Below, in pieces: positions 1-64,000 of a DNA stretch of 64,000 nt. Under the pieces are notes generated by a model. That model saw only the letters and a list, made by a program, of their open reading frames with translations. It searched no databases and was not told the origin of the DNA. Origin of the DNA: Marinilabilia salmonicolor (GTDB lineage Bacteria > Bacteroidota > Bacteroidia > Bacteroidales > Marinilabiliaceae); assembly GCF_003003035.1 (NCBI RefSeq), contig NZ_PVTS01000013.1:62001-126000 (forward strand), read 5' to 3'. Position numbers and translations under genes: made by a program. Within the stretch, counting starts at the first letter, position 1; every line of letters starts with the position of its first letter.

Positions 1-55
1 GTGGACAGGATAATTTAGACGATTTTATATTGAGGAATTTTTTCCGTATTCTTTC

Positions 56-2155
56 TCAACTGATCATCGCCCAGTTCATCTTTTGTTGTGCCAGCTTTTT
101 CAATTGGCGACGCAGAATGGCATTGTTCTGTTTTTCCAAAAGAGGATCTTCCTTCAGGATGTCGGAAGCTATATTACGTGCCATTTGTAGTATGCGTGTG
201 TCTTTGGCCAGATTGGCAATCTTCAATTCAAAGGGGAGGCCCGACTGTTGGGTTCCTTCCAGATCGCCCGGTCCGCGAAGCTTCATGTCGGCCTCTGCTA
301 TTTCAAAACCATCGTTTGTGGCTGTCATTATCTCCATGCGTTTTCTGGTCTCAGCCGACAGTTTATATCCGGTCATCAGTATGCAATAACTCTGTTCCGC
401 TCCCCTGCCAACACGCCCACGGAGCTGATGCAGTTGCGACAGACCAAAACGTTCGGCACTTTCAATAACCATCACGGAAGCATTGGGAACGTTAACGCCC
501 ACTTCTATGACGGTTGTGGAAACCAGAATCTGAGATTTCCCTGAGGCGAATTCCTGCATGGCGGCATCTTTTTCAGCCGGCTTCATTTTACCATGAACCA
601 TCGAAACCTTGTTGTTTGGGAATACACTTTTGATGTATTCAAATCCGTCAGTCAGGTTTTGAAAATCCATTTTCTCGGATTCTTCAATCAGTGGATAGAC
701 AACATAAACCTGGCGGCCGGCATCAATTTGTTCCTTGACAAATTTGTTGATCCCCAGTCGTTTCTTGTGATAAGTGTGTGTGGTTTCCACCGGTTTTCGT
801 CCGGGAGGTAATTCATCGATAACGGATACTTCCAGGTCCCCGTAGGTTGTCATTGCAAGTGTACGGGGGATGGGGGTTGCAGTCATTACCAACACATGAG
901 GTGGAGATGTGTTTTTTTTCCACAACCTGGCCCGTTGAGCAACGCCAAAGCGGTGTTGTTCATCAATAACCACCAATCCCAGATTATGAAATCGGACTGT
1001 ATCTTCGATAAGTGCATGGGTGCCGATAAGAATATTGAGTTCGCCGGATTGTAATCTGCTGTGCAACTCCTGTCTGGCAGCTTTTTTTGTGGATCCTGTC
1101 AGTATCCCTACCTGAATGTCCATTCCCTTAAGCATTTCGGTGATGCTTTCGAAGTGCTGTGTTGCGAGAATTTCGGTGGGTGCCATGATACAGGCCTGAT
1201 AATTATTGTCGATGGCAATCAGCATTACCATGAGGGCAACCAGTGTTTTGCCACTTCCCACATCCCCCTGCAGAAGCCGGTTCATCTGGTGGCCGCTCCC
1301 CATATCCCGCCGAATCTCTTTAATTACACGCTTTTGTGCGTTGGTGAGCTCAAATGGGAGATTTTCGGAATAAAAACGATTCAGATGTTGCCCTACTGTG
1401 GAGAAGATGTGTCCTTTAAGGTTGAATGTGCGCTGGTTGCGTAACCTCAGTATATTGAGCTGAATGTAAAAAAGTTCCTCAAATTTCAGGCGAAATGATG
1501 CCTTCTGGAGTGTTTCCGCATCAGGAGGCATGTGTATGTGTCTGAGCGCCTGATTAAGATTCATCAGTTTGAGTTGCTCTGTAATGCGGGCAGGGAGTGT
1601 TTCGGGAATAACAGAGTTGTAGGTTTGAAAAGCATTTTGAACCAGCTTGAACATTGCCCGGGAGCCGAGATAACTGCTTTTCATTTTCTCGGTGGTGTTG
1701 TAAAAGGGCTGAAGACCGGCAAAGAACTGAACTTTCCCGTTCTGTTCCTTATCCAGTTCCGGGTGTACCACATTTATCGTGTGGTTGAATCTGGATGGTT
1801 TTCCAAATAGAATATAGTTTTCATTGGGCTTGATTTGCTCCTTGAGATACTTCAGACCTTTGAACCATACCAGCTCCAGTGTCCCGGTGCCGTCTGTGAA
1901 AGTTCCCACCATGCGCTTTCCTCTGCCGTCTCCTGCAAGTTTTAAAGAAGTGATCTTTCCCTTTACCTGAATGTAAGGCATATCTCCGGTTATTTCACGG
2001 ATGCTGTAGAACCTGCTCCGGTCAACATAGCGATACGGGAAATGATAAAGCAAATCCTCAAAAGAAACTATTTTAAGTTCCCGTTTAAGAATCTCTGCTT
2101 TCTTGGGGCCTACCCCCGGCAGATACATGATATTATGTGTGGAGAGATCAGACAT
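56..2155 (-). CDS. recG: ATP-dependent DNA helicase RecG
   Basis: RecG remodels stalled replication forks and Holliday-junction-like structures by driving branch migration, acting in the cytoplasm on DNA. The 699-residue product has the family's usual length. An N-terminal wedge/OB-fold region covers roughly residues 60-150. A Walker A motif GDVGSGKT lies near residue 298, and the DEQH box (VVIDEQHRFG), diagnostic of RecG among SF2 helicases, lies near 396. The C-terminal helicase half carries VSTTVIEVGVNVPNA and QLRGRVGRG. The start at 2155 gives an N-terminus LPGVGPKKAEIL, the helix-hairpin-helix-like stretch typical of the family. A TAnnTTTG box lies just upstream. It is transcribed alone, away from the repeats that follow its promoter. 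Confidence 0.98.
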   Translation of the reverse strand: MSDLSTHNIMYLPGVGPKKAEILKRELKIVSFEDLLYHFPYRYVDRSRFYSIREITGDMPYIQVKGKITSLKLAGDGRGKRMVGTFTDGTGTLELVWFKGLKYLKEQIKPNENYILFGKPSRFNHTINVVHPELDKEQNGKVQFFAGLQPFYNTTEKMKSSYLGSRAMFKLVQNAFQTYNSVIPETLPARITEQLKLMNLNQALRHIHMPPDAETLQKASFRLKFEELFYIQLNILRLRNQRTFNLKGHIFSTVGQHLNRFYSENLPFELTNAQKRVIKEIRRDMGSGHQMNRLLQGDVGSGKTLVALMVMLIAIDNNYQACIMAPTEILATQHFESITEMLKGMDIQVGILTGSTKKAARQELHSRLQSGELNILIGTHALIEDTVRFHNLGLVVIDEQHRFGVAQRARLWKKNTSPPHVLVMTATPIPRTLAMTTYGDLEVSVIDELPPGRKPVETTHTYHKKRLGINKFVKEQIDAGRQVYVVYPLIEESEKMDFQNLTDGFEYIKSVFPNNKVSMVHGKMKPAEKDAAMQEFASGKSQILVSTTVIEVGVNVPNASVMVIESAERFGLSQLHQLRGRVGRGAEQSYCILMTGYKLSAETRKRMEIMTATNDGFEIAEADMKLRGPGDLEGTQQSGLPFELKIANLAKDTRILQMARNIASDILKEDPLLEKQNNAILRRQLKKLAQQKMNWAMIS

Positions 2156-2165
2156 ATTCAGAGCT

Positions 2166-2173
2166 CAAAAATA
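2166..2173 (-). promoter_or_regulatory. Bacteroidota-type -7 promoter box of recG
   Basis: On the minus strand this reads TATTTTTG, matching the Bacteroidota primary-sigma consensus TAnnTTTG. It lies about 11 bases upstream of the recG start, so the leader would be almost absent. A clear TTTG at -33 is not seen. Confidence 0.4.
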
Positions 2174-2216
2174 GGAGAAACCTCCATTTGAAACAAATGA
2201 TGAGCTCAATTATGTA

Positions 2217-2379
2217 GTGCCCGTCTATAAATTAAGCAAAATTTGTTTCTGGTCATGTGTCTGATCATAAAATGCGAATTGCAAGGCCTGCGAAGCCACC
2301 AAATACGGAGTTTACTCAAGTAAATGAGCAATTTCCGCTAATGGCGTAACGCAGTAAACGGGACTTTATGGACAAGCAC
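2217..2379 (+). repeat. MITE-like element, family 1, copy A
   Basis: The 163-bp element starts GTGCCCGTCTATAAA and ends TTTATGGACAAGCAC, which are inverted copies of each other. It is flanked on both sides by TA. The centre carries an internal palindrome around GTTTACTCAAGTAAATGAGC. It shares its ends with copies B-F, and its interior with E and F. It does not encode a protein. Confidence 0.75.
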
Positions 2380-2385
2380 TAAATA

Positions 2386-2582
2386 ATTTCTGTCCATAAA
2401 CTAAACGGTTTTCACGTGTTTGAACTAGAAAGTTCAAATTCAAGGCGTGTGAAAGATTTAAACCGCAGTCCCGAAGTAGCTTTTGTAAGGTTTTTTGAAC
2501 AAAAAACCAACAAAAAGCACAATTTGGATGAGGGGTTATATTTTGAGCAACAACGCAGAAGTTGGACTTTATAGACAAACAC
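2386..2582 (+). repeat. MITE-like element, family 1, copy B
   Basis: This element lies directly after copy A. The right end TTTATAGACAAACAC followed by TA is intact. The left end is degraded (CTGTCCATAAAC is recognisable from 2390). Its interior is nearly identical to copy C at 4404-4600. The reading frames inside are repeat-derived and not genes. The left boundary is approximate. Confidence 0.7.
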
Positions 2583-2592
2583 TAAATAAAGA

Positions 2593-2627
2593 AAAGAGGC
2601 TCCCGGTCAGGAAACCTCTTTAATTTT
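2593..2627 (-). terminator. Intrinsic terminator after the Ala/Glu-rich lipoprotein gene
   Basis: The inverted repeat AAAGAGG...CCTCTTT is followed on the minus strand by CTTTATTT, and on the plus strand by TAATTTTT. It sits just past the stop of the gene at 2650-2958 and also separates it from copy B. Confidence 0.6.
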
Positions 2628-2649
2628 TGACTATTAGAGCGAGGAGGTT

Positions 2650-2958
2650 TTACAACTTCTCGGCTTCATCTTTAAGTTTGTCAGCTCCTTCTTCGGCTGC
2701 ATCAGCAACGTCTTCTGCGCTTTCTTTTACAGCATCGGCGGCATCTTCAGCAGCGTCGGCAGCATCTTCAGCAACATCTTCTGCCTTGGCAGCAGCATCT
2801 TCAGCAACATCTTCTGCCTTGGCAGCAGCATCTTCGGCAGCTTCGGAAACCGTTTCGGTGGTCTCTTCTGCAGCTTCTTCAGCTTTGTTCTCTTTTCCCG
2901 ATTGTCCGGCACATGACATAAGGCCAAACACGATAGCAATGAAAAATAACTTCTTCAT
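2650..2958 (-). CDS. Small Ala/Glu-rich repeat lipoprotein
   Basis: This is a 102-residue protein of unrecognised function. It begins with a lipoprotein signal ending LMSC (Cys16), so the mature protein should be lipid-anchored. The rest is almost only Ala, Glu, Asp, Lys and Val. An 11-residue unit (AAAKAEDVAED) is repeated exactly, encoded by a 33-bp tandem repeat, then degenerates toward DKLKDEAEKL. This 11-mer pattern resembles LEA group 3 and other amphipathic-helix proteins, so a long helix lying on the membrane or protecting proteins is possible but unproven. The frame is preferred because it has the signal peptide, the lipobox and a terminator after the stop. The opposite strand is also open only because of the repeat. 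Confidence 0.8.
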   Translation of the reverse strand: MKKLFFIAIVFGLMSCAGQSGKENKAEEAAEETTETVSEAAEDAAAKAEDVAEDAAAKAEDVAEDAADAAEDAADAVKESAEDVADAAEEGADKLKDEAEKL

Positions 2959-3259
2959 AGTTTAAGTGAATTTTGGGTTTGAAATTTTGATAAATTGTAA
3001 TGCGTAAACATCATATTGAGGGCAAGTTATAAAAAAAACAAGGATATTTGACGAAAAACCTTAAAAAAATATTTAAAAACACCAATGGTTTTGGTGCAGA
3101 GAGTAACAATAGATCGTTAGATTTTAGAAGTTAGAGATTAGAGAAAATCGTAAAATATTGACATTCTGCATTTTATCAAAAACACTCATTTAAACTTAAA
3201 GATTTAATTTCCAGAGCTTTGAAAAAGTTTAACGAACTATTGAGTAATGTAAATATTAA

Positions 3260-4222
3260 TTATGATGCTTTATTGCTGTGCCTGTATGCTGCTTTTCTTA
3301 GTCTGTCCATAATGGCAATGCCGATTCCTGTTTCCGGGACGGTGTCTGCAACAATGAAATCTACGTCAGCTGCTTCCATTGTGTGGAGTGCATTGAATAG
3401 ATTGATGGCAGCTTCTTCAGGGTTACGGTTTTTTGATAGGTATTCTACTTTCTTGAATTTGGATGCATATTCCGGTGTTCCCCACGCAATGAGGCCGGCC
3501 TTGCTTAACTTTGAGTTGCTGAAATTTGTATTTCCGAGAAACATTGATTTCTGCGGACTGTAATGTGATTTTATCTGGCCGGGAGAGTGAAAAGTATCTT
3601 CTTCGTCCTGAATAAATTTTGATTCGGGGATGATTTGTCTGATTTCATCGGCATTAATTGCTCCGGGTCTGAGCATGACAAAACCGTCGTCATGCAATCG
3701 TATTACACTCGACTCAATGCCCACAGTGGTGGGGCCGCCATCGATAATATACGGTACTTCGGGCAACTGACTGGCTACGTGAATGGCTCTGGTGGGACTG
3801 ATTCTTCCAAATTTATTGGCACTCGGAGCTGCGATGGGCGTTTGCGCCTCAGAAATGAGCTGGAGAGCAAGCGGATGATCGGGCATACGTATCCCGACGG
3901 TGTTGAGACCTGATGTGACAATATCAGGTACCGATTCATTTTTTTCCACTACGATGGTGAGTGGTCCGGGCCAGAATTTTTCTGCCAAAAGACGAATGCG
4001 GTCATCGAAATGTTTGCATAATGAGACAGCCTGGTCCAGGTTGGCGATATGGACAATCAGCGGATCAAAAGCGGGACGCTCTTTTAAGCGAAATATGTTG
4101 GCCACGGCCTCGGGATTAAATGCATTGGCTCCCAGGCCATAAACTGTTTCGGTTGGAAAAGCAACAAGTTCTCCTTCACGGATTAATCTTGCTGCGTGTT
4201 GAATTGCTTTTCCTGTTTGCAT
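3260..4222 (-). CDS. tsaC: Threonylcarbamoyl-AMP synthase, Sua5 type
   Basis: The enzyme makes L-threonylcarbamoyl-AMP from threonine, bicarbonate and ATP, the first step in forming t6A37 on ANN-decoding tRNAs. The 320-residue product has an N-terminal YrdC domain (about 1-205) with FPTETVYGLGANA and the nucleotide-binding APSANKFGRISPT. It also has a C-terminal Sua5 domain after the linker HSPGQIKSHYSP, so it is the long Sua5 form and not the short TsaC. The ATG at 4222 lies 56 bases after a TACCTTTG promoter box. It is transcribed singly. No other t6A gene lies nearby. Confidence 0.95.
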   Translation of the reverse strand: MQTGKAIQHAARLIREGELVAFPTETVYGLGANAFNPEAVANIFRLKERPAFDPLIVHIANLDQAVSLCKHFDDRIRLLAEKFWPGPLTIVVEKNESVPDIVTSGLNTVGIRMPDHPLALQLISEAQTPIAAPSANKFGRISPTRAIHVASQLPEVPYIIDGGPTTVGIESSVIRLHDDGFVMLRPGAINADEIRQIIPESKFIQDEEDTFHSPGQIKSHYSPQKSMFLGNTNFSNSKLSKAGLIAWGTPEYASKFKKVEYLSKNRNPEEAAINLFNALHTMEAADVDFIVADTVPETGIGIAIMDRLRKAAYRHSNKAS

Positions 4223-4277
4223 AGTTGGTTCTGTTCAATATTGCCTTTGATAGAAAGCGTTAAAAACTTTTGAGGTG

Positions 4278-4285
4278 CAAAGGTA
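4278..4285 (-). promoter_or_regulatory. -7 promoter box of the Sua5 gene
   Basis: The minus strand reads TACCTTTG, an exact TAnnTTTG match, about 56 bases upstream of the start codon. No convincing -33 TTTG was found. Confidence 0.45.
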
Positions 4286-4403
4286 ATACTTTCCTGAATG
4301 ACTTGTAATCGGTCAGGTTTTATAAAAAACAAATCCATGAGGAAGGTCAGATATGCTGTATCTCAGACCTTGTCACTCATGGATGTTCTTTGATCCCGAT
4401 TTA

Positions 4404-4600
4404 GTGCCTGTCTATAAACTAAGCGTTTTTCACGTGTTTGAGCTAGAAAGTTCAAATTCAAGGCGTGTGAAAAATCTAAACCGCAGTCCCGAAGTAGCTT
4501 TTGTAAGGTTTTTTGAACAAAAAACCAACAAAAAACACAATCAGGATGAGGATTTAGATTTTGAGCAACAACGCAGAGGTTGGACTTTATAGACAAACAC
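4404..4600 (+). repeat. MITE-like element, family 1, copy C (best preserved)
   Basis: The 197-bp element begins GTGCCTGTCTATAAAC and ends TTTATAGACAAACAC, with TA on both sides (4402-4403 and 4601-4602). This fits the TA target duplication of IS630/Tc1-mariner-type MITEs. The interior matches copy B almost base for base, and copy D has a shorter version. The right edge is only a few bases from the purE stop codon. Confidence 0.8.
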
Positions 4601-4607
4601 TATTTAA

Positions 4608-5075
4608 TCAGGAAAGAGAAGCATTGTCCTCTTTTAACTTTTGTCGCTGTTTTTCCTGAAATTCAACCACTTTTTGCCGGATGTTTTCATTGGAAATGCC
4701 GAATATTTTGGCTGTGGCCAGAGCTGCATTTTCCGGACTCAGAATTACCAGTGGAGCTACTCCTGAAGGCATTCTGAGACTCGAGTAAATGTCGGATCCC
4801 GCAAATGAACTGCTTGATGGAGGGCAGGCAATTACCGGGCAGTGTGTTTGAGCGTCACTGAACCCGCTAAGCGCGTTGCTCATTCCGGCAATGGTAATGA
4901 ATACCGGATTGTTTTTCTCCTCCTCTTTTATGATGTTGTAGCACTCCAGCGGAACTTTATGTGCCGATGCAACATACAGCACTGATTCAACGTCGAACTT
5001 TGTCAGACTTTCAGAAATTCTTTGAGCCCATTCCAGGTCCCCTTTGGAACCCATTATGATTACTGCTTTACTCAT
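4608..5075 (-). CDS. purE: Class II PurE (AIR carboxylase-type)
   Basis: PurE makes CAIR in purine biosynthesis. This 155-residue form has the PurE glycine loop (IIMGSKGD) and SAHKVP. In place of the class I AGxAAHLPG motif it has AGMSNALSGFSD, followed by FAGSDIYSSLRMPSG. That is the signature of class II PurE, which uses AIR and CO2 directly and not N5-CAIR. The ATG at 5075 is chosen because it overlaps the end of the upstream gene (ATGAGTAA) and places MSKAVIIMGS at the family's N-terminus. A longer reading would add 12 residues from inside that gene. It is translationally coupled to the DUF4914 gene, an unusual partner. Confidence 0.9.
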   Translation of the reverse strand: MSKAVIIMGSKGDLEWAQRISESLTKFDVESVLYVASAHKVPLECYNIIKEEEKNNPVFITIAGMSNALSGFSDAQTHCPVIACPPSSSSFAGSDIYSSLRMPSGVAPLVILSPENAALATAKIFGISNENIRQKVVEFQEKQRQKLKEDNASLS

Positions 5076-6990
5076 GGCTTTCAATTTTATTAAAGGAATA
5101 TCCATATTCAAAACTCATAGGCACAATCTCGTTGTACTCTTCTACGCTTGCATCATTCAAACAAGCTTCAATGATTTTACGACCGGTAGGGTGCAGATCT
5201 GGAGTCAGATACTTCTGAAGTTCTTCTTTGAAAAAGCTTTTCAATAACTCTGCACCGGCATCATATCCCTCAATTCCAACTTCAGGCTGATTGTAAACCT
5301 TCAGGAATCTGGAAGGAATTTTGGAACTTTCGATGGTCAGGTGATTTAATTCATATCCCAATAGCGGGCAACGTGCTTCCTGATATTGGTCCTCTCTGAA
5401 GCGGGCAGCTCCACGACGAGTCAGATATTCCCGCATTAGCAGCTGAGGCTTAAATCCAACTTCCCAGGCACCAATATTCTGGTTTGGCACTAAAGTGAAG
5501 GTGGTTCTTGGTGTATCCGTGATCTGTTTCAAAAGGAGGTTGGCATGTGTGACCATCCGACCGGTGGCAAAAGGCCAGTAGGATCCGACGCCTTCACTTT
5601 GCATTTTTCCGGTTCCCACAATACTGGGGTTCTTGAGACCCCGTGGAGCAACCAGACGCCAGAGCCATGCAATAGCAGGAGGTAATATATGGAACATACC
5701 TACGATGCCAATGCTTGGATCTTCCTTGGTACAACGTGTCGTTCTGAGACCGAAGCTGCGGATATCTACGGCTACCTCGCCGGGAATGGCATCTTCTACA
5801 CTTTTACGCGGCAAGATGACTCTTGGATTGGGGCACTTGACACCCGGCTCATCCTCAATGTGGTCCCAGATTAATGCTGTAGATTCCGGTTTGGTGTCAA
5901 TGTTTAAGAACAATAACGGCATTGATGGATTAATGGTTTTTTCTTCCAGAAATGGATCATCTCCGTATTTGTTTACACTGTCAACCCTTACAAACCAGGC
6001 ATTCTCTGCATCTACAATCCTTAGTTTACCGTCATCTTCCTGAACGTCGGGATGGCAAAAAGCCATGTCGTCAGCCACGGGTGTGAAGGAACAGAATCTT
6101 GGAATGGAAATATATCTTTTCTCGCCGGTGATGGTATTTGTACCAATGAGCACACGTCCGTCATGTTCCCGCACGATGTGCTGGTGAAGTTCACTCTTTC
6201 CGCCCCCGCTGGCACCCTCGTGCATGAAAGTAGTGAGGTTGTCATAAGGACTGACAGATTGCACAGCTGAGCAGTGAGCGGTAACCCATCCCTCTTTTTC
6301 TCCCTGGGTCAGAAGAACACCGTACAATCCTTTTTTTGCACTCGGTCCCGGATACAGGTTGTATGAATAGAGTTCGTGTACTTTGTCGGTGCGGTTATGA
6401 ACCACTACCTGCTTTCCGTCGAAATGGGTATGTCTGAAGACAGGAGCTACAAAGATGGAGGATTTTATCTCATCCCCGGACTTCAGCTCTTCCAGAGAGA
6501 CATGCTCCTGTAACATGGCTAGTCCCAGTGCAAAGAACCCGGCATTGGCGGGAGCTATTGCAATACCGAGAGATCCAATTCCTGCGCGTCCGGCAAAGTA
6601 GAAAAATACAGCAAGTTCCTGTTCTTTGAGCCAGGCAAATGTTTCCTCCTGCAGGCCTGGGAAGTCATATCCGTATTTGTCCTTAAAACGTGTTTTGTCG
6701 GTAGGCTTGTCATCAGCGATAACCATGGTTCCGGGGTCCCGCCTTCTCATATAGGCCTCGGTGTAATTGGCAGAAATACCGTTCTTCACTTTCTGAACCA
6801 CTGCCTCCACATATTCGCCCTTTCCGGGAATATCATACTTTACTTCGTATTCTTTCTGGCCATTGGTAGCGGCTTCCACAAGTTCATCTGTCGTATTGAA
6901 GAAATGTACGGCTTTGCAGTTTTCCAGAACATCCAGTACATTCTCCGGCAGATCAATCTTCTCCTTTAATTTTTTGATCAAGTCGCTCAT
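5068..6990 (-). CDS. DUF4914 family protein with PEPCK-like P-loop
   Basis: This is a 640-residue protein of the DUF4914 family, function unestablished. A P-loop-like motif GASGGGKSE sits near residue 258, followed by HQHIVREHDGRVLIG. The glycine pattern and surroundings recall the kinase loop of phosphoenolpyruvate carboxykinases, so a nucleotide-dependent kinase or carboxykinase-like activity is plausible (inference). No signal peptide or membrane segments are seen. The gene is first in a two-gene unit. Its TAA stop lies inside the purE start region (8-nt overlap), so translation of purE probably depends on it. A TATTTTTG box lies 155 bases upstream. An XRE-cupin regulator is divergently transcribed from the other side of the intergenic region. 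Confidence 0.85.
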   Translation of the reverse strand: MSDLIKKLKEKIDLPENVLDVLENCKAVHFFNTTDELVEAATNGQKEYEVKYDIPGKGEYVEAVVQKVKNGISANYTEAYMRRRDPGTMVIADDKPTDKTRFKDKYGYDFPGLQEETFAWLKEQELAVFFYFAGRAGIGSLGIAIAPANAGFFALGLAMLQEHVSLEELKSGDEIKSSIFVAPVFRHTHFDGKQVVVHNRTDKVHELYSYNLYPGPSAKKGLYGVLLTQGEKEGWVTAHCSAVQSVSPYDNLTTFMHEGASGGGKSELHQHIVREHDGRVLIGTNTITGEKRYISIPRFCSFTPVADDMAFCHPDVQEDDGKLRIVDAENAWFVRVDSVNKYGDDPFLEEKTINPSMPLLFLNIDTKPESTALIWDHIEDEPGVKCPNPRVILPRKSVEDAIPGEVAVDIRSFGLRTTRCTKEDPSIGIVGMFHILPPAIAWLWRLVAPRGLKNPSIVGTGKMQSEGVGSYWPFATGRMVTHANLLLKQITDTPRTTFTLVPNQNIGAWEVGFKPQLLMREYLTRRGAARFREDQYQEARCPLLGYELNHLTIESSKIPSRFLKVYNQPEVGIEGYDAGAELLKSFFKEELQKYLTPDLHPTGRKIIEACLNDASVEEYNEIVPMSFEYGYSFNKIESHE

Positions 6991-7144
6991 ATTTGTTTGT
7001 TTTTGGTTTCAATTTGTGAATGAATCATTAAACACTTTAGTTTTGAGTCTAAAGCTGAGTTTGTTTCAGGTTGATGGCTTCAACCGGAAACCATCTCTTT
7101 CACCTGTACTGTAAATTTAACTCTTTTTATTTCCGTGTTAAAGT

Positions 7145-7152
7145 CAAAAATA
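7145..7152 (-). promoter_or_regulatory. -7 promoter box of the DUF4914-purE unit
   Basis: The minus strand reads TATTTTTG (TAnnTTTG). It is about 155 bases upstream of the start, giving a long leader. It adjoins the inverted repeat at 7156-7279. Confidence 0.35.
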
Positions 7153-7155
7153 AAC

Positions 7156-7279
7156 ATTGAAACGAGCATGCCAGCGGATGCTATGACAGACGGTACATAA
7201 AACCCCTGAATAAAGCAGGTTTAGATATTAATCCTTAAATTTTGTACCGATGAAAACATCATCTGTTACGTTTCGATTG
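7156..7279. repeat. Imperfect inverted repeat in the DUF4914/XRE intergenic region
   Basis: The left arm has GAAACGAGCATG and GACGGTACATAAAA. The right arm, read in reverse, has GAAACG and CGGTACAAAA. The left arm opens with the same GAAACGAGCATG as the family 3 hairpins at 33.4 and 63.8 kb, so this may be a diverged member. The rest of the 6991-7533 gap is AT-rich with no gene. Confidence 0.4.
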
Positions 7280-7533
7280 CAATAATATAAAAAAATATTG
7301 GTGATGAAATTTATTTAGTATATTTTAACTACGTATATTTAAAAAAAGTTGTTTATTTTAATTTTTGTGTAAATTAATTTATTGAAAAACAGTCTAATAA
7401 AACAGTAGAAAAAGTCGGGGTTGATCTGGTGTAAATTTTTTTGAGTTTTAGTATAGTTAAACTTTTAATGGTTGGATATGCAGTTTAATTGAAAAAACGC
7501 TTAATTTTGCCATTCGAATTAAAGTATTTTCTT

Positions 7534-8088
7534 ATGGATAAACTGGGAAAGAGAATAAAACAGAGGAGGGAGGCCGTGGGCCTTACTCTTAGCGGACTGA
7601 GCAAGGCTTCCGGATCAAGTCTCAGCCTTTTGTCACAGATAGAGCACGGCAAAACCTATCCATCATTACATACATTAAAGAATATTGCGGTAGCATTGAA
7701 TTCTTCTGTTGGAACCTTGATTGGTGAGCAGGAGAATCTTTCACACAATCCGTTTATGGGCTTCAACGAGAGAAAGCTTGTTAAGCAAACTGAGTGGGGG
7801 GCATCCCTGTTTATGCTTACGCATTACAGTCCTTCTCAAAGCATTGAGCCTTATATGGTCAGACTTGAGAACAGGGGTACTTGTCAGGGCCTTGTGGAAG
7901 GCTCGCGGAGAGCCCAGGAATTTTGTCATGTATTGGCCGGATCTATAGAGATTGATTTACGGGGGAGACCTTTTATTTTAAAGCAAGGTGACAGTCTTAT
8001 ATTTGACTCTTATGAACTGAACTCCATTGTTAATATTCATGATGGAATCAGTGACTTTCTCTGGATTTTTTCTCAGGAGAAAAGATAG
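7534..8088 (+). CDS. XRE-family regulator with cupin sensor domain
   Basis: This is a 184-residue transcriptional regulator. Residues 1-65 form an XRE helix-turn-helix (GKRIKQRREAVGLTLSGLSKASGSS, split here only by the reader's eye) with recognition helix SLSLLSQIEHG. The C-terminal half (about 110-180) is a cupin-like barrel with an FCHVLAGSIEIDL-type strand pattern and LKQGDSLIFDS. Such proteins bind DNA through the N-terminus and sense a small ligand in the cupin. The ATG at 7534 is preferred to an upstream in-frame TTG at 7489, because the HTH then begins at the usual distance. It is divergent from the DUF4914-purE unit, which it may regulate (inference). Confidence 0.88.
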   Translation: MDKLGKRIKQRREAVGLTLSGLSKASGSSLSLLSQIEHGKTYPSLHTLKNIAVALNSSVGTLIGEQENLSHNPFMGFNERKLVKQTEWGASLFMLTHYSPSQSIEPYMVRLENRGTCQGLVEGSRRAQEFCHVLAGSIEIDLRGRPFILKQGDSLIFDSYELNSIVNIHDGISDFLWIFSQEKR

Positions 8089-8172
8089 ATTGAAACAAAA
8101 GGTTGTTTGGTAAATATTTCATTAATTGCAATCTTTGGAGTCTTAATTTAATAGACATTTTAAGTTTAACCA

Positions 8173-8970
8173 TTGAATATTCATCTTCTTTCTTACCGTT
8201 TAAAATCCTGGATGTTGTATTGGCTCAAAGCGCGATACTACAAGGGTTTTGGTATTCACTCTCCTTTTGTTTTTTATCTGGTGCGCGAACTGTTTTGGGA
8301 GTCCCATCCTTTCTATGCATTTGATAAGATAGATGCTGCACGAAAGATGTTATTGAGAAATAAACAAAGGGTCAAAGTGGATACACTGGGGCAGCCTTCT
8401 GTCGTTTCGGGTAACCAAAAGAGTATTCGTAACCTTGCAGGACAGGGGAGTATCCCCGATAAATATGGAAAGTTGATGTTTCGGTTGATCAATAAACTGG
8501 AATGTAAAAAGATCCTTGAACTGGGAACCGGCATAGGAATGTCAACCCTGTATATGGCTTTGCCGTCTTCCCGCGCAAAGGTTCTTAGCATTGATGGAAA
8601 CAGATTCCTGCAACAGGTGGCTTCCGGTCTTTTTGAAATGACTGAAGTGAAGAATGTCCGACTATTCAATGGCTCATTTAAAGAACATCTTCCATTGATT
8701 CTAAATGAACCGGGATCCCTGGATTTTGTGTTTTTTGATGGTGATCATCAGTGTGATAGCACGTTGAATTATTTTGAGATGTGTTTGCAAAAGATCCACA
8801 ACAACTCCGTTTTTGTTTTTGACGATATCCATTGGTCTCCGGAAATGGAGAAAGCATGGCTGGAAATAGCAAATCGTCCTGAGGTAACCGTATCAATGGA
8901 TTTATACCGGATAGGAATTGTTTTCTTTCGGGAAGAATGTACAAAACAGCACTATGTGGTTCGATATTAA
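8173..8970 (+). CDS. Class I SAM-dependent methyltransferase
   Basis: This is a 265-residue methyltransferase of a Bacteroidota family that begins with a basic, aromatic N-terminus followed by GIHSPFVF. The Rossmann SAM-binding motif is ILELGTGIGMSTLYMA (about 115-130), followed by the acidic strand VLSIDGN. FVFFDGDH (about 190) and VFVFDDIHWS resemble O-methyltransferase motifs. The substrate is unknown. The start is a TTG at 8173, which gives the N-terminal segment expected from the family. The first ATG (8212) would remove 13 residues of it. A terminator follows the stop. Confidence 0.82.
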   Translation: MNIHLLSYRLKSWMLYWLKARYYKGFGIHSPFVFYLVRELFWESHPFYAFDKIDAARKMLLRNKQRVKVDTLGQPSVVSGNQKSIRNLAGQGSIPDKYGKLMFRLINKLECKKILELGTGIGMSTLYMALPSSRAKVLSIDGNRFLQQVASGLFEMTEVKNVRLFNGSFKEHLPLILNEPGSLDFVFFDGDHQCDSTLNYFEMCLQKIHNNSVFVFDDIHWSPEMEKAWLEIANRPEVTVSMDLYRIGIVFFREECTKQHYVVRY

Positions 8971-8971
8971 C

Positions 8972-9005
8972 AGCCCCGGGCATTTGTTTTCCGGGCTTTG
9001 TTTAT
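8972..9005 (+). terminator. Terminator after the methyltransferase gene
   Basis: The inverted repeat AGCCCCGGG/CCGGGCT around a CATTTGTTTT loop is followed by TTGTTTATTGTTTTTT, two bases past the stop codon. Confidence 0.65.
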
Positions 9006-9144
9006 TGTTTTTTCCCTCTTTTGTTAAACCATTATGGTTTTAGCTTATCAAAGTATCTGATTGTATTGGTTGCAAACGGGGAGATAATCCCCCGGCTTGA
9101 TCTGATTTTTTTGTATTGAAACTCTTTTATAATTGACTCATCCA

Positions 9145-9855
9145 ATGGATACAGCTGTAATTCACATAGACGATCTGAAGAAACATTATGAGGTAGGCAC
9201 CCAGGTGGTTAAAGCGCTAAATGGCGTGTCGCTTTCGATTGAGAAGGGAGAATATGTTGCGATTATGGGGCCGTCAGGATCCGGCAAATCTACCCTGATG
9301 AATTTGATTGGTGCGTTGGATACTCCCACGTCGGGGCGCTATATTCTAAATGGCACCGATGTGAGCCACATGAGCGATGATCAGTTGGCCGAAATCAGAA
9401 ACCGTGAGATCGGGTTTGTTTTTCAGACTTTTAATCTTTTGCCTCGTTATTCTGCGTTGGATAACGTAGTTCTTCCATTGATTTATGCGGGGGTGAAAAA
9501 AGACGAACGTTATGACAAAGGACGTCAGGCATTGGAGAATGTGGGCCTGTCGGATAGAATGACACACAAGCCCAATGAATTGTCCGGTGGACAGCGGCAA
9601 AGGGTTGCCGTGGCCCGGGCATTGGTCAATAAACCGTCTCTTATTTTGGCCGATGAGCCAACCGGTAACCTGGACTCCAAAACTTCTGTGGATATCATGC
9701 GTCTGTTTGAGGATATTCACAATGCAGGCAATACCATTGTTTTGGTTACGCATGAAGAGGATATTGCCCAACATGCCAAAAGAATTATTCGGTTGCGCGA
9801 TGGAGTTGTAGAAAGTGACGAGGCGGTGGAAAAAGTGCTGAGTTCGGAGGTTTGA
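9145..9855 (+). CDS. ABC transporter ATP-binding protein (LolD/MacB/FtsE type)
   Basis: This is a 236-residue ABC ATPase. It has Walker [10 protein letters not shown] near residue 40, a Q-loop in [10 protein letters not shown], signature [15 protein letters not shown], Walker [14 protein letters not shown] and switch VTHE. These match the LolD/MacB subgroup that energises lipoprotein release or efflux permeases in the inner membrane. The start is the ATG at 9145; an in-frame TTG four codons upstream is less likely. No permease or adaptor gene adjoins it. The neighbours are a methyltransferase and a lysine exporter, so its membrane partner must be encoded elsewhere. Confidence 0.93.
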
Positions 9856-10039
9856 CTTCTGGGGTTTGAGTTGCAAGTTGCGGGCCGGTTGTTCCTGCTT
9901 AAGGGGGTAGTGTGCCGGGAGGATGAGTTCGGGGTTTTGAGTTGAGATTTGTCTGAATATGCCCTGCGAGAGTGCATTTCCATAACCTACCAATACAACG
10001 TTTCAGTTATAAGTCGTAATCTTCAATTTCTCTGTTTTC

Positions 10040-10127
10040 TTCTCAACTTCAACTTCAACTTCAACCTCTATTTCTATCTCAACCTTAACGTTAGCCTCAA
10101 CCTCAATCTTATTCTTTGCCTCAAGTC
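10040..10127. repeat. Degenerate 6-bp microrepeat tract next to the lysO stop codon
   Basis: The tract is built from CAACTT, CAACCT and CTCAAC hexamers. It starts immediately past the lysO stop codon, within a 270-bp intergenic region that has no gene. A shorter inverted counterpart, GAGGTTAAGATT-like, lies at about 11105-11150 on the other side of lysO. Confidence 0.5.
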
Positions 10128-11075
10128 TTAGGAACTCAGAATAAACGGCACCAATACCGGCACCAAAACGGAAAGAACAATTCCGCTAAAAATACTGATT
10201 ACCGCATATTCTTTACCGGTGGCTTTCACAATAACCGGCAACGTGGTGTCCATGGCTGTGGCCCCTCCGGCAACAATAGCTCCGAGCTTCCCAAACCATT
10301 TGACCATGAGCGGTGCCGCCAGAAGGGTGATGACTTCCCTGAAAATATTGGCAAGTAAGGCTATTACGCCCATTTCGCTTCCGCTGATTTGTCCGATAAA
10401 TATGGCTGACAGGGAATAGTAGCCAAAGCCTGCACCGATTGCCATTCCGTTTGTGGTATCCACACTGTCAATAAGAAAGGACGTAAGCAGGCTTCCGCCG
10501 AGACTGCCTGCAACAACAATGGCAGGAACCAGAAGTATTCTGATGCTTGTCCTTTTTAAAATTTCCAGTGCCCGGGGATCTGCTCCCAGTCCGGCTCCCA
10601 CAAGTATCATCATAACATATAAAGTGGCTGTTGCCACGAGTGCATCGCCCCAAAATGCGGGGAAAAGTCCCCATCGGCCACCCAGTGTGCCGGCTACAAA
10701 GAATAGCAATATCCAAAGACTTTGATTTTTTAAAATCTGGATAAACCATCCTGAGGACAGTGGTTTGTGCCTTGATTTTTCCTTTTCTGGTTGTTTCTCC
10801 TTTCCATCGCGGAAAAATGAAGTAGCCAGACGTGCAAGAATCAGGCTGCCAAGAATGGCTCCACTGCTCAATAGGATGGCCTGCCATCCCAATGTTGTGA
10901 TGTTTTGAACCACTCGCTCATCAGTCCCCACTGATATCCCCAGAAAAAACAGCAGGGCAAAAATGGCCACAGAAACAAGTGGCTCCGAGATCTTTAAAAC
11001 AATCGGGTGTTTACGGAACAGCAGCCCTATTCCTATGCCAACGATGAATAATCCTATTACGGCAAGTGATATCAT
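10128..11075 (-). CDS. lysO: LysO family lysine exporter
   Basis: This is a 315-residue membrane protein of the LysO (YbjE, DUF340) family, which exports L-lysine and its toxic analogues across the inner membrane. It has about eight to nine hydrophobic segments. The N-terminal part has IGLLFRKHPIVLKISEPLVSVAIFALLFFLGISVG (seen over residues 17-51). The C-terminal part has MAIGAGFGYYSLSAIFIGQISG and GGATAMDTTLPVIVKATG, both strongly conserved in the family. A charged linker near residues 90-105 divides the two halves. The start is the ATG at 11075. It precedes no obvious partner, although the next gene upstream on the same strand is an amino-acid symporter. Confidence 0.92.
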   Translation of the reverse strand: MISLAVIGLFIVGIGIGLLFRKHPIVLKISEPLVSVAIFALLFFLGISVGTDERVVQNITTLGWQAILLSSGAILGSLILARLATSFFRDGKEKQPEKEKSRHKPLSSGWFIQILKNQSLWILLFFVAGTLGGRWGLFPAFWGDALVATATLYVMMILVGAGLGADPRALEILKRTSIRILLVPAIVVAGSLGGSLLTSFLIDSVDTTNGMAIGAGFGYYSLSAIFIGQISGSEMGVIALLANIFREVITLLAAPLMVKWFGKLGAIVAGGATAMDTTLPVIVKATGKEYAVISIFSGIVLSVLVPVLVPFILSS

Positions 11076-11180
11076 TCAGGTATTGGTTTCTTTATTAATG
11101 AACAGTCTGTTTGGGGTTTAGGTTAAGGATGAGACTGAGGTTAAGATTGGGATTTCAGGCCGGTTATTGCTTCTTTCTTT

Positions 11181-12884
11181 TTACCACTTTGGCCCATTTT
11201 CATTCGGAAAACTTTCATTGTATTCCTTCCAGAAGCTCTTTACCTCTTGCTTTACTTCTTTGTGAAGAAACAAAAGTCCAATGAGGTTGGGGATTGTCAT
11301 CAGGGCAATGGTAATTCCCGAAAATATCCAGACAATGGTGGTGTCGGTAAAGGATGCCAGAAAGAACCCGATAATATAGATGCCTTTGTACCATAAAACA
11401 CCTTTGATGCCAAAAAGGAATGTTACGGCTCTGCCACCGTAATAGCTCCAGGATATGGCGGTGGAGAAAGCAAACAGGAGCAGGCCGATGGAAACAATGT
11501 ATTTCCCGTAATCTCCCAGCCAGCTTCTGGAAAAAGCAACTGTGGTAAGTGGGGCGCTGTGCAGAAGTGATTTTCCTTCTATGGTGTAACGATCGGGTGC
11601 TTTTAGCTGACCGTTAGTTATTTCGATGTCTCCGGTAAACAGGTTGCCATCCCGGTAAATCTTTATTTTCTCTGCTACAGAGCGGGCATGGAGAATGGTA
11701 ACATTACCCTCCGGAGTTCCGTTTTCAGATTTCAGCTCACCGGTAAACAATGGCAGCGCCTTTTCTCCTGATAAATGCTCCTGCAAAATGCGCTGATCCG
11801 CATCGGTGTAATGCCCTTCAATAATTTCCATGTCGGTCATCTGAAACCGGTTTTCGAGTTTTTCGTTCCAAGCCCCTGAGGCCATGAGTGTTAGGCCGGT
11901 GAGCATGCAGATGATGATGGTGTCAATAAACGGTTCCAACAAGGCCACGAGTCCTTCAGATACGGGTTCGTGTGCTCTGGCTGCAGCGTGGGCAATGGGA
12001 GCCGATCCCTGACCTGCCTCGTTGGAAAACAATCCGCGGTTTACTCCCCGGTTGAAGGCAAAGGCTACCGATGCGCCTAAAAAACCACCTGTGGCCGAAC
12101 TTCCTGTAAAGACTCCGGAGGCGATGGCCTGAAGTGACGGGATAATGTTTTCATAATTATAGATGATTACCAACAGGGCACCGGCAAAATAGATTACGGC
12201 CATAACAGGAACAAGTGTTTGGGTCACTTTGGCAATTCTTTTGATTCCTCCGAGAATTACAAAGGCCATCAGTACACTTAATACTGCTCCGGTAAGAATA
12301 TGGGGGATCTCAAAAGCCTCGAAAAGAGAATTGGAGATACTGTTGATTTGAGGAAGATTGCCGGTTCCAAAAGAGGAGAAAATGGTAGCCACCGCAAATA
12401 TTACGGCCAGCAGACTTCCTGTTTTTAGAATTTTTCCTGATGGTAGTTTCAGGTTCAGCCTTTTTTTCATGTAATACATCGGCCCTCCGCTGATAGACCC
12501 GTCGGAGGCTTTGTCTCTGTATTTGTGCGAAAGGGTAACTTCCACAAACTTGGTGGTCATACCGATCATCGCAGTTACCAGCATCCAAAACAGGGCTGCC
12601 GGACCACCCAGGTGAAGAGCCAGGGCCACGCCTGCAATGTTTCCCGTGCCTACAGTTCCGGAGAGTGCAGTGGTCAGTGCCTGAAAATGGCTGGTGTCGC
12701 CTTCGTCGCCTTCGCGGTCAAATTTTCCTTTGACAATCTTAATGGCATATTTAAAAAACCTTATTTGGGGAAATACCAGATAAATGGTAAAGAAAAGTCC
12801 TGTTCCCAATAACAGGTAAACAAACCAGGCCGATCCACCGATCATGCTGTCGATTTGTGTGAGAATATTCGTGAATTCCTGCAT
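11181..12884 (-). CDS. AGCS family alanine/glycine:cation symporter with inserted domain
   Basis: This is a 567-residue sodium-coupled amino-acid transporter of the inner membrane. The family motifs are clear: [49 protein letters not shown], and near the end [17 protein letters not shown]. Typical AGCS proteins have 440-490 residues. The extra length here is a hydrophilic segment of about 95 residues (about 345-440) between two membrane helices, just after LMASGAW. It contains [23 protein letters not shown] and beta-rich sequence ([17 protein letters not shown]). The function of the insert is unknown. It may face the periplasm, and related insertions occur in other Bacteroidota symporters. 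The substrate is not certain. Confidence 0.92.
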
Positions 12885-13259
12885 AAGTTTAGGTTGTTAA
12901 TTGGTTGGTAATTGCAAATATAGCAATTGAAACCGGCTCAGGGTTTACCTGTGAAAGCTTTTTTGCTGCCTGTTGGCCAAGGACTGTCGTTCGTTGTCTG
13001 AAACTATGCGCTCAGAAAACAATGGTGGTTGTTCAGAAAGCGGATGGTTTACTGACTGGATATTGTGGTTCTCTTCAGGTAATTTTGTTGCGTTTTTAAT
13101 GGAGGAGGTCAACAGCATTCTCTCCATTATCCGACAGATATCACAGTGTTGTTTCTTTTGTTTTCCCCGAAAAGAACTTTACAACCGAGGCACAAATGTT
13201 CAAGCGACTTTGTCGTGTTGTCTGTCTTTTGTTGAGTTAAAATAGAAAAATTGTCTAAA

Positions 13260-13433
13260 CCTGGTTTATTCATGATTTTTCGTTATGAGATGGTTAAATA
13301 TCAATAAATTCTGGTAACCGCAGATAAAATTGAGGTAGGAAATAGTGAACTATTTTCAAATCAATTTTATTGAGGACGCCTGAATTTAGAAGGTAGTTGA
13401 ACATCGCAATAGATAATTAATGAATAATCCAGG
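13260..13433 (+). repeat. 174-bp full-length palindromic element, family 2, copy 1
   Basis: The ends are CCTGGTTTATTCAT and ATGAATAATCCAGG, inverted. The two halves can be aligned as an imperfect inverted repeat over most of the length, meeting at GAAATAGTGAACTATTTTC. The other copy is at 32992-33165, exactly the same length. Paired bases differ in a compensated way between the two copies. Its right end is 67 bases upstream of the coiled-coil lipoprotein gene, so it lies in that gene's promoter or leader. The rest of 12885-13259 has no gene. Confidence 0.75.
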
Positions 13434-13500
13434 TTCGAAACGTGAATTATAAATAATTCAGAATTGTTTTATCTGTGTTTAATTTTAATCAATTAGTTAA

Positions 13501-15489
13501 ATGAAAAATTTAAAACTCCTAACCGGCACGGCTGTTTTGGCCGGACTACTACTTACTACCGGATGTGTAAAGAACGAAGAGGCTGACGGTGTAAAGGCTC
13601 TTAGACAAGCCCAGGCAGCTAAATTGAATGCCGAAGCTACCGCAACAACGCTGGCGGCTGAAGCTGAAGCTGCTTACAGAAACGCTGAAGCTGCGGTTAA
13701 GCAAGCCGAAGTAGCCATTAAAGAGGCGAAAGCCCGGGCAAAAGAAATACAAAATGCTTACAGTGAGGCTAACAATGCAATTTTAATTGCCAATGCTCAG
13801 ATCGCTGCCGACCTGAATCAGGCTCAAACTCAGGCTTCCATTGACAAGGCTCTTATTACTGCTGAAAAAGAACTGGCTGAAGCCCAGAAAGAACTGGAGA
13901 TTGCGCTTTCACAGTATGAATCCGAGATTGCTGCTGATGTTGCAAAAAACAAGAATCTTTCTGCTTATCTGACCGCCTACAAAAAAGCTATTTCAGAGGT
14001 TAATTCTTTGAGACAGGAGATTGTAGGACTTCAGAGAAATCTTGCAACAGCTCAATTGTATTTCCTCAATAATGACCTTACCGATTCTGGAAATCTTGCT
14101 GCTGCCAAAACCATTCAGCAGGAATATCTAAATATTAGACTTGGATATCTTCAGGGATGGGTAGAGCGTTATGAGGCTGTAATGGGCGACCTGGCAACCA
14201 TTGCTGACGAACTGGTAGATGTGAAAGAAGATATCTACAATCTTAAATCTCAGATTGATGACAAAGAGGTGGAGCAGGAGCTCGCCGAACAAGCCCGCGA
14301 AGTTGCGCTTGAAGAGTACCAGACTGCTTACGATGCATGGGAAGAAGTTGTGAATAAGGATTTATTGATTGCAACTTTTTCTGATGAAGAAAATGTAAAT
14401 CAGGAAATCATTCCTTACAGTTATCTTACCAATGTGGTTGACCCTGGCACTATTGAAGAAACCGGAGCGGGTGATTCTGATTTTGATACTGAAGGGATTT
14501 ATTTCCGGTCATACAAATTTTACAATGATTGGATTGAAAGTTTTGAAACCGATATTACTAAAAATGAGGAGCTGATTTCCGAAAAAGAAGATGTGGTTGC
14601 TCTGCTGGAAGAGCTTCATGAGCAATATGCATCCCAACTGGCCGCTCTTGAACAGGATGTTATTACAGAATATGAAAAGATCGAACCTCTGTTGCATGAG
14701 GTAAATGTGGTTGAAATTGCCAATCAGGCAGAACAAACAACTGCAAGTCAGGATGCATTGGATGATGCATTGGATGCTCTTGAGGCTGTTACGGACAATC
14801 CCGGTGATCCGATGAACTCTACTTCAGGAACTTTCTACGATGCATATACCGCTTACGATGAATTTATTCAGGATGTCAATGATTCTGACATTGATCTTTC
14901 TTTCCTCTATATGGCCAACTATTCGGAAAGTCCTTTAGGTTCTGATGAGGAAGTAGTAAATATCCCTTATTTTATTGGAACATTTAATGCAGAAATTGAA
15001 AGTTGGGAGGCAGAAATCGATGGTTGGGATGATGATATGAATGAGTATGAAGCCAATCTGGAGATTGTTGAGGGTTATGTTGCTTATCTCGAAGGTCTTC
15101 AGTCAGGTAACCTGGCAGCTCTGGAAACTGCTTACCAGGATGCCAAAGCTGCATTTTATGCTGCAAGGGTTACCTATGATGAAGTTTCTTCCGAACTGGC
15201 CACTCTTAAAGCTGAGTTAGATCGTGCTGAAGATTATGAGTCGGTTCTTGAAGGAAATGGGGAGGATATTTCTGATGATCTTTATGAAAATGTAACCGGT
15301 CTTAAAGAGCAGATTGTTCAGACAGAGGCTGATATTGCTGAAATTGACAATGACTTTGCAAACTGGGAGGCTTTGATTGCCAGTCTGGAAGCAAAAATTG
15401 CCCAGAAACAAACCGAACTTGATATCTATCAGGCAGAAGCTGATCATTACAAAGAGTTAATTGACGCAGAATTAGGTACAGAGGAGTAG
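13501..15489 (+). CDS. Large coiled-coil outer-surface or periplasmic lipoprotein
   Basis: This is a 662-residue lipoprotein (lipobox LTTGC, Cys22) of unrecognised family. Residues 30-135 are an Ala/Glu/Lys heptad coil. Further coils cover about 155-280, 355-430 and 500-660. Between them are two less helical stretches (about 290-350 and 440-500). Both hold a SDEE...IPY segment followed by a Trp-containing helix and a coil ending in LAALE, suggesting an internal duplication. No catalytic motif is seen. A structural spacer, a tether between envelope layers or a surface filament is plausible (inference). It is followed 94 bases later by an outer-membrane barrel gene, with a weak hairpin between them, and preceded by a family 2 palindrome. 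Confidence 0.85.
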   Translation: MKNLKLLTGTAVLAGLLLTTGCVKNEEADGVKALRQAQAAKLNAEATATTLAAEAEAAYRNAEAAVKQAEVAIKEAKARAKEIQNAYSEANNAILIANAQIAADLNQAQTQASIDKALITAEKELAEAQKELEIALSQYESEIAADVAKNKNLSAYLTAYKKAISEVNSLRQEIVGLQRNLATAQLYFLNNDLTDSGNLAAAKTIQQEYLNIRLGYLQGWVERYEAVMGDLATIADELVDVKEDIYNLKSQIDDKEVEQELAEQAREVALEEYQTAYDAWEEVVNKDLLIATFSDEENVNQEIIPYSYLTNVVDPGTIEETGAGDSDFDTEGIYFRSYKFYNDWIESFETDITKNEELISEKEDVVALLEELHEQYASQLAALEQDVITEYEKIEPLLHEVNVVEIANQAEQTTASQDALDDALDALEAVTDNPGDPMNSTSGTFYDAYTAYDEFIQDVNDSDIDLSFLYMANYSESPLGSDEEVVNIPYFIGTFNAEIESWEAEIDGWDDDMNEYEANLEIVEGYVAYLEGLQSGNLAALETAYQDAKAAFYAARVTYDEVSSELATLKAELDRAEDYESVLEGNGEDISDDLYENVTGLKEQIVQTEADIAEIDNDFANWEALIASLEAKIAQKQTELDIYQAEADHYKELIDAELGTEE

Positions 15490-15512
15490 TTTAGGAGGAA
15501 TAAATATTCTCC

Positions 15513-15545
15513 GGCCGGGGAGTTCCGTTTCCCGGCCACTTTTCA
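15513..15545 (+). terminator. Hairpin between the coiled-coil lipoprotein and barrel genes
   Basis: The stem GGCCGGG/CCCGGCC is followed by a short ACTTTTC tract. The T-run is weak, so it may attenuate transcription and not end it, leaving some read-through into the barrel gene. Confidence 0.4.
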
Positions 15546-15583
15546 AAAATTACTATAATCCTTTAAAAAAAAGCCTGATTCTT

Positions 15584-16423
15584 ATGAGAAAGATAAAAAT
15601 GTCGTGGACACTGATGGTGACTATGTTCCTTCTTGCGGGAGGAGTAATGGCACAATCATTTGGTCCGCAGGCAGGCGATAAATCGATGGCCCTACGTTTT
15701 GGACGTGCTGTTTCGTTTGGTGATGTACAATACGCTGAGGTAAACAGTGCTGTTAATGAGTCTGAATATTGGAATTTTGATGGAGTTGCACCTTCTTTAA
15801 GTGCCCCATCATCATCCGGTTTTTCCACTCAATACAGCATGACCAATATGATTGGCGTAGAAGCCAAGTATTTTATCACCTCACAGATTGCTGCCCGTTT
15901 TAGTGGTGCCGGAGCTGTAATGAGTTCTCCCGCAGCCGATGCAGTAATGGTGACCGGGGAGGCTTCCGTGGACGGAGAGCCTGCATATCCCGGAACATAC
16001 GTTCCCGGCTGGGAGATGATGGAGAGCCGCACCACCAAACAATTTTATGTGGATTTGGGTGCCGATTATTATTTCGCCAGTAACTATTCGAGAGTGAACC
16101 CTTACGGGGGTGTGCAAGTCAATGCTACCTACGGTCAGATGGAAATTGCTGATGGCTTCCGCGGTGTTGATGATAATGGAGAGGTGATTCCCACTCATGA
16201 TACTCGTCGTGGAGAGGCTTATGGCCTTGGCGGTAGTGTTGTCGGGGGTATCGACTACTATCTGTCCGAAGGAATGTTCCTTGGGATTGAGATTAAAGCG
16301 TTTAATTATATGTACAATGCAAAACGTGTGTATCATCAGAGTGGTATGGAAGCACAGGATGCAGCTACACATAATACTGCAATCTTTTCACAACCGGTAA
16401 TTAAACTTGGTTTCCGGTTCTGA
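15584..16423 (+). CDS. Outer-membrane beta-barrel protein
   Basis: This is a 279-residue protein with a signal peptide ending GGVMAQS (about residue 24). Its alternating strands end in VIKLGFRF, a C-terminal aromatic residue typical of outer-membrane barrels. Strand-like segments include QFYVDLGADYYFA, YGGVQVNATYGQMEI and GMFLGIEIKAFNY. The size suggests eight to ten strands, as in OmpA/OmpW-like barrels. The ligand is unknown. It follows the coiled-coil lipoprotein gene and may be co-expressed with it. A strong terminator lies after the stop. Confidence 0.85.
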   Translation: MRKIKMSWTLMVTMFLLAGGVMAQSFGPQAGDKSMALRFGRAVSFGDVQYAEVNSAVNESEYWNFDGVAPSLSAPSSSGFSTQYSMTNMIGVEAKYFITSQIAARFSGAGAVMSSPAADAVMVTGEASVDGEPAYPGTYVPGWEMMESRTTKQFYVDLGADYYFASNYSRVNPYGGVQVNATYGQMEIADGFRGVDDNGEVIPTHDTRRGEAYGLGGSVVGGIDYYLSEGMFLGIEIKAFNYMYNAKRVYHQSGMEAQDAATHNTAIFSQPVIKLGFRF

Positions 16424-16446
16424 TTAGGAAAATGAATTATTGTTAT

Positions 16447-16480
16447 TAAAAAAGGCGACCCGACGGGCCGCCTTTTTTTG
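16447..16480 (+). terminator. Intrinsic terminator after the barrel gene
   Basis: The stem GGCGACCC/GGGCCGCC with loop GAC is followed by TTTTTTT and preceded by AAAAAAA, so it can act in both directions between the barrel gene and tex. Confidence 0.85.
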
Positions 16481-16481
16481 C

Positions 16482-16543
16482 TGTATAGACGATTCATGTA
16501 TAGACGATTCATGTATAGACGATTCATGAATCGTCTCTACATG
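16482..16543. repeat. Three 15-bp direct repeats plus one inverted copy over the tex stop codon
   Basis: TGTATAGACGATTCA occurs three times in a row (16482, 16497, 16512) and is followed by its inverse TGAATCGTCTCTACA. The last two can form a near-perfect 15-bp stem. The tex stop codon (16537-16539) lies inside the inverted copy. GTAGAGACG-type palindromes are common dispersed repeats in several bacterial groups. Confidence 0.7.
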
Positions 16544-18660
16544 TTTTTCATAGATAGCTGAATCCTTTTGCGGGCTACATCCACCTCCAGTACGCGCACT
16601 TCCACATGCTGATGTAACTTTACAACGTCATTGGGGTTTGAAATGAAACGGTCGGCCAATTGGGAAATGTGTACCAGTCCGTCCTGTTTGACGCCTACAT
16701 CCACAAAGGCACCAAAATTGGTGATGTTGGTGACAATTCCGGGGACTGTCATGCCGGGTTTCAAATCTTCCATGCTGTGGACGTCTTTGGAGAATTCAAA
16801 AACTTTAATGGTTTGACGCGGATCGCGACCCGGCTTTTCCAGTTCCTGCATGATATCCTTCAATGTTGGTAATCCGGTATCATTCGTCACATAACGATTC
16901 AGATCTATTTTTTCTCTAAGCGACTTGTCTTTAATCAGGTCTGTTATCTCACATCCCAGGTCTGCAGCCATTTGTTTAACGATGGGGTATGATTCGGGGT
17001 GCACTGCCGTGCTGTCCAGCGGGTTTTTGGCATCCGATATTCGCAGGAATCCTGCCGCCTGTTCGAAAGCTTTGGCTCCAAGGCGCGGAACTTTCTTCAA
17101 TGCTGCACGGCTGGCAAACGGGCCGTTTTCGTTTCGATAGGAAACAATGTTTTTGGCGAGTGCAGGCCCCAGACCGGAGATGTAGGTGAGCAGGTGATGG
17201 CTTGCGGTGTTGAGGTTGACACCCACGCTGTTCACTGACGACTCAACCACTCTGTCAAGGGCATCTTTTAGCTGATGTTGATCCACATCATGTTGGTATT
17301 GACCTACCCCGATGGATTTGGGGTCTATTTTCACCAGCTCTGCCAACGGGTCCATCAATCGACGGCCGATGGATACTGCCCCTCGGACAGTGACATCATA
17401 CTGAGGAAACTCATCGCGTGCCACTTTGCTGGCACTGTAAACAGATGCTCCGTCTTCACTGACCACAAAAACCTGTACGTCACGATTGAACTTTGTTTTA
17501 CGTACCAGATCCTCCGTCTCACGGGATGCTGTTCCGTTTCCAATGGCAATGGCTTCAATTTTGTAGGCATCTACCAGTGAATCAAGTTTCTTCATGGCTT
17601 TTCCGGTCTCTTTTTGCGGAGGATGGGGGTAAATGGCTTCATTGTGCAGCAATTCGCCCTGAGCATCCAGACATACCACTTTACAACCGGTGCGGTAGCC
17701 CGGGTCGATGGCCAGCACCCGTTTCTGACCAAGTGGCGGAGCCAGTAAAAGCTGTCTCAGGTTATCACTGAATACCCGGATGGCTTCTTCGTCGGCTTTT
17801 TCCTTGAAGAGTGCCATGGTCTCGTTTTCCAGCGAGGGGGCCAGTAATCTTTTGTAAGCATCTTCGGTGGCCATTTCCACCTGATCTGATGTGTCATTGT
17901 TTCCTTTCACAAAGAGGCGTTTGAGCCGGGGCAAAACATCTTCAGCGTCTGGGGCAGCTCCCAGTTTCAGAAATCCTTCTTTTTCTCCACGCTGCATAGC
18001 CAGGAAACGGTGGGAAGGACAGCGTTTAAGGGGTTCGTCCCATTCAAAATAATCACGGTATTTGGCTCCTTCCTCTTCTTTCCCTTTTACGAGTCGGGCA
18101 GATATTACCGAGTGATGCTGAAATCTGTTGCGGACAATTTCACGAGCAGTCTGGTTTTCATTGATCCATTCCGCAACAATGTCGCGGGCCCCTTGCAATG
18201 CAGCCTCAGTGTCCGTGACTTCATCGGTCAGAAAGGAAGCGGCCCGGGATTCCACATCCCGTTCATGCTGTTTCATGATGATTTTTGCCAGAGGTTCGAG
18301 CCCCAGCTCCCGGGCCTTGGTGGCACGTGTTTTCCTCTTGGGCTTGTAGGGGAGGTAGATGTCCTCCAGTTCTGTACTGTCGTAACAGTTTTCTATTCTT
18401 GATTTTAATTCATCGGTCAGCAATTCCTGTTCTTCGATGGTCTTCAGGATGGTTGCTTTTCTCTTTTCCAGTTCCTGAAGTTTGTCGTAGGCCTCCTTGA
18501 TGTTGCCAATGGCTACTTCATCCAGACTTCCCGTGCGTTCTTTCCGGTATCGGCTGATAAATGGAATGGTAGCTCCTTCGTCAAGGAGTTCGATGGTGTT
18601 GTTGACCTGGGTTGCCGAAATGCCTGTCTTTTCAGCTATGAGTTTTGGAATGGTTTGCAT
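16537..18660 (-). CDS. tex: Tex family RNA-binding transcription accessory protein
   Basis: Tex is a cytoplasmic nucleic-acid-binding protein, related to eukaryotic Spt6, that affects transcription. The 707-residue product has the family's domain order. An N-terminal helical region carries ATIPFISRYRKERTGSLDE. A YqgF/RNase H-like domain starts with VLAIDPGYRTGCK near residue 325. Helix-hairpin-helix motifs lie in the YISGLGPALAKNIVSYR region (about 490-560). An S1 RNA-binding domain at the C-terminus (about 637-707) carries FGAFVDVGVKQDGLVHISQL. It has the start ATG at 18660 and a TAAGTTTG promoter box about 120 bases upstream. The stop codon lies in a dispersed repeat. Confidence 0.97.
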   Translation of the reverse strand: MQTIPKLIAEKTGISATQVNNTIELLDEGATIPFISRYRKERTGSLDEVAIGNIKEAYDKLQELEKRKATILKTIEEQELLTDELKSRIENCYDSTELEDIYLPYKPKRKTRATKARELGLEPLAKIIMKQHERDVESRAASFLTDEVTDTEAALQGARDIVAEWINENQTAREIVRNRFQHHSVISARLVKGKEEEGAKYRDYFEWDEPLKRCPSHRFLAMQRGEKEGFLKLGAAPDAEDVLPRLKRLFVKGNNDTSDQVEMATEDAYKRLLAPSLENETMALFKEKADEEAIRVFSDNLRQLLLAPPLGQKRVLAIDPGYRTGCKVVCLDAQGELLHNEAIYPHPPQKETGKAMKKLDSLVDAYKIEAIAIGNGTASRETEDLVRKTKFNRDVQVFVVSEDGASVYSASKVARDEFPQYDVTVRGAVSIGRRLMDPLAELVKIDPKSIGVGQYQHDVDQHQLKDALDRVVESSVNSVGVNLNTASHHLLTYISGLGPALAKNIVSYRNENGPFASRAALKKVPRLGAKAFEQAAGFLRISDAKNPLDSTAVHPESYPIVKQMAADLGCEITDLIKDKSLREKIDLNRYVTNDTGLPTLKDIMQELEKPGRDPRQTIKVFEFSKDVHSMEDLKPGMTVPGIVTNITNFGAFVDVGVKQDGLVHISQLADRFISNPNDVVKLHQHVEVRVLEVDVARKRIQLSMKNM

Positions 18661-18779
18661 AGTGAATGGTTTTATATATTTGTTTCGTTGTTACCTGTCT
18701 CTGCACCACCCTGATGCTGAAAAGCTGCATAAACAGGGGACTATCCCGGCTCACACAGCCTTTTGGTTTCTCAATGGTG

Positions 18780-18787
18780 CAAACTTA
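18780..18787 (-). promoter_or_regulatory. -7 promoter box of tex
   Basis: The minus strand reads TAAGTTTG (TAnnTTTG), with a TTGC about 16 bases further upstream. The leader would be about 115 bases. Confidence 0.4.
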
Positions 18788-18835
18788 ACCTGCATTTTTG
18801 CAATGCGATGGGAAAAGATGCTTTATGAAGTGACA

Positions 18836-20071
18836 CTATTTTTTGTCCTTCCTGTATTTGCCTGACGGTTTTCCTCCCTTTTTGTTGAAACGCTTATACG
18901 GTTTCTTTCCTTTGTTGTATGATTTTGGGTTGTATTCCGGGCCTTCTCCAACCTCTTCAGGCAAAGGAATTTTTATGATGGTGGTTTCAATCAGTTCTTC
19001 AATTTTTTGAAAATCCTGTTGATCTTTTTCGGTGATGAATGTCAGTGCCACTCCTGTGGAGGAGGCTCTGGCGGTACGTCCTACCCGGTGTACGTAATCT
19101 TCTGCATCATTTGGCACATCAAAGTTTATGACCAGATCGATTCCTTCCACATCAATTCCTCTGGCAATGATGTCGGTGGCCACAAGGATTTGCACGTTGC
19201 GGTTCTTGAATTCGCGCATTACTTCAGTCCGGTCTTTTTGTTCCAGATCTGAATGAATTGCTTTTGCGGGGAATCCGTTTCGTTGCAATGATTGCTGAAT
19301 CTCCTTTACTTTCTGTTTCGTGGAGGAGAAGATTACAATGCTCTTCAGGTCTTTCCCCTTCAGCAGACTGTTAATCAACGGCATTTTCTGGGTCTCATAA
19401 GTCATATAAGCTCCCTGAAGCACTCCCTCTGCCGGTTTTGACAAGGCGATGTTGACCTCTTCATATTCCGATAGAAGTTCCCGTGCCATGTCTCTGATTT
19501 TTTTCGGCATGGTAGCAGAAAACATGAGTGTTTGTCGCTCTTTGGGCAAAAAGGAGACAATTTGCATGATGTCTTCATAAAAACCCATATCGAGCATACG
19601 ATCTGCTTCGTCGAGAATGAGGTGTTTCAACGTATCCATCTTCACATAGCCCATGCTCAGATGCTGAATAAGGCGACCCGGAGTAGCCACGATTACGTTG
19701 GCGCCGGTAGTTAGTGCATTTTTCTGGGCATTCCATAAGCCTGCATCATTACCTCCATATACGGCAATGGATGTGATGGGCAGAAAATATCCAAAACCCT
19801 CCATTTGCTGGTCAATTTGCATGGCCAGCTCTCTGGTTGGCACCAAAACTAAAGTATTGAGTCCCTCAGAATTGGATTGCACCTGTCGATCAAGCACCGG
19901 GAGCAGGTAAGCAGCAGTTTTTCCGGTACCGGTTTGTGCACAGGCAATCATATCTTTCCCGTTCATAATGGGAGGAATGGTAGCCTCCTGAACAGGGGTT
20001 GCTTTTTCAAATCTCATGGCTTCCAGTCCGTCAATTACTTCCTGTGAGAAGCCAAATTCTGTAAATTTCAA
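18836..20071 (-). CDS. DEAD-box RNA helicase (RhlE-like)
   Basis: This is a 411-residue ATP-dependent RNA helicase for ribosome assembly or mRNA turnover. Motif Q (FEKATPVQEATIPPI), motif I (AQTGTGKT, near residue 52), DEADRMLD (near 153), SAT and HRVGRTAR (near 329) are all present. The basic tail PKSYNKGKKPYKRFNKKGGKPSGKYRKDKK is spread over the last residues and probably binds RNA. There is no ATG at the N-terminus. The TTG at 20071 gives MKFTEFGFS, matching how relatives begin. Another TTG at 20104 would overlap the upstream gene. It is last in a cluster with the RlmI-like methyltransferase and an exonuclease. Confidence 0.93.
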   Translation of the reverse strand: MKFTEFGFSQEVIDGLEAMRFEKATPVQEATIPPIMNGKDMIACAQTGTGKTAAYLLPVLDRQVQSNSEGLNTLVLVPTRELAMQIDQQMEGFGYFLPITSIAVYGGNDAGLWNAQKNALTTGANVIVATPGRLIQHLSMGYVKMDTLKHLILDEADRMLDMGFYEDIMQIVSFLPKERQTLMFSATMPKKIRDMARELLSEYEEVNIALSKPAEGVLQGAYMTYETQKMPLINSLLKGKDLKSIVIFSSTKQKVKEIQQSLQRNGFPAKAIHSDLEQKDRTEVMREFKNRNVQILVATDIIARGIDVEGIDLVINFDVPNDAEDYVHRVGRTARASSTGVALTFITEKDQQDFQKIEELIETTIIKIPLPEEVGEGPEYNPKSYNKGKKPYKRFNKKGGKPSGKYRKDKK

Positions 20072-20093
20072 AATCTTTTCTTTTAAGTTACTG

Positions 20094-21278
20094 TTACTCC
20101 ACAAAAAGAACCAACCCTTTCAGGTATTCACTTTCGGGATGATAAATGTTTACCGGATGGTCTGCCGGTTGTTCCAGTTGATGCAGGATTCGCACAAAAC
20201 GACCGGTTTTGGCGGCAGCTGAAAATACTGCTTTTCGGAATGCATCTTTGCTGATGACCTGTGAACAGGAGAAGGTAAAGATAATGCCGCCGGGTTTAAT
20301 CTTCTCAATGGCTTTGGCATTTAATTTCCGGTATCCCTGCAATGCGTTGGGCACCACATTCAAATGTTTGGCGAAAGCCGGAGGATCCAGAATCATCAGG
20401 TCGTAATCTTCTTTGGGGGCATTCAGGAATTTAAAGGCATCTTCGGCAAAAGCCTGATGCCGCTCATCTCCCGGAAAGTTGAGTTCCACATTTTCACGGG
20501 TCAGCTCAATGGCACGTTCGGAGCTGTCCACCGAATGTACCAGCGATGCTCCTCCCCGCAAGGCATAAAAGGAGAATCCTCCCGTATAACAAAACAGGTT
20601 GAGTACCTTTTTGTCTTTGCTGTACTTCTCCAGCAAAGCTCTGTTTTCGCGTTGGTCAACAAAAAAACCGGTTTTCTGGCCTTTTTCGTAGTCCACATTA
20701 AACCGTAACCCATTCTCAATGGCTGTTTTATCCTCTGTTTTACCATAAAGAAAGCCATTTTCGGCAGTGATATTGGCTTTGTAGGGAATGGTCCCCTCCG
20801 ATTTGTTGTAAATGGCCTTAAGTTCCGGACCCATAGCATTTTGAAGCGCTTTGCACAATGTGTCTTTGATGAGGTACATTCCAACGGTATGGATTTGCAT
20901 AACAGCTGTTTGGTTGTACATATCCACGATTAGTCCAGGCATGCCGTCTCCTTCTGCATGAATAAGGCGGTAGGCATCGGTTTCCGGGTTGTTGATAAGT
21001 CCTGATTTTTTCCGGACATCCAGGGCTTTTCTGATTTTCTCTTCCCAAAAATTTTCATCCGGTGTTACAGGAGTGAAAGAGAAGATTCTTACCGCAATGG
21101 AGCCAATCTGCGAGTGCCCAATAGCGAGAAAATTGTTGTTGGAGTCCAGAACTTCTACTATATCTCCTTCTTCAATTTCTCCGGAAACAGATTTGATGGC
21201 CCCGGAGAATATCCAGGGATGAAACCGTAAAATGCTTTGTTCTTTTCCCGGTTTTAGAATAATCTTAGCAAATTCCAT
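20094..21278 (-). CDS. RlmI/RlmK-like class I rRNA methyltransferase with PUA domain
   Basis: This is a 394-residue SAM-dependent methyltransferase, probably making m5C in 23S rRNA as RlmI does. An N-terminal PUA RNA-binding domain (about 1-80) starts IILKPGKEQSILRFHPWIFSGAI, spread over residues 6-28. The EEHD-type middle domain carries KTGFFVDQRENR. The Rossmann domain has VLNLFCYTGGFSFYA near residue 220 and LDPPAFAK near 300. The C-terminus FTFSCSQ fits the family's catalytic Cys region. The upstream exonuclease gene ends 14 bases before this start, and the helicase begins just after the stop, so an operon is likely. Confidence 0.93.
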   Translation of the reverse strand: MEFAKIILKPGKEQSILRFHPWIFSGAIKSVSGEIEEGDIVEVLDSNNNFLAIGHSQIGSIAVRIFSFTPVTPDENFWEEKIRKALDVRKKSGLINNPETDAYRLIHAEGDGMPGLIVDMYNQTAVMQIHTVGMYLIKDTLCKALQNAMGPELKAIYNKSEGTIPYKANITAENGFLYGKTEDKTAIENGLRFNVDYEKGQKTGFFVDQRENRALLEKYSKDKKVLNLFCYTGGFSFYALRGGASLVHSVDSSERAIELTRENVELNFPGDERHQAFAEDAFKFLNAPKEDYDLMILDPPAFAKHLNVVPNALQGYRKLNAKAIEKIKPGGIIFTFSCSQVISKDAFRKAVFSAAAKTGRFVRILHQLEQPADHPVNIYHPESEYLKGLVLFVE

Positions 21279-21292
21279 ATAAAGGTTGGCTG

Positions 21293-21913
21293 TTATGAGC
21301 TTTTTTCTTGTGGTTGAGTCTCTTTTGGTTTTTGGGGGACCGGCTTCAGCTCTTTTAATTTGAGGTAAATTTCAAGAGATACCCAGGCATCGGTAGCAGC
21401 ATAAAGAATTTGTCCCTCCGACAGTTCCTGTGCTTCCCAGTTAGAGAGTCTTTGCCGCTTGGAGACTCTGAAACCCAGAAGCAAACCGGCAAGATTTTTC
21501 AGGCTAAGCACCTCTATTCCGTATTTGGGCGCCATTTCCTGAAGCTCCACAAATCCTTTGGGAACAAAATTGTTCAGATGCTTCAGGCCCCGGATGTCGT
21601 CCCGAATGCCAACGCCCACTTTTGCAACTTTGGGGTTGTTCATCAATTTGGTCAGGGCTCCGTTAAAACCTGTGTTGGGAAGACGAAACAGATAGGCTTC
21701 GTCTTTGGTGCTGAGTTGCAGGAGCGAAATGTCATGAGAAACACCTTTCTTGAAAGAGGGCTTGGTTTCGGTATCAAAACCAATGGCTTTTTCTTTTTGA
21801 AGCTTTTCCACGATTTCGGGAACGCGATCAGGATCTTCGATCACTGTCACTTTCCCTTCAAACTGTTTCAGGGGTAATTCGTTGATTGCGTCTTTGGATA
21901 TTGTATGCTGCAT
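21293..21913 (-). CDS. 3'-5' exonuclease (RNase D-like DnaQ fold)
   Basis: This is a 206-residue exonuclease domain protein, probably acting on RNA ends. The DEDD motifs are recognisable: IGFDTETKPSF (Exo I), VGVGIRDDIRGL (Exo II region) and the Exo III region AATDAWVSLEIYLKL with conserved Asp. No HRDC domain follows, so it is a single-domain form shorter than RNase D. The C-terminus is a Pro/Lys-rich tail. It is the second gene of the DUF5063-exonuclease-RlmI-helicase set. MITE copy D lies between it and DUF5063. Confidence 0.9.
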   Translation of the reverse strand: MQHTISKDAINELPLKQFEGKVTVIEDPDRVPEIVEKLQKEKAIGFDTETKPSFKKGVSHDISLLQLSTKDEAYLFRLPNTGFNGALTKLMNNPKVAKVGVGIRDDIRGLKHLNNFVPKGFVELQEMAPKYGIEVLSLKNLAGLLLGFRVSKRQRLSNWEAQELSEGQILYAATDAWVSLEIYLKLKELKPVPQKPKETQPQEKSS

Positions 21914-21962
21914 TCAGTTAAAATGTTACGGTTGGCCCGCTTGTTTTTGCCGGCCCTATTTT

Positions 21963-22112
21963 GAGTCTGTCTATAAACTAAGCGTTTTTCAGTGTTTGAA
22001 CTAGAAAGCTCAAATTCAAGGCGTTTGAAAAATCTAAGCCGCAGAATACTAGTGTATTTGAGGATTTAGATTTTGAGCAACAACGCAGAAGTTGGACTTT
22101 ATAGACATACAC
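21963..22112 (+). repeat. MITE-like element, family 1, copy D (internally deleted)
   Basis: The 150-bp element has the same ends and flanking interior as copies B and C, but lacks about 47 bp of the middle (the stretch around the TTTTTTGAACAAAAAACC palindrome). The right end abuts the DUF5063 stop codon with no bases between. It would be transcribed if the cluster is one operon. Confidence 0.7.
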
Positions 22113-22760
22113 TTAAATGTTGTTCCGATCTTCTTCGTGGTCATCCTGCCAGTTTTTTTGCATTTTCGAGATTAACCAGTCTTCGGTGTTTCTACGGTCT
22201 TCCGTCGGATCGGTTTCATCTTCTTCCTCATCAATGTTTTCTCCGTTGAAGGCAACCTCATGCATAGCCCTGAGTACGTTGACCAGTTTTTGTCCCCAAT
22301 ACTCCTCAAAACTATGAATCAGTTCGATGAGTGCTTCATTCATGATCTCAGTTACGGCTGTTCGGTAACTCATCAAAAAGTCTTTCACATCCTGATAGAT
22401 GTCGGCAAGGTTTTCAGAAATTGTTGCAGTGAGCGGTTCTACACTTCGTTGCATATCTGCTGTAAATACCTCCAGGTAATCATTGTATGGGCCCATTTTG
22501 GTCAACACTGCATTGAGCACTTGCTGATATTCATCTTCATCCACAAACTTCTCCAGGAAGTCATCTTTCAGCATGGTTTCCGTCCTGGGCAACACGGATG
22601 CTTTCAGATACAATAGTGGCAGCATTTTGCGGCCTGTCTCCACAAAGTCTCTGCGTGGCAGCGAAAGGGTGCTTTCGAGCCATACACAGAATTCCTTGCC
22701 AACAGTTACAAACTCTACTACGTTTTTGGAATATACCGGATGTTCAAAATCTGTCTGCAT
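22113..22760 (-). CDS. DUF5063 domain protein
   Basis: This is a 215-residue, mostly helical cytoplasmic protein of the DUF5063 family. The function is unknown. It starts MQTDFEHPVYSKNVVEFVTV and contains LPLLYLKASVLP and FEEYWGQKLVNVLRAMH, which look like conserved helices. The C-terminus is very acidic (GENIDEEEDETDPTEDRR) and then mixed charged. It heads the cluster of RNA-processing genes, so a role with the exonuclease is suggested by order alone. Its stop codon touches a MITE-like element. Confidence 0.85.
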   Translation of the reverse strand: MQTDFEHPVYSKNVVEFVTVGKEFCVWLESTLSLPRRDFVETGRKMLPLLYLKASVLPRTETMLKDDFLEKFVDEDEYQQVLNAVLTKMGPYNDYLEVFTADMQRSVEPLTATISENLADIYQDVKDFLMSYRTAVTEIMNEALIELIHSFEEYWGQKLVNVLRAMHEVAFNGENIDEEEDETDPTEDRRNTEDWLISKMQKNWQDDHEEDRNNI

Positions 22761-22859
22761 AATTGGTGCAAAATTAGTGATAAATATTGATAATGTTGTG
22801 TTTAATCGGGGTAAAACCCTTTTTTTATGGTCTGTCTTTAATACATGGCAACAGCTGTA

Positions 22860-24767
22860 TTATTTCAGCCACTCCATTTCCCCGGTTTCCATTTCGCCTA
22901 TTATTTCATGATCTTCAAGCCATTTTAAAACATCCCAGGTGTGTTTTTTATCAAACCCGAGGGTGTCCACCAGCTTTTCTGCCTCCATGGGATGTTCTTT
23001 CAGAATGTTTTCCACGGATTTTTCAATGTCATTAAAGGTGGTGTCTGTCAGTCCGGTTTTCTTGCGGGAGAGGCAGACATCACAAATTCCGCAGTTTTCT
23101 GATTTGCTTTGTCCGAAATAGTTGAGCAGAAGACGGCTTCTGCAGATATGGTCCGACGATCCGTATTCAATGACGGCTCCTACCTGATCCATGTATTGTT
23201 GTTTCCTTTTCTCATAGACCTCAGGAGGCAGACGCAGATGCTGCAATTCTTCGCGTGATTGGAGGTAGGTGATTAAAGGTGTCTTTCGTCTTGGGATATA
23301 GTGTATGATGCCTGCCTTGGATAGCTTTTGGAGCGCTTTGTAAATGATCTGCGCATCAGTCCCTGTTTTTTTTGCCAGGTCTGCTTCGTAAATGGAGGCA
23401 TATTCGGTGAACAGGCCGGTGTAGGTTCGTAACAGGATTTTTATAAACGGATCCATGTCTGCATGGGCTACCTGGTATTTGTAGAGATCGTTCCCTTCCA
23501 CCAGAAACATTACTTTTGAGGGAATGTCCAACTCCTCGGTAAATGTGAGGTATCCGGCACGCTGGAGTATCTTCAGCGAATTGAAAACCTGAAGGATGTT
23601 GAGTTTGAAAGCACTGCAGAATTTTCCCATGTCAAAATCATACATCATCTGAAAACCTGCGCCAACAGGCAGCTGGAAGAAATTTCCCAGCGCTTCGTAA
23701 ATTCTTTTTATTGCTTCAGGCTCCGGGAAAGTGGTTTTAACCTGCTTGTTTAACTTTGCTTTGTCGTTGTTGCTCCACAGCAAAACGGCAAAAGATTTTT
23801 TTCCGTCTCGTCCACCCCGGCCGGCTTCCTGGAAGTAGGCCTCCAGAGAGTCCGGCGCATCCATGTGTACGACCATCCGAACATCGGGTTTATCAATACC
23901 CATTCCAAAGGCATTGGTGGCAACCATCACACGGGTTTGGTTCTTTTTCCATTTGTCCTGACGGTCGTTTTTACTGATGTGAGTAAGACCTGCGTGAAAA
24001 TAATCGGCACTTATGTTGTTCTGAATGAGTAATTGGGCATATTCACGAGTTTTTTTTCGGCTCCTGACATATACAATTGCTGATCCTTTTACGGCTTTTA
24101 AAATTTTTACCAGTTCTGTCTCTTTACTTTCGGTGGGGCGAACAACGTAAGCCAGATTGGACCGGGCAAAATCTTTTTTGAAAATATTTCTCGATCGGAA
24201 CATCAGCCTTTCAACGATATCCTCCACCACCTGGGGGGTGGCGGTTGCGGTAAGAGCCAATACAGGCGTGTCCGGAATTATCTCCCTGATGGCGGCAATC
24301 TTCAGGTAGGAGGGTCTGAAATCGTATCCCCATTGTGAGATGCAGTGTGCCTCATCCACTGCAATAAGGTTGATGTTTAGAAAAGGCAGTTTTTGCAGGA
24401 AAAGTTCGGTGGACAGTCTTTCGGGTGAGACATATAAAAATTTGGTGCCACCAAAGGTCGCATTGTCAAAAGTGATTTTAATTTCGCGGTATGAAAGCCC
24501 TGAATGAATGGCTTCTGCCTTGATCCCAATTCGTTTGAGGTTTTCCACCTGATCCTTCATTAGGGCAATAAGGGGGGTAACCACCAGGCAGAGTCCCTCC
24601 CCGGCCAGTGCCGGAACCTGAAAAGTGATGGATTTTCCACCGCCTGTTGGCATCAGGGCTAATGTATCATTTCCTGCGCCAACAGATCGCACAATGTCCT
24701 CCTGTAGAGGCCTGAAGTTATCGAAGCCCCAGTATTTTTTTAACAGCTCATGATATTTGTCGGCCAT
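22860..24767 (-). CDS. recQ: ATP-dependent DNA helicase RecQ
   Basis: RecQ unwinds DNA 3'-5' in recombination and repair. The 635-residue form has Walker A MPTGGGKS near residue 42 and DEAHCISQWGYDFRPSY near 137. It also has ATNAFGMGIDKPDVRMVVH, QEAGRGGRDG and a zinc-binding region with CRSRLLLNYFGQ followed by CGICDVC near 546. A winged-helix region follows, but no clear HRDC domain is seen. The start is the internal ATG at 24767 (MADKYHELLKKYWGF). An earlier TTG at 24863 would add an unrelated hydrophobic stretch overlapping the guaB promoter. It is divergent from guaB. Confidence 0.95.
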   Translation of the reverse strand: MADKYHELLKKYWGFDNFRPLQEDIVRSVGAGNDTLALMPTGGGKSITFQVPALAGEGLCLVVTPLIALMKDQVENLKRIGIKAEAIHSGLSYREIKITFDNATFGGTKFLYVSPERLSTELFLQKLPFLNINLIAVDEAHCISQWGYDFRPSYLKIAAIREIIPDTPVLALTATATPQVVEDIVERLMFRSRNIFKKDFARSNLAYVVRPTESKETELVKILKAVKGSAIVYVRSRKKTREYAQLLIQNNISADYFHAGLTHISKNDRQDKWKKNQTRVMVATNAFGMGIDKPDVRMVVHMDAPDSLEAYFQEAGRGGRDGKKSFAVLLWSNNDKAKLNKQVKTTFPEPEAIKRIYEALGNFFQLPVGAGFQMMYDFDMGKFCSAFKLNILQVFNSLKILQRAGYLTFTEELDIPSKVMFLVEGNDLYKYQVAHADMDPFIKILLRTYTGLFTEYASIYEADLAKKTGTDAQIIYKALQKLSKAGIIHYIPRRKTPLITYLQSREELQHLRLPPEVYEKRKQQYMDQVGAVIEYGSSDHICRSRLLLNYFGQSKSENCGICDVCLSRKKTGLTDTTFNDIEKSVENILKEHPMEAEKLVDTLGFDKKHTWDVLKWLEDHEIIGEMETGEMEWLK

Positions 24768-24827
24768 ACGGACAAAATTAATCAAATAATCTATCCAACA
24801 GGAACTGCAAAACAAAAGAGAATTTCT

Positions 24828-24835
24828 TACCTTTG
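24828..24835 (+). promoter_or_regulatory. -7 promoter box of guaB
   Basis: TACCTTTG matches TAnnTTTG exactly, 34 bases before the guaB ATG, in the 102-bp region shared with the divergent recQ gene. Confidence 0.55.
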
Positions 24836-24851
24836 CCAAAATTTTTTTTAA

Positions 24852-26339
<1,488 letters not shown>

Positions 26340-26370
26340 TCTGAAGTCTTTCATAGGAAAGTATTATACA

Positions 26371-26410
26371 AACCCGGAATAAACCTTCGCGTTATTCCGG
26401 GTTCTTTTTT
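26371..26410 (+). terminator. Intrinsic terminator of guaB
   Basis: The stem AACCCGGAATAA/TTATTCCGGGTT with an ACCTTCGCG loop is followed by CTTTTTT. The stem is 12 bp and perfect. Confidence 0.9.
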
Positions 26411-26580
26411 GTATTTTTGAGGTTTGTTTATATTGTTGTTTGTCAACCACCAAACATTCCATTATTTTTGTGTGATTAATAAACTGCGGAAAAACATTAC
26501 ACCCCTTCATCTTTTATCGGTTAGGGGTAGGATCAAATGTCCTGAAGTTTTTAAAGCACCGATTACAAAATAATATTCGG

Positions 26581-27441
26581 ATGAAGTTTAGAGTACTTAC
26601 AATATTGATTTTATTTACCGGTTTTTCATTTTTGTTGCTAACCTGCCGGGATTCTTCGCCCGAAAATGTTGGAAACCCGGTTGTTCGTGTTGGGGATGAG
26701 GTGTTGACAGATAGTGATTTGAGGGAGGTGCTCCCTACTGATGTAAGCAAAGAAGACAGTGCTGCGCTTGCAGATGAGTATGTCAACAGATGGGTGCGAA
26801 GTAAACTGTTTCTCCGACAGGCCGAATCGAATCTGACAGAAGAAGAGAAAGATGTAAGTCAGATGCTGGATGAATACAGGACTTCGTTGCTGGTAAATAA
26901 GTATCAGCAGAAAATGCTTGAACAGAAGTATTCTCCATTGCTGAAGCATGAAGAGATTGAAAAATATTACAATGAGATGCAGGACAACTTTAAACTGCAG
27001 GAGAATATTGTCAAAGGACTAATGTTGAAAGTTCCGTTGGATGCTCCGGGACAGAACGATGTTCGCCGGTGGTGCAGGACTGCCGACCCGGAGAGTTTGG
27101 TTGAGCTGGAAAATTACAGCTTACAAAATGCACGTATGTATAAGATGTTTTTGGATACCTGGGTGCCTTTTCAACGAATAAATGCCAATTTGCCCGAGCC
27201 CGTTAGAAATGAGGAACGGTTTTTGAGATACAATCGTTATTATGAAACCACCGATGAGCAATTTCGGTATTTCTTTTTAGTGACAGATTATGAATTTATC
27301 GGAAGTATTGCCCCTATTAGTTTTGTGGAGGAGAGAATTAAAGCCATACTTTTGAATAAAAAACGTGGAGCATTCATTAAGAGTCTCGAAAAAGAGCTCT
27401 ATAATGAAGCACTTCAAAAGAAAACTATAAATTTTTATTAA
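26581..27441 (+). CDS. SurA/PpiC-like chaperone lipoprotein lacking a PPIase domain
   Basis: This is a 286-residue lipoprotein (lipobox LLLTC, Cys22). After the signal comes VVRVGDEVLTDSDLREVLP, the opening strand and helix of SurA/PpiD-type N-terminal domains. Long helices follow (about 60-130) with no recognisable parvulin PPIase core. It resembles the first of the tandem SurA-like proteins found beside surA in Bacteroidota, and probably acts as a periplasmic holdase for outer-membrane proteins (inference). The surA gene begins 47 bases downstream on the same strand. Confidence 0.8.
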   Translation: MKFRVLTILILFTGFSFLLLTCRDSSPENVGNPVVRVGDEVLTDSDLREVLPTDVSKEDSAALADEYVNRWVRSKLFLRQAESNLTEEEKDVSQMLDEYRTSLLVNKYQQKMLEQKYSPLLKHEEIEKYYNEMQDNFKLQENIVKGLMLKVPLDAPGQNDVRRWCRTADPESLVELENYSLQNARMYKMFLDTWVPFQRINANLPEPVRNEERFLRYNRYYETTDEQFRYFFLVTDYEFIGSIAPISFVEERIKAILLNKKRGAFIKSLEKELYNEALQKKTINFY

Positions 27442-27488
27442 TATTCTTTTGGCCCCAATTGCCCGGGCTGAATGTTCTTTCTTTTAAA

Positions 27489-28868
27489 ATGAAAAAACTT
27501 TTTCAAATGCAGATAAATATTCATCGCGTCAGACTTCCTTTTTTGCTTATTCTGATTTTCTCATCATTATTGGCTCAAGGGCAAAAAAATGTGATAGATC
27601 AGGTTGTTGCCGTTGTGGGTGATGAGCCTGTACTCAGGTCAGATATCGAGTTTCAGCATCAGCAGGCTCTAATGGAAGGGGTTGACTTTCCCGGTGATAT
27701 GAAATGTCACATTCTGGAGCAAATGATGGTTCAGAAGCTTCTGTTGGAGCAGGCTAAGATTGACAGTGTGGAGGTGAGTGAGAATCAGGTCCTGATGACG
27801 GTGGATCGTCAAATCAATGAGTTTATCAATCGTGCGGGATCGCGTGAAAAACTTGAGGAGTGGTTGAATAAGTCTATTCTTCGCATTAAGGAAGAGCAGC
27901 GTGAGCTGGTTCGCAATCAAATGCTTACACAGCAGATGAGGTCTCAGATTACCAAAGAAATTAATGTAACTCCAATGGAGATTCGTCGGTTTTTCCGGGA
28001 ATCATCCGAAGACAGTCTTCCACGCATGCCCGCTCAGTTTGAGTACCAAAAAATTGCTATTACACCGAAAATAAGTCAGGAGGAGATTGACAGGGTAAAG
28101 GGGCGTTTGCGTGATTTTCAGCGCCAGGTGCGTGAAGGGCGTGATTTTGCCACACTGGCTGTTTTGTACTCTGAAGATCCCAATAGTGCTGCTCGCGGAG
28201 GTGAACTGGGCCTTACTCCGAGAGCCAATTTGGTTCCTGAGTTCTCGCAGGTGGCTTTCAATTTAAGAGACAAAAATAAAGTTTCCAAGATTGTGGAGAC
28301 TGAGTTTGGTTTCCATATCATGCAATTGGTGGAGCGACAGGGAGACCGTATTAATGTGCGTCACATTTTGCTCAAGCCCAAGCCGTCGGCAGATGCTATT
28401 GAGGAGGCCAAAGAGGTGGCCGATTCTCTGGTTACTTTGATTCGGGCAGACAGCATATCCTTCGAGGATGCAGCTTTGCGATTCTCCATGGATAAAGATA
28501 CACGGGCCAGCGGAGGGACTGTCATTAATCCTCAGAGTCAGTCCACCAAATTTGAACTTCAGCAAATCCCTCCCACGATAGCGCGGGTTATTGAAAATAT
28601 GGATGAAGGTGCTGTATCCAATCCTTTTCTTATGAAAGATCAGCGATTGGGAACCGATCAATATACCATTGTTCGGCTACAGAAAAAGACCCCTCCGCAT
28701 CGTGCCAATATGGTAGATGATTATCAGACTATTAAGCGAATGCTGGAGAACAAAAAACAGGAGGAAACGTTTAACGATTGGATTAAGAGAAAACAGGAGG
28801 AAACTTATATCTCAATTTCCGGTGATTGGAGAAATTGTGATTTTGAATTTGAGGGCTGGATTAAATAG
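27489..28868 (+). CDS. surA: Periplasmic chaperone/peptidylprolyl isomerase SurA
   Basis: SurA escorts unfolded outer-membrane proteins through the periplasm. The 459-residue product has a signal peptide (LLILIFSSLLAQG) and a SurA N domain (VIDQVVAVVGDEPVLRSDIE onward). Two parvulin domains follow. The first has FATLAVLYSEDPNSAARGGELG (about 210-235). The second has VRHILLKPKPSADA and FSMDKDTRASGGTV. The ATG at 27489 is preferred over an upstream TTG at 27459, because the signal peptide then begins MKKLFQ. The stop codon TAG overlaps the edge of MITE-like copy E. Confidence 0.95.
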   Translation: MKKLFQMQINIHRVRLPFLLILIFSSLLAQGQKNVIDQVVAVVGDEPVLRSDIEFQHQQALMEGVDFPGDMKCHILEQMMVQKLLLEQAKIDSVEVSENQVLMTVDRQINEFINRAGSREKLEEWLNKSILRIKEEQRELVRNQMLTQQMRSQITKEINVTPMEIRRFFRESSEDSLPRMPAQFEYQKIAITPKISQEEIDRVKGRLRDFQRQVREGRDFATLAVLYSEDPNSAARGGELGLTPRANLVPEFSQVAFNLRDKNKVSKIVETEFGFHIMQLVERQGDRINVRHILLKPKPSADAIEEAKEVADSLVTLIRADSISFEDAALRFSMDKDTRASGGTVINPQSQSTKFELQQIPPTIARVIENMDEGAVSNPFLMKDQRLGTDQYTIVRLQKKTPPHRANMVDDYQTIKRMLENKKQEETFNDWIKRKQEETYISISGDWRNCDFEFEGWIK

Positions 28869-29030
28869 AGTCCGTCTGCAAAGTCGGGAAAAATGGTAAT
28901 TTGAGTTGTGTCGGTTCAGAAAGTTGCGTTTGCAAGGCTTGGCATTCCCGAAAATGCGGAGTTTACCTGAGTAAATGAGTACTTTTCGGGAATGGGGTAA
29001 CGAAGCAAAGGTGACTTTATGGACAGATAC
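28868..29030 (+). repeat. MITE-like element, family 1, copy E
   Basis: The 163-bp element belongs to the interior type of copies A and F (TTTACCTGAGTAAATGAGTACTTT palindrome, split across 28968-28993). Its ends are decayed (GAGTCCGTCTGCAAA and TTTATGGACAGATAC). Its first base is the last base of the surA stop codon, and the following lipoprotein gene begins 17 bases after its right end. Confidence 0.7.
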
Positions 29031-29047
29031 AAAATAGGCTGGCAATT

Positions 29048-30001
29048 ATGAGGCAGGTAACATTGATTTGGGGTGGTGTGGTTTTTATGATGCTTTTGCT
29101 GATGAGCGGATGCGTCAGGGAAGCGTATAACATCTCCTGGAAAGGTGTTGTGGTAGATGAAACGACAGGAAAACCTGTGAAACATGCGCGTATTCTTGCC
29201 TCATCTTCCTATCAGGCTAATATTGACGAAACGGAAGCTCTGAAAAACTATACGCTGAGTGATGAGTATGGTCGGTTTCGGATGTCATTTCGTCGCGGAT
29301 TTGGAATTACAGTGCGGACCAGCGCTTCCGGATTTCTGAGTGGCCTCGATTACAAAGTTGTTAAAAAACCCGATATCAGTGACACTATTTTTTTGTCACC
29401 TTATCCGTTCAATGCCAGTCTGGTCGTTAGGAAAATGGATGAGGGGGCTTTTTCGGCTTCCATTCCATTTATTCGAGATAAGCATATTGTTGCAGGAAGC
29501 GGATCGGATGCAGGCAGTTTAATGAAGTGGGGCTTCGATTTTTTGGAAGGCACCAATACATTGAATCTCGACAGCGCTGATATATGGATTGAAGTAAATC
29601 CGAAAAACGGGAAGATGGTTTTGAATGCCTCGCCTAAAGGAGGTGTTTTCCCTGTTTTGCAGACAGAAAACAGTGACTTTATAACCAGTGTTACCAAGGC
29701 TCCCGAATCGGGATATCTGAAGAGTTACGTGTTGACAGGGGAAGAAGCCGGTTTTTTTGTGCTTTGCCGAAACGGGGTAAATGTGGCTAAGATGATTCCC
29801 GAAGATAAAATATGTATTCTCTCCTATGAGCAGCCGGATGGAAGTAAGGTTAAGGAGACAGGAATTCGTTTCGATTATTTGTTCCAGCCTGATTTGCAAA
29901 ACCGTTTTTATTTTCCGGTTTCGGCATCTGCTGAAATGAGTGGACTTCCGGAGGATAGAAGTCCCGTTGATCTTGAATTTCAGGAATCAGGTTTGGACTA
30001 A
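29048..30001 (+). CDS. Lipoprotein with carboxypeptidase-regulatory-like domain
   Basis: This is a 317-residue lipoprotein (lipobox LMSGC, Cys22). Residues about 30-115 form a transthyretin-like carboxypeptidase regulatory domain (WKGVVVDETTGKPVKHARILASS and the DEYGRFRMSF turn, both seen as separate segments). The rest is beta-rich with no recognised domain. The function is unknown. An envelope role fits its neighbours: surA upstream and an OstA-like gene 157 bases downstream. The spacing to surA is filled by MITE copy E. Confidence 0.78.
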   Translation: MRQVTLIWGGVVFMMLLLMSGCVREAYNISWKGVVVDETTGKPVKHARILASSSYQANIDETEALKNYTLSDEYGRFRMSFRRGFGITVRTSASGFLSGLDYKVVKKPDISDTIFLSPYPFNASLVVRKMDEGAFSASIPFIRDKHIVAGSGSDAGSLMKWGFDFLEGTNTLNLDSADIWIEVNPKNGKMVLNASPKGGVFPVLQTENSDFITSVTKAPESGYLKSYVLTGEEAGFFVLCRNGVNVAKMIPEDKICILSYEQPDGSKVKETGIRFDYLFQPDLQNRFYFPVSASAEMSGLPEDRSPVDLEFQESGLD

Positions 30002-30083
30002 TGGGAGTCGGCGGTTAGGCTTTAGGGGAATTAGACGAAATGTGCAGTTTTTTTCTGGAATATAGGCATAAGTTTCTGTATGT

Positions 30084-30158
30084 GATAGCGAAGCGGTTCT
30101 GTTTTTTCTTGAGTTTTTTAAGTGGTTTTTTATCAGTTGGTTACGAAGTTTTAAACGA
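30084..30158 (+). promoter_or_regulatory. Shared leader module directly before the OstA-like gene
   Basis: This 75-bp stretch, from GATAGCGAAGCGGTT to TTTTAAACGA, ends exactly at the start codon. A close relative occupies the same position before the BtuG-like gene (53599-53672), and a third, cut by the window edge, starts at 63938. The common core is TTTTTATCAG, then TTA, then TTTTAAACGAATGA. Confidence 0.6.
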
Positions 30159-31739
30159 ATGAATTTTACCAAAATATTTTTTATATTCATTTTTGTCTTT
30201 ATCAGCATTCAGGAAGTCTTTCCCCAGGAGAGTCAGCGGGGAAACGGGACTATTTTAATTGAGTATGCAGATGTTTTGGAGGGGGCTGAAAAACGGTTGG
30301 GTAAAAATGTTCAGGCTCTTAAAGGAAATGTGAAAATGCGGCACCACAATACACGAATGTTCTGTGACAGTGCCATTATTTTTCGAGATTCCAATAAAGT
30401 TGAAGCTTTCGGGTCTATTCATATCATTCAGAATGATACCATTGATCTTTATGGAGATAAACTTTATTACGATGGTGATGAGGAGGTAGCGAAAGTTCGC
30501 GATAACGTTCGTTTGGTAAACCGAAATGTGGTTCTGACTACCAATCATCTGGATTACGACCGGCGTGACGATGTGGCCTATTATTTTAACGGAGGCCGCA
30601 TTGTTGATGAAAGCAATGAGTTGGTCAGCAGACTCGGATTTTATTATCCACGCATTGGGGAAGTAAATTTTAAAGATAGTGTTGTGCTGACCAATCCGGA
30701 TTATCTGATGTACAGTGACACCCTGAAATATTTTACCAGGACGGAGGTAGTGGAGATTCTGGGGCCTACCGATATTGTCAGTGATCAGAATACCATTTAT
30801 TCCGAGTTGGGTTTTTATGATACTAAAAAGGATGAGGCCCGTCTTTTGAAGAATAATTACATAGATGGGGGGGAGCAAACTTTACGGGGTGATACCATCT
30901 ATTATGACCGAAAAAACGGGCTTGGGGAGGTTTTTTCCTCTATGGAGCTGGAGGATACTGCCAACAATGTTATAATAACCGGGAATTACGGTTTCTACAA
31001 TGAGCTAAGTGAGCGTGCCATGGCCACCCGGCGTGCTGTACTTAAGCAGGTTTATGGTGCAGACACCCTTTTTCTTCATGCCGACACCCTTCGCGCCGAT
31101 CCGGTGGAGGATGATCCTGAGAATAAAATTGTCCGGGCATTTCATCATGTGCAATTTTACAGGACTGATTTACAGGGACGCTGTGATTCCATGGTGTACG
31201 ATTTTCGGGACAGTACCAATACCTTTTACCACGATCCGGTTATTTGGGCTCAGGGGAATCAAATGACTGCCGGAACCATTAAGCTGTTCACCAAAGAACG
31301 TGCCCTCTATAAAGCAGAGATGATTGACAACGCCTTTTTGATAGCTCCCGAGGATACCATGCATTACAATCAGATCAAAGGTAAGTTGATGACGGGCTAT
31401 TTTAGAGAAAATCAGTTGTATAAGATTGATGTCGATGGAAACGGTCAGACGGTCTATTATCCTAAAGACCGGGAGTATGTGATAGGGGTCAACCGGGCTG
31501 AGAGCAGCAATCTTACTATTTTTCTGGAAGATCGGAAGGTGAATACCATTGTTTTGCGAACTCAGCCGTCAGGAAATATGAATCCTCCTTTGGTTTTAGC
31601 TCCCGAGGATACCAAACTTGATGGTTTTGTCTGGCTCGAAGAGTATCGGCCCAAAAGCTATGAATCCATCTTTAACTTCCGGAAAATGGAGGTGGATGTT
31701 AAGCGTGCTGATTACAGCGGATATCAATTTGACCAGTAA
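30159..31739 (+). CDS. OstA-like (LptA/LptD N-domain) envelope protein
   Basis: This is a 526-residue secreted protein (signal peptide to about VFPQES) built of repeated beta-jellyroll strands of the OstA/LptA type. Examples are VQALKGNVKMRHHNTRMFCDSA, VEAFGSIHIIQNDTIDLYGDKL and the AKVRDNVRLVNRNVVLTTNHL region. Proteins of this fold carry lipopolysaccharide across the periplasm. In Bacteroidota this long OstA-like form is widespread and its exact role is less clear. No C-terminal barrel is present, so it is not LptD itself. It is last in the surA-lipoprotein-OstA group, followed by a terminator. Confidence 0.88.
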   Translation: MNFTKIFFIFIFVFISIQEVFPQESQRGNGTILIEYADVLEGAEKRLGKNVQALKGNVKMRHHNTRMFCDSAIIFRDSNKVEAFGSIHIIQNDTIDLYGDKLYYDGDEEVAKVRDNVRLVNRNVVLTTNHLDYDRRDDVAYYFNGGRIVDESNELVSRLGFYYPRIGEVNFKDSVVLTNPDYLMYSDTLKYFTRTEVVEILGPTDIVSDQNTIYSELGFYDTKKDEARLLKNNYIDGGEQTLRGDTIYYDRKNGLGEVFSSMELEDTANNVIITGNYGFYNELSERAMATRRAVLKQVYGADTLFLHADTLRADPVEDDPENKIVRAFHHVQFYRTDLQGRCDSMVYDFRDSTNTFYHDPVIWAQGNQMTAGTIKLFTKERALYKAEMIDNAFLIAPEDTMHYNQIKGKLMTGYFRENQLYKIDVDGNGQTVYYPKDREYVIGVNRAESSNLTIFLEDRKVNTIVLRTQPSGNMNPPLVLAPEDTKLDGFVWLEEYRPKSYESIFNFRKMEVDVKRADYSGYQFDQ

Positions 31740-31796
31740 TGCCGGTAAAAAAATGGCCTGTCATTGTTGTTGTAACAATTCAGGCCACCTGATATT

Positions 31797-31833
31797 GCAA
31801 GGGGTTCTATTGGAACCCCTTGTTTGTTTTTTA
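31797..31833 (+). terminator. Intrinsic terminator of the OstA-like gene
   Basis: The stem GCAAGGGGTTC/GAACCCCTTG with a TATTG loop is followed by TTTGTTTTTT. A second hairpin, TGGCCTG...CAGGCCA, lies just before it at 31754-31788. Both separate this gene from the convergent DUF2795 gene. Confidence 0.8.
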
Positions 31834-31851
31834 CACCTTCAGTTGCGGTAT

Positions 31852-32073
31852 TTAGTATTCATCTTCATTAAAGAAGAAGTCATCTTTGCTCGGATAATCC
31901 GGCCAGATATCTTCAATACTTTCATACACTTCACCTTCATCTTCAATTTCCTGAAGGTTTTCAATTACTTCAAGCGGCGCACCCGACCGGATGGCAAAGT
32001 CAATCAACTCATCTTTAGTGGCAGGCCACGGAGCATCCTCAAGTTTAGAAGCTAATTCAAGAGTCCAATACAT
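31852..32073 (-). CDS. DUF2795 family small protein
   Basis: This is a 73-residue acidic cytoplasmic protein matching the DUF2795 pattern: MYWTLELASKLEDAPWPATKDELIDFAIRSGAP over residues 1-33, then VIENLQEI. The aromatic-Pro start and the KDELI(D)YA-like helix are typical. The function is unknown; a small nucleic-acid or protein-binding helix bundle is possible. The C-terminus is strongly acidic (DDFFFNEDEY). It lies downstream of the adenosyltransferase gene on the same strand, with an 81-base gap. Confidence 0.85.
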   Translation of the reverse strand: MYWTLELASKLEDAPWPATKDELIDFAIRSGAPLEVIENLQEIEDEGEVYESIEDIWPDYPSKDDFFFNEDEY

Positions 32074-32154
32074 ATCGTTAACAGTTTAACTCTTAATAAT
32101 ATTTTGTTTTTTACTATTGCTGATTTTCTGCGAAATTAGAAAAAAAAAACAATC

Positions 32155-32715
32155 TTACAACTTTGGACTCCATGGAATTTCATTATTCTCGTAAAAATTG
32201 GATAAATATCTGGATAACACGAAGAAATAATCCGATAATCTGTTGAGATACCTTATGACCCATGTGGCTACCTCTGTCTTTTCCGCCATTTCATTGACTC
32301 TTCTTTCGGCTCTTCGACAGACGGTTCGTGCAATGTGTGCGTATGTTGCCGCCGGATGGCCTCCGGGAAGAATAAAATTTTTCAGCGGGGGAAGTGTCTC
32401 CTCCATTTTATCCATTTCTGTTTCCAGTAAGGTGATTTCAGCTTCGTCGGAGTTCAATCTGGATCTTAAATCCGATACGGCATCATCGGTGGCGAGGTAG
32501 GCGCCAATCATAAACAACTGATCCTGAATGTGTAGTATGACGTTGTTGATGGATTCTTCATTGGGCCAGGAGCGAATCATCCCGATGTTTGCATTGAGTT
32601 CATCCACCGTGCCGTATGCTTCCAGTCGGTAATGGTGTTTGTCCACTCGTGTTCCCCCAATCAAACTTGTCTTTCCTTTGTCTCCTGTTTTGGTATATAC
32701 CTGACTTTTTGCCAT
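32155..32715 (-). CDS. pduO: PduO-type cob(I)alamin adenosyltransferase
   Basis: The enzyme transfers the adenosyl group of ATP to cob(I)alamin, forming coenzyme B12. The 186-residue product carries the PduO-type motifs: VYTKTGDKGKTSLIGG (ATP-binding N-terminus), AYGTVDELNANIG, and FILPGGHPAAxxxHIARTVCRRAERR. The C-terminal helix RYLNRLSDYFFVLSRY is also conserved. It is separate from the B12 uptake genes at 51-55 kb, but completes the same pathway. A TATCTTTG promoter box lies 31 bases upstream of the start. Confidence 0.96.
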   Translation of the reverse strand: MAKSQVYTKTGDKGKTSLIGGTRVDKHHYRLEAYGTVDELNANIGMIRSWPNEESINNVILHIQDQLFMIGAYLATDDAVSDLRSRLNSDEAEITLLETEMDKMEETLPPLKNFILPGGHPAATYAHIARTVCRRAERRVNEMAEKTEVATWVIRYLNRLSDYFFVLSRYLSNFYENNEIPWSPKL

Positions 32716-32745
32716 TCGTTAATTGTTTTTGGTTTTGTAGGGTAA

Positions 32746-32753
32746 CAAAGATA
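32746..32753 (-). promoter_or_regulatory. -7 promoter box of the adenosyltransferase gene
   Basis: The minus strand reads TATCTTTG, an exact TAnnTTTG match, 31 bases before the ATG. Confidence 0.5.
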
Positions 32754-32798
32754 GGTCGATAAGGATTATTTCAATGGAGATTTTAACCTTATTTAGAA

Positions 32799-32984
32799 GT
32801 GTTTGTCCATAAAGTGCCATTTACTGCGTTACGCTTGCCCGAAAATTACTCATTTACTCAAGTAAACTGCGAATTTTCGGGCTTCGCAAGCCCCCGAAGA
32901 AAAATCGGGGCAGGCTTTGTAACTGGCACTTTCTTGACAAACACATGACCAGAAATAAATTTTGCTTAGTTTATGGACAGGCAC
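32799..32984 (-). repeat. MITE-like element, family 1, copy F (inverted)
   Basis: The 186-bp element lies in reverse orientation. On the minus strand it starts GTGCCTGTCCATAAAC and ends TTTATGGACAAACAC. The interior is of the A/E type, with a palindrome GAAAATTACTCATTTACTCA and its inverse, plus an extra stretch containing CCCCGATTTTTCTTCGGGGG. TA is present at one edge only. It lies 7 bases from the family 2 element. Confidence 0.75.
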
Positions 32985-32991
32985 TATTTAG

Positions 32992-33165
32992 CCTGCTTTA
33001 TTCATGAATTATCGTTATGAGATGTTCAAATATCAAGAAATACAATCACCCGCAGATAAAATGGATGCAGGAAATAATGGATTATTTTCAAATCCATTTT
33101 ATTGAGGACGGTTGGATTTTGCAGATATTTGGACATCGGAATAGATTATTTGTGAATAATGCAGG
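32992..33165 (+). repeat. 174-bp full-length palindromic element, family 2, copy 2
   Basis: The ends are CCTGCTTTATTCAT and GTGAATAATGCAGG. The core is GGAAATAATGGATTATTTTC, with flanking arms AAATGGA and TCCATTT. The arms GATGTTCAAATATC and GATATTTGGACATC also pair. Compared with copy 1, several base pairs are changed on both sides together. It sits in the gap 32716-33613, upstream of the cellobiose locus. Confidence 0.75.
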
Positions 33166-33470
33166 TTAGTTTCGATCCTAAAAGTTTCATCTACGAATAG
33201 TGTTTCTCAAAATCCTCTTCTGCCTTCTGCCTTTTATTTTCTTCAATGCAGAGACGCTTTGTTATTTAGAATGAATATAAATTGCATTCTTTTTCAAAGT
33301 CGGCTATTCACTGGAGGCAAGAATTATCAATACATCTAAGTGTTGAAGTTACAATAAATATATTTTAAGGAATTAAAATACTTTTTTCTTCTTTGCAGTT
33401 AACGGATTCCTTTTTAATTTAGCGAAGCAAAATCAAAGTGTTTTTTCAACACTAAACAGGATGGTTCTTT

Positions 33471-33537
33471 GATGAAACGAGCATGGCAACGATTGCCTCA
33501 AAAGAGAATGTAAACAATCGACCATGCGATTTCCATC
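33471..33537 (+). repeat. Family 3 hairpin (GATGAAACGAG type), copy 1
   Basis: The 67-bp hairpin starts GATGAAACGAGCATGG and ends CCATGCGATTTCCATC. The inner arms CGATTG/CAATCG pair around a CTCAAAAGAGAATGTAAA loop. It is closely similar to the copy at 63780-63846. It lies about 75 bases before the NrtR-like gene. The rest of 33166-33613 is AT-rich leader with no gene. Confidence 0.6.
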
Positions 33538-33613
33538 AGACCAATAACTTAGATAAATTATTTACTGATGAAATTACTAATATTTTTTTAATTCTAAAAT
33601 GGTTCGGTAAAAC

Positions 33614-34354
33614 ATGATGAAAAAGGTGCTAAATAATACGATATCCGTTGACTGCGTAATATTCGGTTTTGATTTTGAGAAACTCAATGTTTTATTGGTG
33701 GACCGTGTTTTGGTGGATGAAAAAACAGGGAAAGAGTTGTTTTCTGATCTTACATTGACGGGTAATCACATTTTTGAAGATGAAAGTCTTGAGGATGCTG
33801 CTGCCCGGATCCTTTTTGATCTTACCGGCCTCGAGAATATCTACCTGAAACAGTTTGGTGCATTTGGAGATACCGAACGATTACTAAAGCCTAATGATCA
33901 GGCATGGCTCAGAGCCAGTGGAAGAGATCCGCACAGTCGAATTTTGTCGGTGGGGTACTATTCACTCCTTGCCACCGAAAAGGTGACCCTGAAGTGGAAA
34001 GGCCGAAACGTAAAATGGTATCCGGTGGCTGAAGTGACCGATCTGGCTTTTGATCATTACACCATTTTGCAATCTGCCTTGCAAGCCCTGCGCAGAGAAT
34101 TGCTTTATGAGCCTATCGGGTTTGAACTGTTGCCCGAAAAGTTTACCCTTTCACAATTACAAAAATTGTATGAGGTGGTGCTGGGAGTTGAGTTGGATAA
34201 GCGGAATTTCCGAAAAAAAATAGCACGCATGAAGTACCTCATACCTTTGGATGAAAAACAAAAAGGGGTGGCCCATAAACCTGCACGCTTGTACATGTTC
34301 AGTCGGGAAGTTTATGAAAAGACCCGGAAAGAAGTTTTTGATTTTAATATTTAA
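33614..34354 (+). CDS. NrtR-like Nudix-domain transcriptional regulator
   Basis: This is a 246-residue protein with an N-terminal Nudix fold (about 8-150) and a C-terminal winged helix (about 165-240, including FTLSQLQKLYEVVLG and DKRNFRKKIARM). The Nudix box is degenerate: the region GNHIFEDESLEDAAARILFDLTGL lacks the REUxEE glutamates that bind metal. It is therefore expected to sense a ligand and not hydrolyse nucleotides, as in NrtR and sugar-responsive relatives. It begins the cellobiose locus and ends 9 bases before the symporter gene, so it most likely controls this operon (inference). Confidence 0.9.
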   Translation: MMKKVLNNTISVDCVIFGFDFEKLNVLLVDRVLVDEKTGKELFSDLTLTGNHIFEDESLEDAAARILFDLTGLENIYLKQFGAFGDTERLLKPNDQAWLRASGRDPHSRILSVGYYSLLATEKVTLKWKGRNVKWYPVAEVTDLAFDHYTILQSALQALRRELLYEPIGFELLPEKFTLSQLQKLYEVVLGVELDKRNFRKKIARMKYLIPLDEKQKGVAHKPARLYMFSREVYEKTRKEVFDFNI

Positions 34355-34363
34355 CAGGAACCC

Positions 34364-35977
34364 ATGTCCAATATCATTCAGAAATTAAGTTTTAAAGAGA
34401 AAGTTGGTTATGCCCTGGGAGATGCTGCAGCCAATATAGCTTGGAGAGGGGTGGCCACTTTTCTGATTGTTTTTTATACCGATGTTTTCGGGCTTAATCC
34501 CGCGGCTGTTGGTTTGTTGATGTTGATTGCCCGTTCCAGCGACGGCATCAGTGATGTGTTGATGGGAATTGTGGGTGACCGCACCAACTCGAAATACGGA
34601 AAGTTCCGGCCCTGGATTCTCTGGACAGCAGTTCCCCTGGGAGTCATTCTTTCTATGTTGTTTACCACCCCTGATCTAAGTGATACCGGCAAAATCGTTT
34701 ATGCCTATTCTACCTATATCTTATTTACCCTCATTTATACCGCCAATAATGTTCCTTACGGGGCGCTGATGGCGGTGATGACCGGCGATGACAAGGAACG
34801 CACCAGTATCGGGTCTTATCGCATGGTGGGAGCTTTTGCCGGAGGGATGCTGGTTCAGGGAGCACTGCTGCTGTTGGTTGCACACTTTGGAAATATCAAC
34901 CCGTCCATCGAAGTAGCGCAAATCGAGAATCAGAAGTATGAAGTGGTTGTTTCCACCCCTGAGAATGTGGAAAACGTAAACATCAAAACTGAAGACGGAG
35001 TGGCGCTTTTTAGCTGGGCGGATGCAACACTGGCGGATAGTTCAAATATTCCTACCAAAGGAAAAAGTTTCTCAATGGAGGCCAACAAAGATTACGCGTT
35101 TATTGTGGAAGGAGAACCGGAATTGGAAGCCGCCAAAATTCGCATTGTTGATCAGAAACAGGGATACAGCAAGTCTATTTTTCTGATGTCCATTGTGCTG
35201 GTGATTTCATTGTTCATCACTTTTGCAGCTACCAAAGAGCGAGTGCTTCCCCCAAAAACTCAGGAGACTAATCTGTTGAAGGATCTGAAGGATCTGGTAA
35301 AAAATAAGCCCTGGCTGATTCTTTTGATAATTGGCTTGTTGTTTAATGTTTACAATTCCATAAAACAAGGAATCACAGTCATTTATTTCACCCATTATCT
35401 GCACGATCAGTTGCTGGCAGGGTCTTATATGGTGATGCTGATGATTGCTTCCATTCTTGGAGCCATGGCAACTTCGCCACTTGGACGCCGACTGGGTAAA
35501 AGAAAACTGTTTATCTATGCCCTGCTGTTTTCGGGTGGTGTGAATGCCCTGATTGCTTTCTGTGATCCGGAAGATACCACCGCCATATTTGCCATCGGTA
35601 TCATATCTGAATTTGGTGCAGCCATATTTCCCACCTTGTTTTTTGCCATGCTGGGTGATGCTGCCGACTATTCTGAATTTAAGAATGGCCGCAGAGCCAC
35701 CGGACTGGTTTATTCGGCCGGATCTTTTGCCACCAAATTTGGAGGTGGTCTGGCAGGTGCCATCATTGGCGCAGTCCTGGCTTTCTTCCATTACGACGGA
35801 CAAAATGCTGTGGCGATTCAGGGGGCAGTGCCGGGTATCATAATGCTGATGAGTTGGATTCCAGCCGTGATTGCAGTTATTGCTGCTGTATTGATGCGAT
35901 TCTATCCGCTTGATCAGGATGCTTTGGATGAAATAACGACAGAACTGAATGCACGAAGAGCTGCCGAACATGCTTAA
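34364..35977 (+). CDS. GPH-family sugar:cation symporter with periplasmic insert
   Basis: This is a 537-residue MFS transporter of the glycoside-pentoside-hexuronide group. The N-terminus KVGYALGDAAANIAWRG and the motifs DRTNSKYGKFRPWILW, YGALMAVMTGD and GDAADYSEFKNGRRATGL are diagnostic. Twelve helices are expected. About 90 extra residues (about 178-268) lie between helices 5 and 6, a loop that should face the periplasm. The insert holds beta-like sequence such as YEVVVSTPENVENVNIKT. Its neighbours, the regulator and cellobiose phosphorylase, indicate cellobiose as substrate (inference). Confidence 0.92.
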   Translation: MSNIIQKLSFKEKVGYALGDAAANIAWRGVATFLIVFYTDVFGLNPAAVGLLMLIARSSDGISDVLMGIVGDRTNSKYGKFRPWILWTAVPLGVILSMLFTTPDLSDTGKIVYAYSTYILFTLIYTANNVPYGALMAVMTGDDKERTSIGSYRMVGAFAGGMLVQGALLLLVAHFGNINPSIEVAQIENQKYEVVVSTPENVENVNIKTEDGVALFSWADATLADSSNIPTKGKSFSMEANKDYAFIVEGEPELEAAKIRIVDQKQGYSKSIFLMSIVLVISLFITFAATKERVLPPKTQETNLLKDLKDLVKNKPWLILLIIGLLFNVYNSIKQGITVIYFTHYLHDQLLAGSYMVMLMIASILGAMATSPLGRRLGKRKLFIYALLFSGGVNALIAFCDPEDTTAIFAIGIISEFGAAIFPTLFFAMLGDAADYSEFKNGRRATGLVYSAGSFATKFGGGLAGAIIGAVLAFFHYDGQNAVAIQGAVPGIIMLMSWIPAVIAVIAAVLMRFYPLDQDALDEITTELNARRAAEHA

Positions 35978-36024
35978 CAAAAACACATTAACTATTAGAT
36001 ACTATATATTTTACGAAGAACATT

Positions 36025-38457
36025 ATGAAGTTTGGATTTTTTGATGATGAGCGGAGAGAGTATGTGATCAATACTCCTGAAACCCCCTGGCCATGGATTA
36101 ATTATCTGGGAAATGAAGATTTCTTTTCCCTGATATCTAATACAGCGGGAGGCTATTCTTTTTACAAGGATGCCAAGTTTCGGAGGTTGACACGCTACCG
36201 GTACAACAATGTGCCCATGGATAACGGGGGACGTTACTTTTATATCAATGACGGAGGTACCGTGTGGTCGCCGGGTTGGAAACCGGTAAAAACAACGTTG
36301 GACAATTATGAATGTCGCCATGGACTGAGCTATACCAAGATTACAGGTGAAAAGGACGGGCTGGAAGCAGAAGTATTGTTTTTTGTGCCCCTGAAGTCAT
36401 GGTGCGAAGTTCAAAAAATGAAGCTGACCAATAAAACCGGAGAAAAGAAAACTTTTAAACTTTTTTCTTTTCAGGAGTGGTGCTTGTGGAATGCGGAAGA
36501 TGATCAAAATAACCTGCAGCGTAATCTGAACACCGGAGAAGTTGAAATTGATGATTCAACGATATACCATAAAACGGAATACAAAGAGCGTCGCAATCAC
36601 TATGCATTTTACCATGTAAATGAGCCGGTACAGGGTTTTGATACCGACCGGGAAAGTTTTGTTGGGCTTTACAACGAATTTTCAGGTCCTCAAGCAGTGC
36701 TGGATGGGAAACCCCGAAATTCAAAGGCTCATGGATGGTCTCCCATCGCCTCTCATTATTTTGAGATCGAGCTGGCACCGGGTGAGAGTAAAGAGTTGGT
36801 GTTTCTTTTGGGATATATCGAAAATAAAGAGGAGGAAAAGTGGGAAGCCAAAAATATCATCAATAAAAAACCGGCAAAGGAAGTGATAGCCAGGTTTGAT
36901 ACCGTTGAAAAAGTCAATGCTGCTTTTGATGAGCTGAAGAAATACTGGGACAATCTGCTCGATGGATTCGTTTTGGATAGTGGTGATGAGAAGCTGGACC
37001 GTATGGTGAATATCTGGAATCAGTATCAGTGTATGGTTACCTTTAATATGTCTCGTTCAGCCTCTTTTTTTGAAGTGGGTATCGGACGTGGAATGGGATT
37101 CCGGGATTCCAATCAGGATCTGATTGGTTTTGTACATCAGATTCCCGAAAGGGCCAGGGAGCGGATTATTGATATTGCCTCTACCCAGTTTCAGGATGGT
37201 GGTGCATATCACCAGTATCAGCCTCTTACCAAGCGTGGAAATGATGCCATCGGTGGCAACTTCAACGACGATCCTTTGTGGCTGATTCTTTCCACCGCCG
37301 AATACATCAAAGAAACAGGTGATTATGGTATTCTTGATGAATTGGTGCCTTTCGACAATGATCTGTCGGTGGCCAAAAGTCATTTCGACCACCTGAAGGT
37401 TTCTTTTTACCATGTGGTAAATCACCTGGGGCCCCATGGATTGCCGCTTATCGGGCGGGCTGACTGGAACGATTGTCTGAACCTGAACTGTTTCTCGAAA
37501 GATCCCAATGAGTCGTTTCAGACCACTGAAAATAAATCGGGCGGAACTGCAGAGTCATTGATGATTGCCGGCCTTTTTGTAGTCTATGGAGGGGAATATG
37601 TGAAGCTCTGTCGTCAGATTGGTAAAGATGCCGAAGCTGATGAGGCTCAAAAGCACGTGGACAACATGGTGGAAGCCATCAAAAAACACGGCTGGGACGG
37701 TGAATGGTATCTGAGGGCATACGATTTTTATGGCAACAAAGTGGGAAGCAACGAGAATGAAGAGGGAAAAATATTTATTGAATCTCAGGGTTGGTGTGCT
37801 ATGGCCGAAGTAGGTAAAGAAGAGGGCATGGTTAAAAAAGCTTTGGATTCAGTAAAAGAAAAACTCGACTCAAAATATGGCATTGTATTGAACAACCCCG
37901 CTTTTACAAAATATGTGATTGAGTACGGTGAGATATCTACTTATCCTGCCGGATACAAGGAGAACGCAGGGATTTTCTGCCACAACAATCCCTGGATAAT
38001 GATTGGAGAGACCAATATCGGTCGGGGCGAAAGAGCCTGGGAGTATTACAAGAAAATTTGTCCGGCTTATCTGGAGGAGATTTCCGAATTGCATCGTACC
38101 GAACCTTATGTATATGCTCAAATGGTGGCCGGGAAAGATGCAGCAAAACCGGGTGAAGCCAAAAACAGCTGGCTCACAGGAACTGCAGCCTGGAACTATT
38201 ATGCCATTACCCGCTATATTCTGGGAATTCGTCCCGATTATGACGGATTGGTGGTTGACCCATGTATTCCAGCCGACTGGAAAGGCTTTTCTGTGAAAAG
38301 AAGGCTGAGAGGAACTACTTTTAATATAAAAGTGGTTAACACGGGTTCTGTAAGCAAAGGGGTTGCAAGAATGACTGTGGATGGAAATGAGGTGAGGGGC
38401 AATGTGGTTTCCGTTTTCGACGGAAAAGAACACGATGTATTGGTAGAAATGGGATAA
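36025..38457 (+). CDS. Cellobiose phosphorylase, GH94
   Basis: The enzyme splits cellobiose with phosphate into glucose and alpha-glucose-1-phosphate in the cytoplasm, saving one ATP per disaccharide. The 810-residue product resembles the well-studied Cellvibrio gilvus enzyme throughout. Shared stretches include [56 protein letters not shown] and [14 protein letters not shown]. The general acid is the Asp of [10 protein letters not shown] (Asp480). No signal peptide is present. It lies 47 bases after the symporter gene and 128 bases before susC, with a small hairpin between them. Confidence 0.97.
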
Positions 38458-38500
38458 AAAAAAAGCTTATGATTATAATGGAGTAAATAAAAAAGGGATG

Positions 38501-38532
38501 TCATTCGGAAAAATTGGCGTTGGACCGAATGA
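38501..38532 (+). promoter_or_regulatory. Hairpin between cellobiose phosphorylase and SusC genes
   Basis: TCATTCGG and CCGAATGA form a perfect 8-bp stem around a 16-base loop, with no T-run after it. It may stabilise or process the mRNA, or be an operator. It is probably not a terminator. Confidence 0.35.
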
Positions 38533-38585
38533 TCACCCCAGAGATTAGTTCTAACTATTGTTAAAACCTGTAAAACGGCAAATTT

Positions 38586-41500
38586 ATGAAAAAGATTCGG
38601 TCTTTTTTAGAAGGCGACCTGTTAAAAAAGGTCAAATCCGGTGGGAGAAAGACACTTACCGGTATTGCGATCGCTCTTATGGCGACATTTTTAAGTGCCT
38701 CCGTCGCGTTGGCACAAGATGCTAAAACGGTCAACGGTACGGTGACCGATACTCAAAACGGCCCCCTCCCCGGGGTGAACGTAGTTATCAAAGGTACCAT
38801 GCAAGGTACCATTACCGATGTGGATGGTAACTACGAACTCCAGGCCTCAGGGGAAGATGTTCTTCAATTCAGCTTTATTGGCTTTACCACAAAAGAAGTC
38901 CTTGTTGGAGACCAATCTACCATTGATGTGACTTTGGATGAGGAAACTTCTGACCTGGATGAGGTAATTGTAGTAGGCTATGGCGTTCAACAAAAATCTC
39001 TGGTTACAGGCGCTATTTCAAGTGTGGACGCTGAAGCTTTAGAGTCAACATCCAATACAGGTGTCGAACAAGCGATGCAGGGGCGCACTGCTGGTGTTAC
39101 CGTTATGCCTACTTCTGGATCCCCGGGGGCAGGTGCACAGGTTCGTATTCGCGGTACCAATTCCAATCAGACATCCGAACCTTTGTATATTGTAGATGGG
39201 ATGAAAGTTTCAGGAATTGAGAATATTGAGCCTGGAGACATCGAGTCTATTGAAGTTCTGAAGGATGCCGCTTCTTCCGCAATTTATGGATCAGAAGGTG
39301 GTAATGGTGTTGTAATTATAACTACTAAAACCGGGCGTGCAGGAAAAGGTGTTATTTCTTATGATATGCAGTATGCTATTCAGAGTGTTGATACCAAGAT
39401 GGAGTTGATGAATGCTCAGGAATATGCACAGTATATGGAGGAACAGGGTGCTTCCGTAACTGTTCCATCAGGAGTAGGAACAGGTACGGACTGGCTTGAT
39501 GAAATATTTGAATCTGCCCCGATGCAAAGACATCATTTAAGTTTTTCCGGTGGGGGCGAGAAATCAGCCTACCTGGCTTCCGTATCATACAACCAACAGG
39601 ATGGTGTTGTTGGGGGCGATAAAGCTTCTTATGAACGGCTTTCTTTTCGATTCAATTCAGATCATAAGATTAAAGATTGGTTGAAAGTTGGAAATACATT
39701 GACTTATTCTCATTCCAACAGAAGTACTGTGGGAGAGGATGATGAGTATCGCGGTGTTTTAAACAATGCGTTATTGATTGATCCAACGACTCCTGTTCGT
39801 TATGAAATAGGTCAGGAAACTTCAATAGAGCAAGAGGCGCTGGATGCGGGTAATACATTACTAACAGACGAGCAGGGACGTTATTATGCATTGCCTTTAA
39901 ATGTGTCGGGAGAGATTGGAAATCCCGTGGCAAAAATGCTCACCTACAATAACAAGAATACAATTGATAAGTTGTTAGGTACTTTATTTGCGAATATAAC
40001 TCCAATAGAAGGATTGACTATTACCTCCCGGTTGGGGTTGGATTTGACGTATGATTATTATCATCAATGGAATAAGAAGTACTATTTCTCATCTGAGAGC
40101 CAAAATGGAACCAACACGATGAGTGATAACCTGGATAGATATTTTAATTGGTTGTGGGAAAACTTTGCGACTTTTGAGAAGCGTGTAAATGATCATGATT
40201 TTTCCGTATTGGTAGGTTACTCTGCTGAAAAGAGGTTACATCCCAGTTGGTATCTCTATTCCGGCCCCATGGCACGTGAGGGAGATCAGTTTGCTTACCA
40301 CGATTATGCGACTTCACGCAAACAGGATGTGGTAGGTGGAGACTTACTGGAAGAAACAATGAATTCGGTTTTTGGGCGGTTTTCTTATAATTATTTGGGA
40401 CGCTATATGTTTCAAGGTTCGGTAAGACGAGATGCTGCCAGTGTATTCTCAGAAGATGATAAAGCCGCAATCTTTCCGGCTGCATCATTGGGTTGGATTG
40501 TCTCTGAAGAGGATTTCTGGGGTGACGGTTTTATTGACTATTTTAAACTTCGTGGAAGTTGGGGACAGAATGGTAGTACTTCAATTCTGGCCGGCACTGC
40601 AGATAAAGAGTTATGGACTGCTTCAGGATTGTTCTATCCTACGGCATCTGAAGATGGATACTTTTCAGGTAGCCAGGTTGATAAGCTCGTTAATGAAGAC
40701 CTGAAGTGGGAGCGTACCGAGCAGATGGCTTTCGGGATAGATATGAGAATGATTAATCGAAAAGTGAATCTCTCGGTTGATTATTACGATAAAACAACCA
40801 AAGATTTGATTGTTCTGGCCATGTTACCCTTATCCGGGGGTGTTAGTGTCCCTTATGTTAATGGTGGTGATGTTTCAAACTCGGGTTTTGAATTCGAGTT
40901 GGGATACAATAATCAATTTGGGGATTTAAACCTCTCGGTTAATGCCAATCTTTCTACTCTGAAGAACGAGGTAACTCGTCTGGATCAGGATGCCCCTATT
41001 GCCGGAGCTAATGTTCGGGGATATAACCTTACCTGGTTTGAAGAAGGCGAGCCTATCTGGTATTTTAACGGGTACAAGACTGATGGAATCAATGCGGAGA
41101 CAGGCATGCCTAATGTGGTAGATGTGAGTGGAGATGGAGAAATTACTTCCGCAGATCTGACAAAAATTGGAGATCCTCACCCTGATTTCCTTTATGGAGC
41201 AAATATCAATGTGGATTATAAAGGTTTTGATTTTAAATTATTCCTGCAGGGATCAAAGGGGAATGACATTTATACGGCCTGGTATCGTCCTGATCGTGCC
41301 ACCAGTAATAAACCCAAATATTTCTTTACTGATCGTTGGACGCCATCAAATAGAAATGCTTCTATGCCCAGGGCAAATGGAACCAGTGAGTATATTTATC
41401 GTAGCGATTTGATGGTTCAGGATGGTTCCTATATGAGGATTAAACAGTTACAGTTTGGGTATTCACTTCCCGAAAACCTTATCAATTCTTTAGGACTTTC

Positions 41501-41663
41501 TAAAGCCAGGGTTTTTATTTCTTTGGATGATTACTTTACAGTAACTGATTACAAAGGTCTCGATCCCGAGGCTGGTAGTACCAATAGTCAGAGTCAGGGG
41601 GTAGATCGTGGTGTTTACCCAATTCCCCGCAAAACGATGTTTGGACTGTCTGTTAAGTTTTAA
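38586..41663 (+). CDS. SusC/RagA TonB-linked outer-membrane transporter
   Basis: This is a 1025-residue outer-membrane transporter that takes up oligosaccharides with its SusD partner. An N-terminal extension and signal peptide (to about ALAQDAK) are followed by a carboxypeptidase-like domain (VNGTVTDTQNGPLPGVNVVIKGT region, about 48-130). The family signature DLDEVIVVGYGVQQKS comes next, then the plug (RIRGTNSNQTSEPLYIVDG and VLKDAASSAIYGS, separate segments). The barrel ends in MFGLSVKF. The adjoining SusD and cytoplasmic cellobiose phosphorylase suggest cello-oligosaccharide uptake (inference). Confidence 0.97.
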   Translation: MKKIRSFLEGDLLKKVKSGGRKTLTGIAIALMATFLSASVALAQDAKTVNGTVTDTQNGPLPGVNVVIKGTMQGTITDVDGNYELQASGEDVLQFSFIGFTTKEVLVGDQSTIDVTLDEETSDLDEVIVVGYGVQQKSLVTGAISSVDAEALESTSNTGVEQAMQGRTAGVTVMPTSGSPGAGAQVRIRGTNSNQTSEPLYIVDGMKVSGIENIEPGDIESIEVLKDAASSAIYGSEGGNGVVIITTKTGRAGKGVISYDMQYAIQSVDTKMELMNAQEYAQYMEEQGASVTVPSGVGTGTDWLDEIFESAPMQRHHLSFSGGGEKSAYLASVSYNQQDGVVGGDKASYERLSFRFNSDHKIKDWLKVGNTLTYSHSNRSTVGEDDEYRGVLNNALLIDPTTPVRYEIGQETSIEQEALDAGNTLLTDEQGRYYALPLNVSGEIGNPVAKMLTYNNKNTIDKLLGTLFANITPIEGLTITSRLGLDLTYDYYHQWNKKYYFSSESQNGTNTMSDNLDRYFNWLWENFATFEKRVNDHDFSVLVGYSAEKRLHPSWYLYSGPMAREGDQFAYHDYATSRKQDVVGGDLLEETMNSVFGRFSYNYLGRYMFQGSVRRDAASVFSEDDKAAIFPAASLGWIVSEEDFWGDGFIDYFKLRGSWGQNGSTSILAGTADKELWTASGLFYPTASEDGYFSGSQVDKLVNEDLKWERTEQMAFGIDMRMINRKVNLSVDYYDKTTKDLIVLAMLPLSGGVSVPYVNGGDVSNSGFEFELGYNNQFGDLNLSVNANLSTLKNEVTRLDQDAPIAGANVRGYNLTWFEEGEPIWYFNGYKTDGINAETGMPNVVDVSGDGEITSADLTKIGDPHPDFLYGANINVDYKGFDFKLFLQGSKGNDIYTAWYRPDRATSNKPKYFFTDRWTPSNRNASMPRANGTSEYIYRSDLMVQDGSYMRIKQLQFGYSLPENLINSLGLSKARVFISLDDYFTVTDYKGLDPEAGSTNSQSQGVDRGVYPIPRKTMFGLSVKF

Positions 41664-41682
41664 TTCTTAAAATCAGTTAATT

Positions 41683-43233
41683 ATGAAACGAAATATATTG
41701 TTTATATGGCTGCCGGTCTTATTGATTCTTCTGACAACGGCATGCAGTGATGATTTTCTTAAGGTCGATCCGGCCGGAAAATGGGAAAATGAAAATTATC
41801 CCGAAAACAATGAAGAAGCATTTTCAGTCTTGATTGGTGCTTACGATTTGATGCAGTGGAACTATGGAAGAGACTGGAATAGTGCTTTTTTTGCTAAAAA
41901 TCTTCCGGCTGATGACGTGAATGCCGGTTCTTTTGCCAGTGATCAGCTACCATATCAGAATATTGATGACTATGTGAATGAGGCTGATAATACTGTCACT
42001 ACAGCCATCTGGGAAGGTTTCTATAAAACCATTAATCATTGTAATATCCTGCTTGCCCGATTGGAGGCTGATAATGAATATAAGGAACATATAGTTGCAG
42101 AAGCAAAGGCTATAAGAGCCTGGAACTATTTTGAACTGGTTACCATGTATGGAGATGTTCCATATACTACTGAACCGACTACTATGGAGAATATTCATAG
42201 GGCACGAACACCAAAATCAGATGTTTATGTGGAAATAGAGAATGATCTGAAAGAGGCTATTGATGTGTTGCCTATAAAAACTGCGTTGCCGGCGAATGAA
42301 AGGTTCCGGATATCCAAGGGGGCTGCTCAGGCTATGCTGGGTAAAGTTTATCTCTACCAGGAAAAGTGGCCGCTTGCACATGCAGTACTGAGTGAAGTGA
42401 TTGCTACTGAAGGGGAGGTATATGATCTGGAAGAGGACTTTGGTGATGTGTGGAAAGAGGTTGCAGAACTTGGATCTGAGTCAGTTTTTGAGATCTTGTA
42501 CACATCTCAGGAAGGGTATGACTGGGGTAACTTCCCATGGAGCCCGGGTCTGCATGAGTCTAATGTGCATATTGTATTGATGGGGCCACGTGGTGATCTT
42601 TTTGGAAATGTGGGTGCAATAGGTCTTATCGGTGGATGGGGTTTTAATTTGCCCGGTGAGAATATTGGAAAGGCTTTTGAGCAAATGGGAGACGATGGTC
42701 CCCGCTACAGAGGATCTTTGCTGAGTGAAGAGGATTTTTTGGCTGCCGGGGGCGAAATAACCGGAGAAACAGAGGATGACTTTCATGATTATGATAAGTA
42801 TATTCGAATAAAATATTCGACACATGCCAGTGAGAGTAATCCCTCTGCCGCAGTAAAAGAATTGAATTTTACTACTAACTGGAGATTAATCCGTTATGCG
42901 GATGTTTTGCTAATGGCCGCGGAGGCTTACAATGAGGATAATGAGCCTGCTAAGGCATTGATCGAGCTCAATAAAGTACGGGAACGTGCCGGGTTGGATG
43001 AGTTGCCTGAGATGGGGAAAGATGCTCTTCGTGAAGCAATAAAGAGTGAAAGACAATTGGAGTTGGCTTTTGAAGGCAGTCGTTTTTGGGATTTGGTTCG
43101 CTGGGGGGATGCTGCAGATGTTCTGTCTGCAGATGGTTTTGTTGCCGGGAAACACGAACATTTTCCGATACCTCAATCAGAAATTTCAGCTAATAATGAG
43201 ATAGAACAGGAAGATCAGAATCCCGGTTTCTAA
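41683..43233 (+). CDS. SusD/RagB surface glycan-binding lipoprotein
   Basis: This is a 516-residue lipoprotein (lipobox LTTAC, Cys21) that closes over the SusC barrel and binds glycans at the cell surface. SusD features are ARLEADNEYKEHIVAEAKAIRAWNYFEL over residues 127-154, then DVPYTTEPT, AAQAMLGKVYLYQ, and the C-terminal LRYADVLLMAAEAYNE-like and RQLELAFEGSRFWDLVRWG segments. It begins 19 bases after susC and is the last gene of the locus before a strong terminator. No secreted glycoside hydrolase is encoded nearby. Confidence 0.96.
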   Translation: MKRNILFIWLPVLLILLTTACSDDFLKVDPAGKWENENYPENNEEAFSVLIGAYDLMQWNYGRDWNSAFFAKNLPADDVNAGSFASDQLPYQNIDDYVNEADNTVTTAIWEGFYKTINHCNILLARLEADNEYKEHIVAEAKAIRAWNYFELVTMYGDVPYTTEPTTMENIHRARTPKSDVYVEIENDLKEAIDVLPIKTALPANERFRISKGAAQAMLGKVYLYQEKWPLAHAVLSEVIATEGEVYDLEEDFGDVWKEVAELGSESVFEILYTSQEGYDWGNFPWSPGLHESNVHIVLMGPRGDLFGNVGAIGLIGGWGFNLPGENIGKAFEQMGDDGPRYRGSLLSEEDFLAAGGEITGETEDDFHDYDKYIRIKYSTHASESNPSAAVKELNFTTNWRLIRYADVLLMAAEAYNEDNEPAKALIELNKVRERAGLDELPEMGKDALREAIKSERQLELAFEGSRFWDLVRWGDAADVLSADGFVAGKHEHFPIPQSEISANNEIEQEDQNPGF

Positions 43234-43269
43234 TCGTTAACTCTAAGAACCAGCCTATATGAAAACAGG

Positions 43270-43298
43270 GCCGGCTGAGCAATCAGCCGGCTTTTTTT
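43270..43298. terminator. Bidirectional terminator after susD and the diflavin reductase
   Basis: The stem GCCGGCTGA/TCAGCCGGC with a GCAA loop is followed by TTTTTTTATTT on the plus strand. It sits between the convergent susD and diflavin reductase genes. Confidence 0.85.
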
Positions 43299-43300
43299 AT

Positions 43301-44935
43301 TTAATACAGATCCTCAAAATAACGTTCCTGTTCCTCCAGATTATTGGTGAAAGAGGCATCTTCAGGTTTTTCGCCCAACAAATTGAATGCTGCTCTTACG
43401 CCTTCTCCCATTTTTACAGATCCGCAGACATAAATTGCCGCTCCCTGATTTAGCCAGGTTTTGATATCATCTGTTTTTTCTTTGATTTTATCCTGAACAT
43501 AAACTTTCTGGTTTTGATCTCTGGAGAACGCAAGATCCAGATGAGCAAGGATACCTTTCTTTTTCAGTTTTGTGAGGTATTCTCCATAGAGAAAATTCTG
43601 CTTTCGGTTTTTCTCCCCAAAAATGAGCCAGTTTTGAGTAGAGGCACTAAGGTTTCGCTCTTGCAAAAAACCAATGAATGGAGCAATTCCCGTTCCTGAG
43701 GCAATCATGATAATGGGCCGATCCGTTTTATGGGGCAGTCTGAAATTTTCATTGGGAATGACTCTGAACTGAATTTCTGACCCGGTTTTGAGAAATTGAC
43801 TCAGGTGAGATGAACAGGCTCCGTAATAGGTTTTACTTTGGCTCTGATAGCTGATCTGTTTTACTGTAAGATGGATTTGTCCGGGAGTTACCATCTGGCT
43901 GGAGGCGATGGAATAATAACGTGGTTTTATCTTTCCGGCAACAGTAACCAACTCATCAGGAGATAGCTTTCCCGGAAAATCAATCAGCAGATTAAGCAGG
44001 TTGTTGTTCCGGATATAATCCTTCAGTCTTTTTTTTTGCTTAAGCAGCGATGCAAGCTGTTGGTTGCATGTAACCTCATTATATTCTCTGATTGATCTTT
44101 GTGATAAAGAGGTGATTTCAAGTCTTGATTGCAGCAAATCGCCGAGACTTTCATTTTTTTCGTGGTACTTTACTGATTGATTCCATTGGAATTGTGAAAG
44201 ATGCAGTAAGTCATCTACCATTATTCCGGGATTCATCGGAACCACTGAAATACAATCGCCAGGATGATATTTTATATTTTCGGAGGAGGCGGCCACCACG
44301 ATGTGGTATATTTCATCCTTTGAGTCCGGGTTAAGCCGGTGTCTGCTTTCGATGATTCCTGTGTACAACTGAACTTTCTCCCCGGTTGGTGAGACGGTTG
44401 AAAGTTGATTTGGTTCAATTGGTACCTCTTTGGGATTGTTTCTCTTCAGGTAATGAAGATAGCTTGTCTGAATCCAGTGAAGGGCAGTATCCCTAAATTC
44501 GGTGTCACAATCAGCTCTCTCGACGAGTGGTTGCGCTCCCAGGGCATTTAGTTTTCGCTCGATGTTCTTGCCTGCCTGACAGAAAAACTCATATTCGGAA
44601 TCTCCCAATGCACATATTGAGTAGGACAGGTGGCGAAGGGAAAGGTCCGATGCCATTAACTGCTCATAGAAAGAAACAGCTGAAGGTGGGGGATCTCCTT
44701 CACCATGAGTGCTGACTACGATGAACAAATAGTTGATGGAGCCCATTTTCTCAGGCGTAAACCGCTTCATGTTTTGCACATCAGTAGTGATGTTTTGACT
44801 ACTGAGGTATCTTGCTGTCTCTTCTGCCACAAACCTTGCATTCCCAGACTTGCTTCCATAAAGGATGGTTACATCGGCCGGAGCGTTTTTTTGCCCCTTT
44901 TGGAACAGACTCGTTATTTTGGTTTTGATCATCAT
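43301..44935 (-). CDS. Diflavin reductase (sulfite reductase alpha/CPR-like)
   Basis: This is a 544-residue flavoprotein moving electrons from NADPH through FAD and FMN to an acceptor. The flavodoxin domain (about 20-160) has ILYGSKSGNARFVAEE, VSTHGEGDPPPSA and CALGDSEYEFFCQAG. The FAD domain carries RYYSIASS, and the NADP domain has IASGTGIAPFIGFL and IYVCGSVKMGEGV. The C-terminus ERYFEDLY ends in the aromatic residue that stacks on FAD. It is the last gene of a receptor-PepSY-reductase group, so reduction of ferric siderophores is likely. A sulfite reductase subunit role is possible, but no hemoprotein gene adjoins it. Confidence 0.92.
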   Translation of the reverse strand: MMIKTKITSLFQKGQKNAPADVTILYGSKSGNARFVAEETARYLSSQNITTDVQNMKRFTPEKMGSINYLFIVVSTHGEGDPPPSAVSFYEQLMASDLSLRHLSYSICALGDSEYEFFCQAGKNIERKLNALGAQPLVERADCDTEFRDTALHWIQTSYLHYLKRNNPKEVPIEPNQLSTVSPTGEKVQLYTGIIESRHRLNPDSKDEIYHIVVAASSENIKYHPGDCISVVPMNPGIMVDDLLHLSQFQWNQSVKYHEKNESLGDLLQSRLEITSLSQRSIREYNEVTCNQQLASLLKQKKRLKDYIRNNNLLNLLIDFPGKLSPDELVTVAGKIKPRYYSIASSQMVTPGQIHLTVKQISYQSQSKTYYGACSSHLSQFLKTGSEIQFRVIPNENFRLPHKTDRPIIMIASGTGIAPFIGFLQERNLSASTQNWLIFGEKNRKQNFLYGEYLTKLKKKGILAHLDLAFSRDQNQKVYVQDKIKEKTDDIKTWLNQGAAIYVCGSVKMGEGVRAAFNLLGEKPEDASFTNNLEEQERYFEDLY

Positions 44936-44971
44936 GTAAGTTTTTGATGTAATTGAGATGCCAACGGTATT

Positions 44972-46120
44972 TCAGAACAGGGATTTCTTGCGTTTTTTTG
45001 TCCTTTTCCACCACATCATAAACCCGGTGACGGGCAAGGATGCAGCGATCAGACTCAATATAAATGCCAGAATCTTTCCGGGCATTCCTAAGATGGCTCC
45101 GGTATGGATGTCATAATTGGCAGTAATCAGTTTTTCTCCGGCATTCTTCTCCTCATGATTTCTTTTGGCAAGTAATTCCCCGGTATATCTGTCAAATTGA
45201 AGCTGATGAGATTGATAATACAATCCTTCTTTTTGCTGCACATATACATTAATTATTCCTGCGCTGTCCTGTGGTAGAGTAAATCTAAATGCTGCTGCAT
45301 CGTCATGAAGCTTGAGCGATTCATGAAAGGCTTCGTTTAGAGGTTGCTCAATTTGCAGGGCCTGCGGATTCGATTCGGCCCTAAGCCTTTCGGGGGGCGT
45401 TGTTGTGCCGGATGCTGCCACATATACCAGTCCCTGAAACCATCCAAATGCCCATACCATTCCTGTAAGAGAGATAATCAGTAAGCCGGCAAGTCCCCAT
45501 AAGCCCAAAACATTGTGCAGATCATAGAATTTCTTGTAAATCCCCGTGGTCTTCTTCCATTTGATCCGAAACAGGTTACGGGCACTTTTGAAGCTCTTGG
45601 GCCACCACAAAACCAGACCAGTGATCAAAAGCACTACAAAAATCAGGGTAGCCCACCCAACAATGGGTTGCCCTATCGAAGTTTTGAACAACAGGCTCCA
45701 ATGAAGAAATTTAACCACATTGAAGAAGTCGGTCTTTTCGTTGTAAACCCCTTCTGTCTTGCCTGAATAGGGATTGATAAAAACAGCATTGTAATGATCA
45801 ATGTTGGTGAAGTAGGTGAGACCTTCTGGGTTGTTTTTGTAACTATAAAACACCTGATTTTTTTCCGGATTGTTGTAAATGTTAAACCAGCTGATGACCT
45901 CACCTGGAGGAAATGCTTGCTGGGCTGTCTGCAGTAGTTTCTCCTGAGGGAGACGTTGGGTGCCAGCTTCTTTGTCGGCATAAATAGCATCTTTTCTGAG
46001 CCAGGTGGTAATCTCTTCATGAAAAACGTACAGACAGCCGGTTACCGAAACAATAAAAACGATGATGCCGGACAGCAGCCCCAACCAGAGATGTAGCTGA
46101 AAAATGATTTTTTTTACCAT
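44972..46120 (-). CDS. PepSY-domain membrane protein, iron-linked
   Basis: This is a 382-residue inner-membrane protein with four membrane helices: near 10-33, 165-190 (IVGWATLIFVVLLITGLVLWW), 207-235 and 350-375. The motifs LHLWLGL, LHWSLLF and DLHNVLGLWG include conserved histidines, as in the PepSY-associated TM family that accompanies TonB-dependent siderophore receptors. The large loop at about 235-345 is periplasmic and contains a PepSY-like unit. It lies between the receptor and diflavin reductase genes (gaps 92 and 36 bases). A part in transferring electrons to periplasmic ferric siderophores fits but is inferred. Confidence 0.9.
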   Translation of the reverse strand: MVKKIIFQLHLWLGLLSGIIVFIVSVTGCLYVFHEEITTWLRKDAIYADKEAGTQRLPQEKLLQTAQQAFPPGEVISWFNIYNNPEKNQVFYSYKNNPEGLTYFTNIDHYNAVFINPYSGKTEGVYNEKTDFFNVVKFLHWSLLFKTSIGQPIVGWATLIFVVLLITGLVLWWPKSFKSARNLFRIKWKKTTGIYKKFYDLHNVLGLWGLAGLLIISLTGMVWAFGWFQGLVYVAASGTTTPPERLRAESNPQALQIEQPLNEAFHESLKLHDDAAAFRFTLPQDSAGIINVYVQQKEGLYYQSHQLQFDRYTGELLAKRNHEEKNAGEKLITANYDIHTGAILGMPGKILAFILSLIAASLPVTGFMMWWKRTKKRKKSLF

Positions 46121-46212
46121 GATTCGGTCTTTTTATAAAAACCGGGAAATCCATCTCTCCGTGTGAACGAAAAGATGGACATCTTCTGTGTTTTCGTGTT
46201 TTTTACTATCAA

Positions 46213-48567
46213 TCAGAACCTGTAGCTTACCCCCAGACGATAATTGATGCCTGGTTCGGTTTGCCAATAGTAGAAGCTTTGGTAACCGCTTCCGGAGTAG
46301 AGGTATTCATCCAGCAGGTTGTTGACATTCAGCCTGACTGCAAAACCATTGGATTGCCAGGAGAGTGCCCCGTCGAGACGGAAATAATCGGGAAGAACGG
46401 CCTGGTTGTCGGCGCCCCAGTTCCATGAAGCGCGATCAGCCTGGTATTGGTAGCCCAGCGCTACTCCCAATCCACTGAGAGAAGTGTTTCTGAAGGTGTA
46501 TTTCAGCCATCCGTTACTGATGTGTTTGGCATGTCCGGCCAAACGGTTACCTACATTCTCGGGATTGGTGTCTTCAGTGATTTTTACATCGGTATTGGCA
46601 TAATTGAGGATGAGATTTAATCCTCTTACGATTTGTCCTTGAATATCAACCTCAAGCCCTTTGGATTGTGCCTCTCCCAGCTGAATCTGGTAATTCACGT
46701 CTTCCGGATCCGTAGTTAGTACATTTTCTTTGGTGATTTGGTAAACGGTTAGCGATGAGTTCCATTTTCCGTTGGCCCATTTGCGTTTTATTCCGGCTTC
46801 CAGGTCTTTGGCTTCTACAGGATCAAAAGCATTGCCTTCCTTGTCTGTTCCCGATTCGGGAAGGAAAGACTGGTCGAAAAGTCCGTAGATGGAGGTGTTG
46901 TCATCAATAGAAAAGCTGATCCCGGCTCTTGGGGTGAAAACATCATCGTCGGTGTCGGCGCCGTAGATAGAAGTAGTAAAATGCGTATAGCGCCCTGCCA
47001 GTGTCAGTCTCAGCCGATCCTCAAAGATTCCGAGTTCATCCTGAAAATAGAATGCGGATGAACCTGTGATTTGAGCTGCCGGATAGCTGCCATTGTAGGC
47101 TCTCTGGCGAATGCTCAGTGAGCGGTCAAATTCCGGAAATTGGGAAGTGTGGACATAGTGTACCGGATTGTTGCTGTCCAGCGGATTGTTTGCACCGGCC
47201 AGTGGACCGCTCTGGAACCAATCGGCATAATAAGTCTTGTCACTCATATCGATCCCTGTCAGTATCCGGTGTCTTACAGGCCCGGTTTGTTCCTCACCGC
47301 TGACGTAGATTTGTCCCGATTTGGCTGTGCTGATGGCATCCCAGATGGAAAGAGAGCGGTAAATCAGTCCCTCATTGGAAACGGAATCGGCCCACAGTGA
47401 ACTTCCTTCTAATTTATAGTCTAAGTACCCCAGTTGGGCGGTCAGTTTCCAGCGATTGTTGAATTGATGGTTCAGCGTTACAAAAGCATTGTGCTCCCGC
47501 ATTTTTGTCGGGTCAATGTTCGGTTCTGCCAAAGTGAAATCGCGGGGTAGAGTTCCCATGTCATCGGCAGCAAAAACATAAGCTGCGCCCACCACCGAAA
47601 GTGTGGAGTGTTGGTAGATGTACTGGGCTGTCAGACTGGTCTTTTCACTGATGTCGTATTTGATGGACGGATGGATGGTATATCGGTTGTTGTATTCAAA
47701 GTCGCGGTGCGAATTCTGTGCTAAGCCCATGAGATTGAGCCGGTAACTCAGCCGTTGATTGTCATCAATTGCACCACCAATGTCAAGGGTGGCCCGCTTT
47801 GTGTTGAATGAACCAGCCATGATGGATACTTCCCGGTCTGCATCCTTGTCAGGCGTTTTGGTTACCACATTGTAAAAACCTCCGGGTTCGCCCGATGATA
47901 GCATAAAACCTGCCGGCCCTTTTACGAATTCTATTCGGTCCACAATTGACATGTCTTCAGTCAGAGGGCCCCAGGGTAAATCAACGTTCATTCCGTTTCG
48001 AAAAGCAGGCAGTTTAAATCCACGCATGTTTATCCGGGCAAATGTTCCCCAGTGCTCAATCATCTGAGCCCCGCTGGTGTTTCGGGTTACACTCTCAAGC
48101 ATATTGGTGAGCTGCTGGTCAGCCAGTACTTCCTTACTGATGATCTGCACATTCTGGCTCATTTTCAGCAAAGGCGTTTGATAGCGCAGAGAAGAGGAGG
48201 TGTTGTCTGCAGTATAATCTGTCTGACGTTCACCCACAACTCTGACTTCGGCTATTTCCCTGTCGGCTTTTTGCATGCGAATGAGCGGTGCCCGGGTTAT
48301 CTGTCCCGGCTTTACCGTTACATTTATTGTTTGAGATTCAAATCCGACATAAGATGCCTTCAGAGTATAATCGCCAGGCTGGATGTCTGATATATAATAC
48401 TCTCCATGCTCGTTGGTGATTGTTCCCTTGTTTGTACTTGCGATTCCAATGCTCACCGGAGCATGTTCATCTTCGGGCATCAATACTTTCCCGGTAATGG
48501 AGCCGTACTGAGCTTGTATATTTGCATAAAAGAGCAATAGAAGTGATAGGATAAATAGTTTTTTCAT
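46213..48567 (-). CDS. TonB-dependent siderophore receptor (FhuA-like)
   Basis: This is a 784-residue outer-membrane receptor. It has a signal peptide (to about IQAQYGS) and a carboxypeptidase-like domain (about 24-100, SIGIASTNKGTITNEHGEYYIS). The plug (about 120-260) has TRNTSGAQM, FARINMRGFKLPAF and RIEFVKGPAGFMLSSGEPGGFYNVVTK, all typical of ferric-siderophore receptors. The 22-strand barrel ends in GVSYRF. The order receptor-PepSY-diflavin reductase points to iron uptake, probably under Fur control, although no Fur box was identified by eye. A TAATTTTG promoter box lies about 97 bases upstream. Confidence 0.95.
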   Translation of the reverse strand: MKKLFILSLLLLFYANIQAQYGSITGKVLMPEDEHAPVSIGIASTNKGTITNEHGEYYISDIQPGDYTLKASYVGFESQTINVTVKPGQITRAPLIRMQKADREIAEVRVVGERQTDYTADNTSSSLRYQTPLLKMSQNVQIISKEVLADQQLTNMLESVTRNTSGAQMIEHWGTFARINMRGFKLPAFRNGMNVDLPWGPLTEDMSIVDRIEFVKGPAGFMLSSGEPGGFYNVVTKTPDKDADREVSIMAGSFNTKRATLDIGGAIDDNQRLSYRLNLMGLAQNSHRDFEYNNRYTIHPSIKYDISEKTSLTAQYIYQHSTLSVVGAAYVFAADDMGTLPRDFTLAEPNIDPTKMREHNAFVTLNHQFNNRWKLTAQLGYLDYKLEGSSLWADSVSNEGLIYRSLSIWDAISTAKSGQIYVSGEEQTGPVRHRILTGIDMSDKTYYADWFQSGPLAGANNPLDSNNPVHYVHTSQFPEFDRSLSIRQRAYNGSYPAAQITGSSAFYFQDELGIFEDRLRLTLAGRYTHFTTSIYGADTDDDVFTPRAGISFSIDDNTSIYGLFDQSFLPESGTDKEGNAFDPVEAKDLEAGIKRKWANGKWNSSLTVYQITKENVLTTDPEDVNYQIQLGEAQSKGLEVDIQGQIVRGLNLILNYANTDVKITEDTNPENVGNRLAGHAKHISNGWLKYTFRNTSLSGLGVALGYQYQADRASWNWGADNQAVLPDYFRLDGALSWQSNGFAVRLNVNNLLDEYLYSGSGYQSFYYWQTEPGINYRLGVSYRF

Positions 48568-48663
48568 GTGTAATAAGGTTTTATAGCGAAAAAATTGAAT
48601 TAATAAATATCCGGGAGTTAATTGAGAGGTTTTTCTTTATTTCAATAACCGGAATTGATGTTG

Positions 48664-48671
48664 CAAAATTA
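48664..48671 (-). promoter_or_regulatory. -7 promoter box of the siderophore receptor operon
   Basis: The minus strand reads TAATTTTG (TAnnTTTG), 97 bases upstream of the start. The surrounding 48568-48971 gap is AT-rich, divergent toward cstA, and shows no gene. Confidence 0.4.
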
Positions 48672-48971
48672 TCTGTTCCCCAAATGGCTGGCAATCCCCA
48701 CAAATTGTCATTTGTTGATAATCGGAATCACCCATCCCGGATAAGTGATAAGAAAAGTTTTTCCTCTTGTTGATGGGTTTTAGTGTGTTGAAAATGGGTT
48801 TTTTAGAAAGATGAATTATTCATCAGTAAAATTCCCGATTTGTTATTTTATGGAAAAGTACCCTCCCCATATTTAGTGAGTTCTAGGCAGGCTCAATAAA
48901 AATGTATATTTTTTTCTCGGTCAAAAACGAAAGAATTTGTTTCTTTGAAATGGCAAAATCCTGATTGTACA

Positions 48972-50411
48972 ATGATTACATTTCTCTCTTCTATCGCAGC
49001 TCTGGTTTTAGGGTTTTTCCTTTACGGAAAGTTTGTGGAACGTTTTTTTGGAGCTTCGGATGAACGAACCACTCCGGCCGTTCGGGTAAACAACGGGGTT
49101 GATTATGTTCCCATGCCTACCTGGAAGGTTTTTACCATAGAGTTTCTGAATATCGCCGGACTGGGCCCCATTTTTGGCGCTATTCTGGGAGCAATGTATG
49201 GCCCTATAGCTTATTTGTGGATTGTGTTGGGGTGTATCTTTATGGGAGCGGTACATGATTATTTTTCGGGTATGCTCTCCGTTAGGAGCAACGGTGCCAG
49301 CATTCCTGAAATTGTTGGAAAATATCTGGGGCCTGGGTTTCAGAATTTTATGCGTATTTTTTCTTTACTTCTTCTGATTTTTGTGGGGGTGGCTTTTGTC
49401 TCTGGTCCTGCCGGATTACTTGCCAATCTTACCGCTGGGGGACTTGAAATATGGCTTTACAGTATTTTTGCTTATTACCTGATCGCTACACTTTTGCCCA
49501 TCAATAAGATTATTGGTCGAATTTATCCCGCTTTCGGAGCAGCGTTGCTGATAATGGCTCTTGGTATTGCCGGTGCGATGATTTATTACGGAATAACCGG
49601 TGACCTGGTTATTCATGAACTTCAACTGAGCAGTTTTCGTAATTGGCATCACAATCCAACAGAGAATTTGCTTTTTCCCATGATGTTTATTGTTATCTCG
49701 TGTGGCGCCTTAAGCGGATTTCATTCTACCCAGGCTCCTATGATGGCTCGTTGTATCCGAAAGGAGAGTCATGGACGTCATGTTTTTTACGGAGCTATGA
49801 TAGCAGAGGGGGTTGTGGCTATTATCTGGGCAACTGCAGCCATGAATTTTTTCGGCAACGCCGGAAATCTGAATGAAACCATGATGGTGGACGGTCAAAA
49901 TCCTGCATGGGTGGTGAATGAAATCAGTCGTTCGTGGTTGGGGCCTGTGGGGGCTGTTTTTGCTGTGATTGGTGTAATAGCCTGCCCGATTACCACCGGC
50001 GATACGGCTTTTCGAAGCGCCAGACTTACCATTGCCGATGTTTTTAAGTTTGATCAATCCTCTATTTACAAACGGTTGATTATTAGTATTCCCCTTTTTG
50101 CCGTTGGGTTTGTGCTTTCACGACTCGAATTTGCAACGATTTGGAAGTATCTTGGCCTGTCGAATCAAGTATTGGCAGTGGTGGTTTTATGGACAGGAGC
50201 CATGTATCTGGCCAAAGTGAAAAAGAGCCATTGGATGCTTTCTTTGCCTGCCACTTTTATGACCATTGTTTGTGCAGCTTATCTCCTGGTGGCACCGGTA
50301 AAAACAGGAGGTTTGTTCCTTGATCCTTTCTGGGGAACTTCAGCTGGTGTTTTGGTTGGTGTGGGCTCAATGGGATTTTTTCTTTTTAGTATCCGAAAGT
50401 TTCGGCGTTGA
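48972..50411 (+). CDS. cstA: CstA-family peptide/pyruvate transporter (short form)
   Basis: This is a 479-residue inner-membrane protein of the CstA family, which takes up peptides or pyruvate in carbon starvation. The family motifs are VRVNNGVDYVPM, FLNIAGLGPIFGAILGAMYGP, GAVHDYFSGMLSVRSNGASIPE and GDTAFRSARLTIAD. About 13 hydrophobic segments are present. It is shorter than E. coli CstA (about 700 residues), like other Bacteroidota forms. The ATG at 48972 is preferred to an in-frame TTG at 48945. Its last 45 bases overlap the end of the convergent lycopene cyclase gene. Confidence 0.93.
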   Translation: MITFLSSIAALVLGFFLYGKFVERFFGASDERTTPAVRVNNGVDYVPMPTWKVFTIEFLNIAGLGPIFGAILGAMYGPIAYLWIVLGCIFMGAVHDYFSGMLSVRSNGASIPEIVGKYLGPGFQNFMRIFSLLLLIFVGVAFVSGPAGLLANLTAGGLEIWLYSIFAYYLIATLLPINKIIGRIYPAFGAALLIMALGIAGAMIYYGITGDLVIHELQLSSFRNWHHNPTENLLFPMMFIVISCGALSGFHSTQAPMMARCIRKESHGRHVFYGAMIAEGVVAIIWATAAMNFFGNAGNLNETMMVDGQNPAWVVNEISRSWLGPVGAVFAVIGVIACPITTGDTAFRSARLTIADVFKFDQSSIYKRLIISIPLFAVGFVLSRLEFATIWKYLGLSNQVLAVVVLWTGAMYLAKVKKSHWMLSLPATFMTIVCAAYLLVAPVKTGGLFLDPFWGTSAGVLVGVGSMGFFLFSIRKFRR

Positions 50412-51092
50412 AGCCGTTCCTGGAACAAACCATTCCAGAAGCGCGATATTCAGGCCAATGAGTACAAACCCATAAGCTACATCTTCGATAGGAATGGTCC
50501 CAATCCGGATTGCTGAGTTCATGGAGTCATTGTACCAGACCACAGGCTCGTCTAAACCGAAGCCTGTTAATATTCCATTGGTGATCAGGAAAGGAAGCAG
50601 GGCAATCAGGTAGGTTCTGTAAAAATGCAACAAATAGTCTGTCCTCAGCAGCCATTCTGTAACCAAAACAAAGAGAGCCGCCAGAGAAAAAGTGACGACT
50701 GAATAAATCCGGTCGTAATACAACACTGTGGCAGTTGCAAATACGATGATGAGTGCATAGCTGATGGTTCGCTGCATCTCGGGGTGCTTTTTCATCGGCA
50801 GCCACACATTTAATACCCGGTAAGTAAAAACCACGGCATAAGGAACCGTGACAAAAAACAGCCACTCTTCCATGGGGAGGTTGACGATTTTTATTCCGTT
50901 GAGATGCACCTCATTGAAGCCCCAAACCCCGATATGGGTGAATAGAATGTCCCAGAGAATGAACCCTGCTCCAGTGATGAGCATTGCTGGGATAAAATAT
51001 TTCCAGATACGGAAAAATGCTACCTTCTTGTCAAAACTGAACAGAAAAGGAATAATCACCACAAGAATATTTATAATCAGATAAGTTGACAT
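50367..51092 (-). CDS. Lycopene cyclase, fused CrtYc/CrtYd type
   Basis: This is a 241-residue membrane protein with six to seven helices that cyclises lycopene ends in carotenoid synthesis. It contains two related halves, each with a P(M/I)E(E/D) motif: LPMEEWLFFVTVPYAVVFTYR (seen at about 77-97) and IPIEDVAYGFVLIGLN (about 199-214). These are known from heterodimeric CrtYc/CrtYd cyclases and their fused forms. No phytoene synthase or desaturase gene is in the window, so the pathway must be encoded elsewhere. The 3' end overlaps cstA by 45 bases in convergent orientation. Confidence 0.88.
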   Translation of the reverse strand: MSTYLIINILVVIIPFLFSFDKKVAFFRIWKYFIPAMLITGAGFILWDILFTHIGVWGFNEVHLNGIKIVNLPMEEWLFFVTVPYAVVFTYRVLNVWLPMKKHPEMQRTISYALIIVFATATVLYYDRIYSVVTFSLAALFVLVTEWLLRTDYLLHFYRTYLIALLPFLITNGILTGFGLDEPVVWYNDSMNSAIRIGTIPIEDVAYGFVLIGLNIALLEWFVPGTASTPKLSDTKKKKSH

Positions 51093-51232
51093 ACTCTTTT
51101 TGTTTAATTGTTTAACACGAACGCACGCATTCGGTTCATTTGCGGTAAGCCGAACTGTCTGGCAAATAATAGATGAGGGCCATTTCTTTCTTTTTTGTTC
51201 TCCAATAAGTCCGGATTCTGAAATTTTTACTT

Positions 51233-51240
51233 TAAATTTG
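51233..51240 (+). promoter_or_regulatory. -7 promoter box of the B12 uptake operon
   Basis: TAAATTTG matches TAnnTTTG and lies just upstream of the cobalamin riboswitch, so the transcript would begin at about 51247 and include the whole aptamer. Confidence 0.5.
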
Positions 51241-51263
51241 CCGGCAATAAGACTGGTTCGTAC

Positions 51264-51545
51264 TTTCTGATTTCAGGAATACGATTAAAAGGGAATCCGG
51301 TTCAATTCCGGAGCTGTCCCCGCAGCTGTAAGCTCTTAATATGGTTTGAATAATACTTTCGCCACTGGAATTTTACATTGATCAATGACCAATTATCAAT
51401 TAAACATTGGTAACTGATCATTGCTAATTGATAACTGATCATTGTTAATTGATTCCGGGAAGGCCATTCAGACCTGAGTAAGCCAGAAGACCTGCCAGAT
51501 GATTCAATTCGTAGCTTTCGGGTGGAAAAGCGAAGATATGAACGA
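51264..51545 (+). ncRNA. Cobalamin riboswitch with expanded peripheral arm
   Basis: The aptamer core is recognisable: AAAAGGGAATCCGGTTCAAT, then GCTGTCCCCGCAGCTGTAAG (B12 box region), then GCCACTGG, then GGGAAGGCC, and AAGCCAGAAGACCTGCC. The downstream TTCGGGTGGAAAAGCGAAG hairpin probably supplies the expression platform. Between GCCACTGG and GGGAAGGCC there are about 80 extra AT-rich bases with repeats. It controls the BtuB-like gene starting at 51618, and probably the BtuG-like gene too. Binding of cobalamin should lower expression. Confidence 0.93.
51374..51453. repeat. TTGATAATTGATCATT-type repeat inserted in the riboswitch
   Basis: Two 18-base near-direct copies (ACTGATCATTGCTAATTGAT and ACTGATCATTGTTAATTGAT, read with two-base overlap) follow inverted relatives (ATTGATCAATGACC, AATTATCAATTAAAC). 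The insert can fold on itself, so the riboswitch core may remain intact. Such TTGATAATTG repeats occur between genes in other Bacteroidota. Confidence 0.6.
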
Positions 51546-51617
51546 TTTTTTCTTGTTCTATTTTCACTAAGACCGGATGTTTCGAATGATTAAAATTGTA
51601 TTTAATCATTTGTAACT

Positions 51618-53522
51618 ATGTTTTTAAGGTTATCTGTTTTTTGTGTGTTGCTGCTTTCGGCAACCAATCTTTTGGCACAGGATTTTTTTCAGGAAGATCC
51701 GGTGAAACTGCGAGAAGTTCGCGTAACCTCACAACGGTTACACGATTATGCTGTAGGGGCTACCGTGTCGGAGCCTGATTCTGATCTGGTCAAGCTGCAT
51801 CGCAGCGGTTCTTTATCTTCATTGCTGGCCAATACATCCGGCATTTCGTTAAAAACTTATGGGCCGGGAGGACTTGCCTCTGTCAGTATCCGGGGTGGGG
51901 GATCTTCGCATACGCCTGTGTTGTGGAACGGGCTTAATATTCAGAGCCCTATGAGTGGAGGGGTTAACCTTTCGGTAATGCCGGTACAGTTTTTTGATCA
52001 TGTGGAGGTTCAGCACGGCGGATCGGGAACTTTATTTGGCAGTGGAGCCATAAGTGGAGTGATTCATTTGTCGGGGAACGATTTGCTTCGAAAAGAAAAT
52101 GCTCTGAGCGCCTCGTTGACCAAAGGAAGCTTTGGGCTGGGATCTGCAAGTGCAGAAATAAAGACCGGAACCACCAGCTTTGCTTCCCGTCTTTCGGTGT
52201 TCGGGCAAAAGGCCGATAACGACTTTCGCTTTATCAATACTTCCCGAATCGGAAATCCTGAGGAGACACAAACCAATGCCGGGGTTGTACAATATGGTGT
52301 TTTGCAGGAAAACCAATGGCGTATGTCTGATAAATCACTCCTCACAACCGGTTTTTGGTATCAGGACTATGATAAGGATTTGCAGACCTTGATGACCAGC
52401 AGACAGCCGGGTGAAACCAGTCAAAGGGATAAAAATATTATGGCCTCGGTCAATTATAAATACTATGGATCAAAAGGTATCCTGAATGTAAAACAGGGAC
52501 TCATCAGAAATAAAGTACTTTACAGTGATCCTGACCTGGCAGATCCCCAGGCCGATAACAACTCTTTTTCGTGGATAAATGAAGCCGAGTATAAACATCG
52601 GCTGGGGAGATATCATTCTGTGAATGCAGGAGTCAATTACACTTACGAACTTGCCCGTTCCGACGGATACGGTGGTGATGTTTCACGCAACCGGGTCGCT
52701 GCTTTTGCCTCCGGACGATATGGCCTTACAGCAGGTCGTGGTGCCATAGTGCTGAGTTTTAGGGAAGAAATGAGCGATGCTGACCTGCAGCCTGTTGTCT
52801 TTTCTTTGGGGGTGGAACATCCTTTGTGGAACAGGTTGCAACTGAAAGGGAATATATCCAGAAATTACCGGATTCCAAATCTGAATGATCTCTACTGGAT
52901 GGAGGATGGTTATGCCATGGGGAATCCGGACCTGTCTGCCGAATCAGGCTGGTCAGGAGATGCGGGAGCAAATTTTTCATTTCAGAATGGCATTTTCGCA
53001 ATCACATTGAGTGCTGCTTATTTTGCTTCGCGCACCGAGGATATTATTGTATGGCTTCCGGAAGATGGAGGTAAGTGGAAGCCACACAACAAGGAAATTG
53101 GCGAAACAAGTGGTGTTGAGGCTGGTGTGGAAGTGACGGCAGTCGCAGGTAAAAACAGGATAAGTTCCCGTATTTTTTATACCCGGGTGAAATCCACGCT
53201 CTTTTCCGATGATGAATACGACAACCGGCAAATGGTTTATACGCCTGAGCATAATATGAATGCCGTGTTTGGCTATTCACGGGGAGACTTTTATGCAACA
53301 CTTGCCGGACGATTTACCGGTGAGCGCTATTACGACTATAAAAACACGCTTGATGCATATTCACTTTGGGATACTTCCCTGGGATATAAATTCAGAATTT
53401 CCGGAATCAGTGCAGACTTTTCTTTTAAAATAAAGAATGTGACAGATGCTGATTATCAGGTAGTGGCATGGTACGCTATGCCTCCACGAAATTATTTGCT
53501 TTCAATAGATTTAACCATTTAA
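51618..53522 (+). CDS. btuB: BtuB-like TonB-dependent cobalamin receptor
   Basis: This is a 634-residue outer-membrane receptor with a signal peptide ending LLAQD. A TonB-box-like VKLREVRVTSQRL leads into the plug domain (about 45-165), which has LANTSGISLKTYGPGGLASVSIRG over residues 74-97 and VEVQHGGSGTLFGSGAISGVI after it. The barrel ends YLLSIDLTI. Its length (about 600-630) fits BtuB more than siderophore receptors. The riboswitch directly upstream and the BtuG-like gene directly downstream make cobalamin the expected ligand. No periplasmic BtuF or inner-membrane BtuCD genes are nearby. Confidence 0.93.
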   Translation: MFLRLSVFCVLLLSATNLLAQDFFQEDPVKLREVRVTSQRLHDYAVGATVSEPDSDLVKLHRSGSLSSLLANTSGISLKTYGPGGLASVSIRGGGSSHTPVLWNGLNIQSPMSGGVNLSVMPVQFFDHVEVQHGGSGTLFGSGAISGVIHLSGNDLLRKENALSASLTKGSFGLGSASAEIKTGTTSFASRLSVFGQKADNDFRFINTSRIGNPEETQTNAGVVQYGVLQENQWRMSDKSLLTTGFWYQDYDKDLQTLMTSRQPGETSQRDKNIMASVNYKYYGSKGILNVKQGLIRNKVLYSDPDLADPQADNNSFSWINEAEYKHRLGRYHSVNAGVNYTYELARSDGYGGDVSRNRVAAFASGRYGLTAGRGAIVLSFREEMSDADLQPVVFSLGVEHPLWNRLQLKGNISRNYRIPNLNDLYWMEDGYAMGNPDLSAESGWSGDAGANFSFQNGIFAITLSAAYFASRTEDIIVWLPEDGGKWKPHNKEIGETSGVEAGVEVTAVAGKNRISSRIFYTRVKSTLFSDDEYDNRQMVYTPEHNMNAVFGYSRGDFYATLAGRFTGERYYDYKNTLDAYSLWDTSLGYKFRISGISADFSFKIKNVTDADYQVVAWYAMPPRNYLLSIDLTI

Positions 53523-53531
53523 AAATAGTTT

Positions 53532-53622
53532 GATGAAACGAGAATAATATTTTTAAAGCATAAATTTCGCAAGAGAACATGGTTAAAAAATATTTTGCGA
53601 GAGCGGAGCGGTACCATCCGTT
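53532..53622 (+). repeat. Family 3 hairpin, copy 2, between btuB and the BtuG-like gene
   Basis: The element starts GATGAAACGAGAATAATATT and ends GGTACCATC. The arms AATATTTTTAAAGCAT and ATGGTTAAAAAATATT pair around an AAATTTCGCAAGAGAAC loop. The copy at 63873 is similar. Its right part merges with the leader module at 53599-53672. Confidence 0.55.
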
Positions 53623-53672
53623 CTTACATTTTTAAATAGGTTTTTATCAGATAATTATAAAATTTTAAACGA
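53599..53672 (+). promoter_or_regulatory. Shared leader module directly before the BtuG-like gene
   Basis: The module runs from GAGAGCGGAGCGG to TTTTAAACGA, ending at the start codon. It is homologous over its whole length to the 30084-30158 leader of the OstA-like gene and to 63938-64000. Confidence 0.6.
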
Positions 53673-54797
53673 ATGAGAAAAATGGATTTTTTAAAAAAGG
53701 GAGTTTTCAGTGCTGGTGTGTTAAAAGCACTTTCTTTAGCTTTGTTTATGGCTTTTGTTTCTTGTGAAAGCGATGACGATCCGGTGATTGTAAAGGATAA
53801 GGGTGACTTTGTTAATGGTGTGTTTGTGCTTAACCAGGGGGCAATGAATGCTGCCAATGCCTCTGTCTCTTTTATTGCTCAGGATACTGTTATGGGCAAT
53901 TTGTTTGCTGAAAGGAACGGTGCCGTGTTGGGCGATGTATTGCAGGATATGGTTTCTGTGGATACACTCTCTTTTCTCGTGCTGAATAATTCGCACAGTC
54001 TGATGGTAGTCAATAATAAGAACTTCAATTATGTGGGACAGATTTCTGAAGGAATAAATAACCCTAGGTACGCCGCTGTTTATGATGGATTAATTTATGT
54101 GTCTCAATGGGGAAACGGCGGTGAAGTGGCTGTTGTTGATCCTGAACAGATGCAGGTGGTCAGCTCCATTAATGTGGGGGTCGGTCCCGAGGGGCTCGAA
54201 GTTGTTGGTGATGAGTTGTGGGTGGCCAACTGTGGAGGATATGCTACCGATAATATTATTTCAGTAATTGATCCTGTCAACGATGAGGTAATTAAGGAAA
54301 TTACGGTCAATGACAATCCACAGGACCTGATCGTAGATGCCGACGGTGATGTTTGGGTGCTGGCAACCGGCCGTTCTGAGTATGATGCAGTATCTGGAAG
54401 CTTTGTTAGTGTTAGTCCTGCTGCAATTCACCATATCAATGCTTCTTCTTATGATGTTGAGCAAACCTTTCTTCCAGATGAGGTTATTTACGGAAAAGCC
54501 ACAAAAATTGCGCTGGCTGCTGACGGACAAAGTTTTTACTTCGGAGGTGGATATGGTTTTCCCGGAATATGGGAAGTAGATATTACTGCATCAGAATTGC
54601 CGCAGGAAACATTTGCAGATGTTACTCCGTCGGGTTTGGGCGTAAATCCCGCCAATGGAGATTTGTATGTTGGTGTTGCGCCTAACTTTACTGCAGCGGG
54701 GCGTGTGGAGATTTATTCTGCCAACGGGACTGCCGTTGAGACCTATGAGGATAATATAGGCATTGGGCCCTGCAACTTTGTTTTCGTCTCTGAGTAA
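53673..54797 (+). CDS. btuG: BtuG-like surface beta-propeller lipoprotein (DUF5074/YncE)
   Basis: This is a 374-residue lipoprotein (lipobox FVSC, Cys31). The body is a seven-bladed YncE-type propeller with repeats such as GVFVLNQGAMNAANASVSF, IYVSQWGNGGEVAVVDPEQ, LWVANCGGYATDNIISVIDP and NPQDLIVDADGDVWVL. In Bacteroides, BtuG proteins of this fold bind vitamin B12 tightly at the cell surface and pass it to BtuB. The position right after btuB, under the same riboswitch, supports the same role here. A family 3 hairpin and the shared leader lie between the two genes. A long-loop terminator-like hairpin follows. Confidence 0.88.
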   Translation: MRKMDFLKKGVFSAGVLKALSLALFMAFVSCESDDDPVIVKDKGDFVNGVFVLNQGAMNAANASVSFIAQDTVMGNLFAERNGAVLGDVLQDMVSVDTLSFLVLNNSHSLMVVNNKNFNYVGQISEGINNPRYAAVYDGLIYVSQWGNGGEVAVVDPEQMQVVSSINVGVGPEGLEVVGDELWVANCGGYATDNIISVIDPVNDEVIKEITVNDNPQDLIVDADGDVWVLATGRSEYDAVSGSFVSVSPAAIHHINASSYDVEQTFLPDEVIYGKATKIALAADGQSFYFGGGYGFPGIWEVDITASELPQETFADVTPSGLGVNPANGDLYVGVAPNFTAAGRVEIYSANGTAVETYEDNIGIGPCNFVFVSE

Positions 54798-54819
54798 TCA
54801 GATTAAAAGAATATTGCTC

Positions 54820-54928
54820 CGGAGCCATTTCCTTTACAATGACTGCAATGATTTGTTCTGCCATAAACAAGTTTAGCTGCTTAACTCGCCCAAAGTTAAT
54901 CAGAGGGAAATGGTCCGGGGCTTTTTTT
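54820..54928 (+). terminator. Long-loop hairpin terminator after the BtuG-like gene
   Basis: CTCCGGAGCCATTTCC at the left pairs with GGAAATGGTCCGGGG at the right, then comes CTTTTTTT. The loop is over 70 bases, which is unusual for an intrinsic terminator. The right arm and T-run are next to the convergent LacI gene. Confidence 0.5.
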
Positions 54929-55844
54929 AAATCCCTTTCACACATTCTTCAATAACCTGATCGGCCATTTTGGCGATGTCAGAAGAGGTGTGAATTAATA
55001 AGTTTTGGGGCAGGAACTCACCTCCTTCGATCTTATCATACGTGGCAAACAGTACTCCCTCTTTCCCGATTCCTCTTATTTCTGCATCCTTCATAGCTTC
55101 GGACGTCATTTCCGGTGTTTCCAGAATGATGGCATTTGCCCCCTTCTCAATAAGTTGCAGGCAGGCTTCCTTGATTTCTTTTGGGTTAAATTCCTTTGAC
55201 GGTAACTCTGCCATATTGGGCGGTATGTCGAAACGCTCACAATAATTTTCTTTGTAAGTCACCTTTTTTTGATGTTTCTCTTTCGTGTCCTCTTTTGCAC
55301 AGAGCATTCCGATGGCTTTTTTGTTGTGCCGGTACAGGAGCTGAATCACTTCATTGGTTTGCTGATGGTAATCCGGGGCAATGAACTTAACTGTTTCGGG
55401 ACCGGGGATGAAACCCGCACAAATAATTGGAAATTCAATTTTCTCCTGGTCAATCTTATCACCAACCAACTCATGCTCAATGATGATGCCTGCATCGAAT
55501 GGAAGTGCATTTAACTTTTCTTTCAGACTTTGGAGACTCGCCACCTGAGGCAGGATTACGTAACCTTTCTTTTCCGCTGCTTTGATCAATTCCTGGAGCC
55601 ATTGGCGATTGCTGTAATTAGTGTAATCAGATGCAAAGACGCCGATCATTCCACTTTTCCCGTTGAGTCGTCCCGGATTGAATTTTCCGGGTTGATAATT
55701 GAGCGATTTTGCGGTATCTAAGACTCTTCTCCGGGTGGACTGCGCTATGTTTACGCTGTCAGCTTTCCCGTTTAAAACCAGCGAAGCTGTTGTTTTGGAT
55801 ACACCTGCCTGCTGTGCAACCTGGTTTAATGTGAATCTGGCCAT
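54927..55844 (-). CDS. LacI-family transcriptional regulator
   Basis: This is a 305-residue regulator. The N-terminal HTH is FTLNQVAQQAGVSKTTASLVLNG with hinge helix RRRVLDTAKSLNYQPGKFN. The body is a periplasmic-binding-protein fold (IGVFASDYTNYSNRQWLQEL, then FDAGIIIEH, then AIGMLCAKED). Such proteins repress sugar genes and release DNA when a sugar binds. No sugar genes adjoin it, and the neighbouring genes face away or converge, so its target cannot be named. A near-consensus -7 box (TATCTTTA) lies upstream at about 55868-55875. Confidence 0.92.
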   Translation of the reverse strand: MARFTLNQVAQQAGVSKTTASLVLNGKADSVNIAQSTRRRVLDTAKSLNYQPGKFNPGRLNGKSGMIGVFASDYTNYSNRQWLQELIKAAEKKGYVILPQVASLQSLKEKLNALPFDAGIIIEHELVGDKIDQEKIEFPIICAGFIPGPETVKFIAPDYHQQTNEVIQLLYRHNKKAIGMLCAKEDTKEKHQKKVTYKENYCERFDIPPNMAELPSKEFNPKEIKEACLQLIEKGANAIILETPEMTSEAMKDAEIRGIGKEGVLFATYDKIEGGEFLPQNLLIHTSSDIAKMADQVIEECVKGI

Positions 55845-56119
55845 TGCTAAATTTGTTTAGGTAAGTGTAAAGATAAGAAATATTGTGAATTCCGAATATT
55901 AAAATTCTGAGATGTCTTGAAAGCAGGGTACTTTTTTGGTTGAAAGCAAGGACTGAATACACATAAGAGGCGGCAGATTTTGTTGTTTTAACCGGGAGGT
56001 TGCACTACTTTATCAAACAAAAAACGAAATTGGTCAAGGCTTTGTTAATGAACGGCAAAAAATATTATCAAAAATTAAGGTTGATGCGTACATGATGCGT
56101 AACCTAAATCAAAAGAAAA

Positions 56120-57946
56120 ATGAATACCGAATTACGTATTGGCCCATTCAAAAAAACGAGTTTCTGTACTCGCCGACTGGCGGGAACTGCACTTTTGACA
56201 ACCCTGATGCTGACTTCAGCAGGAAATTTTTCCTCTTCTGCTCAGGAACCTTTACAACACGAAAAGCGCTTTTATCAGTCAGAAGACGGAAAACTGTTTG
56301 TTAACAAAGATTTACCTTTGTATCTGCGCATATCATCCGATCCCGATGATGAAGCCGAATCATGGCTGCTAAAAAGCAATACTACCGCTCAGTATTCAAA
56401 TCCCATGTACCTGGATACAGAAGGATGGAATACCCTCAGATCTCCTTCAGCCGTTGATACTGCTACCCGAAAGACGGTTTACCCCTTGCAGGATATAATA
56501 TTTGATATTTATGCTGATGGATTACAACCCAAAAGCCGATTGCTATGGGGGGAATCTGTTAATGTCCGGACGGATGACAAGGTGTTCTTTGGTGAAAAGG
56601 TGCATCTTGCATTTGATGCTTCAGATGAAATGTCCGGAGTAACGGATGTTTATTATTCATTAAACGGATCTGGGTTCGTGGGGGAAAAACAATCTCCGTT
56701 GAGTGTTGATGAAGAAGGGGATTATTCTTTGAAGTTTTACTCGGTGGACAATGTGGGAAACGTGGAGGATATGCACTCTTTTGATTTTTCGGTAGATCAT
56801 ACTGCCCCTATATCAACGCATGAAATCAGCGGCATCAATAAAAATAATGTGTTAGCTCCTGATGCCACCATTTGTTTGTCTGCTGTTGATAGTCTGTCCG
56901 GGGTGAACAACGTTTTCTTTGCCATAGATGATGGTGAATTTGAGGAATACAAAAATCCTATTCCTGTTTCGCGACTGAAAGAAGGGGATGGCCAAATAAC
57001 CTATTATGCTGGAGATCGTGTAGGCAATGCAGAGGCACATAAATATATTGGGACCCTCTCTTCCGGTGCCAGTAAGGCTGAAGGTGAAGGAGAGGTCTTT
57101 GATTATTACATCGACAGGGACGCGCCCGTGGTTTCATTCGAATTTGAGGGAGATTACTTTGAAGGCGACCGTGAGTATATATCCGGGAGAACCACCGTGG
57201 CTTTATCGGCAAAGGACGACAAGTCGGGAGTCCAATCTATTCTATATAGTAATAACTCATTTCTGACAAATGAGGTTTACGACAATTCCTTTCATCCTGA
57301 AGGAAACAGTCCGGTAGTGCTTAGTTATTCTGCTGTTGACTGGGTAGAAAACAGTGCTCCGGAGACCGATCGCCATTTTTATATTGACAGAACAGCCCCC
57401 GGGAGCAAAGTTTCTTTTGATGGTCCTGTGTTCAGAAACCGGGATACGCTGTTTCTTGCAGCTCAGACCAGAATCTCCCTGGATGCTAAAGATCAGGAAA
57501 GCGGTGTAAAGAGCATTTCATATTCCCTGAATGGAGTGGAGAAGGAATACGGAGAATCATTTTCAGGAGATCGTTCCGGGGAGAATCTTTTGGAATGGAG
57601 GTCAACCGATAATGTGAATAATCAGGAAGAACTGCAGTCTCTTGTGTTTGTGGTTGATAGGGAAGGACCTTCGATTCATCATCATTTTAGTGTGGAGCCT
57701 ATTGGAGAGAAAACGATCCGGGAGGAGAACTACGTCATCTATCCATCCAATACCAAGATATACATTGGTGCCACAGATGATGTTGCCGGAGAGGAATCTT
57801 TGAAGTATTCGGTCAATGGCAGTAAGGTGTCGGAAAAAATTCCGCTTAGCGGTTTGCAACCCGGCAATTATACAATTGACATTGAGGCTGCCGATGCGCT
57901 GGAAAATAAGACAACAAAAACCATCCGATTTTCCATTGAAAAATAA
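56120..57946 (+). CDS. OmpL47-type beta-repeat exported protein
   Basis: This is a 608-residue protein with a signal peptide ending SSAQEP near residue 42. It has about five OmpL47-type Ig-like repeats, each with a D-x-SGV-x-x-V-x-YSLNG strand pair, a YSVDNVGNVE-like strand and a D(H/R)TAP turn. OmpL47-type repeats occur in Leptospira and other surface proteins, often in ligand binding. An N-terminal region (about 45-165) is different, starting EKRFYQSEDGKLFVNKDLP. It is followed 12 bases later by a YfiR-family gene, so they are probably co-transcribed and act together. Confidence 0.85.
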   Translation: MNTELRIGPFKKTSFCTRRLAGTALLTTLMLTSAGNFSSSAQEPLQHEKRFYQSEDGKLFVNKDLPLYLRISSDPDDEAESWLLKSNTTAQYSNPMYLDTEGWNTLRSPSAVDTATRKTVYPLQDIIFDIYADGLQPKSRLLWGESVNVRTDDKVFFGEKVHLAFDASDEMSGVTDVYYSLNGSGFVGEKQSPLSVDEEGDYSLKFYSVDNVGNVEDMHSFDFSVDHTAPISTHEISGINKNNVLAPDATICLSAVDSLSGVNNVFFAIDDGEFEEYKNPIPVSRLKEGDGQITYYAGDRVGNAEAHKYIGTLSSGASKAEGEGEVFDYYIDRDAPVVSFEFEGDYFEGDREYISGRTTVALSAKDDKSGVQSILYSNNSFLTNEVYDNSFHPEGNSPVVLSYSAVDWVENSAPETDRHFYIDRTAPGSKVSFDGPVFRNRDTLFLAAQTRISLDAKDQESGVKSISYSLNGVEKEYGESFSGDRSGENLLEWRSTDNVNNQEELQSLVFVVDREGPSIHHHFSVEPIGEKTIREENYVIYPSNTKIYIGATDDVAGEESLKYSVNGSKVSEKIPLSGLQPGNYTIDIEAADALENKTTKTIRFSIEK

Positions 57947-57958
57947 AAAGGAGCTGTC

Positions 57959-58462
57959 ATGAGGAAAATATTGATGATTGGAATATTGCTCCTTCTTTCT
58001 TTGAGTAGTCAGGCACAGGAGGAGAATTACATCTCTCTTTATCTGCTAAATTTTACCCGGCACATTGAATGGCCGGAAGAGACAAGGGAAGGGAATTTTG
58101 TAATTGAGGTCCTGGGCCATGTATCCGTTTATGAACGGCTTAAGGAGCTTGCGGAGGGCAAAAAAGCCGGTAGTCAGCCCATTGAAGTACGAAATTATAT
58201 GTCGGCATCCAATGTGGGTAAGCCTCATATTATGTTTGTTGGTCATTGGCAAAGCCGCCAGATGCAGGAGGTTCTTCAAAAACTTGAAGGACACTGTACT
58301 TTATTGGTTACCGAGCAGGAAGGTATGATTGCACAAGGAGCTGCCATAAATTTCATTATCCGGGAAGGTAAAATACAATATGAATTTAATAAAGATAATG
58401 CCTTAAATCGAGGCTTGGTAGTCAGTTCACGCCTTTGGCAAATGGGGATTTCTCAAAATTAA
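57959..58462 (+). CDS. YfiR/DUF4154 family periplasmic protein
   Basis: This is a 167-residue secreted protein with a signal peptide ending SSQAQEE. Family features include the opening YLLNFTRHIEWPE, then FVIEVLGHVSVYERL, and the closing region INFIIREGKIQYEFNKDNALNRGLVVSSRLWQMG (split over 137-163). YfiR in Pseudomonas restrains a membrane diguanylate cyclase. In Bacteroidota, DUF4154 proteins more often lie beside histidine kinases. Here the only partner is the OmpL47-repeat protein immediately upstream, which is uncommon. A terminator follows about 70 bases after the stop. Confidence 0.88.
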   Translation: MRKILMIGILLLLSLSSQAQEENYISLYLLNFTRHIEWPEETREGNFVIEVLGHVSVYERLKELAEGKKAGSQPIEVRNYMSASNVGKPHIMFVGHWQSRQMQEVLQKLEGHCTLLVTEQEGMIAQGAAINFIIREGKIQYEFNKDNALNRGLVVSSRLWQMGISQN

Positions 58463-58531
58463 ATCTTTCTTTTTTGTAAGCGAGTGCAACCCTTACATTT
58501 TTTATTCGTCTTCTGAGAGGTAAGTTTAAAC

Positions 58532-58577
58532 AATATCGTGGCAAGGGATGGTCGATTTACCCTTACCACGATATTTT
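58532..58577 (+). terminator. Terminator after the YfiR gene
   Basis: AATATCGTGGCAAGGG pairs with CCCTTACCACGATATT, followed by TTTGTTTT. The remaining part of the 58463-59088 gap is AT-rich leader with no gene seen. Confidence 0.75.
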
Positions 58578-59088
58578 TGTTTTCTGATCTGTTTTGAAAA
58601 ATATTTTTAATCACAGAATAATTAGAGGAAACAAAAATGTTTTAATTCCGTAAGCAATAATTTACAAATATTAACAATATCTGTGAAAGAAGAATCCGGA
58701 TTGCTGTTTGGGCAATCATTTTCTATTTGGCATGGAAATTGGAATATTCGGGATGTTTGAATAATTGATGGCTTATTGATTAAGAGGAAAAAGAAGTTGG
58801 CGTATTAGAGAAAAGAACGTTAGATTTTATTAAAGTGTTTTGAGTTGAACAAAAACACTATTACGTTTGTCTGCTTCGTAAGGGCAGGGGGCCGGCCCGA
58901 AATTCATTTTTTTTCCGATATTTTTCAAGAAAATATGGTGTGCTGCAGGTATGTTTTATCTGTAATACAATGTCTTGTTGCCAAGGACAATAAATATGCT
59001 CTGGATTTTTTGGAGCCTCTGTTGTGGAGATTGATTAGAAACAACATTATTATAATTTGAATTTTTAACACTAAAACCATTTTTGAAA

Positions 59089-60096
59089 ATGAAAAAGTTA
59101 AAGTTTGTAAGCTTAATGATAGCAGCCCTTTTTATGGGCTTTGGATTTACTTCCTGTGAGGAAGATGAAAGTATTCTGACAACAGGAGAAGACGAAGAAG
59201 TGGAACTCAATATTGCCGAAGGCGATAATTCCGCAGTAACCACCATCTATGTGAGTGACCTCGAACCAGGAGCAACTAGTGCCGATGTAACTGTGAATTT
59301 CACATCTGCCGACTCTAAAATGAGACGTTTGTACATGACTCAGAATATTGCCGGTGCAGGATATGAGAAGTATGAATTGGAAATTGACGGATTGGATACA
59401 AAAGGTGATGGATCTATTGACCTGAGCAGTGGTGAAGGATATGATTTTACTTTTACCATTCCGTTTCCTGTTTTGTCGGGTATGACAGAGGGTACTGTTG
59501 AGTATCAGCTTTGGGCTACTTCCGGACGTGGTGACTATCGGGATGTTGAAAATAGTCTGGTTTCAGGTCCCGGGAAAGTAATTATTCATTATGGTGGAAC
59601 CAATCCTGCAACCGGGGTAAAGGAGTATGAGGCTGTTTTATTGGCTGCTCCGACTGCTGATAAAATTTCTGAAACTTTTGTTTCTTTGATTGATGGTGAG
59701 GTTTATCCAATAGAAGATGGTGTAGAGTTTGCTGCATATTGGGACTTTGGATATTATTATGGCGCATCAAATGAGGCTTCGCTGGCATCTACATTTGACT
59801 ATCCATCTAATATTATTGATGTTAAGGAGGTTGCAAATACCACAGCAGATGAACTGAACCACACTTATTTTGCTTCGTCTAATTTGACTGAAACTGAGTT
59901 TGGTGCTGTAGCTAATGCTTCCGATTTGGATTTTGTGACTGAATCAGCTATGGAAACAATTACAAACCTGAACGTTGATGATGTTATTGAATTTGTTGAC
60001 AATTATGGAAACAAAGGATTAATTAGGGTAATAGAGATTGAACCTGGAAATGGAGTAGGGGATTACATTAAATTGCATATCAAGGTTCAACCATAA
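59089..60096 (+). CDS. Surface lipoprotein, paralogue 1 of a duplicated pair
   Basis: This is a 335-residue lipoprotein (lipobox FTSC, Cys23) of unrecognised family. After an acidic linker, a beta-rich domain covers about 40-335. It carries RRLYMTQNIAGAG, LDTKGDGSIDLSSG, LWATSGRGDYRD, EFAAYWDFGYYYG and the end VIEFVDNYGNKGLIRVIEI. All of these recur in the gene at 61047-62633. The start is the ATG at 59089; a TTG two codons earlier is less likely. The stop is followed by a terminator also shared with the paralogue. The function is unknown. Confidence 0.85.
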   Translation: MKKLKFVSLMIAALFMGFGFTSCEEDESILTTGEDEEVELNIAEGDNSAVTTIYVSDLEPGATSADVTVNFTSADSKMRRLYMTQNIAGAGYEKYELEIDGLDTKGDGSIDLSSGEGYDFTFTIPFPVLSGMTEGTVEYQLWATSGRGDYRDVENSLVSGPGKVIIHYGGTNPATGVKEYEAVLLAAPTADKISETFVSLIDGEVYPIEDGVEFAAYWDFGYYYGASNEASLASTFDYPSNIIDVKEVANTTADELNHTYFASSNLTETEFGAVANASDLDFVTESAMETITNLNVDDVIEFVDNYGNKGLIRVIEIEPGNGVGDYIKLHIKVQP

Positions 60097-60121
60097 CAAA
60101 AACTGAAATACCAAATAGCTC

Positions 60122-60155
60122 AAAAAGGGTGGTACTTCGGTGCTGCCCTTTTTTT
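60122..60155 (+). terminator. Terminator of paralogue 1
   Basis: AAAAAGGGTGGTAC, TTCG, GTGCTGCCCTTTTTTT form a stem-loop with a TTCG tetraloop. The same terminator follows paralogue 2 at 62659. Confidence 0.85.
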
Positions 60156-60187
60156 ATTGGTGTTTTTTGAATGAATTTATCGTTTAC

Positions 60188-60403
60188 TTATCCCCACGGA
60201 CGATGATTCCAAATCCACACGGACGGTTTTTGTTTACATTTAACCGCTTCTTGTGCAGAATTTACCTTTCCTTGTACAGTTTTAACCCGTCCTTGTGCCG
60301 TTTTTGTGGCTTCTTGTGCAATATTTACTGCTCCTTGTGTAATATTGACCTCTCCTTGCGCAGTTTTAGCTGCTTCTGGTGCAATATTGACCACTTCTTG
60401 CAA
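60188..60403 (-). CDS. Possible small heptad-repeat protein from the 21-bp array (doubtful)
   Basis: This is a 71-residue open frame whose heptads (AQGEVNI, TQGAVNI, AQEATKT, AQGRVKT, VQGKVNS) would make an ideal short coiled coil. It has no signal peptide, promoter or ribosome-binding context that I can see. Any frame remains open because the repeat unit is 21 bp. The equivalent frame in the second array is also open. It is kept as a low-confidence gene because the heptad register is maintained. Confidence 0.2.
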   Translation of the reverse strand: MQEVVNIAPEAAKTAQGEVNITQGAVNIAQEATKTAQGRVKTVQGKVNSAQEAVKCKQKPSVWIWNHRPWG

Positions 60404-60412
60404 TGTTGAAAG
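60250..60412. repeat. 21-bp tandem repeat array 1
   Basis: About seven and a half units of the form CTTGTGCAATATTGACCTCTC, each differing by several bases. The array at 63162 has the same units in the same order but one fewer at the left. Neither array has spacers. Confidence 0.8.
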
Positions 60413-60684
60413 CCCTTCTTGTGTATTTTTCCTTTTTTGTGGCGTTTCATTTCCTTCGCTGTGACCTTTTTTTAGCTGGTGTGGAAATGATTCCTCGATT
60501 TGTGGAATTCCTGCGTCGATGTGAATCCATTTACCGAAAAGGCAGCATTAATGAATGGTGGGGTAGCTTTTGTTATTCAAAATTCATGAGTATTGCATGC
60601 AGTATCAGTATGATAATTAAGGATTTGGATTGCCAATTCAACACAGGCGAATATTGCCATTGTAATTTAATAATAAGAATAGCC

Positions 60685-60816
60685 CCATCGCTACCCCCTA
60701 ACCCCCTTAAAGGGGAACTCCCTCGCGCGGCATTTTCAAACTGCAAGATTTTTCTGGTTGATTTGGTTTGCGGGCTGGGGTACTCCCTTTCAGGGGAGCC
60801 AGAGGGGTAGCGATGG
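60685..60816. repeat. Inverted repeat with CCATCGCTACCCC ends
   Basis: The left arm CCATCGCTACCCCCTAACCC...AAAGGGGAACTCCC and the right arm GGGGTACTCCCTTTCAGGGG...GGGGTAGCGATGG pair over about 40 bases. It lies in the 60097-61046 gap, which has no convincing gene apart from the repeats. CCCTAACCCCCTTAAAGGGG-type repeats are common between genes in Bacteroidota. Confidence 0.6.
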
Positions 60817-60853
60817 TAGATTACCGCTCGATTATGCCGCTTTGCTTGGAACG

Positions 60854-60869
60854 AAATCCACACGGACGG
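60854..60869. repeat. AAATCCACACGGACGG direct repeat (three copies)
   Basis: The exact 16-mer also occurs at 60211-60226 and 63715-63730. The last two copies extend to GGGAG. All are in the repeat-rich regions around the two lipoprotein genes. Confidence 0.6.
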
Positions 60870-61046
60870 GAGCAGAATAATCTGAAAATTATCGAAAGCT
60901 AAAATTTTGCAAGAATCTGTTTAAAATCAAATCCAAACTTTTTTGCCGAAGTTCCGTATCCGGCGATGAAGATTTGAAGTATATAGTCAAATTTTGCCAG
61001 TTAAAATGATACAGAAATCGATGTTAAAAAAATAAATTTCAAGACT

Positions 61047-62633
61047 ATGAATTTAAAAAACTTGACACTATTCCTTTTTATTGCACTTTTTCCGATTACT
61101 GGATGTGATGATGAAAAAATGGATGCAGAAAGGCTTCCCAGCGTTTCAACAAATCAAGTGTCAGAAATAACCGGTGAAACAGCAGCGTGCGGAGGAATTA
61201 TTGATGATGATGCCGGAAGTACTGTAATTGAAAGAGGTGTTTGTTGGGACATCAACCCAAACCCCACAATTGAGCAAAACAGATCAAAGGATGGTTCTGG
61301 AGGTGGTTTTTTTGAAAGCATAATGGAAGACCTAAATTCAGGTACCGAGTATTATGTTCGGGCTTATGCAACCAATGAGTTTGGAACAAATTATGGTATG
61401 ACCCTCTCGTTTTCCACACTTGTGTATCCAGCGATTGGGCCGATTAGTATTTTTGATGTAACAAGCAATACGGTTGTTGTTGATGGTATCGTTTCAGAAG
61501 AAAGTTCTGCGGAGATAATTGAAATGGGAATTTGTTGGGGATTGGAGGAAGAACCTACAATTAATAGTAGTACAAAGAAAATTTATGAGCATGAATTTCA
61601 TGAAAGTATTGAAAGTCTGGAACCTGCTACAGAGTATTATCTCAGAGTATATACTATAAGTGATGCGGGTGTGAATTATGGAGAATCTTTATCTTTTATT
61701 ACCGAAGAAGAATTGGAAGATGAGCAACCAGTAATCCCTGAAATAATAATTTATGAAGGAGACAATACGGCTAATATCACTATTTATGCCAGTGATTTGG
61801 AAACAGGGGTCACGAGTGTTGACGTAACAGTGAAATTTTCTTCAATTGAGGAAACTATGCGACGTTTGTACATGACTCAGAATATTGCCGGTGCGGGTGA
61901 TGAGGTTTATGAGCTGGATATTGAAGGTCTCGATAAAAAGGGGGATGGCTCTGTTGATCTACCAAGTGAGGACGGAAATGAATTTACTTACAAGATCCCT
62001 TTTCCTGTACATTCCATGAGCGAAGGAACAGTTGTGTACTCACTTTGGACAACATCAGGCCGAGGTGACTATCGCGACACTGATAAGAGGCTGGTTGCTG
62101 GTCCCGGAACCATTACTATCAATTATGGGGGGATGAATCCTGAAGTTGTAAAGGTGAAAGAATATACAGCTAAAATTTTGGCTGCTCCCTTATCAGATGG
62201 TTCTTCAGATAGTTTTTTTTCGCTAATGGATGGAAACGTATTTCAGATTAATGGAGGTGGTGAGTTTGCAGCTTTCTGGGATTTTGGATATTTCTATGGT
62301 GCAGCATATGGTGCTTCCTTGGTGTCAACATATAATTATCCTTCAGCAATTATCGATATTGAAACAAATGCTGGTATTACCCTGGAAGAATTGAACCATA
62401 CTTATTTTGCACAATCAGAGTTAACCATCGAAGAGTTTGATGCCATTGCATCAGCTTCAGAATTGGATGGAATTTCTCAATCTTCAGAAGAAACAGTAAC
62501 GAATCTTGCCGTTGGAGATGTGCTTGAATTTGTCGATAATTACGGCAAAAAAGGTTTGATAAAAGTGTTGGAGATTGAGCCTGGTTATAGCGTGGGAGAT
62601 TATATAAGGTTAGATATCAAGGTTCAACCCTAA
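61047..62633 (+). CDS. Surface lipoprotein, paralogue 2, with two added Fn3-like domains
   Basis: This is a 528-residue lipoprotein (lipobox ITGC, Cys20). Residues about 30-125 and 125-220 are two fibronectin-type-like domains of the kind common in Bacteroidota surface proteins (ERGVCWDINPNPTIE, then YYVRAYATNEFGTNYG, and similarly MGICWGLEEEPTI, then YYLRVYTISDAGVNYG). From about 235 to the end it matches the gene at 59089 closely, including RRLYMTQNIAGAG and the same C-terminal residues. It is therefore a duplicate of the same domain with a longer stalk. The ligand is unknown. Confidence 0.87.
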   Translation: MNLKNLTLFLFIALFPITGCDDEKMDAERLPSVSTNQVSEITGETAACGGIIDDDAGSTVIERGVCWDINPNPTIEQNRSKDGSGGGFFESIMEDLNSGTEYYVRAYATNEFGTNYGMTLSFSTLVYPAIGPISIFDVTSNTVVVDGIVSEESSAEIIEMGICWGLEEEPTINSSTKKIYEHEFHESIESLEPATEYYLRVYTISDAGVNYGESLSFITEEELEDEQPVIPEIIIYEGDNTANITIYASDLETGVTSVDVTVKFSSIEETMRRLYMTQNIAGAGDEVYELDIEGLDKKGDGSVDLPSEDGNEFTYKIPFPVHSMSEGTVVYSLWTTSGRGDYRDTDKRLVAGPGTITINYGGMNPEVVKVKEYTAKILAAPLSDGSSDSFFSLMDGNVFQINGGGEFAAFWDFGYFYGAAYGASLVSTYNYPSAIIDIETNAGITLEELNHTYFAQSELTIEEFDAIASASELDGISQSSEETVTNLAVGDVLEFVDNYGKKGLIKVLEIEPGYSVGDYIRLDIKVQP

Positions 62634-62658
62634 GCAAAAACTGAAATACCAAATAGAT

Positions 62659-62693
62659 CAAAAAGGGTGGCACTTCGGTGTTGCCCTTTTTTA
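62659..62693 (+). terminator. Terminator of paralogue 2
   Basis: AAAAAGGGTGGCAC, TTCG, GTGTTGCCCTTTTTT. It is nearly identical to the terminator of paralogue 1, including the flanking CTGAAATACCAAATAG and ATTGGTGTTTTTTGAATGAA. Confidence 0.85.
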
Positions 62694-62801
62694 TTGGTGT
62701 TTTTTGAATGAATTTTTTTGCGGGCCTCCGTCGGCCCTGTCGGCGTGGAATTTTTTGCAAGCAAAGCAGCATAGCCGGGCAGTAATCCACTTCAAACTAT
62801 A

Positions 62802-62991
62802 GCCTTTGTAAATTATAATGAGTATAGCCCCCCGTCTTTAGGGGGGGTACTATTATAGTAGGTAATTCAGGAGAGCCGGCTTCAAGCCGGCTTTTTGAAA
62901 AATTTACAAAGGCATTGTTGTAATTAGGAAGCCGGCTTGAAGCCGGCTGCTGTGTGCGTTCTGTCTGACACACACCGGCCTGAAGACCGGT
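62802..62991. repeat. Composite palindromic repeat cluster
   Basis: An outer pair GCCTTTGTAAATT/AATTTACAAAGGC (62802 and 62901) encloses CCCCCGTCTTTAGGGGGG and AGCCGGCTTCAAGCCGGCT. It is followed by AAGCCGGCTTGAAGCCGGCT at 62930 and ACCGGCCTGAAGACCGGT at 62974. It lies in the gene-free stretch 62634-64000. Confidence 0.65.
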
Positions 62992-63161
62992 GCTAATCTC
63001 ATCGATATTCATTTCCGGGTTAAAACCTTGCCCCATCGGTATGGATTAGCAATCCACACCTTTTTCCATCCAAGGATCTGCAACCCAGAAACGCTTTAAT
63101 CAGTATTGTAATCAGGTACTTGTCTATTGTGCAATTTTTCTGATTATTGTGTATATTGGTT

Positions 63162-63325
63162 CTTGTTGCGATTTAACTGCTTCTTGTACAGTTTTTACCT
63201 TTCCTTGTGCCGTTTTTGTGGCTCCTTTTGCAATATCTACCGCTCCTTGTTTAATATTGACCTCTCCTTGCGAAGTTTTAGCTGCTTCTGGTGCAATATT
63301 GGCCACTTCTTGCAATGTTGAAAGC
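63162..63325. repeat. 21-bp tandem repeat array 2
   Basis: Same units and order as array 1 (60250-60412), ending in the same CTTGCAATGTTGAAAGCC, but with one unit fewer near the left. A minus-strand open frame (63124-63381) continues through it with the same heptads, which is as doubtful as that in array 1. Confidence 0.8.
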
Positions 63326-63365
63326 CCTGACGGGGGTTTGTCCAACAAGTTCAAAGCACAAAAAA

Positions 63366-63435
63366 ATGTCATGTTGAGCATAGTCGAAACATCTGTCTTT
63401 TAAGCGAGCAGATTCTTCGACAAGCTACCAATGAC
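63366..63435. repeat. TGTCATGTTGAGC...AATGACA inverted repeat
   Basis: TGTCATGTTGAGCATAGTCG and CATCTG on the left, CAGATTCTTCGACAAGC and AATGACA on the right, form a hairpin. It resembles a very common Bacteroidota intergenic repeat containing TTCGACTxCGCTCAG. Confidence 0.6.
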
Positions 63436-63509
63436 AGATTTTTTACAACAATCGGAAAGTCAGGGTTGTAGTTGTTGGCCCCCATTCGGGGACCTGATTC
63501 CAATCGTTC

Positions 63510-63565
63510 AGCCTTACCCCGGGTTATCGACCCGGGGTTATTAAAATTTGCCCCTTTCAGGGACG
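63510..63565. repeat. ACCCCGGGTTATCGACCCGGGGT palindrome and adjoining hairpin
   Basis: The palindrome at 63516-63538 is perfect apart from its centre, and is followed by GCCCCTTTCAGGGAC. This arrangement resembles another common Bacteroidota dispersed repeat. Confidence 0.55.
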
Positions 63566-63779
63566 AGCAAATCCTGTCATTTACACATTATTCCCCAAAC
63601 TTTTTTGGGTAGGCACGCCGTTTTCCTTTTTCGGATTTGCAATCTAGAGAAATTAAATGATTTTTTAGTTTGGAAAAAGATTTTTGAGAAGCAGGTTTAT
63701 ATGGAGCGGATTACAAATCCACACGGACGGGAGTAGGCTAATATATTGTCTGATAATTAGTATATTGTGGTTTAATCTT

Positions 63780-63846
63780 AATGAAACGAGCATGGCTGTG
63801 ATTGTCTCAAAAGAACATGTATAAATTCTTGCATGCGAGTTCCATC
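63780..63846 (+). repeat. Family 3 hairpin, copy 3
   Basis: The element starts AATGAAACGAGCATGGC, has the loop CTCAAAAGAACATGTATAAA, and ends GCATGCGAGTTCCATC. It has the same length (67 bp) as the copy at 33471. It is followed by another family 3 copy after 26 bases. Confidence 0.6.
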
Positions 63847-63872
63847 CGACCTTAATTAGTAAATTTTATACG

Positions 63873-64000
63873 GATGAAACGAGCATGATATTTTTTAAAC
63901 ATAAATCACAGGAGAACATGTTTAAAAAATATTATGCGAGAGCGAAGCGGTTACATTCGTTCTCAAATTTTTAATTAGGTTTTTATCAGATAATTACAAA
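63873..64000 (+). repeat. Family 3 hairpin, copy 4, plus leader module cut by the window end
   Basis: GATGAAACGAGCATGATATT is followed by a 15-bp perfect stem ATATTTTTTAAACAT/ATGTTTAAAAAATAT. From 63938 the shared leader module begins and runs to the last base. By analogy with 30159 and 53673, a start codon would be expected about 15 bases beyond the window. Confidence 0.6.

Follow-up and report, generated by a model that had tools for sequence, protein, structure and literature searches.

Palindromic MITEs are usually understood as DNA whose ends are brought together, the stem-loop of their transcripts being regarded as a by-product. In the case of REP and IS200/IS605 elements, single-stranded DNA hairpins are needed in transposition or replication. 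The elements that invite the closest comparison here, ERIC, YPAL/RU-2 (about 168 bp) and NEMIS/Correia, are likewise 100–200 bp long, intergenic and multicopy, with transcripts predicted to form long stem-loops, as described in PMC2229807 and PMC10969869. For the piggyBac superfamily, PMC10813416 gives target duplications of TTAA, in a few cases TTAG and CTAA, and uses IS1380 as the outgroup. We rate the element from Marinilabilia salmonicolor analysed here as belonging to a known kind, the structured palindromic MITE; the titles and beginnings of abstracts listed for IS1380, palindromic MITEs, ERIC/NEMIS and structured RNAs do not name it.

Two copies in the window and the family they belong to

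The window, i.e., the whole stretch of 64,000 nt that was analysed, harbors two 174-nt copies of the element, exactly where an earlier note on this DNA had placed them:

13260..13433, + strand (strand whose RNA fold is more stable): hairpin MITE, copy 1 (174 nt); covariance model 178.5 bits; RNA fold −55.4 (+) and −38.2 (−) kcal/mol
13260..13275, + strand: copy 1, left terminal inverted repeat CCTGGTTTATTCATGA (sequence)
13418..13433, − strand: copy 1, right terminal inverted repeat CCTGGATTATTCATTA (sequence)
13280..13289, + strand: copy 1, conserved internal loop, left strand TCGTTATGAG (alignment)
13404..13413, + strand: copy 1, conserved internal loop, right strand TCGCAATAGA (alignment)
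32992..33165, + strand: hairpin MITE, copy 2 (174 nt); covariance model 184.3 bits; RNA fold −69.2 (+) and −48.2 (−) kcal/mol
32988..32991, no strand: copy 2, left target duplication TTAG (sequence)
33166..33169, no strand: copy 2, right target duplication TTAG (sequence)
33012..33021, + strand: copy 2, conserved internal loop, left strand TCGTTATGAG (alignment)
33136..33145, + strand: copy 2, conserved internal loop, right strand TCGGAATAGA (alignment)

Both copies fold end to end into one hairpin, as had been proposed before, with z values of −7.0 (copy 1) and −9.9 (copy 2), and none of 200 shuffles folded as well as the native sequence in either case. The copies differ from each other at 32 of 174 positions. 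Three compensated changes read earlier from the two sequences are all real (pair 5/170, GC-CG; 72/104, TA-GC; 86/91, GC-AT), and a fourth was found at pair 54/121 (GC-AT). With the registers used here, 20 pairs differ between the copies, 14 of them one-sidedly and 6 on both sides, the latter comprising four Watson-Crick to Watson-Crick exchanges, one change to G.T and one to a mismatch. The 4-mers flanking copy 1 (TAAA/TTCG) are mismatched, so that a target duplication is not visible there. The distance of 67 bp from copy 1 to a lipoprotein gene also holds, the ORF starting at 13501, downstream of the copy.

At least 50 element places, the two in the window included, were found in this genome, which GTDB assigns to the genus of Marinilabilia. 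The covariance model gave 86 matches, made up of 41 strong places, 9 weaker ones and 36 cases in which one of these palindromes was matched again on its reverse strand; this count is a lower bound, as the model scored 150 of 2480 first-look candidates. Among the fetched loci, 195 unique full-length places remained after exclusion of partial hits and hits close to locus ends, 149 of them exactly 174 nt long. In wider taxa, scans that used tighter filters and scored few candidates in each genome detected the element in 7 of 294 further genomes of the class and in 1 of 394 others in a phylum draw; two exact-pattern scans of viral contigs gave no match.

The copies are almost always intergenic. 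Since the element's own stops would interrupt any ORF, open frames were read from 150 nt of flank on each side, and on this basis 7 of 189 element sites lay in a frame open on both sides, the corresponding counts in the same loci being 1843 of 2651 for random points and 2870 of 5336 for YTAR points. Relative to neighbour genes, 59 of 179 copies were in sense, 47 in antisense, 47 in divergent and 26 in convergent arrangement (crude ORF calls), and in 21 of these 179 the stop codon of a neighbouring ORF fell inside or at the duplicated target.

Covariation and strand specificity of the fold

In alignment A1 (38 sequences), double-sided changes affected 36 of 63 pairs and 228 cells, compared with 68.5 cells after shuffling, and 93.1% were paired versus at most 45.0% in the sliding control. 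Alignment A3 (18 diverged sequences), which was fitted to the structure of the model and therefore favours that structure, gave 58 of 63 pairs, 313 versus 105.0 cells, and 89.8% versus at most 46.0%. None of 500 shuffles of either alignment reached the observed value in any of the five measures. Random variation of further copies at paired sites, named in the earlier note as the outcome that would speak against a structured element, was not what we found; double-sided changes exceeded both controls in both alignments.

Within the fold, an internal loop formed by UCGUNAUGAG facing UCGKAAUAGA is nearly invariant among the 18 diverged sequences and persists where changes have reached the stems and even the ends of the transposon, while its two arms stay different from each other. 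The direct repeat TCGTNAT..TCGKAAT could alternatively be bound by a protein as double-stranded DNA. In an informal comparison by eye, no match of the element to the Bacteroidota promoter consensus was noticed.

To distinguish the strands, G.U and A.C variants were counted in pair registers chosen on Watson-Crick pairs alone, since RNAalifold pairs favour G.U by construction. The 149 copies of exactly 174 nt, minus 3 with less than 68% identity to the consensus, left 146 for a tree, on which changes from Watson-Crick pairs to G.U on the + strand numbered 244 and those to A.C 120, assuming one FastTree topology to be true; gene conversion among copies could blur these counts. On internal branches alone the ratio was 63 to 18 (p = 5e-7). 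The same two directions of change showed no such bias in unpaired columns (30 versus 38 on internal branches, 75 versus 89 at tips). Bare transitions gave a weaker contrast, with 275 versus 212 in paired and 105 versus 127 in unpaired columns (odds 1.57, p = 0.005). When variant types were sorted by the number of copies carrying them, G.U:A.C was 67:54, 53:30, 35:14 and 25:3 for types present in at least 1, 2, 4 and 8 copies, respectively. On the + strand, G.U pairs thus exceed A.C pairs both in how often they appear and in how often they spread, and variants that break pairing seldom multiply. The RNA fold of the + strand is the more stable one in 186 of 195 copies, which share ancestry, and among the diverged sequences in 14 of 16 with RNA and 16 of 16 with DNA parameters. 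Because G.U is preferred on the + strand, unpaired columns are unbiased and the + strand fold is more stable, we conclude that a folded single strand is under selection, most likely as RNA. The double-sided changes, together with the G.U bias of one strand, give good support to the claim of the earlier note that selection acts on the folded form.

Transposon features and the link to IS1380

The element ends in 16-bp terminal inverted repeats (CCTGSNTTATTCATRA) and is flanked by 4-bp target duplications of the YTAR type. Identical 4-bp flanks were present at 98 of 195 places, compared with an average of 31.8 and a maximum of 49 in 1000 shuffles, the commonest duplicated 4-mers being TTAG (44), TTAA (30) and CTAA (10). 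No copy carries a transposase of its own; the longest closed ORF within any of the 195 copies spans 48 aa, and ORFs of at least 40 aa occur in 64. Short, multicopy, and bounded by terminal inverted repeats and a target duplication of fixed length, the element is a non-autonomous MITE. The earlier note had posed structured element and transposon ends as an either/or; the structure stood, but the opposition did not, the element being both, with terminal inverted repeats, target duplications and IS1380-like ends.

Ends of the element's form were found on both sides of 4 of 30 examined loci with PF13701 (L193–L196), each at most one mismatch from CCTGNNTWATTCATNA. The 4-bp flanks are identical at L194 (CTAA), a broken IS1380 in this genome, at L195 (CTAT) and at L196 (TTAA), and read CTAA/CTAG at L193. 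Genome G160 has a MITE whose end reads CCCAAATTATGCATTAG (L244) beside an IS1380 piece ending TTAA-CCCAAATTATGCAATAG (L384). The element versions at L239 and L246 have ends resembling CCGTAAATAGACAGTAG, and no IS with such ends was seen. No derivation of the interior from IS1380 was seen: in a blastn search of a consensus against the 30 IS loci, similarity was confined to 17–19 bp at the ends and short chance matches, the true parent possibly lying outside these 30. As to other candidates for the parent IS, L037 appears to be a chance match and L051 is a decayed copy. Six candidates from end pairs 400–6000 bp apart were inspected, two of them for ORFs, and proved to be neighbouring MITE pairs or chance ends around host genes. 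PF13701 above cut-off was absent in 10 of 11 genomes of the same family that carry the element well (G001–G004, G009, G016, G024, G027, G031, G033) and in 6 of 8 carriers examined at greater distance; in this genome, its two matches both contain stops. For these reasons, the transposase acting today may be a different one, or may have been lost from draft assemblies.

Explanations for the selected fold and relation to known systems

We consider it probable that the element is an IS1380-mobilised MITE that, in contrast to a common deletion derivative, is selected for the fold of its + strand, which would fold as RNA and present the loop as a protein site. Judging from the common ends and target, an IS1380-type transposase most likely cuts and inserts the element in trans. 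Read-through transcription from neighbour genes would supply a + strand transcript, predicted to form one long irregular end-to-end hairpin, to whose nearly invariant internal loop a protein of the host or a transposase may bind. Recognition or processing of the hairpin in transcripts would then, as the most likely effect, decide on the tolerance and further spread of a copy. A function limited to the transcripts of neighbours fits badly, because the copies lack a clear orientation to neighbour genes. It is quite unlikely, in our estimation, that the + strand hairpin is a noncoding RNA needed for or guiding mobilisation by an IS1380/piggyBac-type transposase that recognises it via the UCGUNAUGAG/UCGKAAUAGA loop; if true, a DNA-only transposon would come with its own RNA cofactor.

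An ordinary palindromic MITE might show matched arms simply through template switching within the hairpin at replication, the fold itself being unselected. PMC8794818 describes such switching as able to create and maintain RNA hairpins and to yield compensatory changes; long palindromes should be a natural substrate, and double-sided Watson-Crick to Watson-Crick changes occur on terminal branches as well (18, versus 26 on internal ones). Yet template switching offers no reason why spreading is seen among G.U variants and hardly at all among A.C variants, or why the directional bias is confined to paired columns, and it should erase differences between the arms, whereas the internal loop differs between them and is nearly invariant across families. 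It may contribute to arm matching but leaves the G.U bias and the fixed loops unexplained, and we regard it as unlikely to be the whole account. A mobilisation as REP/REPIN-type element by RAYT (REP-associated tyrosine transposase) would suit a hairpin that is intergenic and multicopy, but is very improbable in view of the length of 174 nt versus the 20–40 bp given for REP in PMC3733652, the exact 4-bp target duplications with IS1380-like inverted repeats, and the CCTG ends in place of a GTAG or CGTC tag.

More consideration is due to two readings that retain selection on the fold. The selected form could be a single-stranded DNA hairpin of one strand, acting as substrate or intermediate in transposition or replication. 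DNA tolerates G.T as well, DNA parameters also favour the + strand, the fold takes in the whole element with its terminal repeats, and the lack of clear gene orientation is easier to reconcile with a role in mobility than with one in mRNA. The 4-bp target duplication and the IS1380-type ends, however, would suggest from knowledge of the family a DDE transposase acting on double strands, and we hold this reading to be doubtful. Equally tentative is a role as host mRNA hairpins, i.e., terminators, stabilisers or RNase III/E sites in 3' or 5' untranslated regions, which does not exclude the preferred explanation and overlaps with it in likelihood. The nearly exclusive intergenic location and the stop codons at duplicated targets are in line with this role, as are the precedents of NEMIS/Correia and ERIC in PMC10969869 and PMC2229807; moreover, the terminal-branch G.U:A.C bias amounts to 77:38 in sense copies, with none in antisense copies (34:35; Fisher p = 0.02). 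Sense copies are, however, not clearly more frequent than antisense ones, divergent copies are strongly biased as well (51:18), and the YTAR target alone explains insertion at stop codons. A simple read-through view does not predict a tip bias that is absent in antisense and strong in divergent copies.

Returning to the proposed IS1380-mobilised MITE with a selected + strand fold, its 16-bp ends CCTGNNTWATTCATNA (L193–L196) or CCCAAATTATGCAATAG (L380, L384) and YTAR or TTAA targets are shared with the IS1380 family (DDE_Tnp_1_4, PF13701), from which it differs in lacking a transposase gene and having nothing in common with the 30 IS loci beyond 17–19 bp of end. The piggyBac superfamily is a distant relative, with TTAA, TTAG and CTAA duplications as the common feature (PMC10813416). 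Like structured noncoding RNA families in Rfam, the element has covarying helices around a conserved internal loop, but it matches none of Rfam 15: at gathering scores the window contains only a cobalamin riboswitch, and permissive scans of copy 1 and seven loci gave only weak microRNA matches far below gathering. ERIC, YPAL/RU-2 and NEMIS/Correia have other ends and targets according to PMC2229807 and PMC10969869. That pairing-keeping variants of the + strand multiply and pairing-breaking ones hardly do suggests that the fold matters, not the ends alone; if confirmed, a non-coding fold would form part of a transposable element's fitness. Following the G.U:A.C ratio of variants with increasing copy number offers a means of distinguishing selection on a hairpin from maintenance of a palindrome by mutation. 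The nearly invariant internal loop and the strand-specific pairing bias are features found in the Marinilabilia element, with ERIC, YPAL/RU-2 and NEMIS compared by their descriptions.

The hairpin element and its distribution

Both hairpins to which the earlier note had drawn attention, copy 1 at 13260-13433 and copy 2 at 32992-33165, are 174 nt long and correctly placed, and each folds end to end (z of -7.0 and -9.9, respectively, versus dinucleotide shuffles). The two copies differ at 32 positions, and the three compensations described there are part of four Watson-Crick-to-Watson-Crick double changes between them. TTAG flanks copy 2 on either side; for copy 1, a target duplication is not visible in the flanks. 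Our crude ORF caller chose a 90-aa frame (12973-13245) as the upstream gene of copy 1, but its true neighbor is likely the gene at 11181-12884 on the opposite strand, so that copy 1 probably sits in a divergent gap. Elsewhere in the window, a cobalamin riboswitch (RF00174, 99.3 bits) lies at 51237-51513, and repeated TGTATAGACGATTCA units at 16482-16541 make a short inverted repeat. A second, unrelated repeat of ~153 bp (32798-32950) lies 41 bp before copy 2:

32799-32824 and 32919-32944, arms of the ~153-bp repeat, beginning GTGTTTGTCCATAAAGTGCC

It has at least 49 matches in the same genome (40 of 193 candidates scored), and several hairpin copies (contig:position C1:66868, C11:68774, C20:40226, C20:53220) lie within 110 bp of one.

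Searched at the DNA level, the M. salmonicolor genome gave 52 matches, namely 40 one-strand places (including copy 1 and one 84-nt piece), one short adjoining piece and 11 on the reverse strand, while the covariance model R1, built from 38 sequences, found at least 41 strong and at least 9 weaker places. Among 149 genomes including this one, similarity search gave a match in 19, including the four of the same genus as grouped in the genome collection; in a few of the 19 the matches span 21-32 nt at E 1e-4 or worse and may be chance. Model matches at E 1e-15, reverse-strand ones included, numbered 91 and 27 in the congeneric genomes G004 and G001, and 25, 16 and 15 in G003, G024 and G009. The exact end pattern recurred, among the matches listed, in Anaerophaga, Geofilum, Natronoflexus and Draconibacterium records, along with some that look like chance, and a class-level model search found much diverged versions in 7 of 294 other genomes. 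Two diverged copies (L121:1643-1817, L181:1271-1445) come from contigs of MAG OFTM167, which bears the label Verrucomicrobia, and reflect either horizontal transfer or misbinning. In the draft of Anaerophaga thermohalophila strain Valhall, many contigs (e.g., L115, L144, L156) start or stop at or inside the element, apparently because its near-identical copies broke the assembly. Versions of ~50 bp (L110:2949-2998, L191:3093-3144) retain the two ends and the TTAG beside them, with the whole interior gone, perhaps deletions at the hairpin; in others of ~222-267 bp (L122, L112, L183, L180, L160, L126) the halves fit the model and the hairpin tip is enlarged.

Strand-specific pairing and a conserved internal loop

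In the 38-sequence alignment A1, 36 of 63 pairs showed double-sided change (228 cells versus 68.5 in shuffles), with 93.1% of cells paired versus at most 45.0% when the partner was slid. In A3, comprising 18 diverged sequences, the figures were 58 of 63 pairs and 313 cells versus 105.0, with 89.8% paired (leaning the model's way, as A3 was fitted to it) versus at most 46.0%. Template switching is the leading alternative to selection: it would keep hairpin arms complementary with no selection on the fold. According to the excerpted text of PMC8794818, it can maintain such arms, and it may well have a share in the double changes, but it accounts for neither the conserved loops nor the G.U bias described below.

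A DNA palindrome alone should yield G.T and A.C equally often, these being one mismatch viewed from two strands. With pairing registers chosen by Watson-Crick matches only, a tree of 59 copies gave 105 changes from Watson-Crick to G.U and 34 to A.C on the + strand, and one of 146 copies 244 and 120 (63 versus 18 on internal branches). Arm-to-arm alignment without an RNA model, counting isolated in-helix mismatches as cells rather than events, gave G.T:A.C values of 124:9 in this genome (35 copies), 126:4 in other Marinilabiliaceae-type copies (n=40), 12:8 in Draconibacterium (8 copies), 20:4 in other distant copies (n=7) and 29:7 in far families (n=12). Mutational strand bias would appear at unpaired columns too; there, the same two change directions stood at 30:38 on internal branches and 75:89 at tips of the 146-copy tree, versus 80:59 and 195:153 at paired columns (paired-unpaired contrast p 0.005, a cruder measure), and in the 59-copy tree at 56:58 versus 128:73. 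Counted with a minimum of 1, 2, 4 and 8 copies, G.U:A.C variant types numbered 67:54, 53:30, 35:14 and 25:3, a climb which argues that new mutations are nearly neutral as between G.U and A.C and that + strand pair-breakers fail to multiply. Pairing is thus under strand-specific selection, and this bias, together with the covariation in A1 and A3, bears out the proposal that the folded form is selected. In agreement with this, mean predicted RNA fold energy was -58.1 kcal/mol for the + strand and -41.0 for the - strand (195 copies), the + strand being more stable in 186 of 195; for diverged sequences, oriented by the model and identically by their loop sequences, it was more stable in 14 of 16 with RNA and 16 of 16 with DNA parameters.

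The internal loop (TCGTNATGAG left, TCGKAATAGA right) is conserved: it stays nearly invariant although the surrounding stems are wholly rewritten, and is kept even in versions with different terminal repeats. Within the main family alone, loop columns are just slightly more conserved than the others (1.53 versus 1.41 bits); the contrast comes out when families are compared. The loop's two strands form a direct repeat of type TCGTNAT, and the arms do not grow alike. A protein may read this loop.

Ends, target sites and gene context

The element commonly starts with CCTGSNTTATTCATRA and ends with its complement. Matching 4-bp flanks, chiefly TTAG, TTAA and CTAA, occur at 98 of 195 unique full-length places (right flanks shuffled: mean 31.8, maximum 49). 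The IS1380 family was picked as candidate partner from the form of its ends, and then tested by fetching loci of relatives with its transposase domain (PF13701) and reading their ends. Four loci carry a transposase gene with ends at most one mismatch from CCTGNNTWATTCATNA on both sides; the 4-bp flanks are the same on either side in L194 (CTAA), L195 (CTAT) and L196 (TTAA), and differ in L193 (CTAA/CTAG). Three further IS1380 loci (L197, L200, L222) show one such end apiece. L194, 1704 bp on contig C12 of the M. salmonicolor genome, has two stops in the transposase frame. In genome G160, a distant element version (L244) starts CCCAAATTATGCATTAG, an IS1380 piece preceded by TTAA (L384) starts CCCAAATTATGCAATAG and a second piece (L381) CCCAGATTATGCAGTAG. 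The element is non-autonomous, with IS1380-like ends and target duplications, and an IS1380-type transposase probably mobilizes it. Counting against this link, PF13701 above cut-off was missing from 10 of 11 well-carrying genomes of the family and 6 of 8 further carriers, both matches in the M. salmonicolor genome hold stops, and no IS was seen with ends like those of element version L239 (CCGTAAATAGACAGTAG). The element interior matched none of 30 IS loci compared.

The element lies between genes, as 7 of 189 sites fall in a reading frame that stays open over 150 nt to either side, versus 70% of points drawn at random and 54% of those at YTAR (the 4-bp target) in the same loci. At 21 of 179 copies a neighboring ORF has its stop codon in or at the target duplication, which the YTAR target allows. 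The crude ORF caller (90 aa), which sometimes errs, classed 59 of 179 copies as sense, 47 as antisense, 47 as lying in divergent gaps and 26 in convergent ones. Terminal-branch G.U:A.C values were 77:38, 34:35, 51:18 and 12:6, respectively (sense versus antisense p 0.02; divergent versus antisense p 0.005), which hints that + strand transcription matters, a view that leaves the divergent-class bias unaccounted for. The selected molecule is probably RNA, which we clearly favor over single-stranded DNA.

Relation to known palindromic MITEs

The excerpted texts of PMC2229807 and PMC10969869 describe ERIC, NEMIS/Correia and YPAL as palindromic MITEs with transcripts that fold into long stem-loops, processed by RNase III for Correia/NEMIS and by RNase E for ERIC. 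The hairpin element is a further family of such MITEs: it has other ends, backed by a known IS family, and shows strand-specific covariation around a fixed loop, of which these excerpts report none for ERIC, NEMIS or YPAL, the comparison being by description alone.
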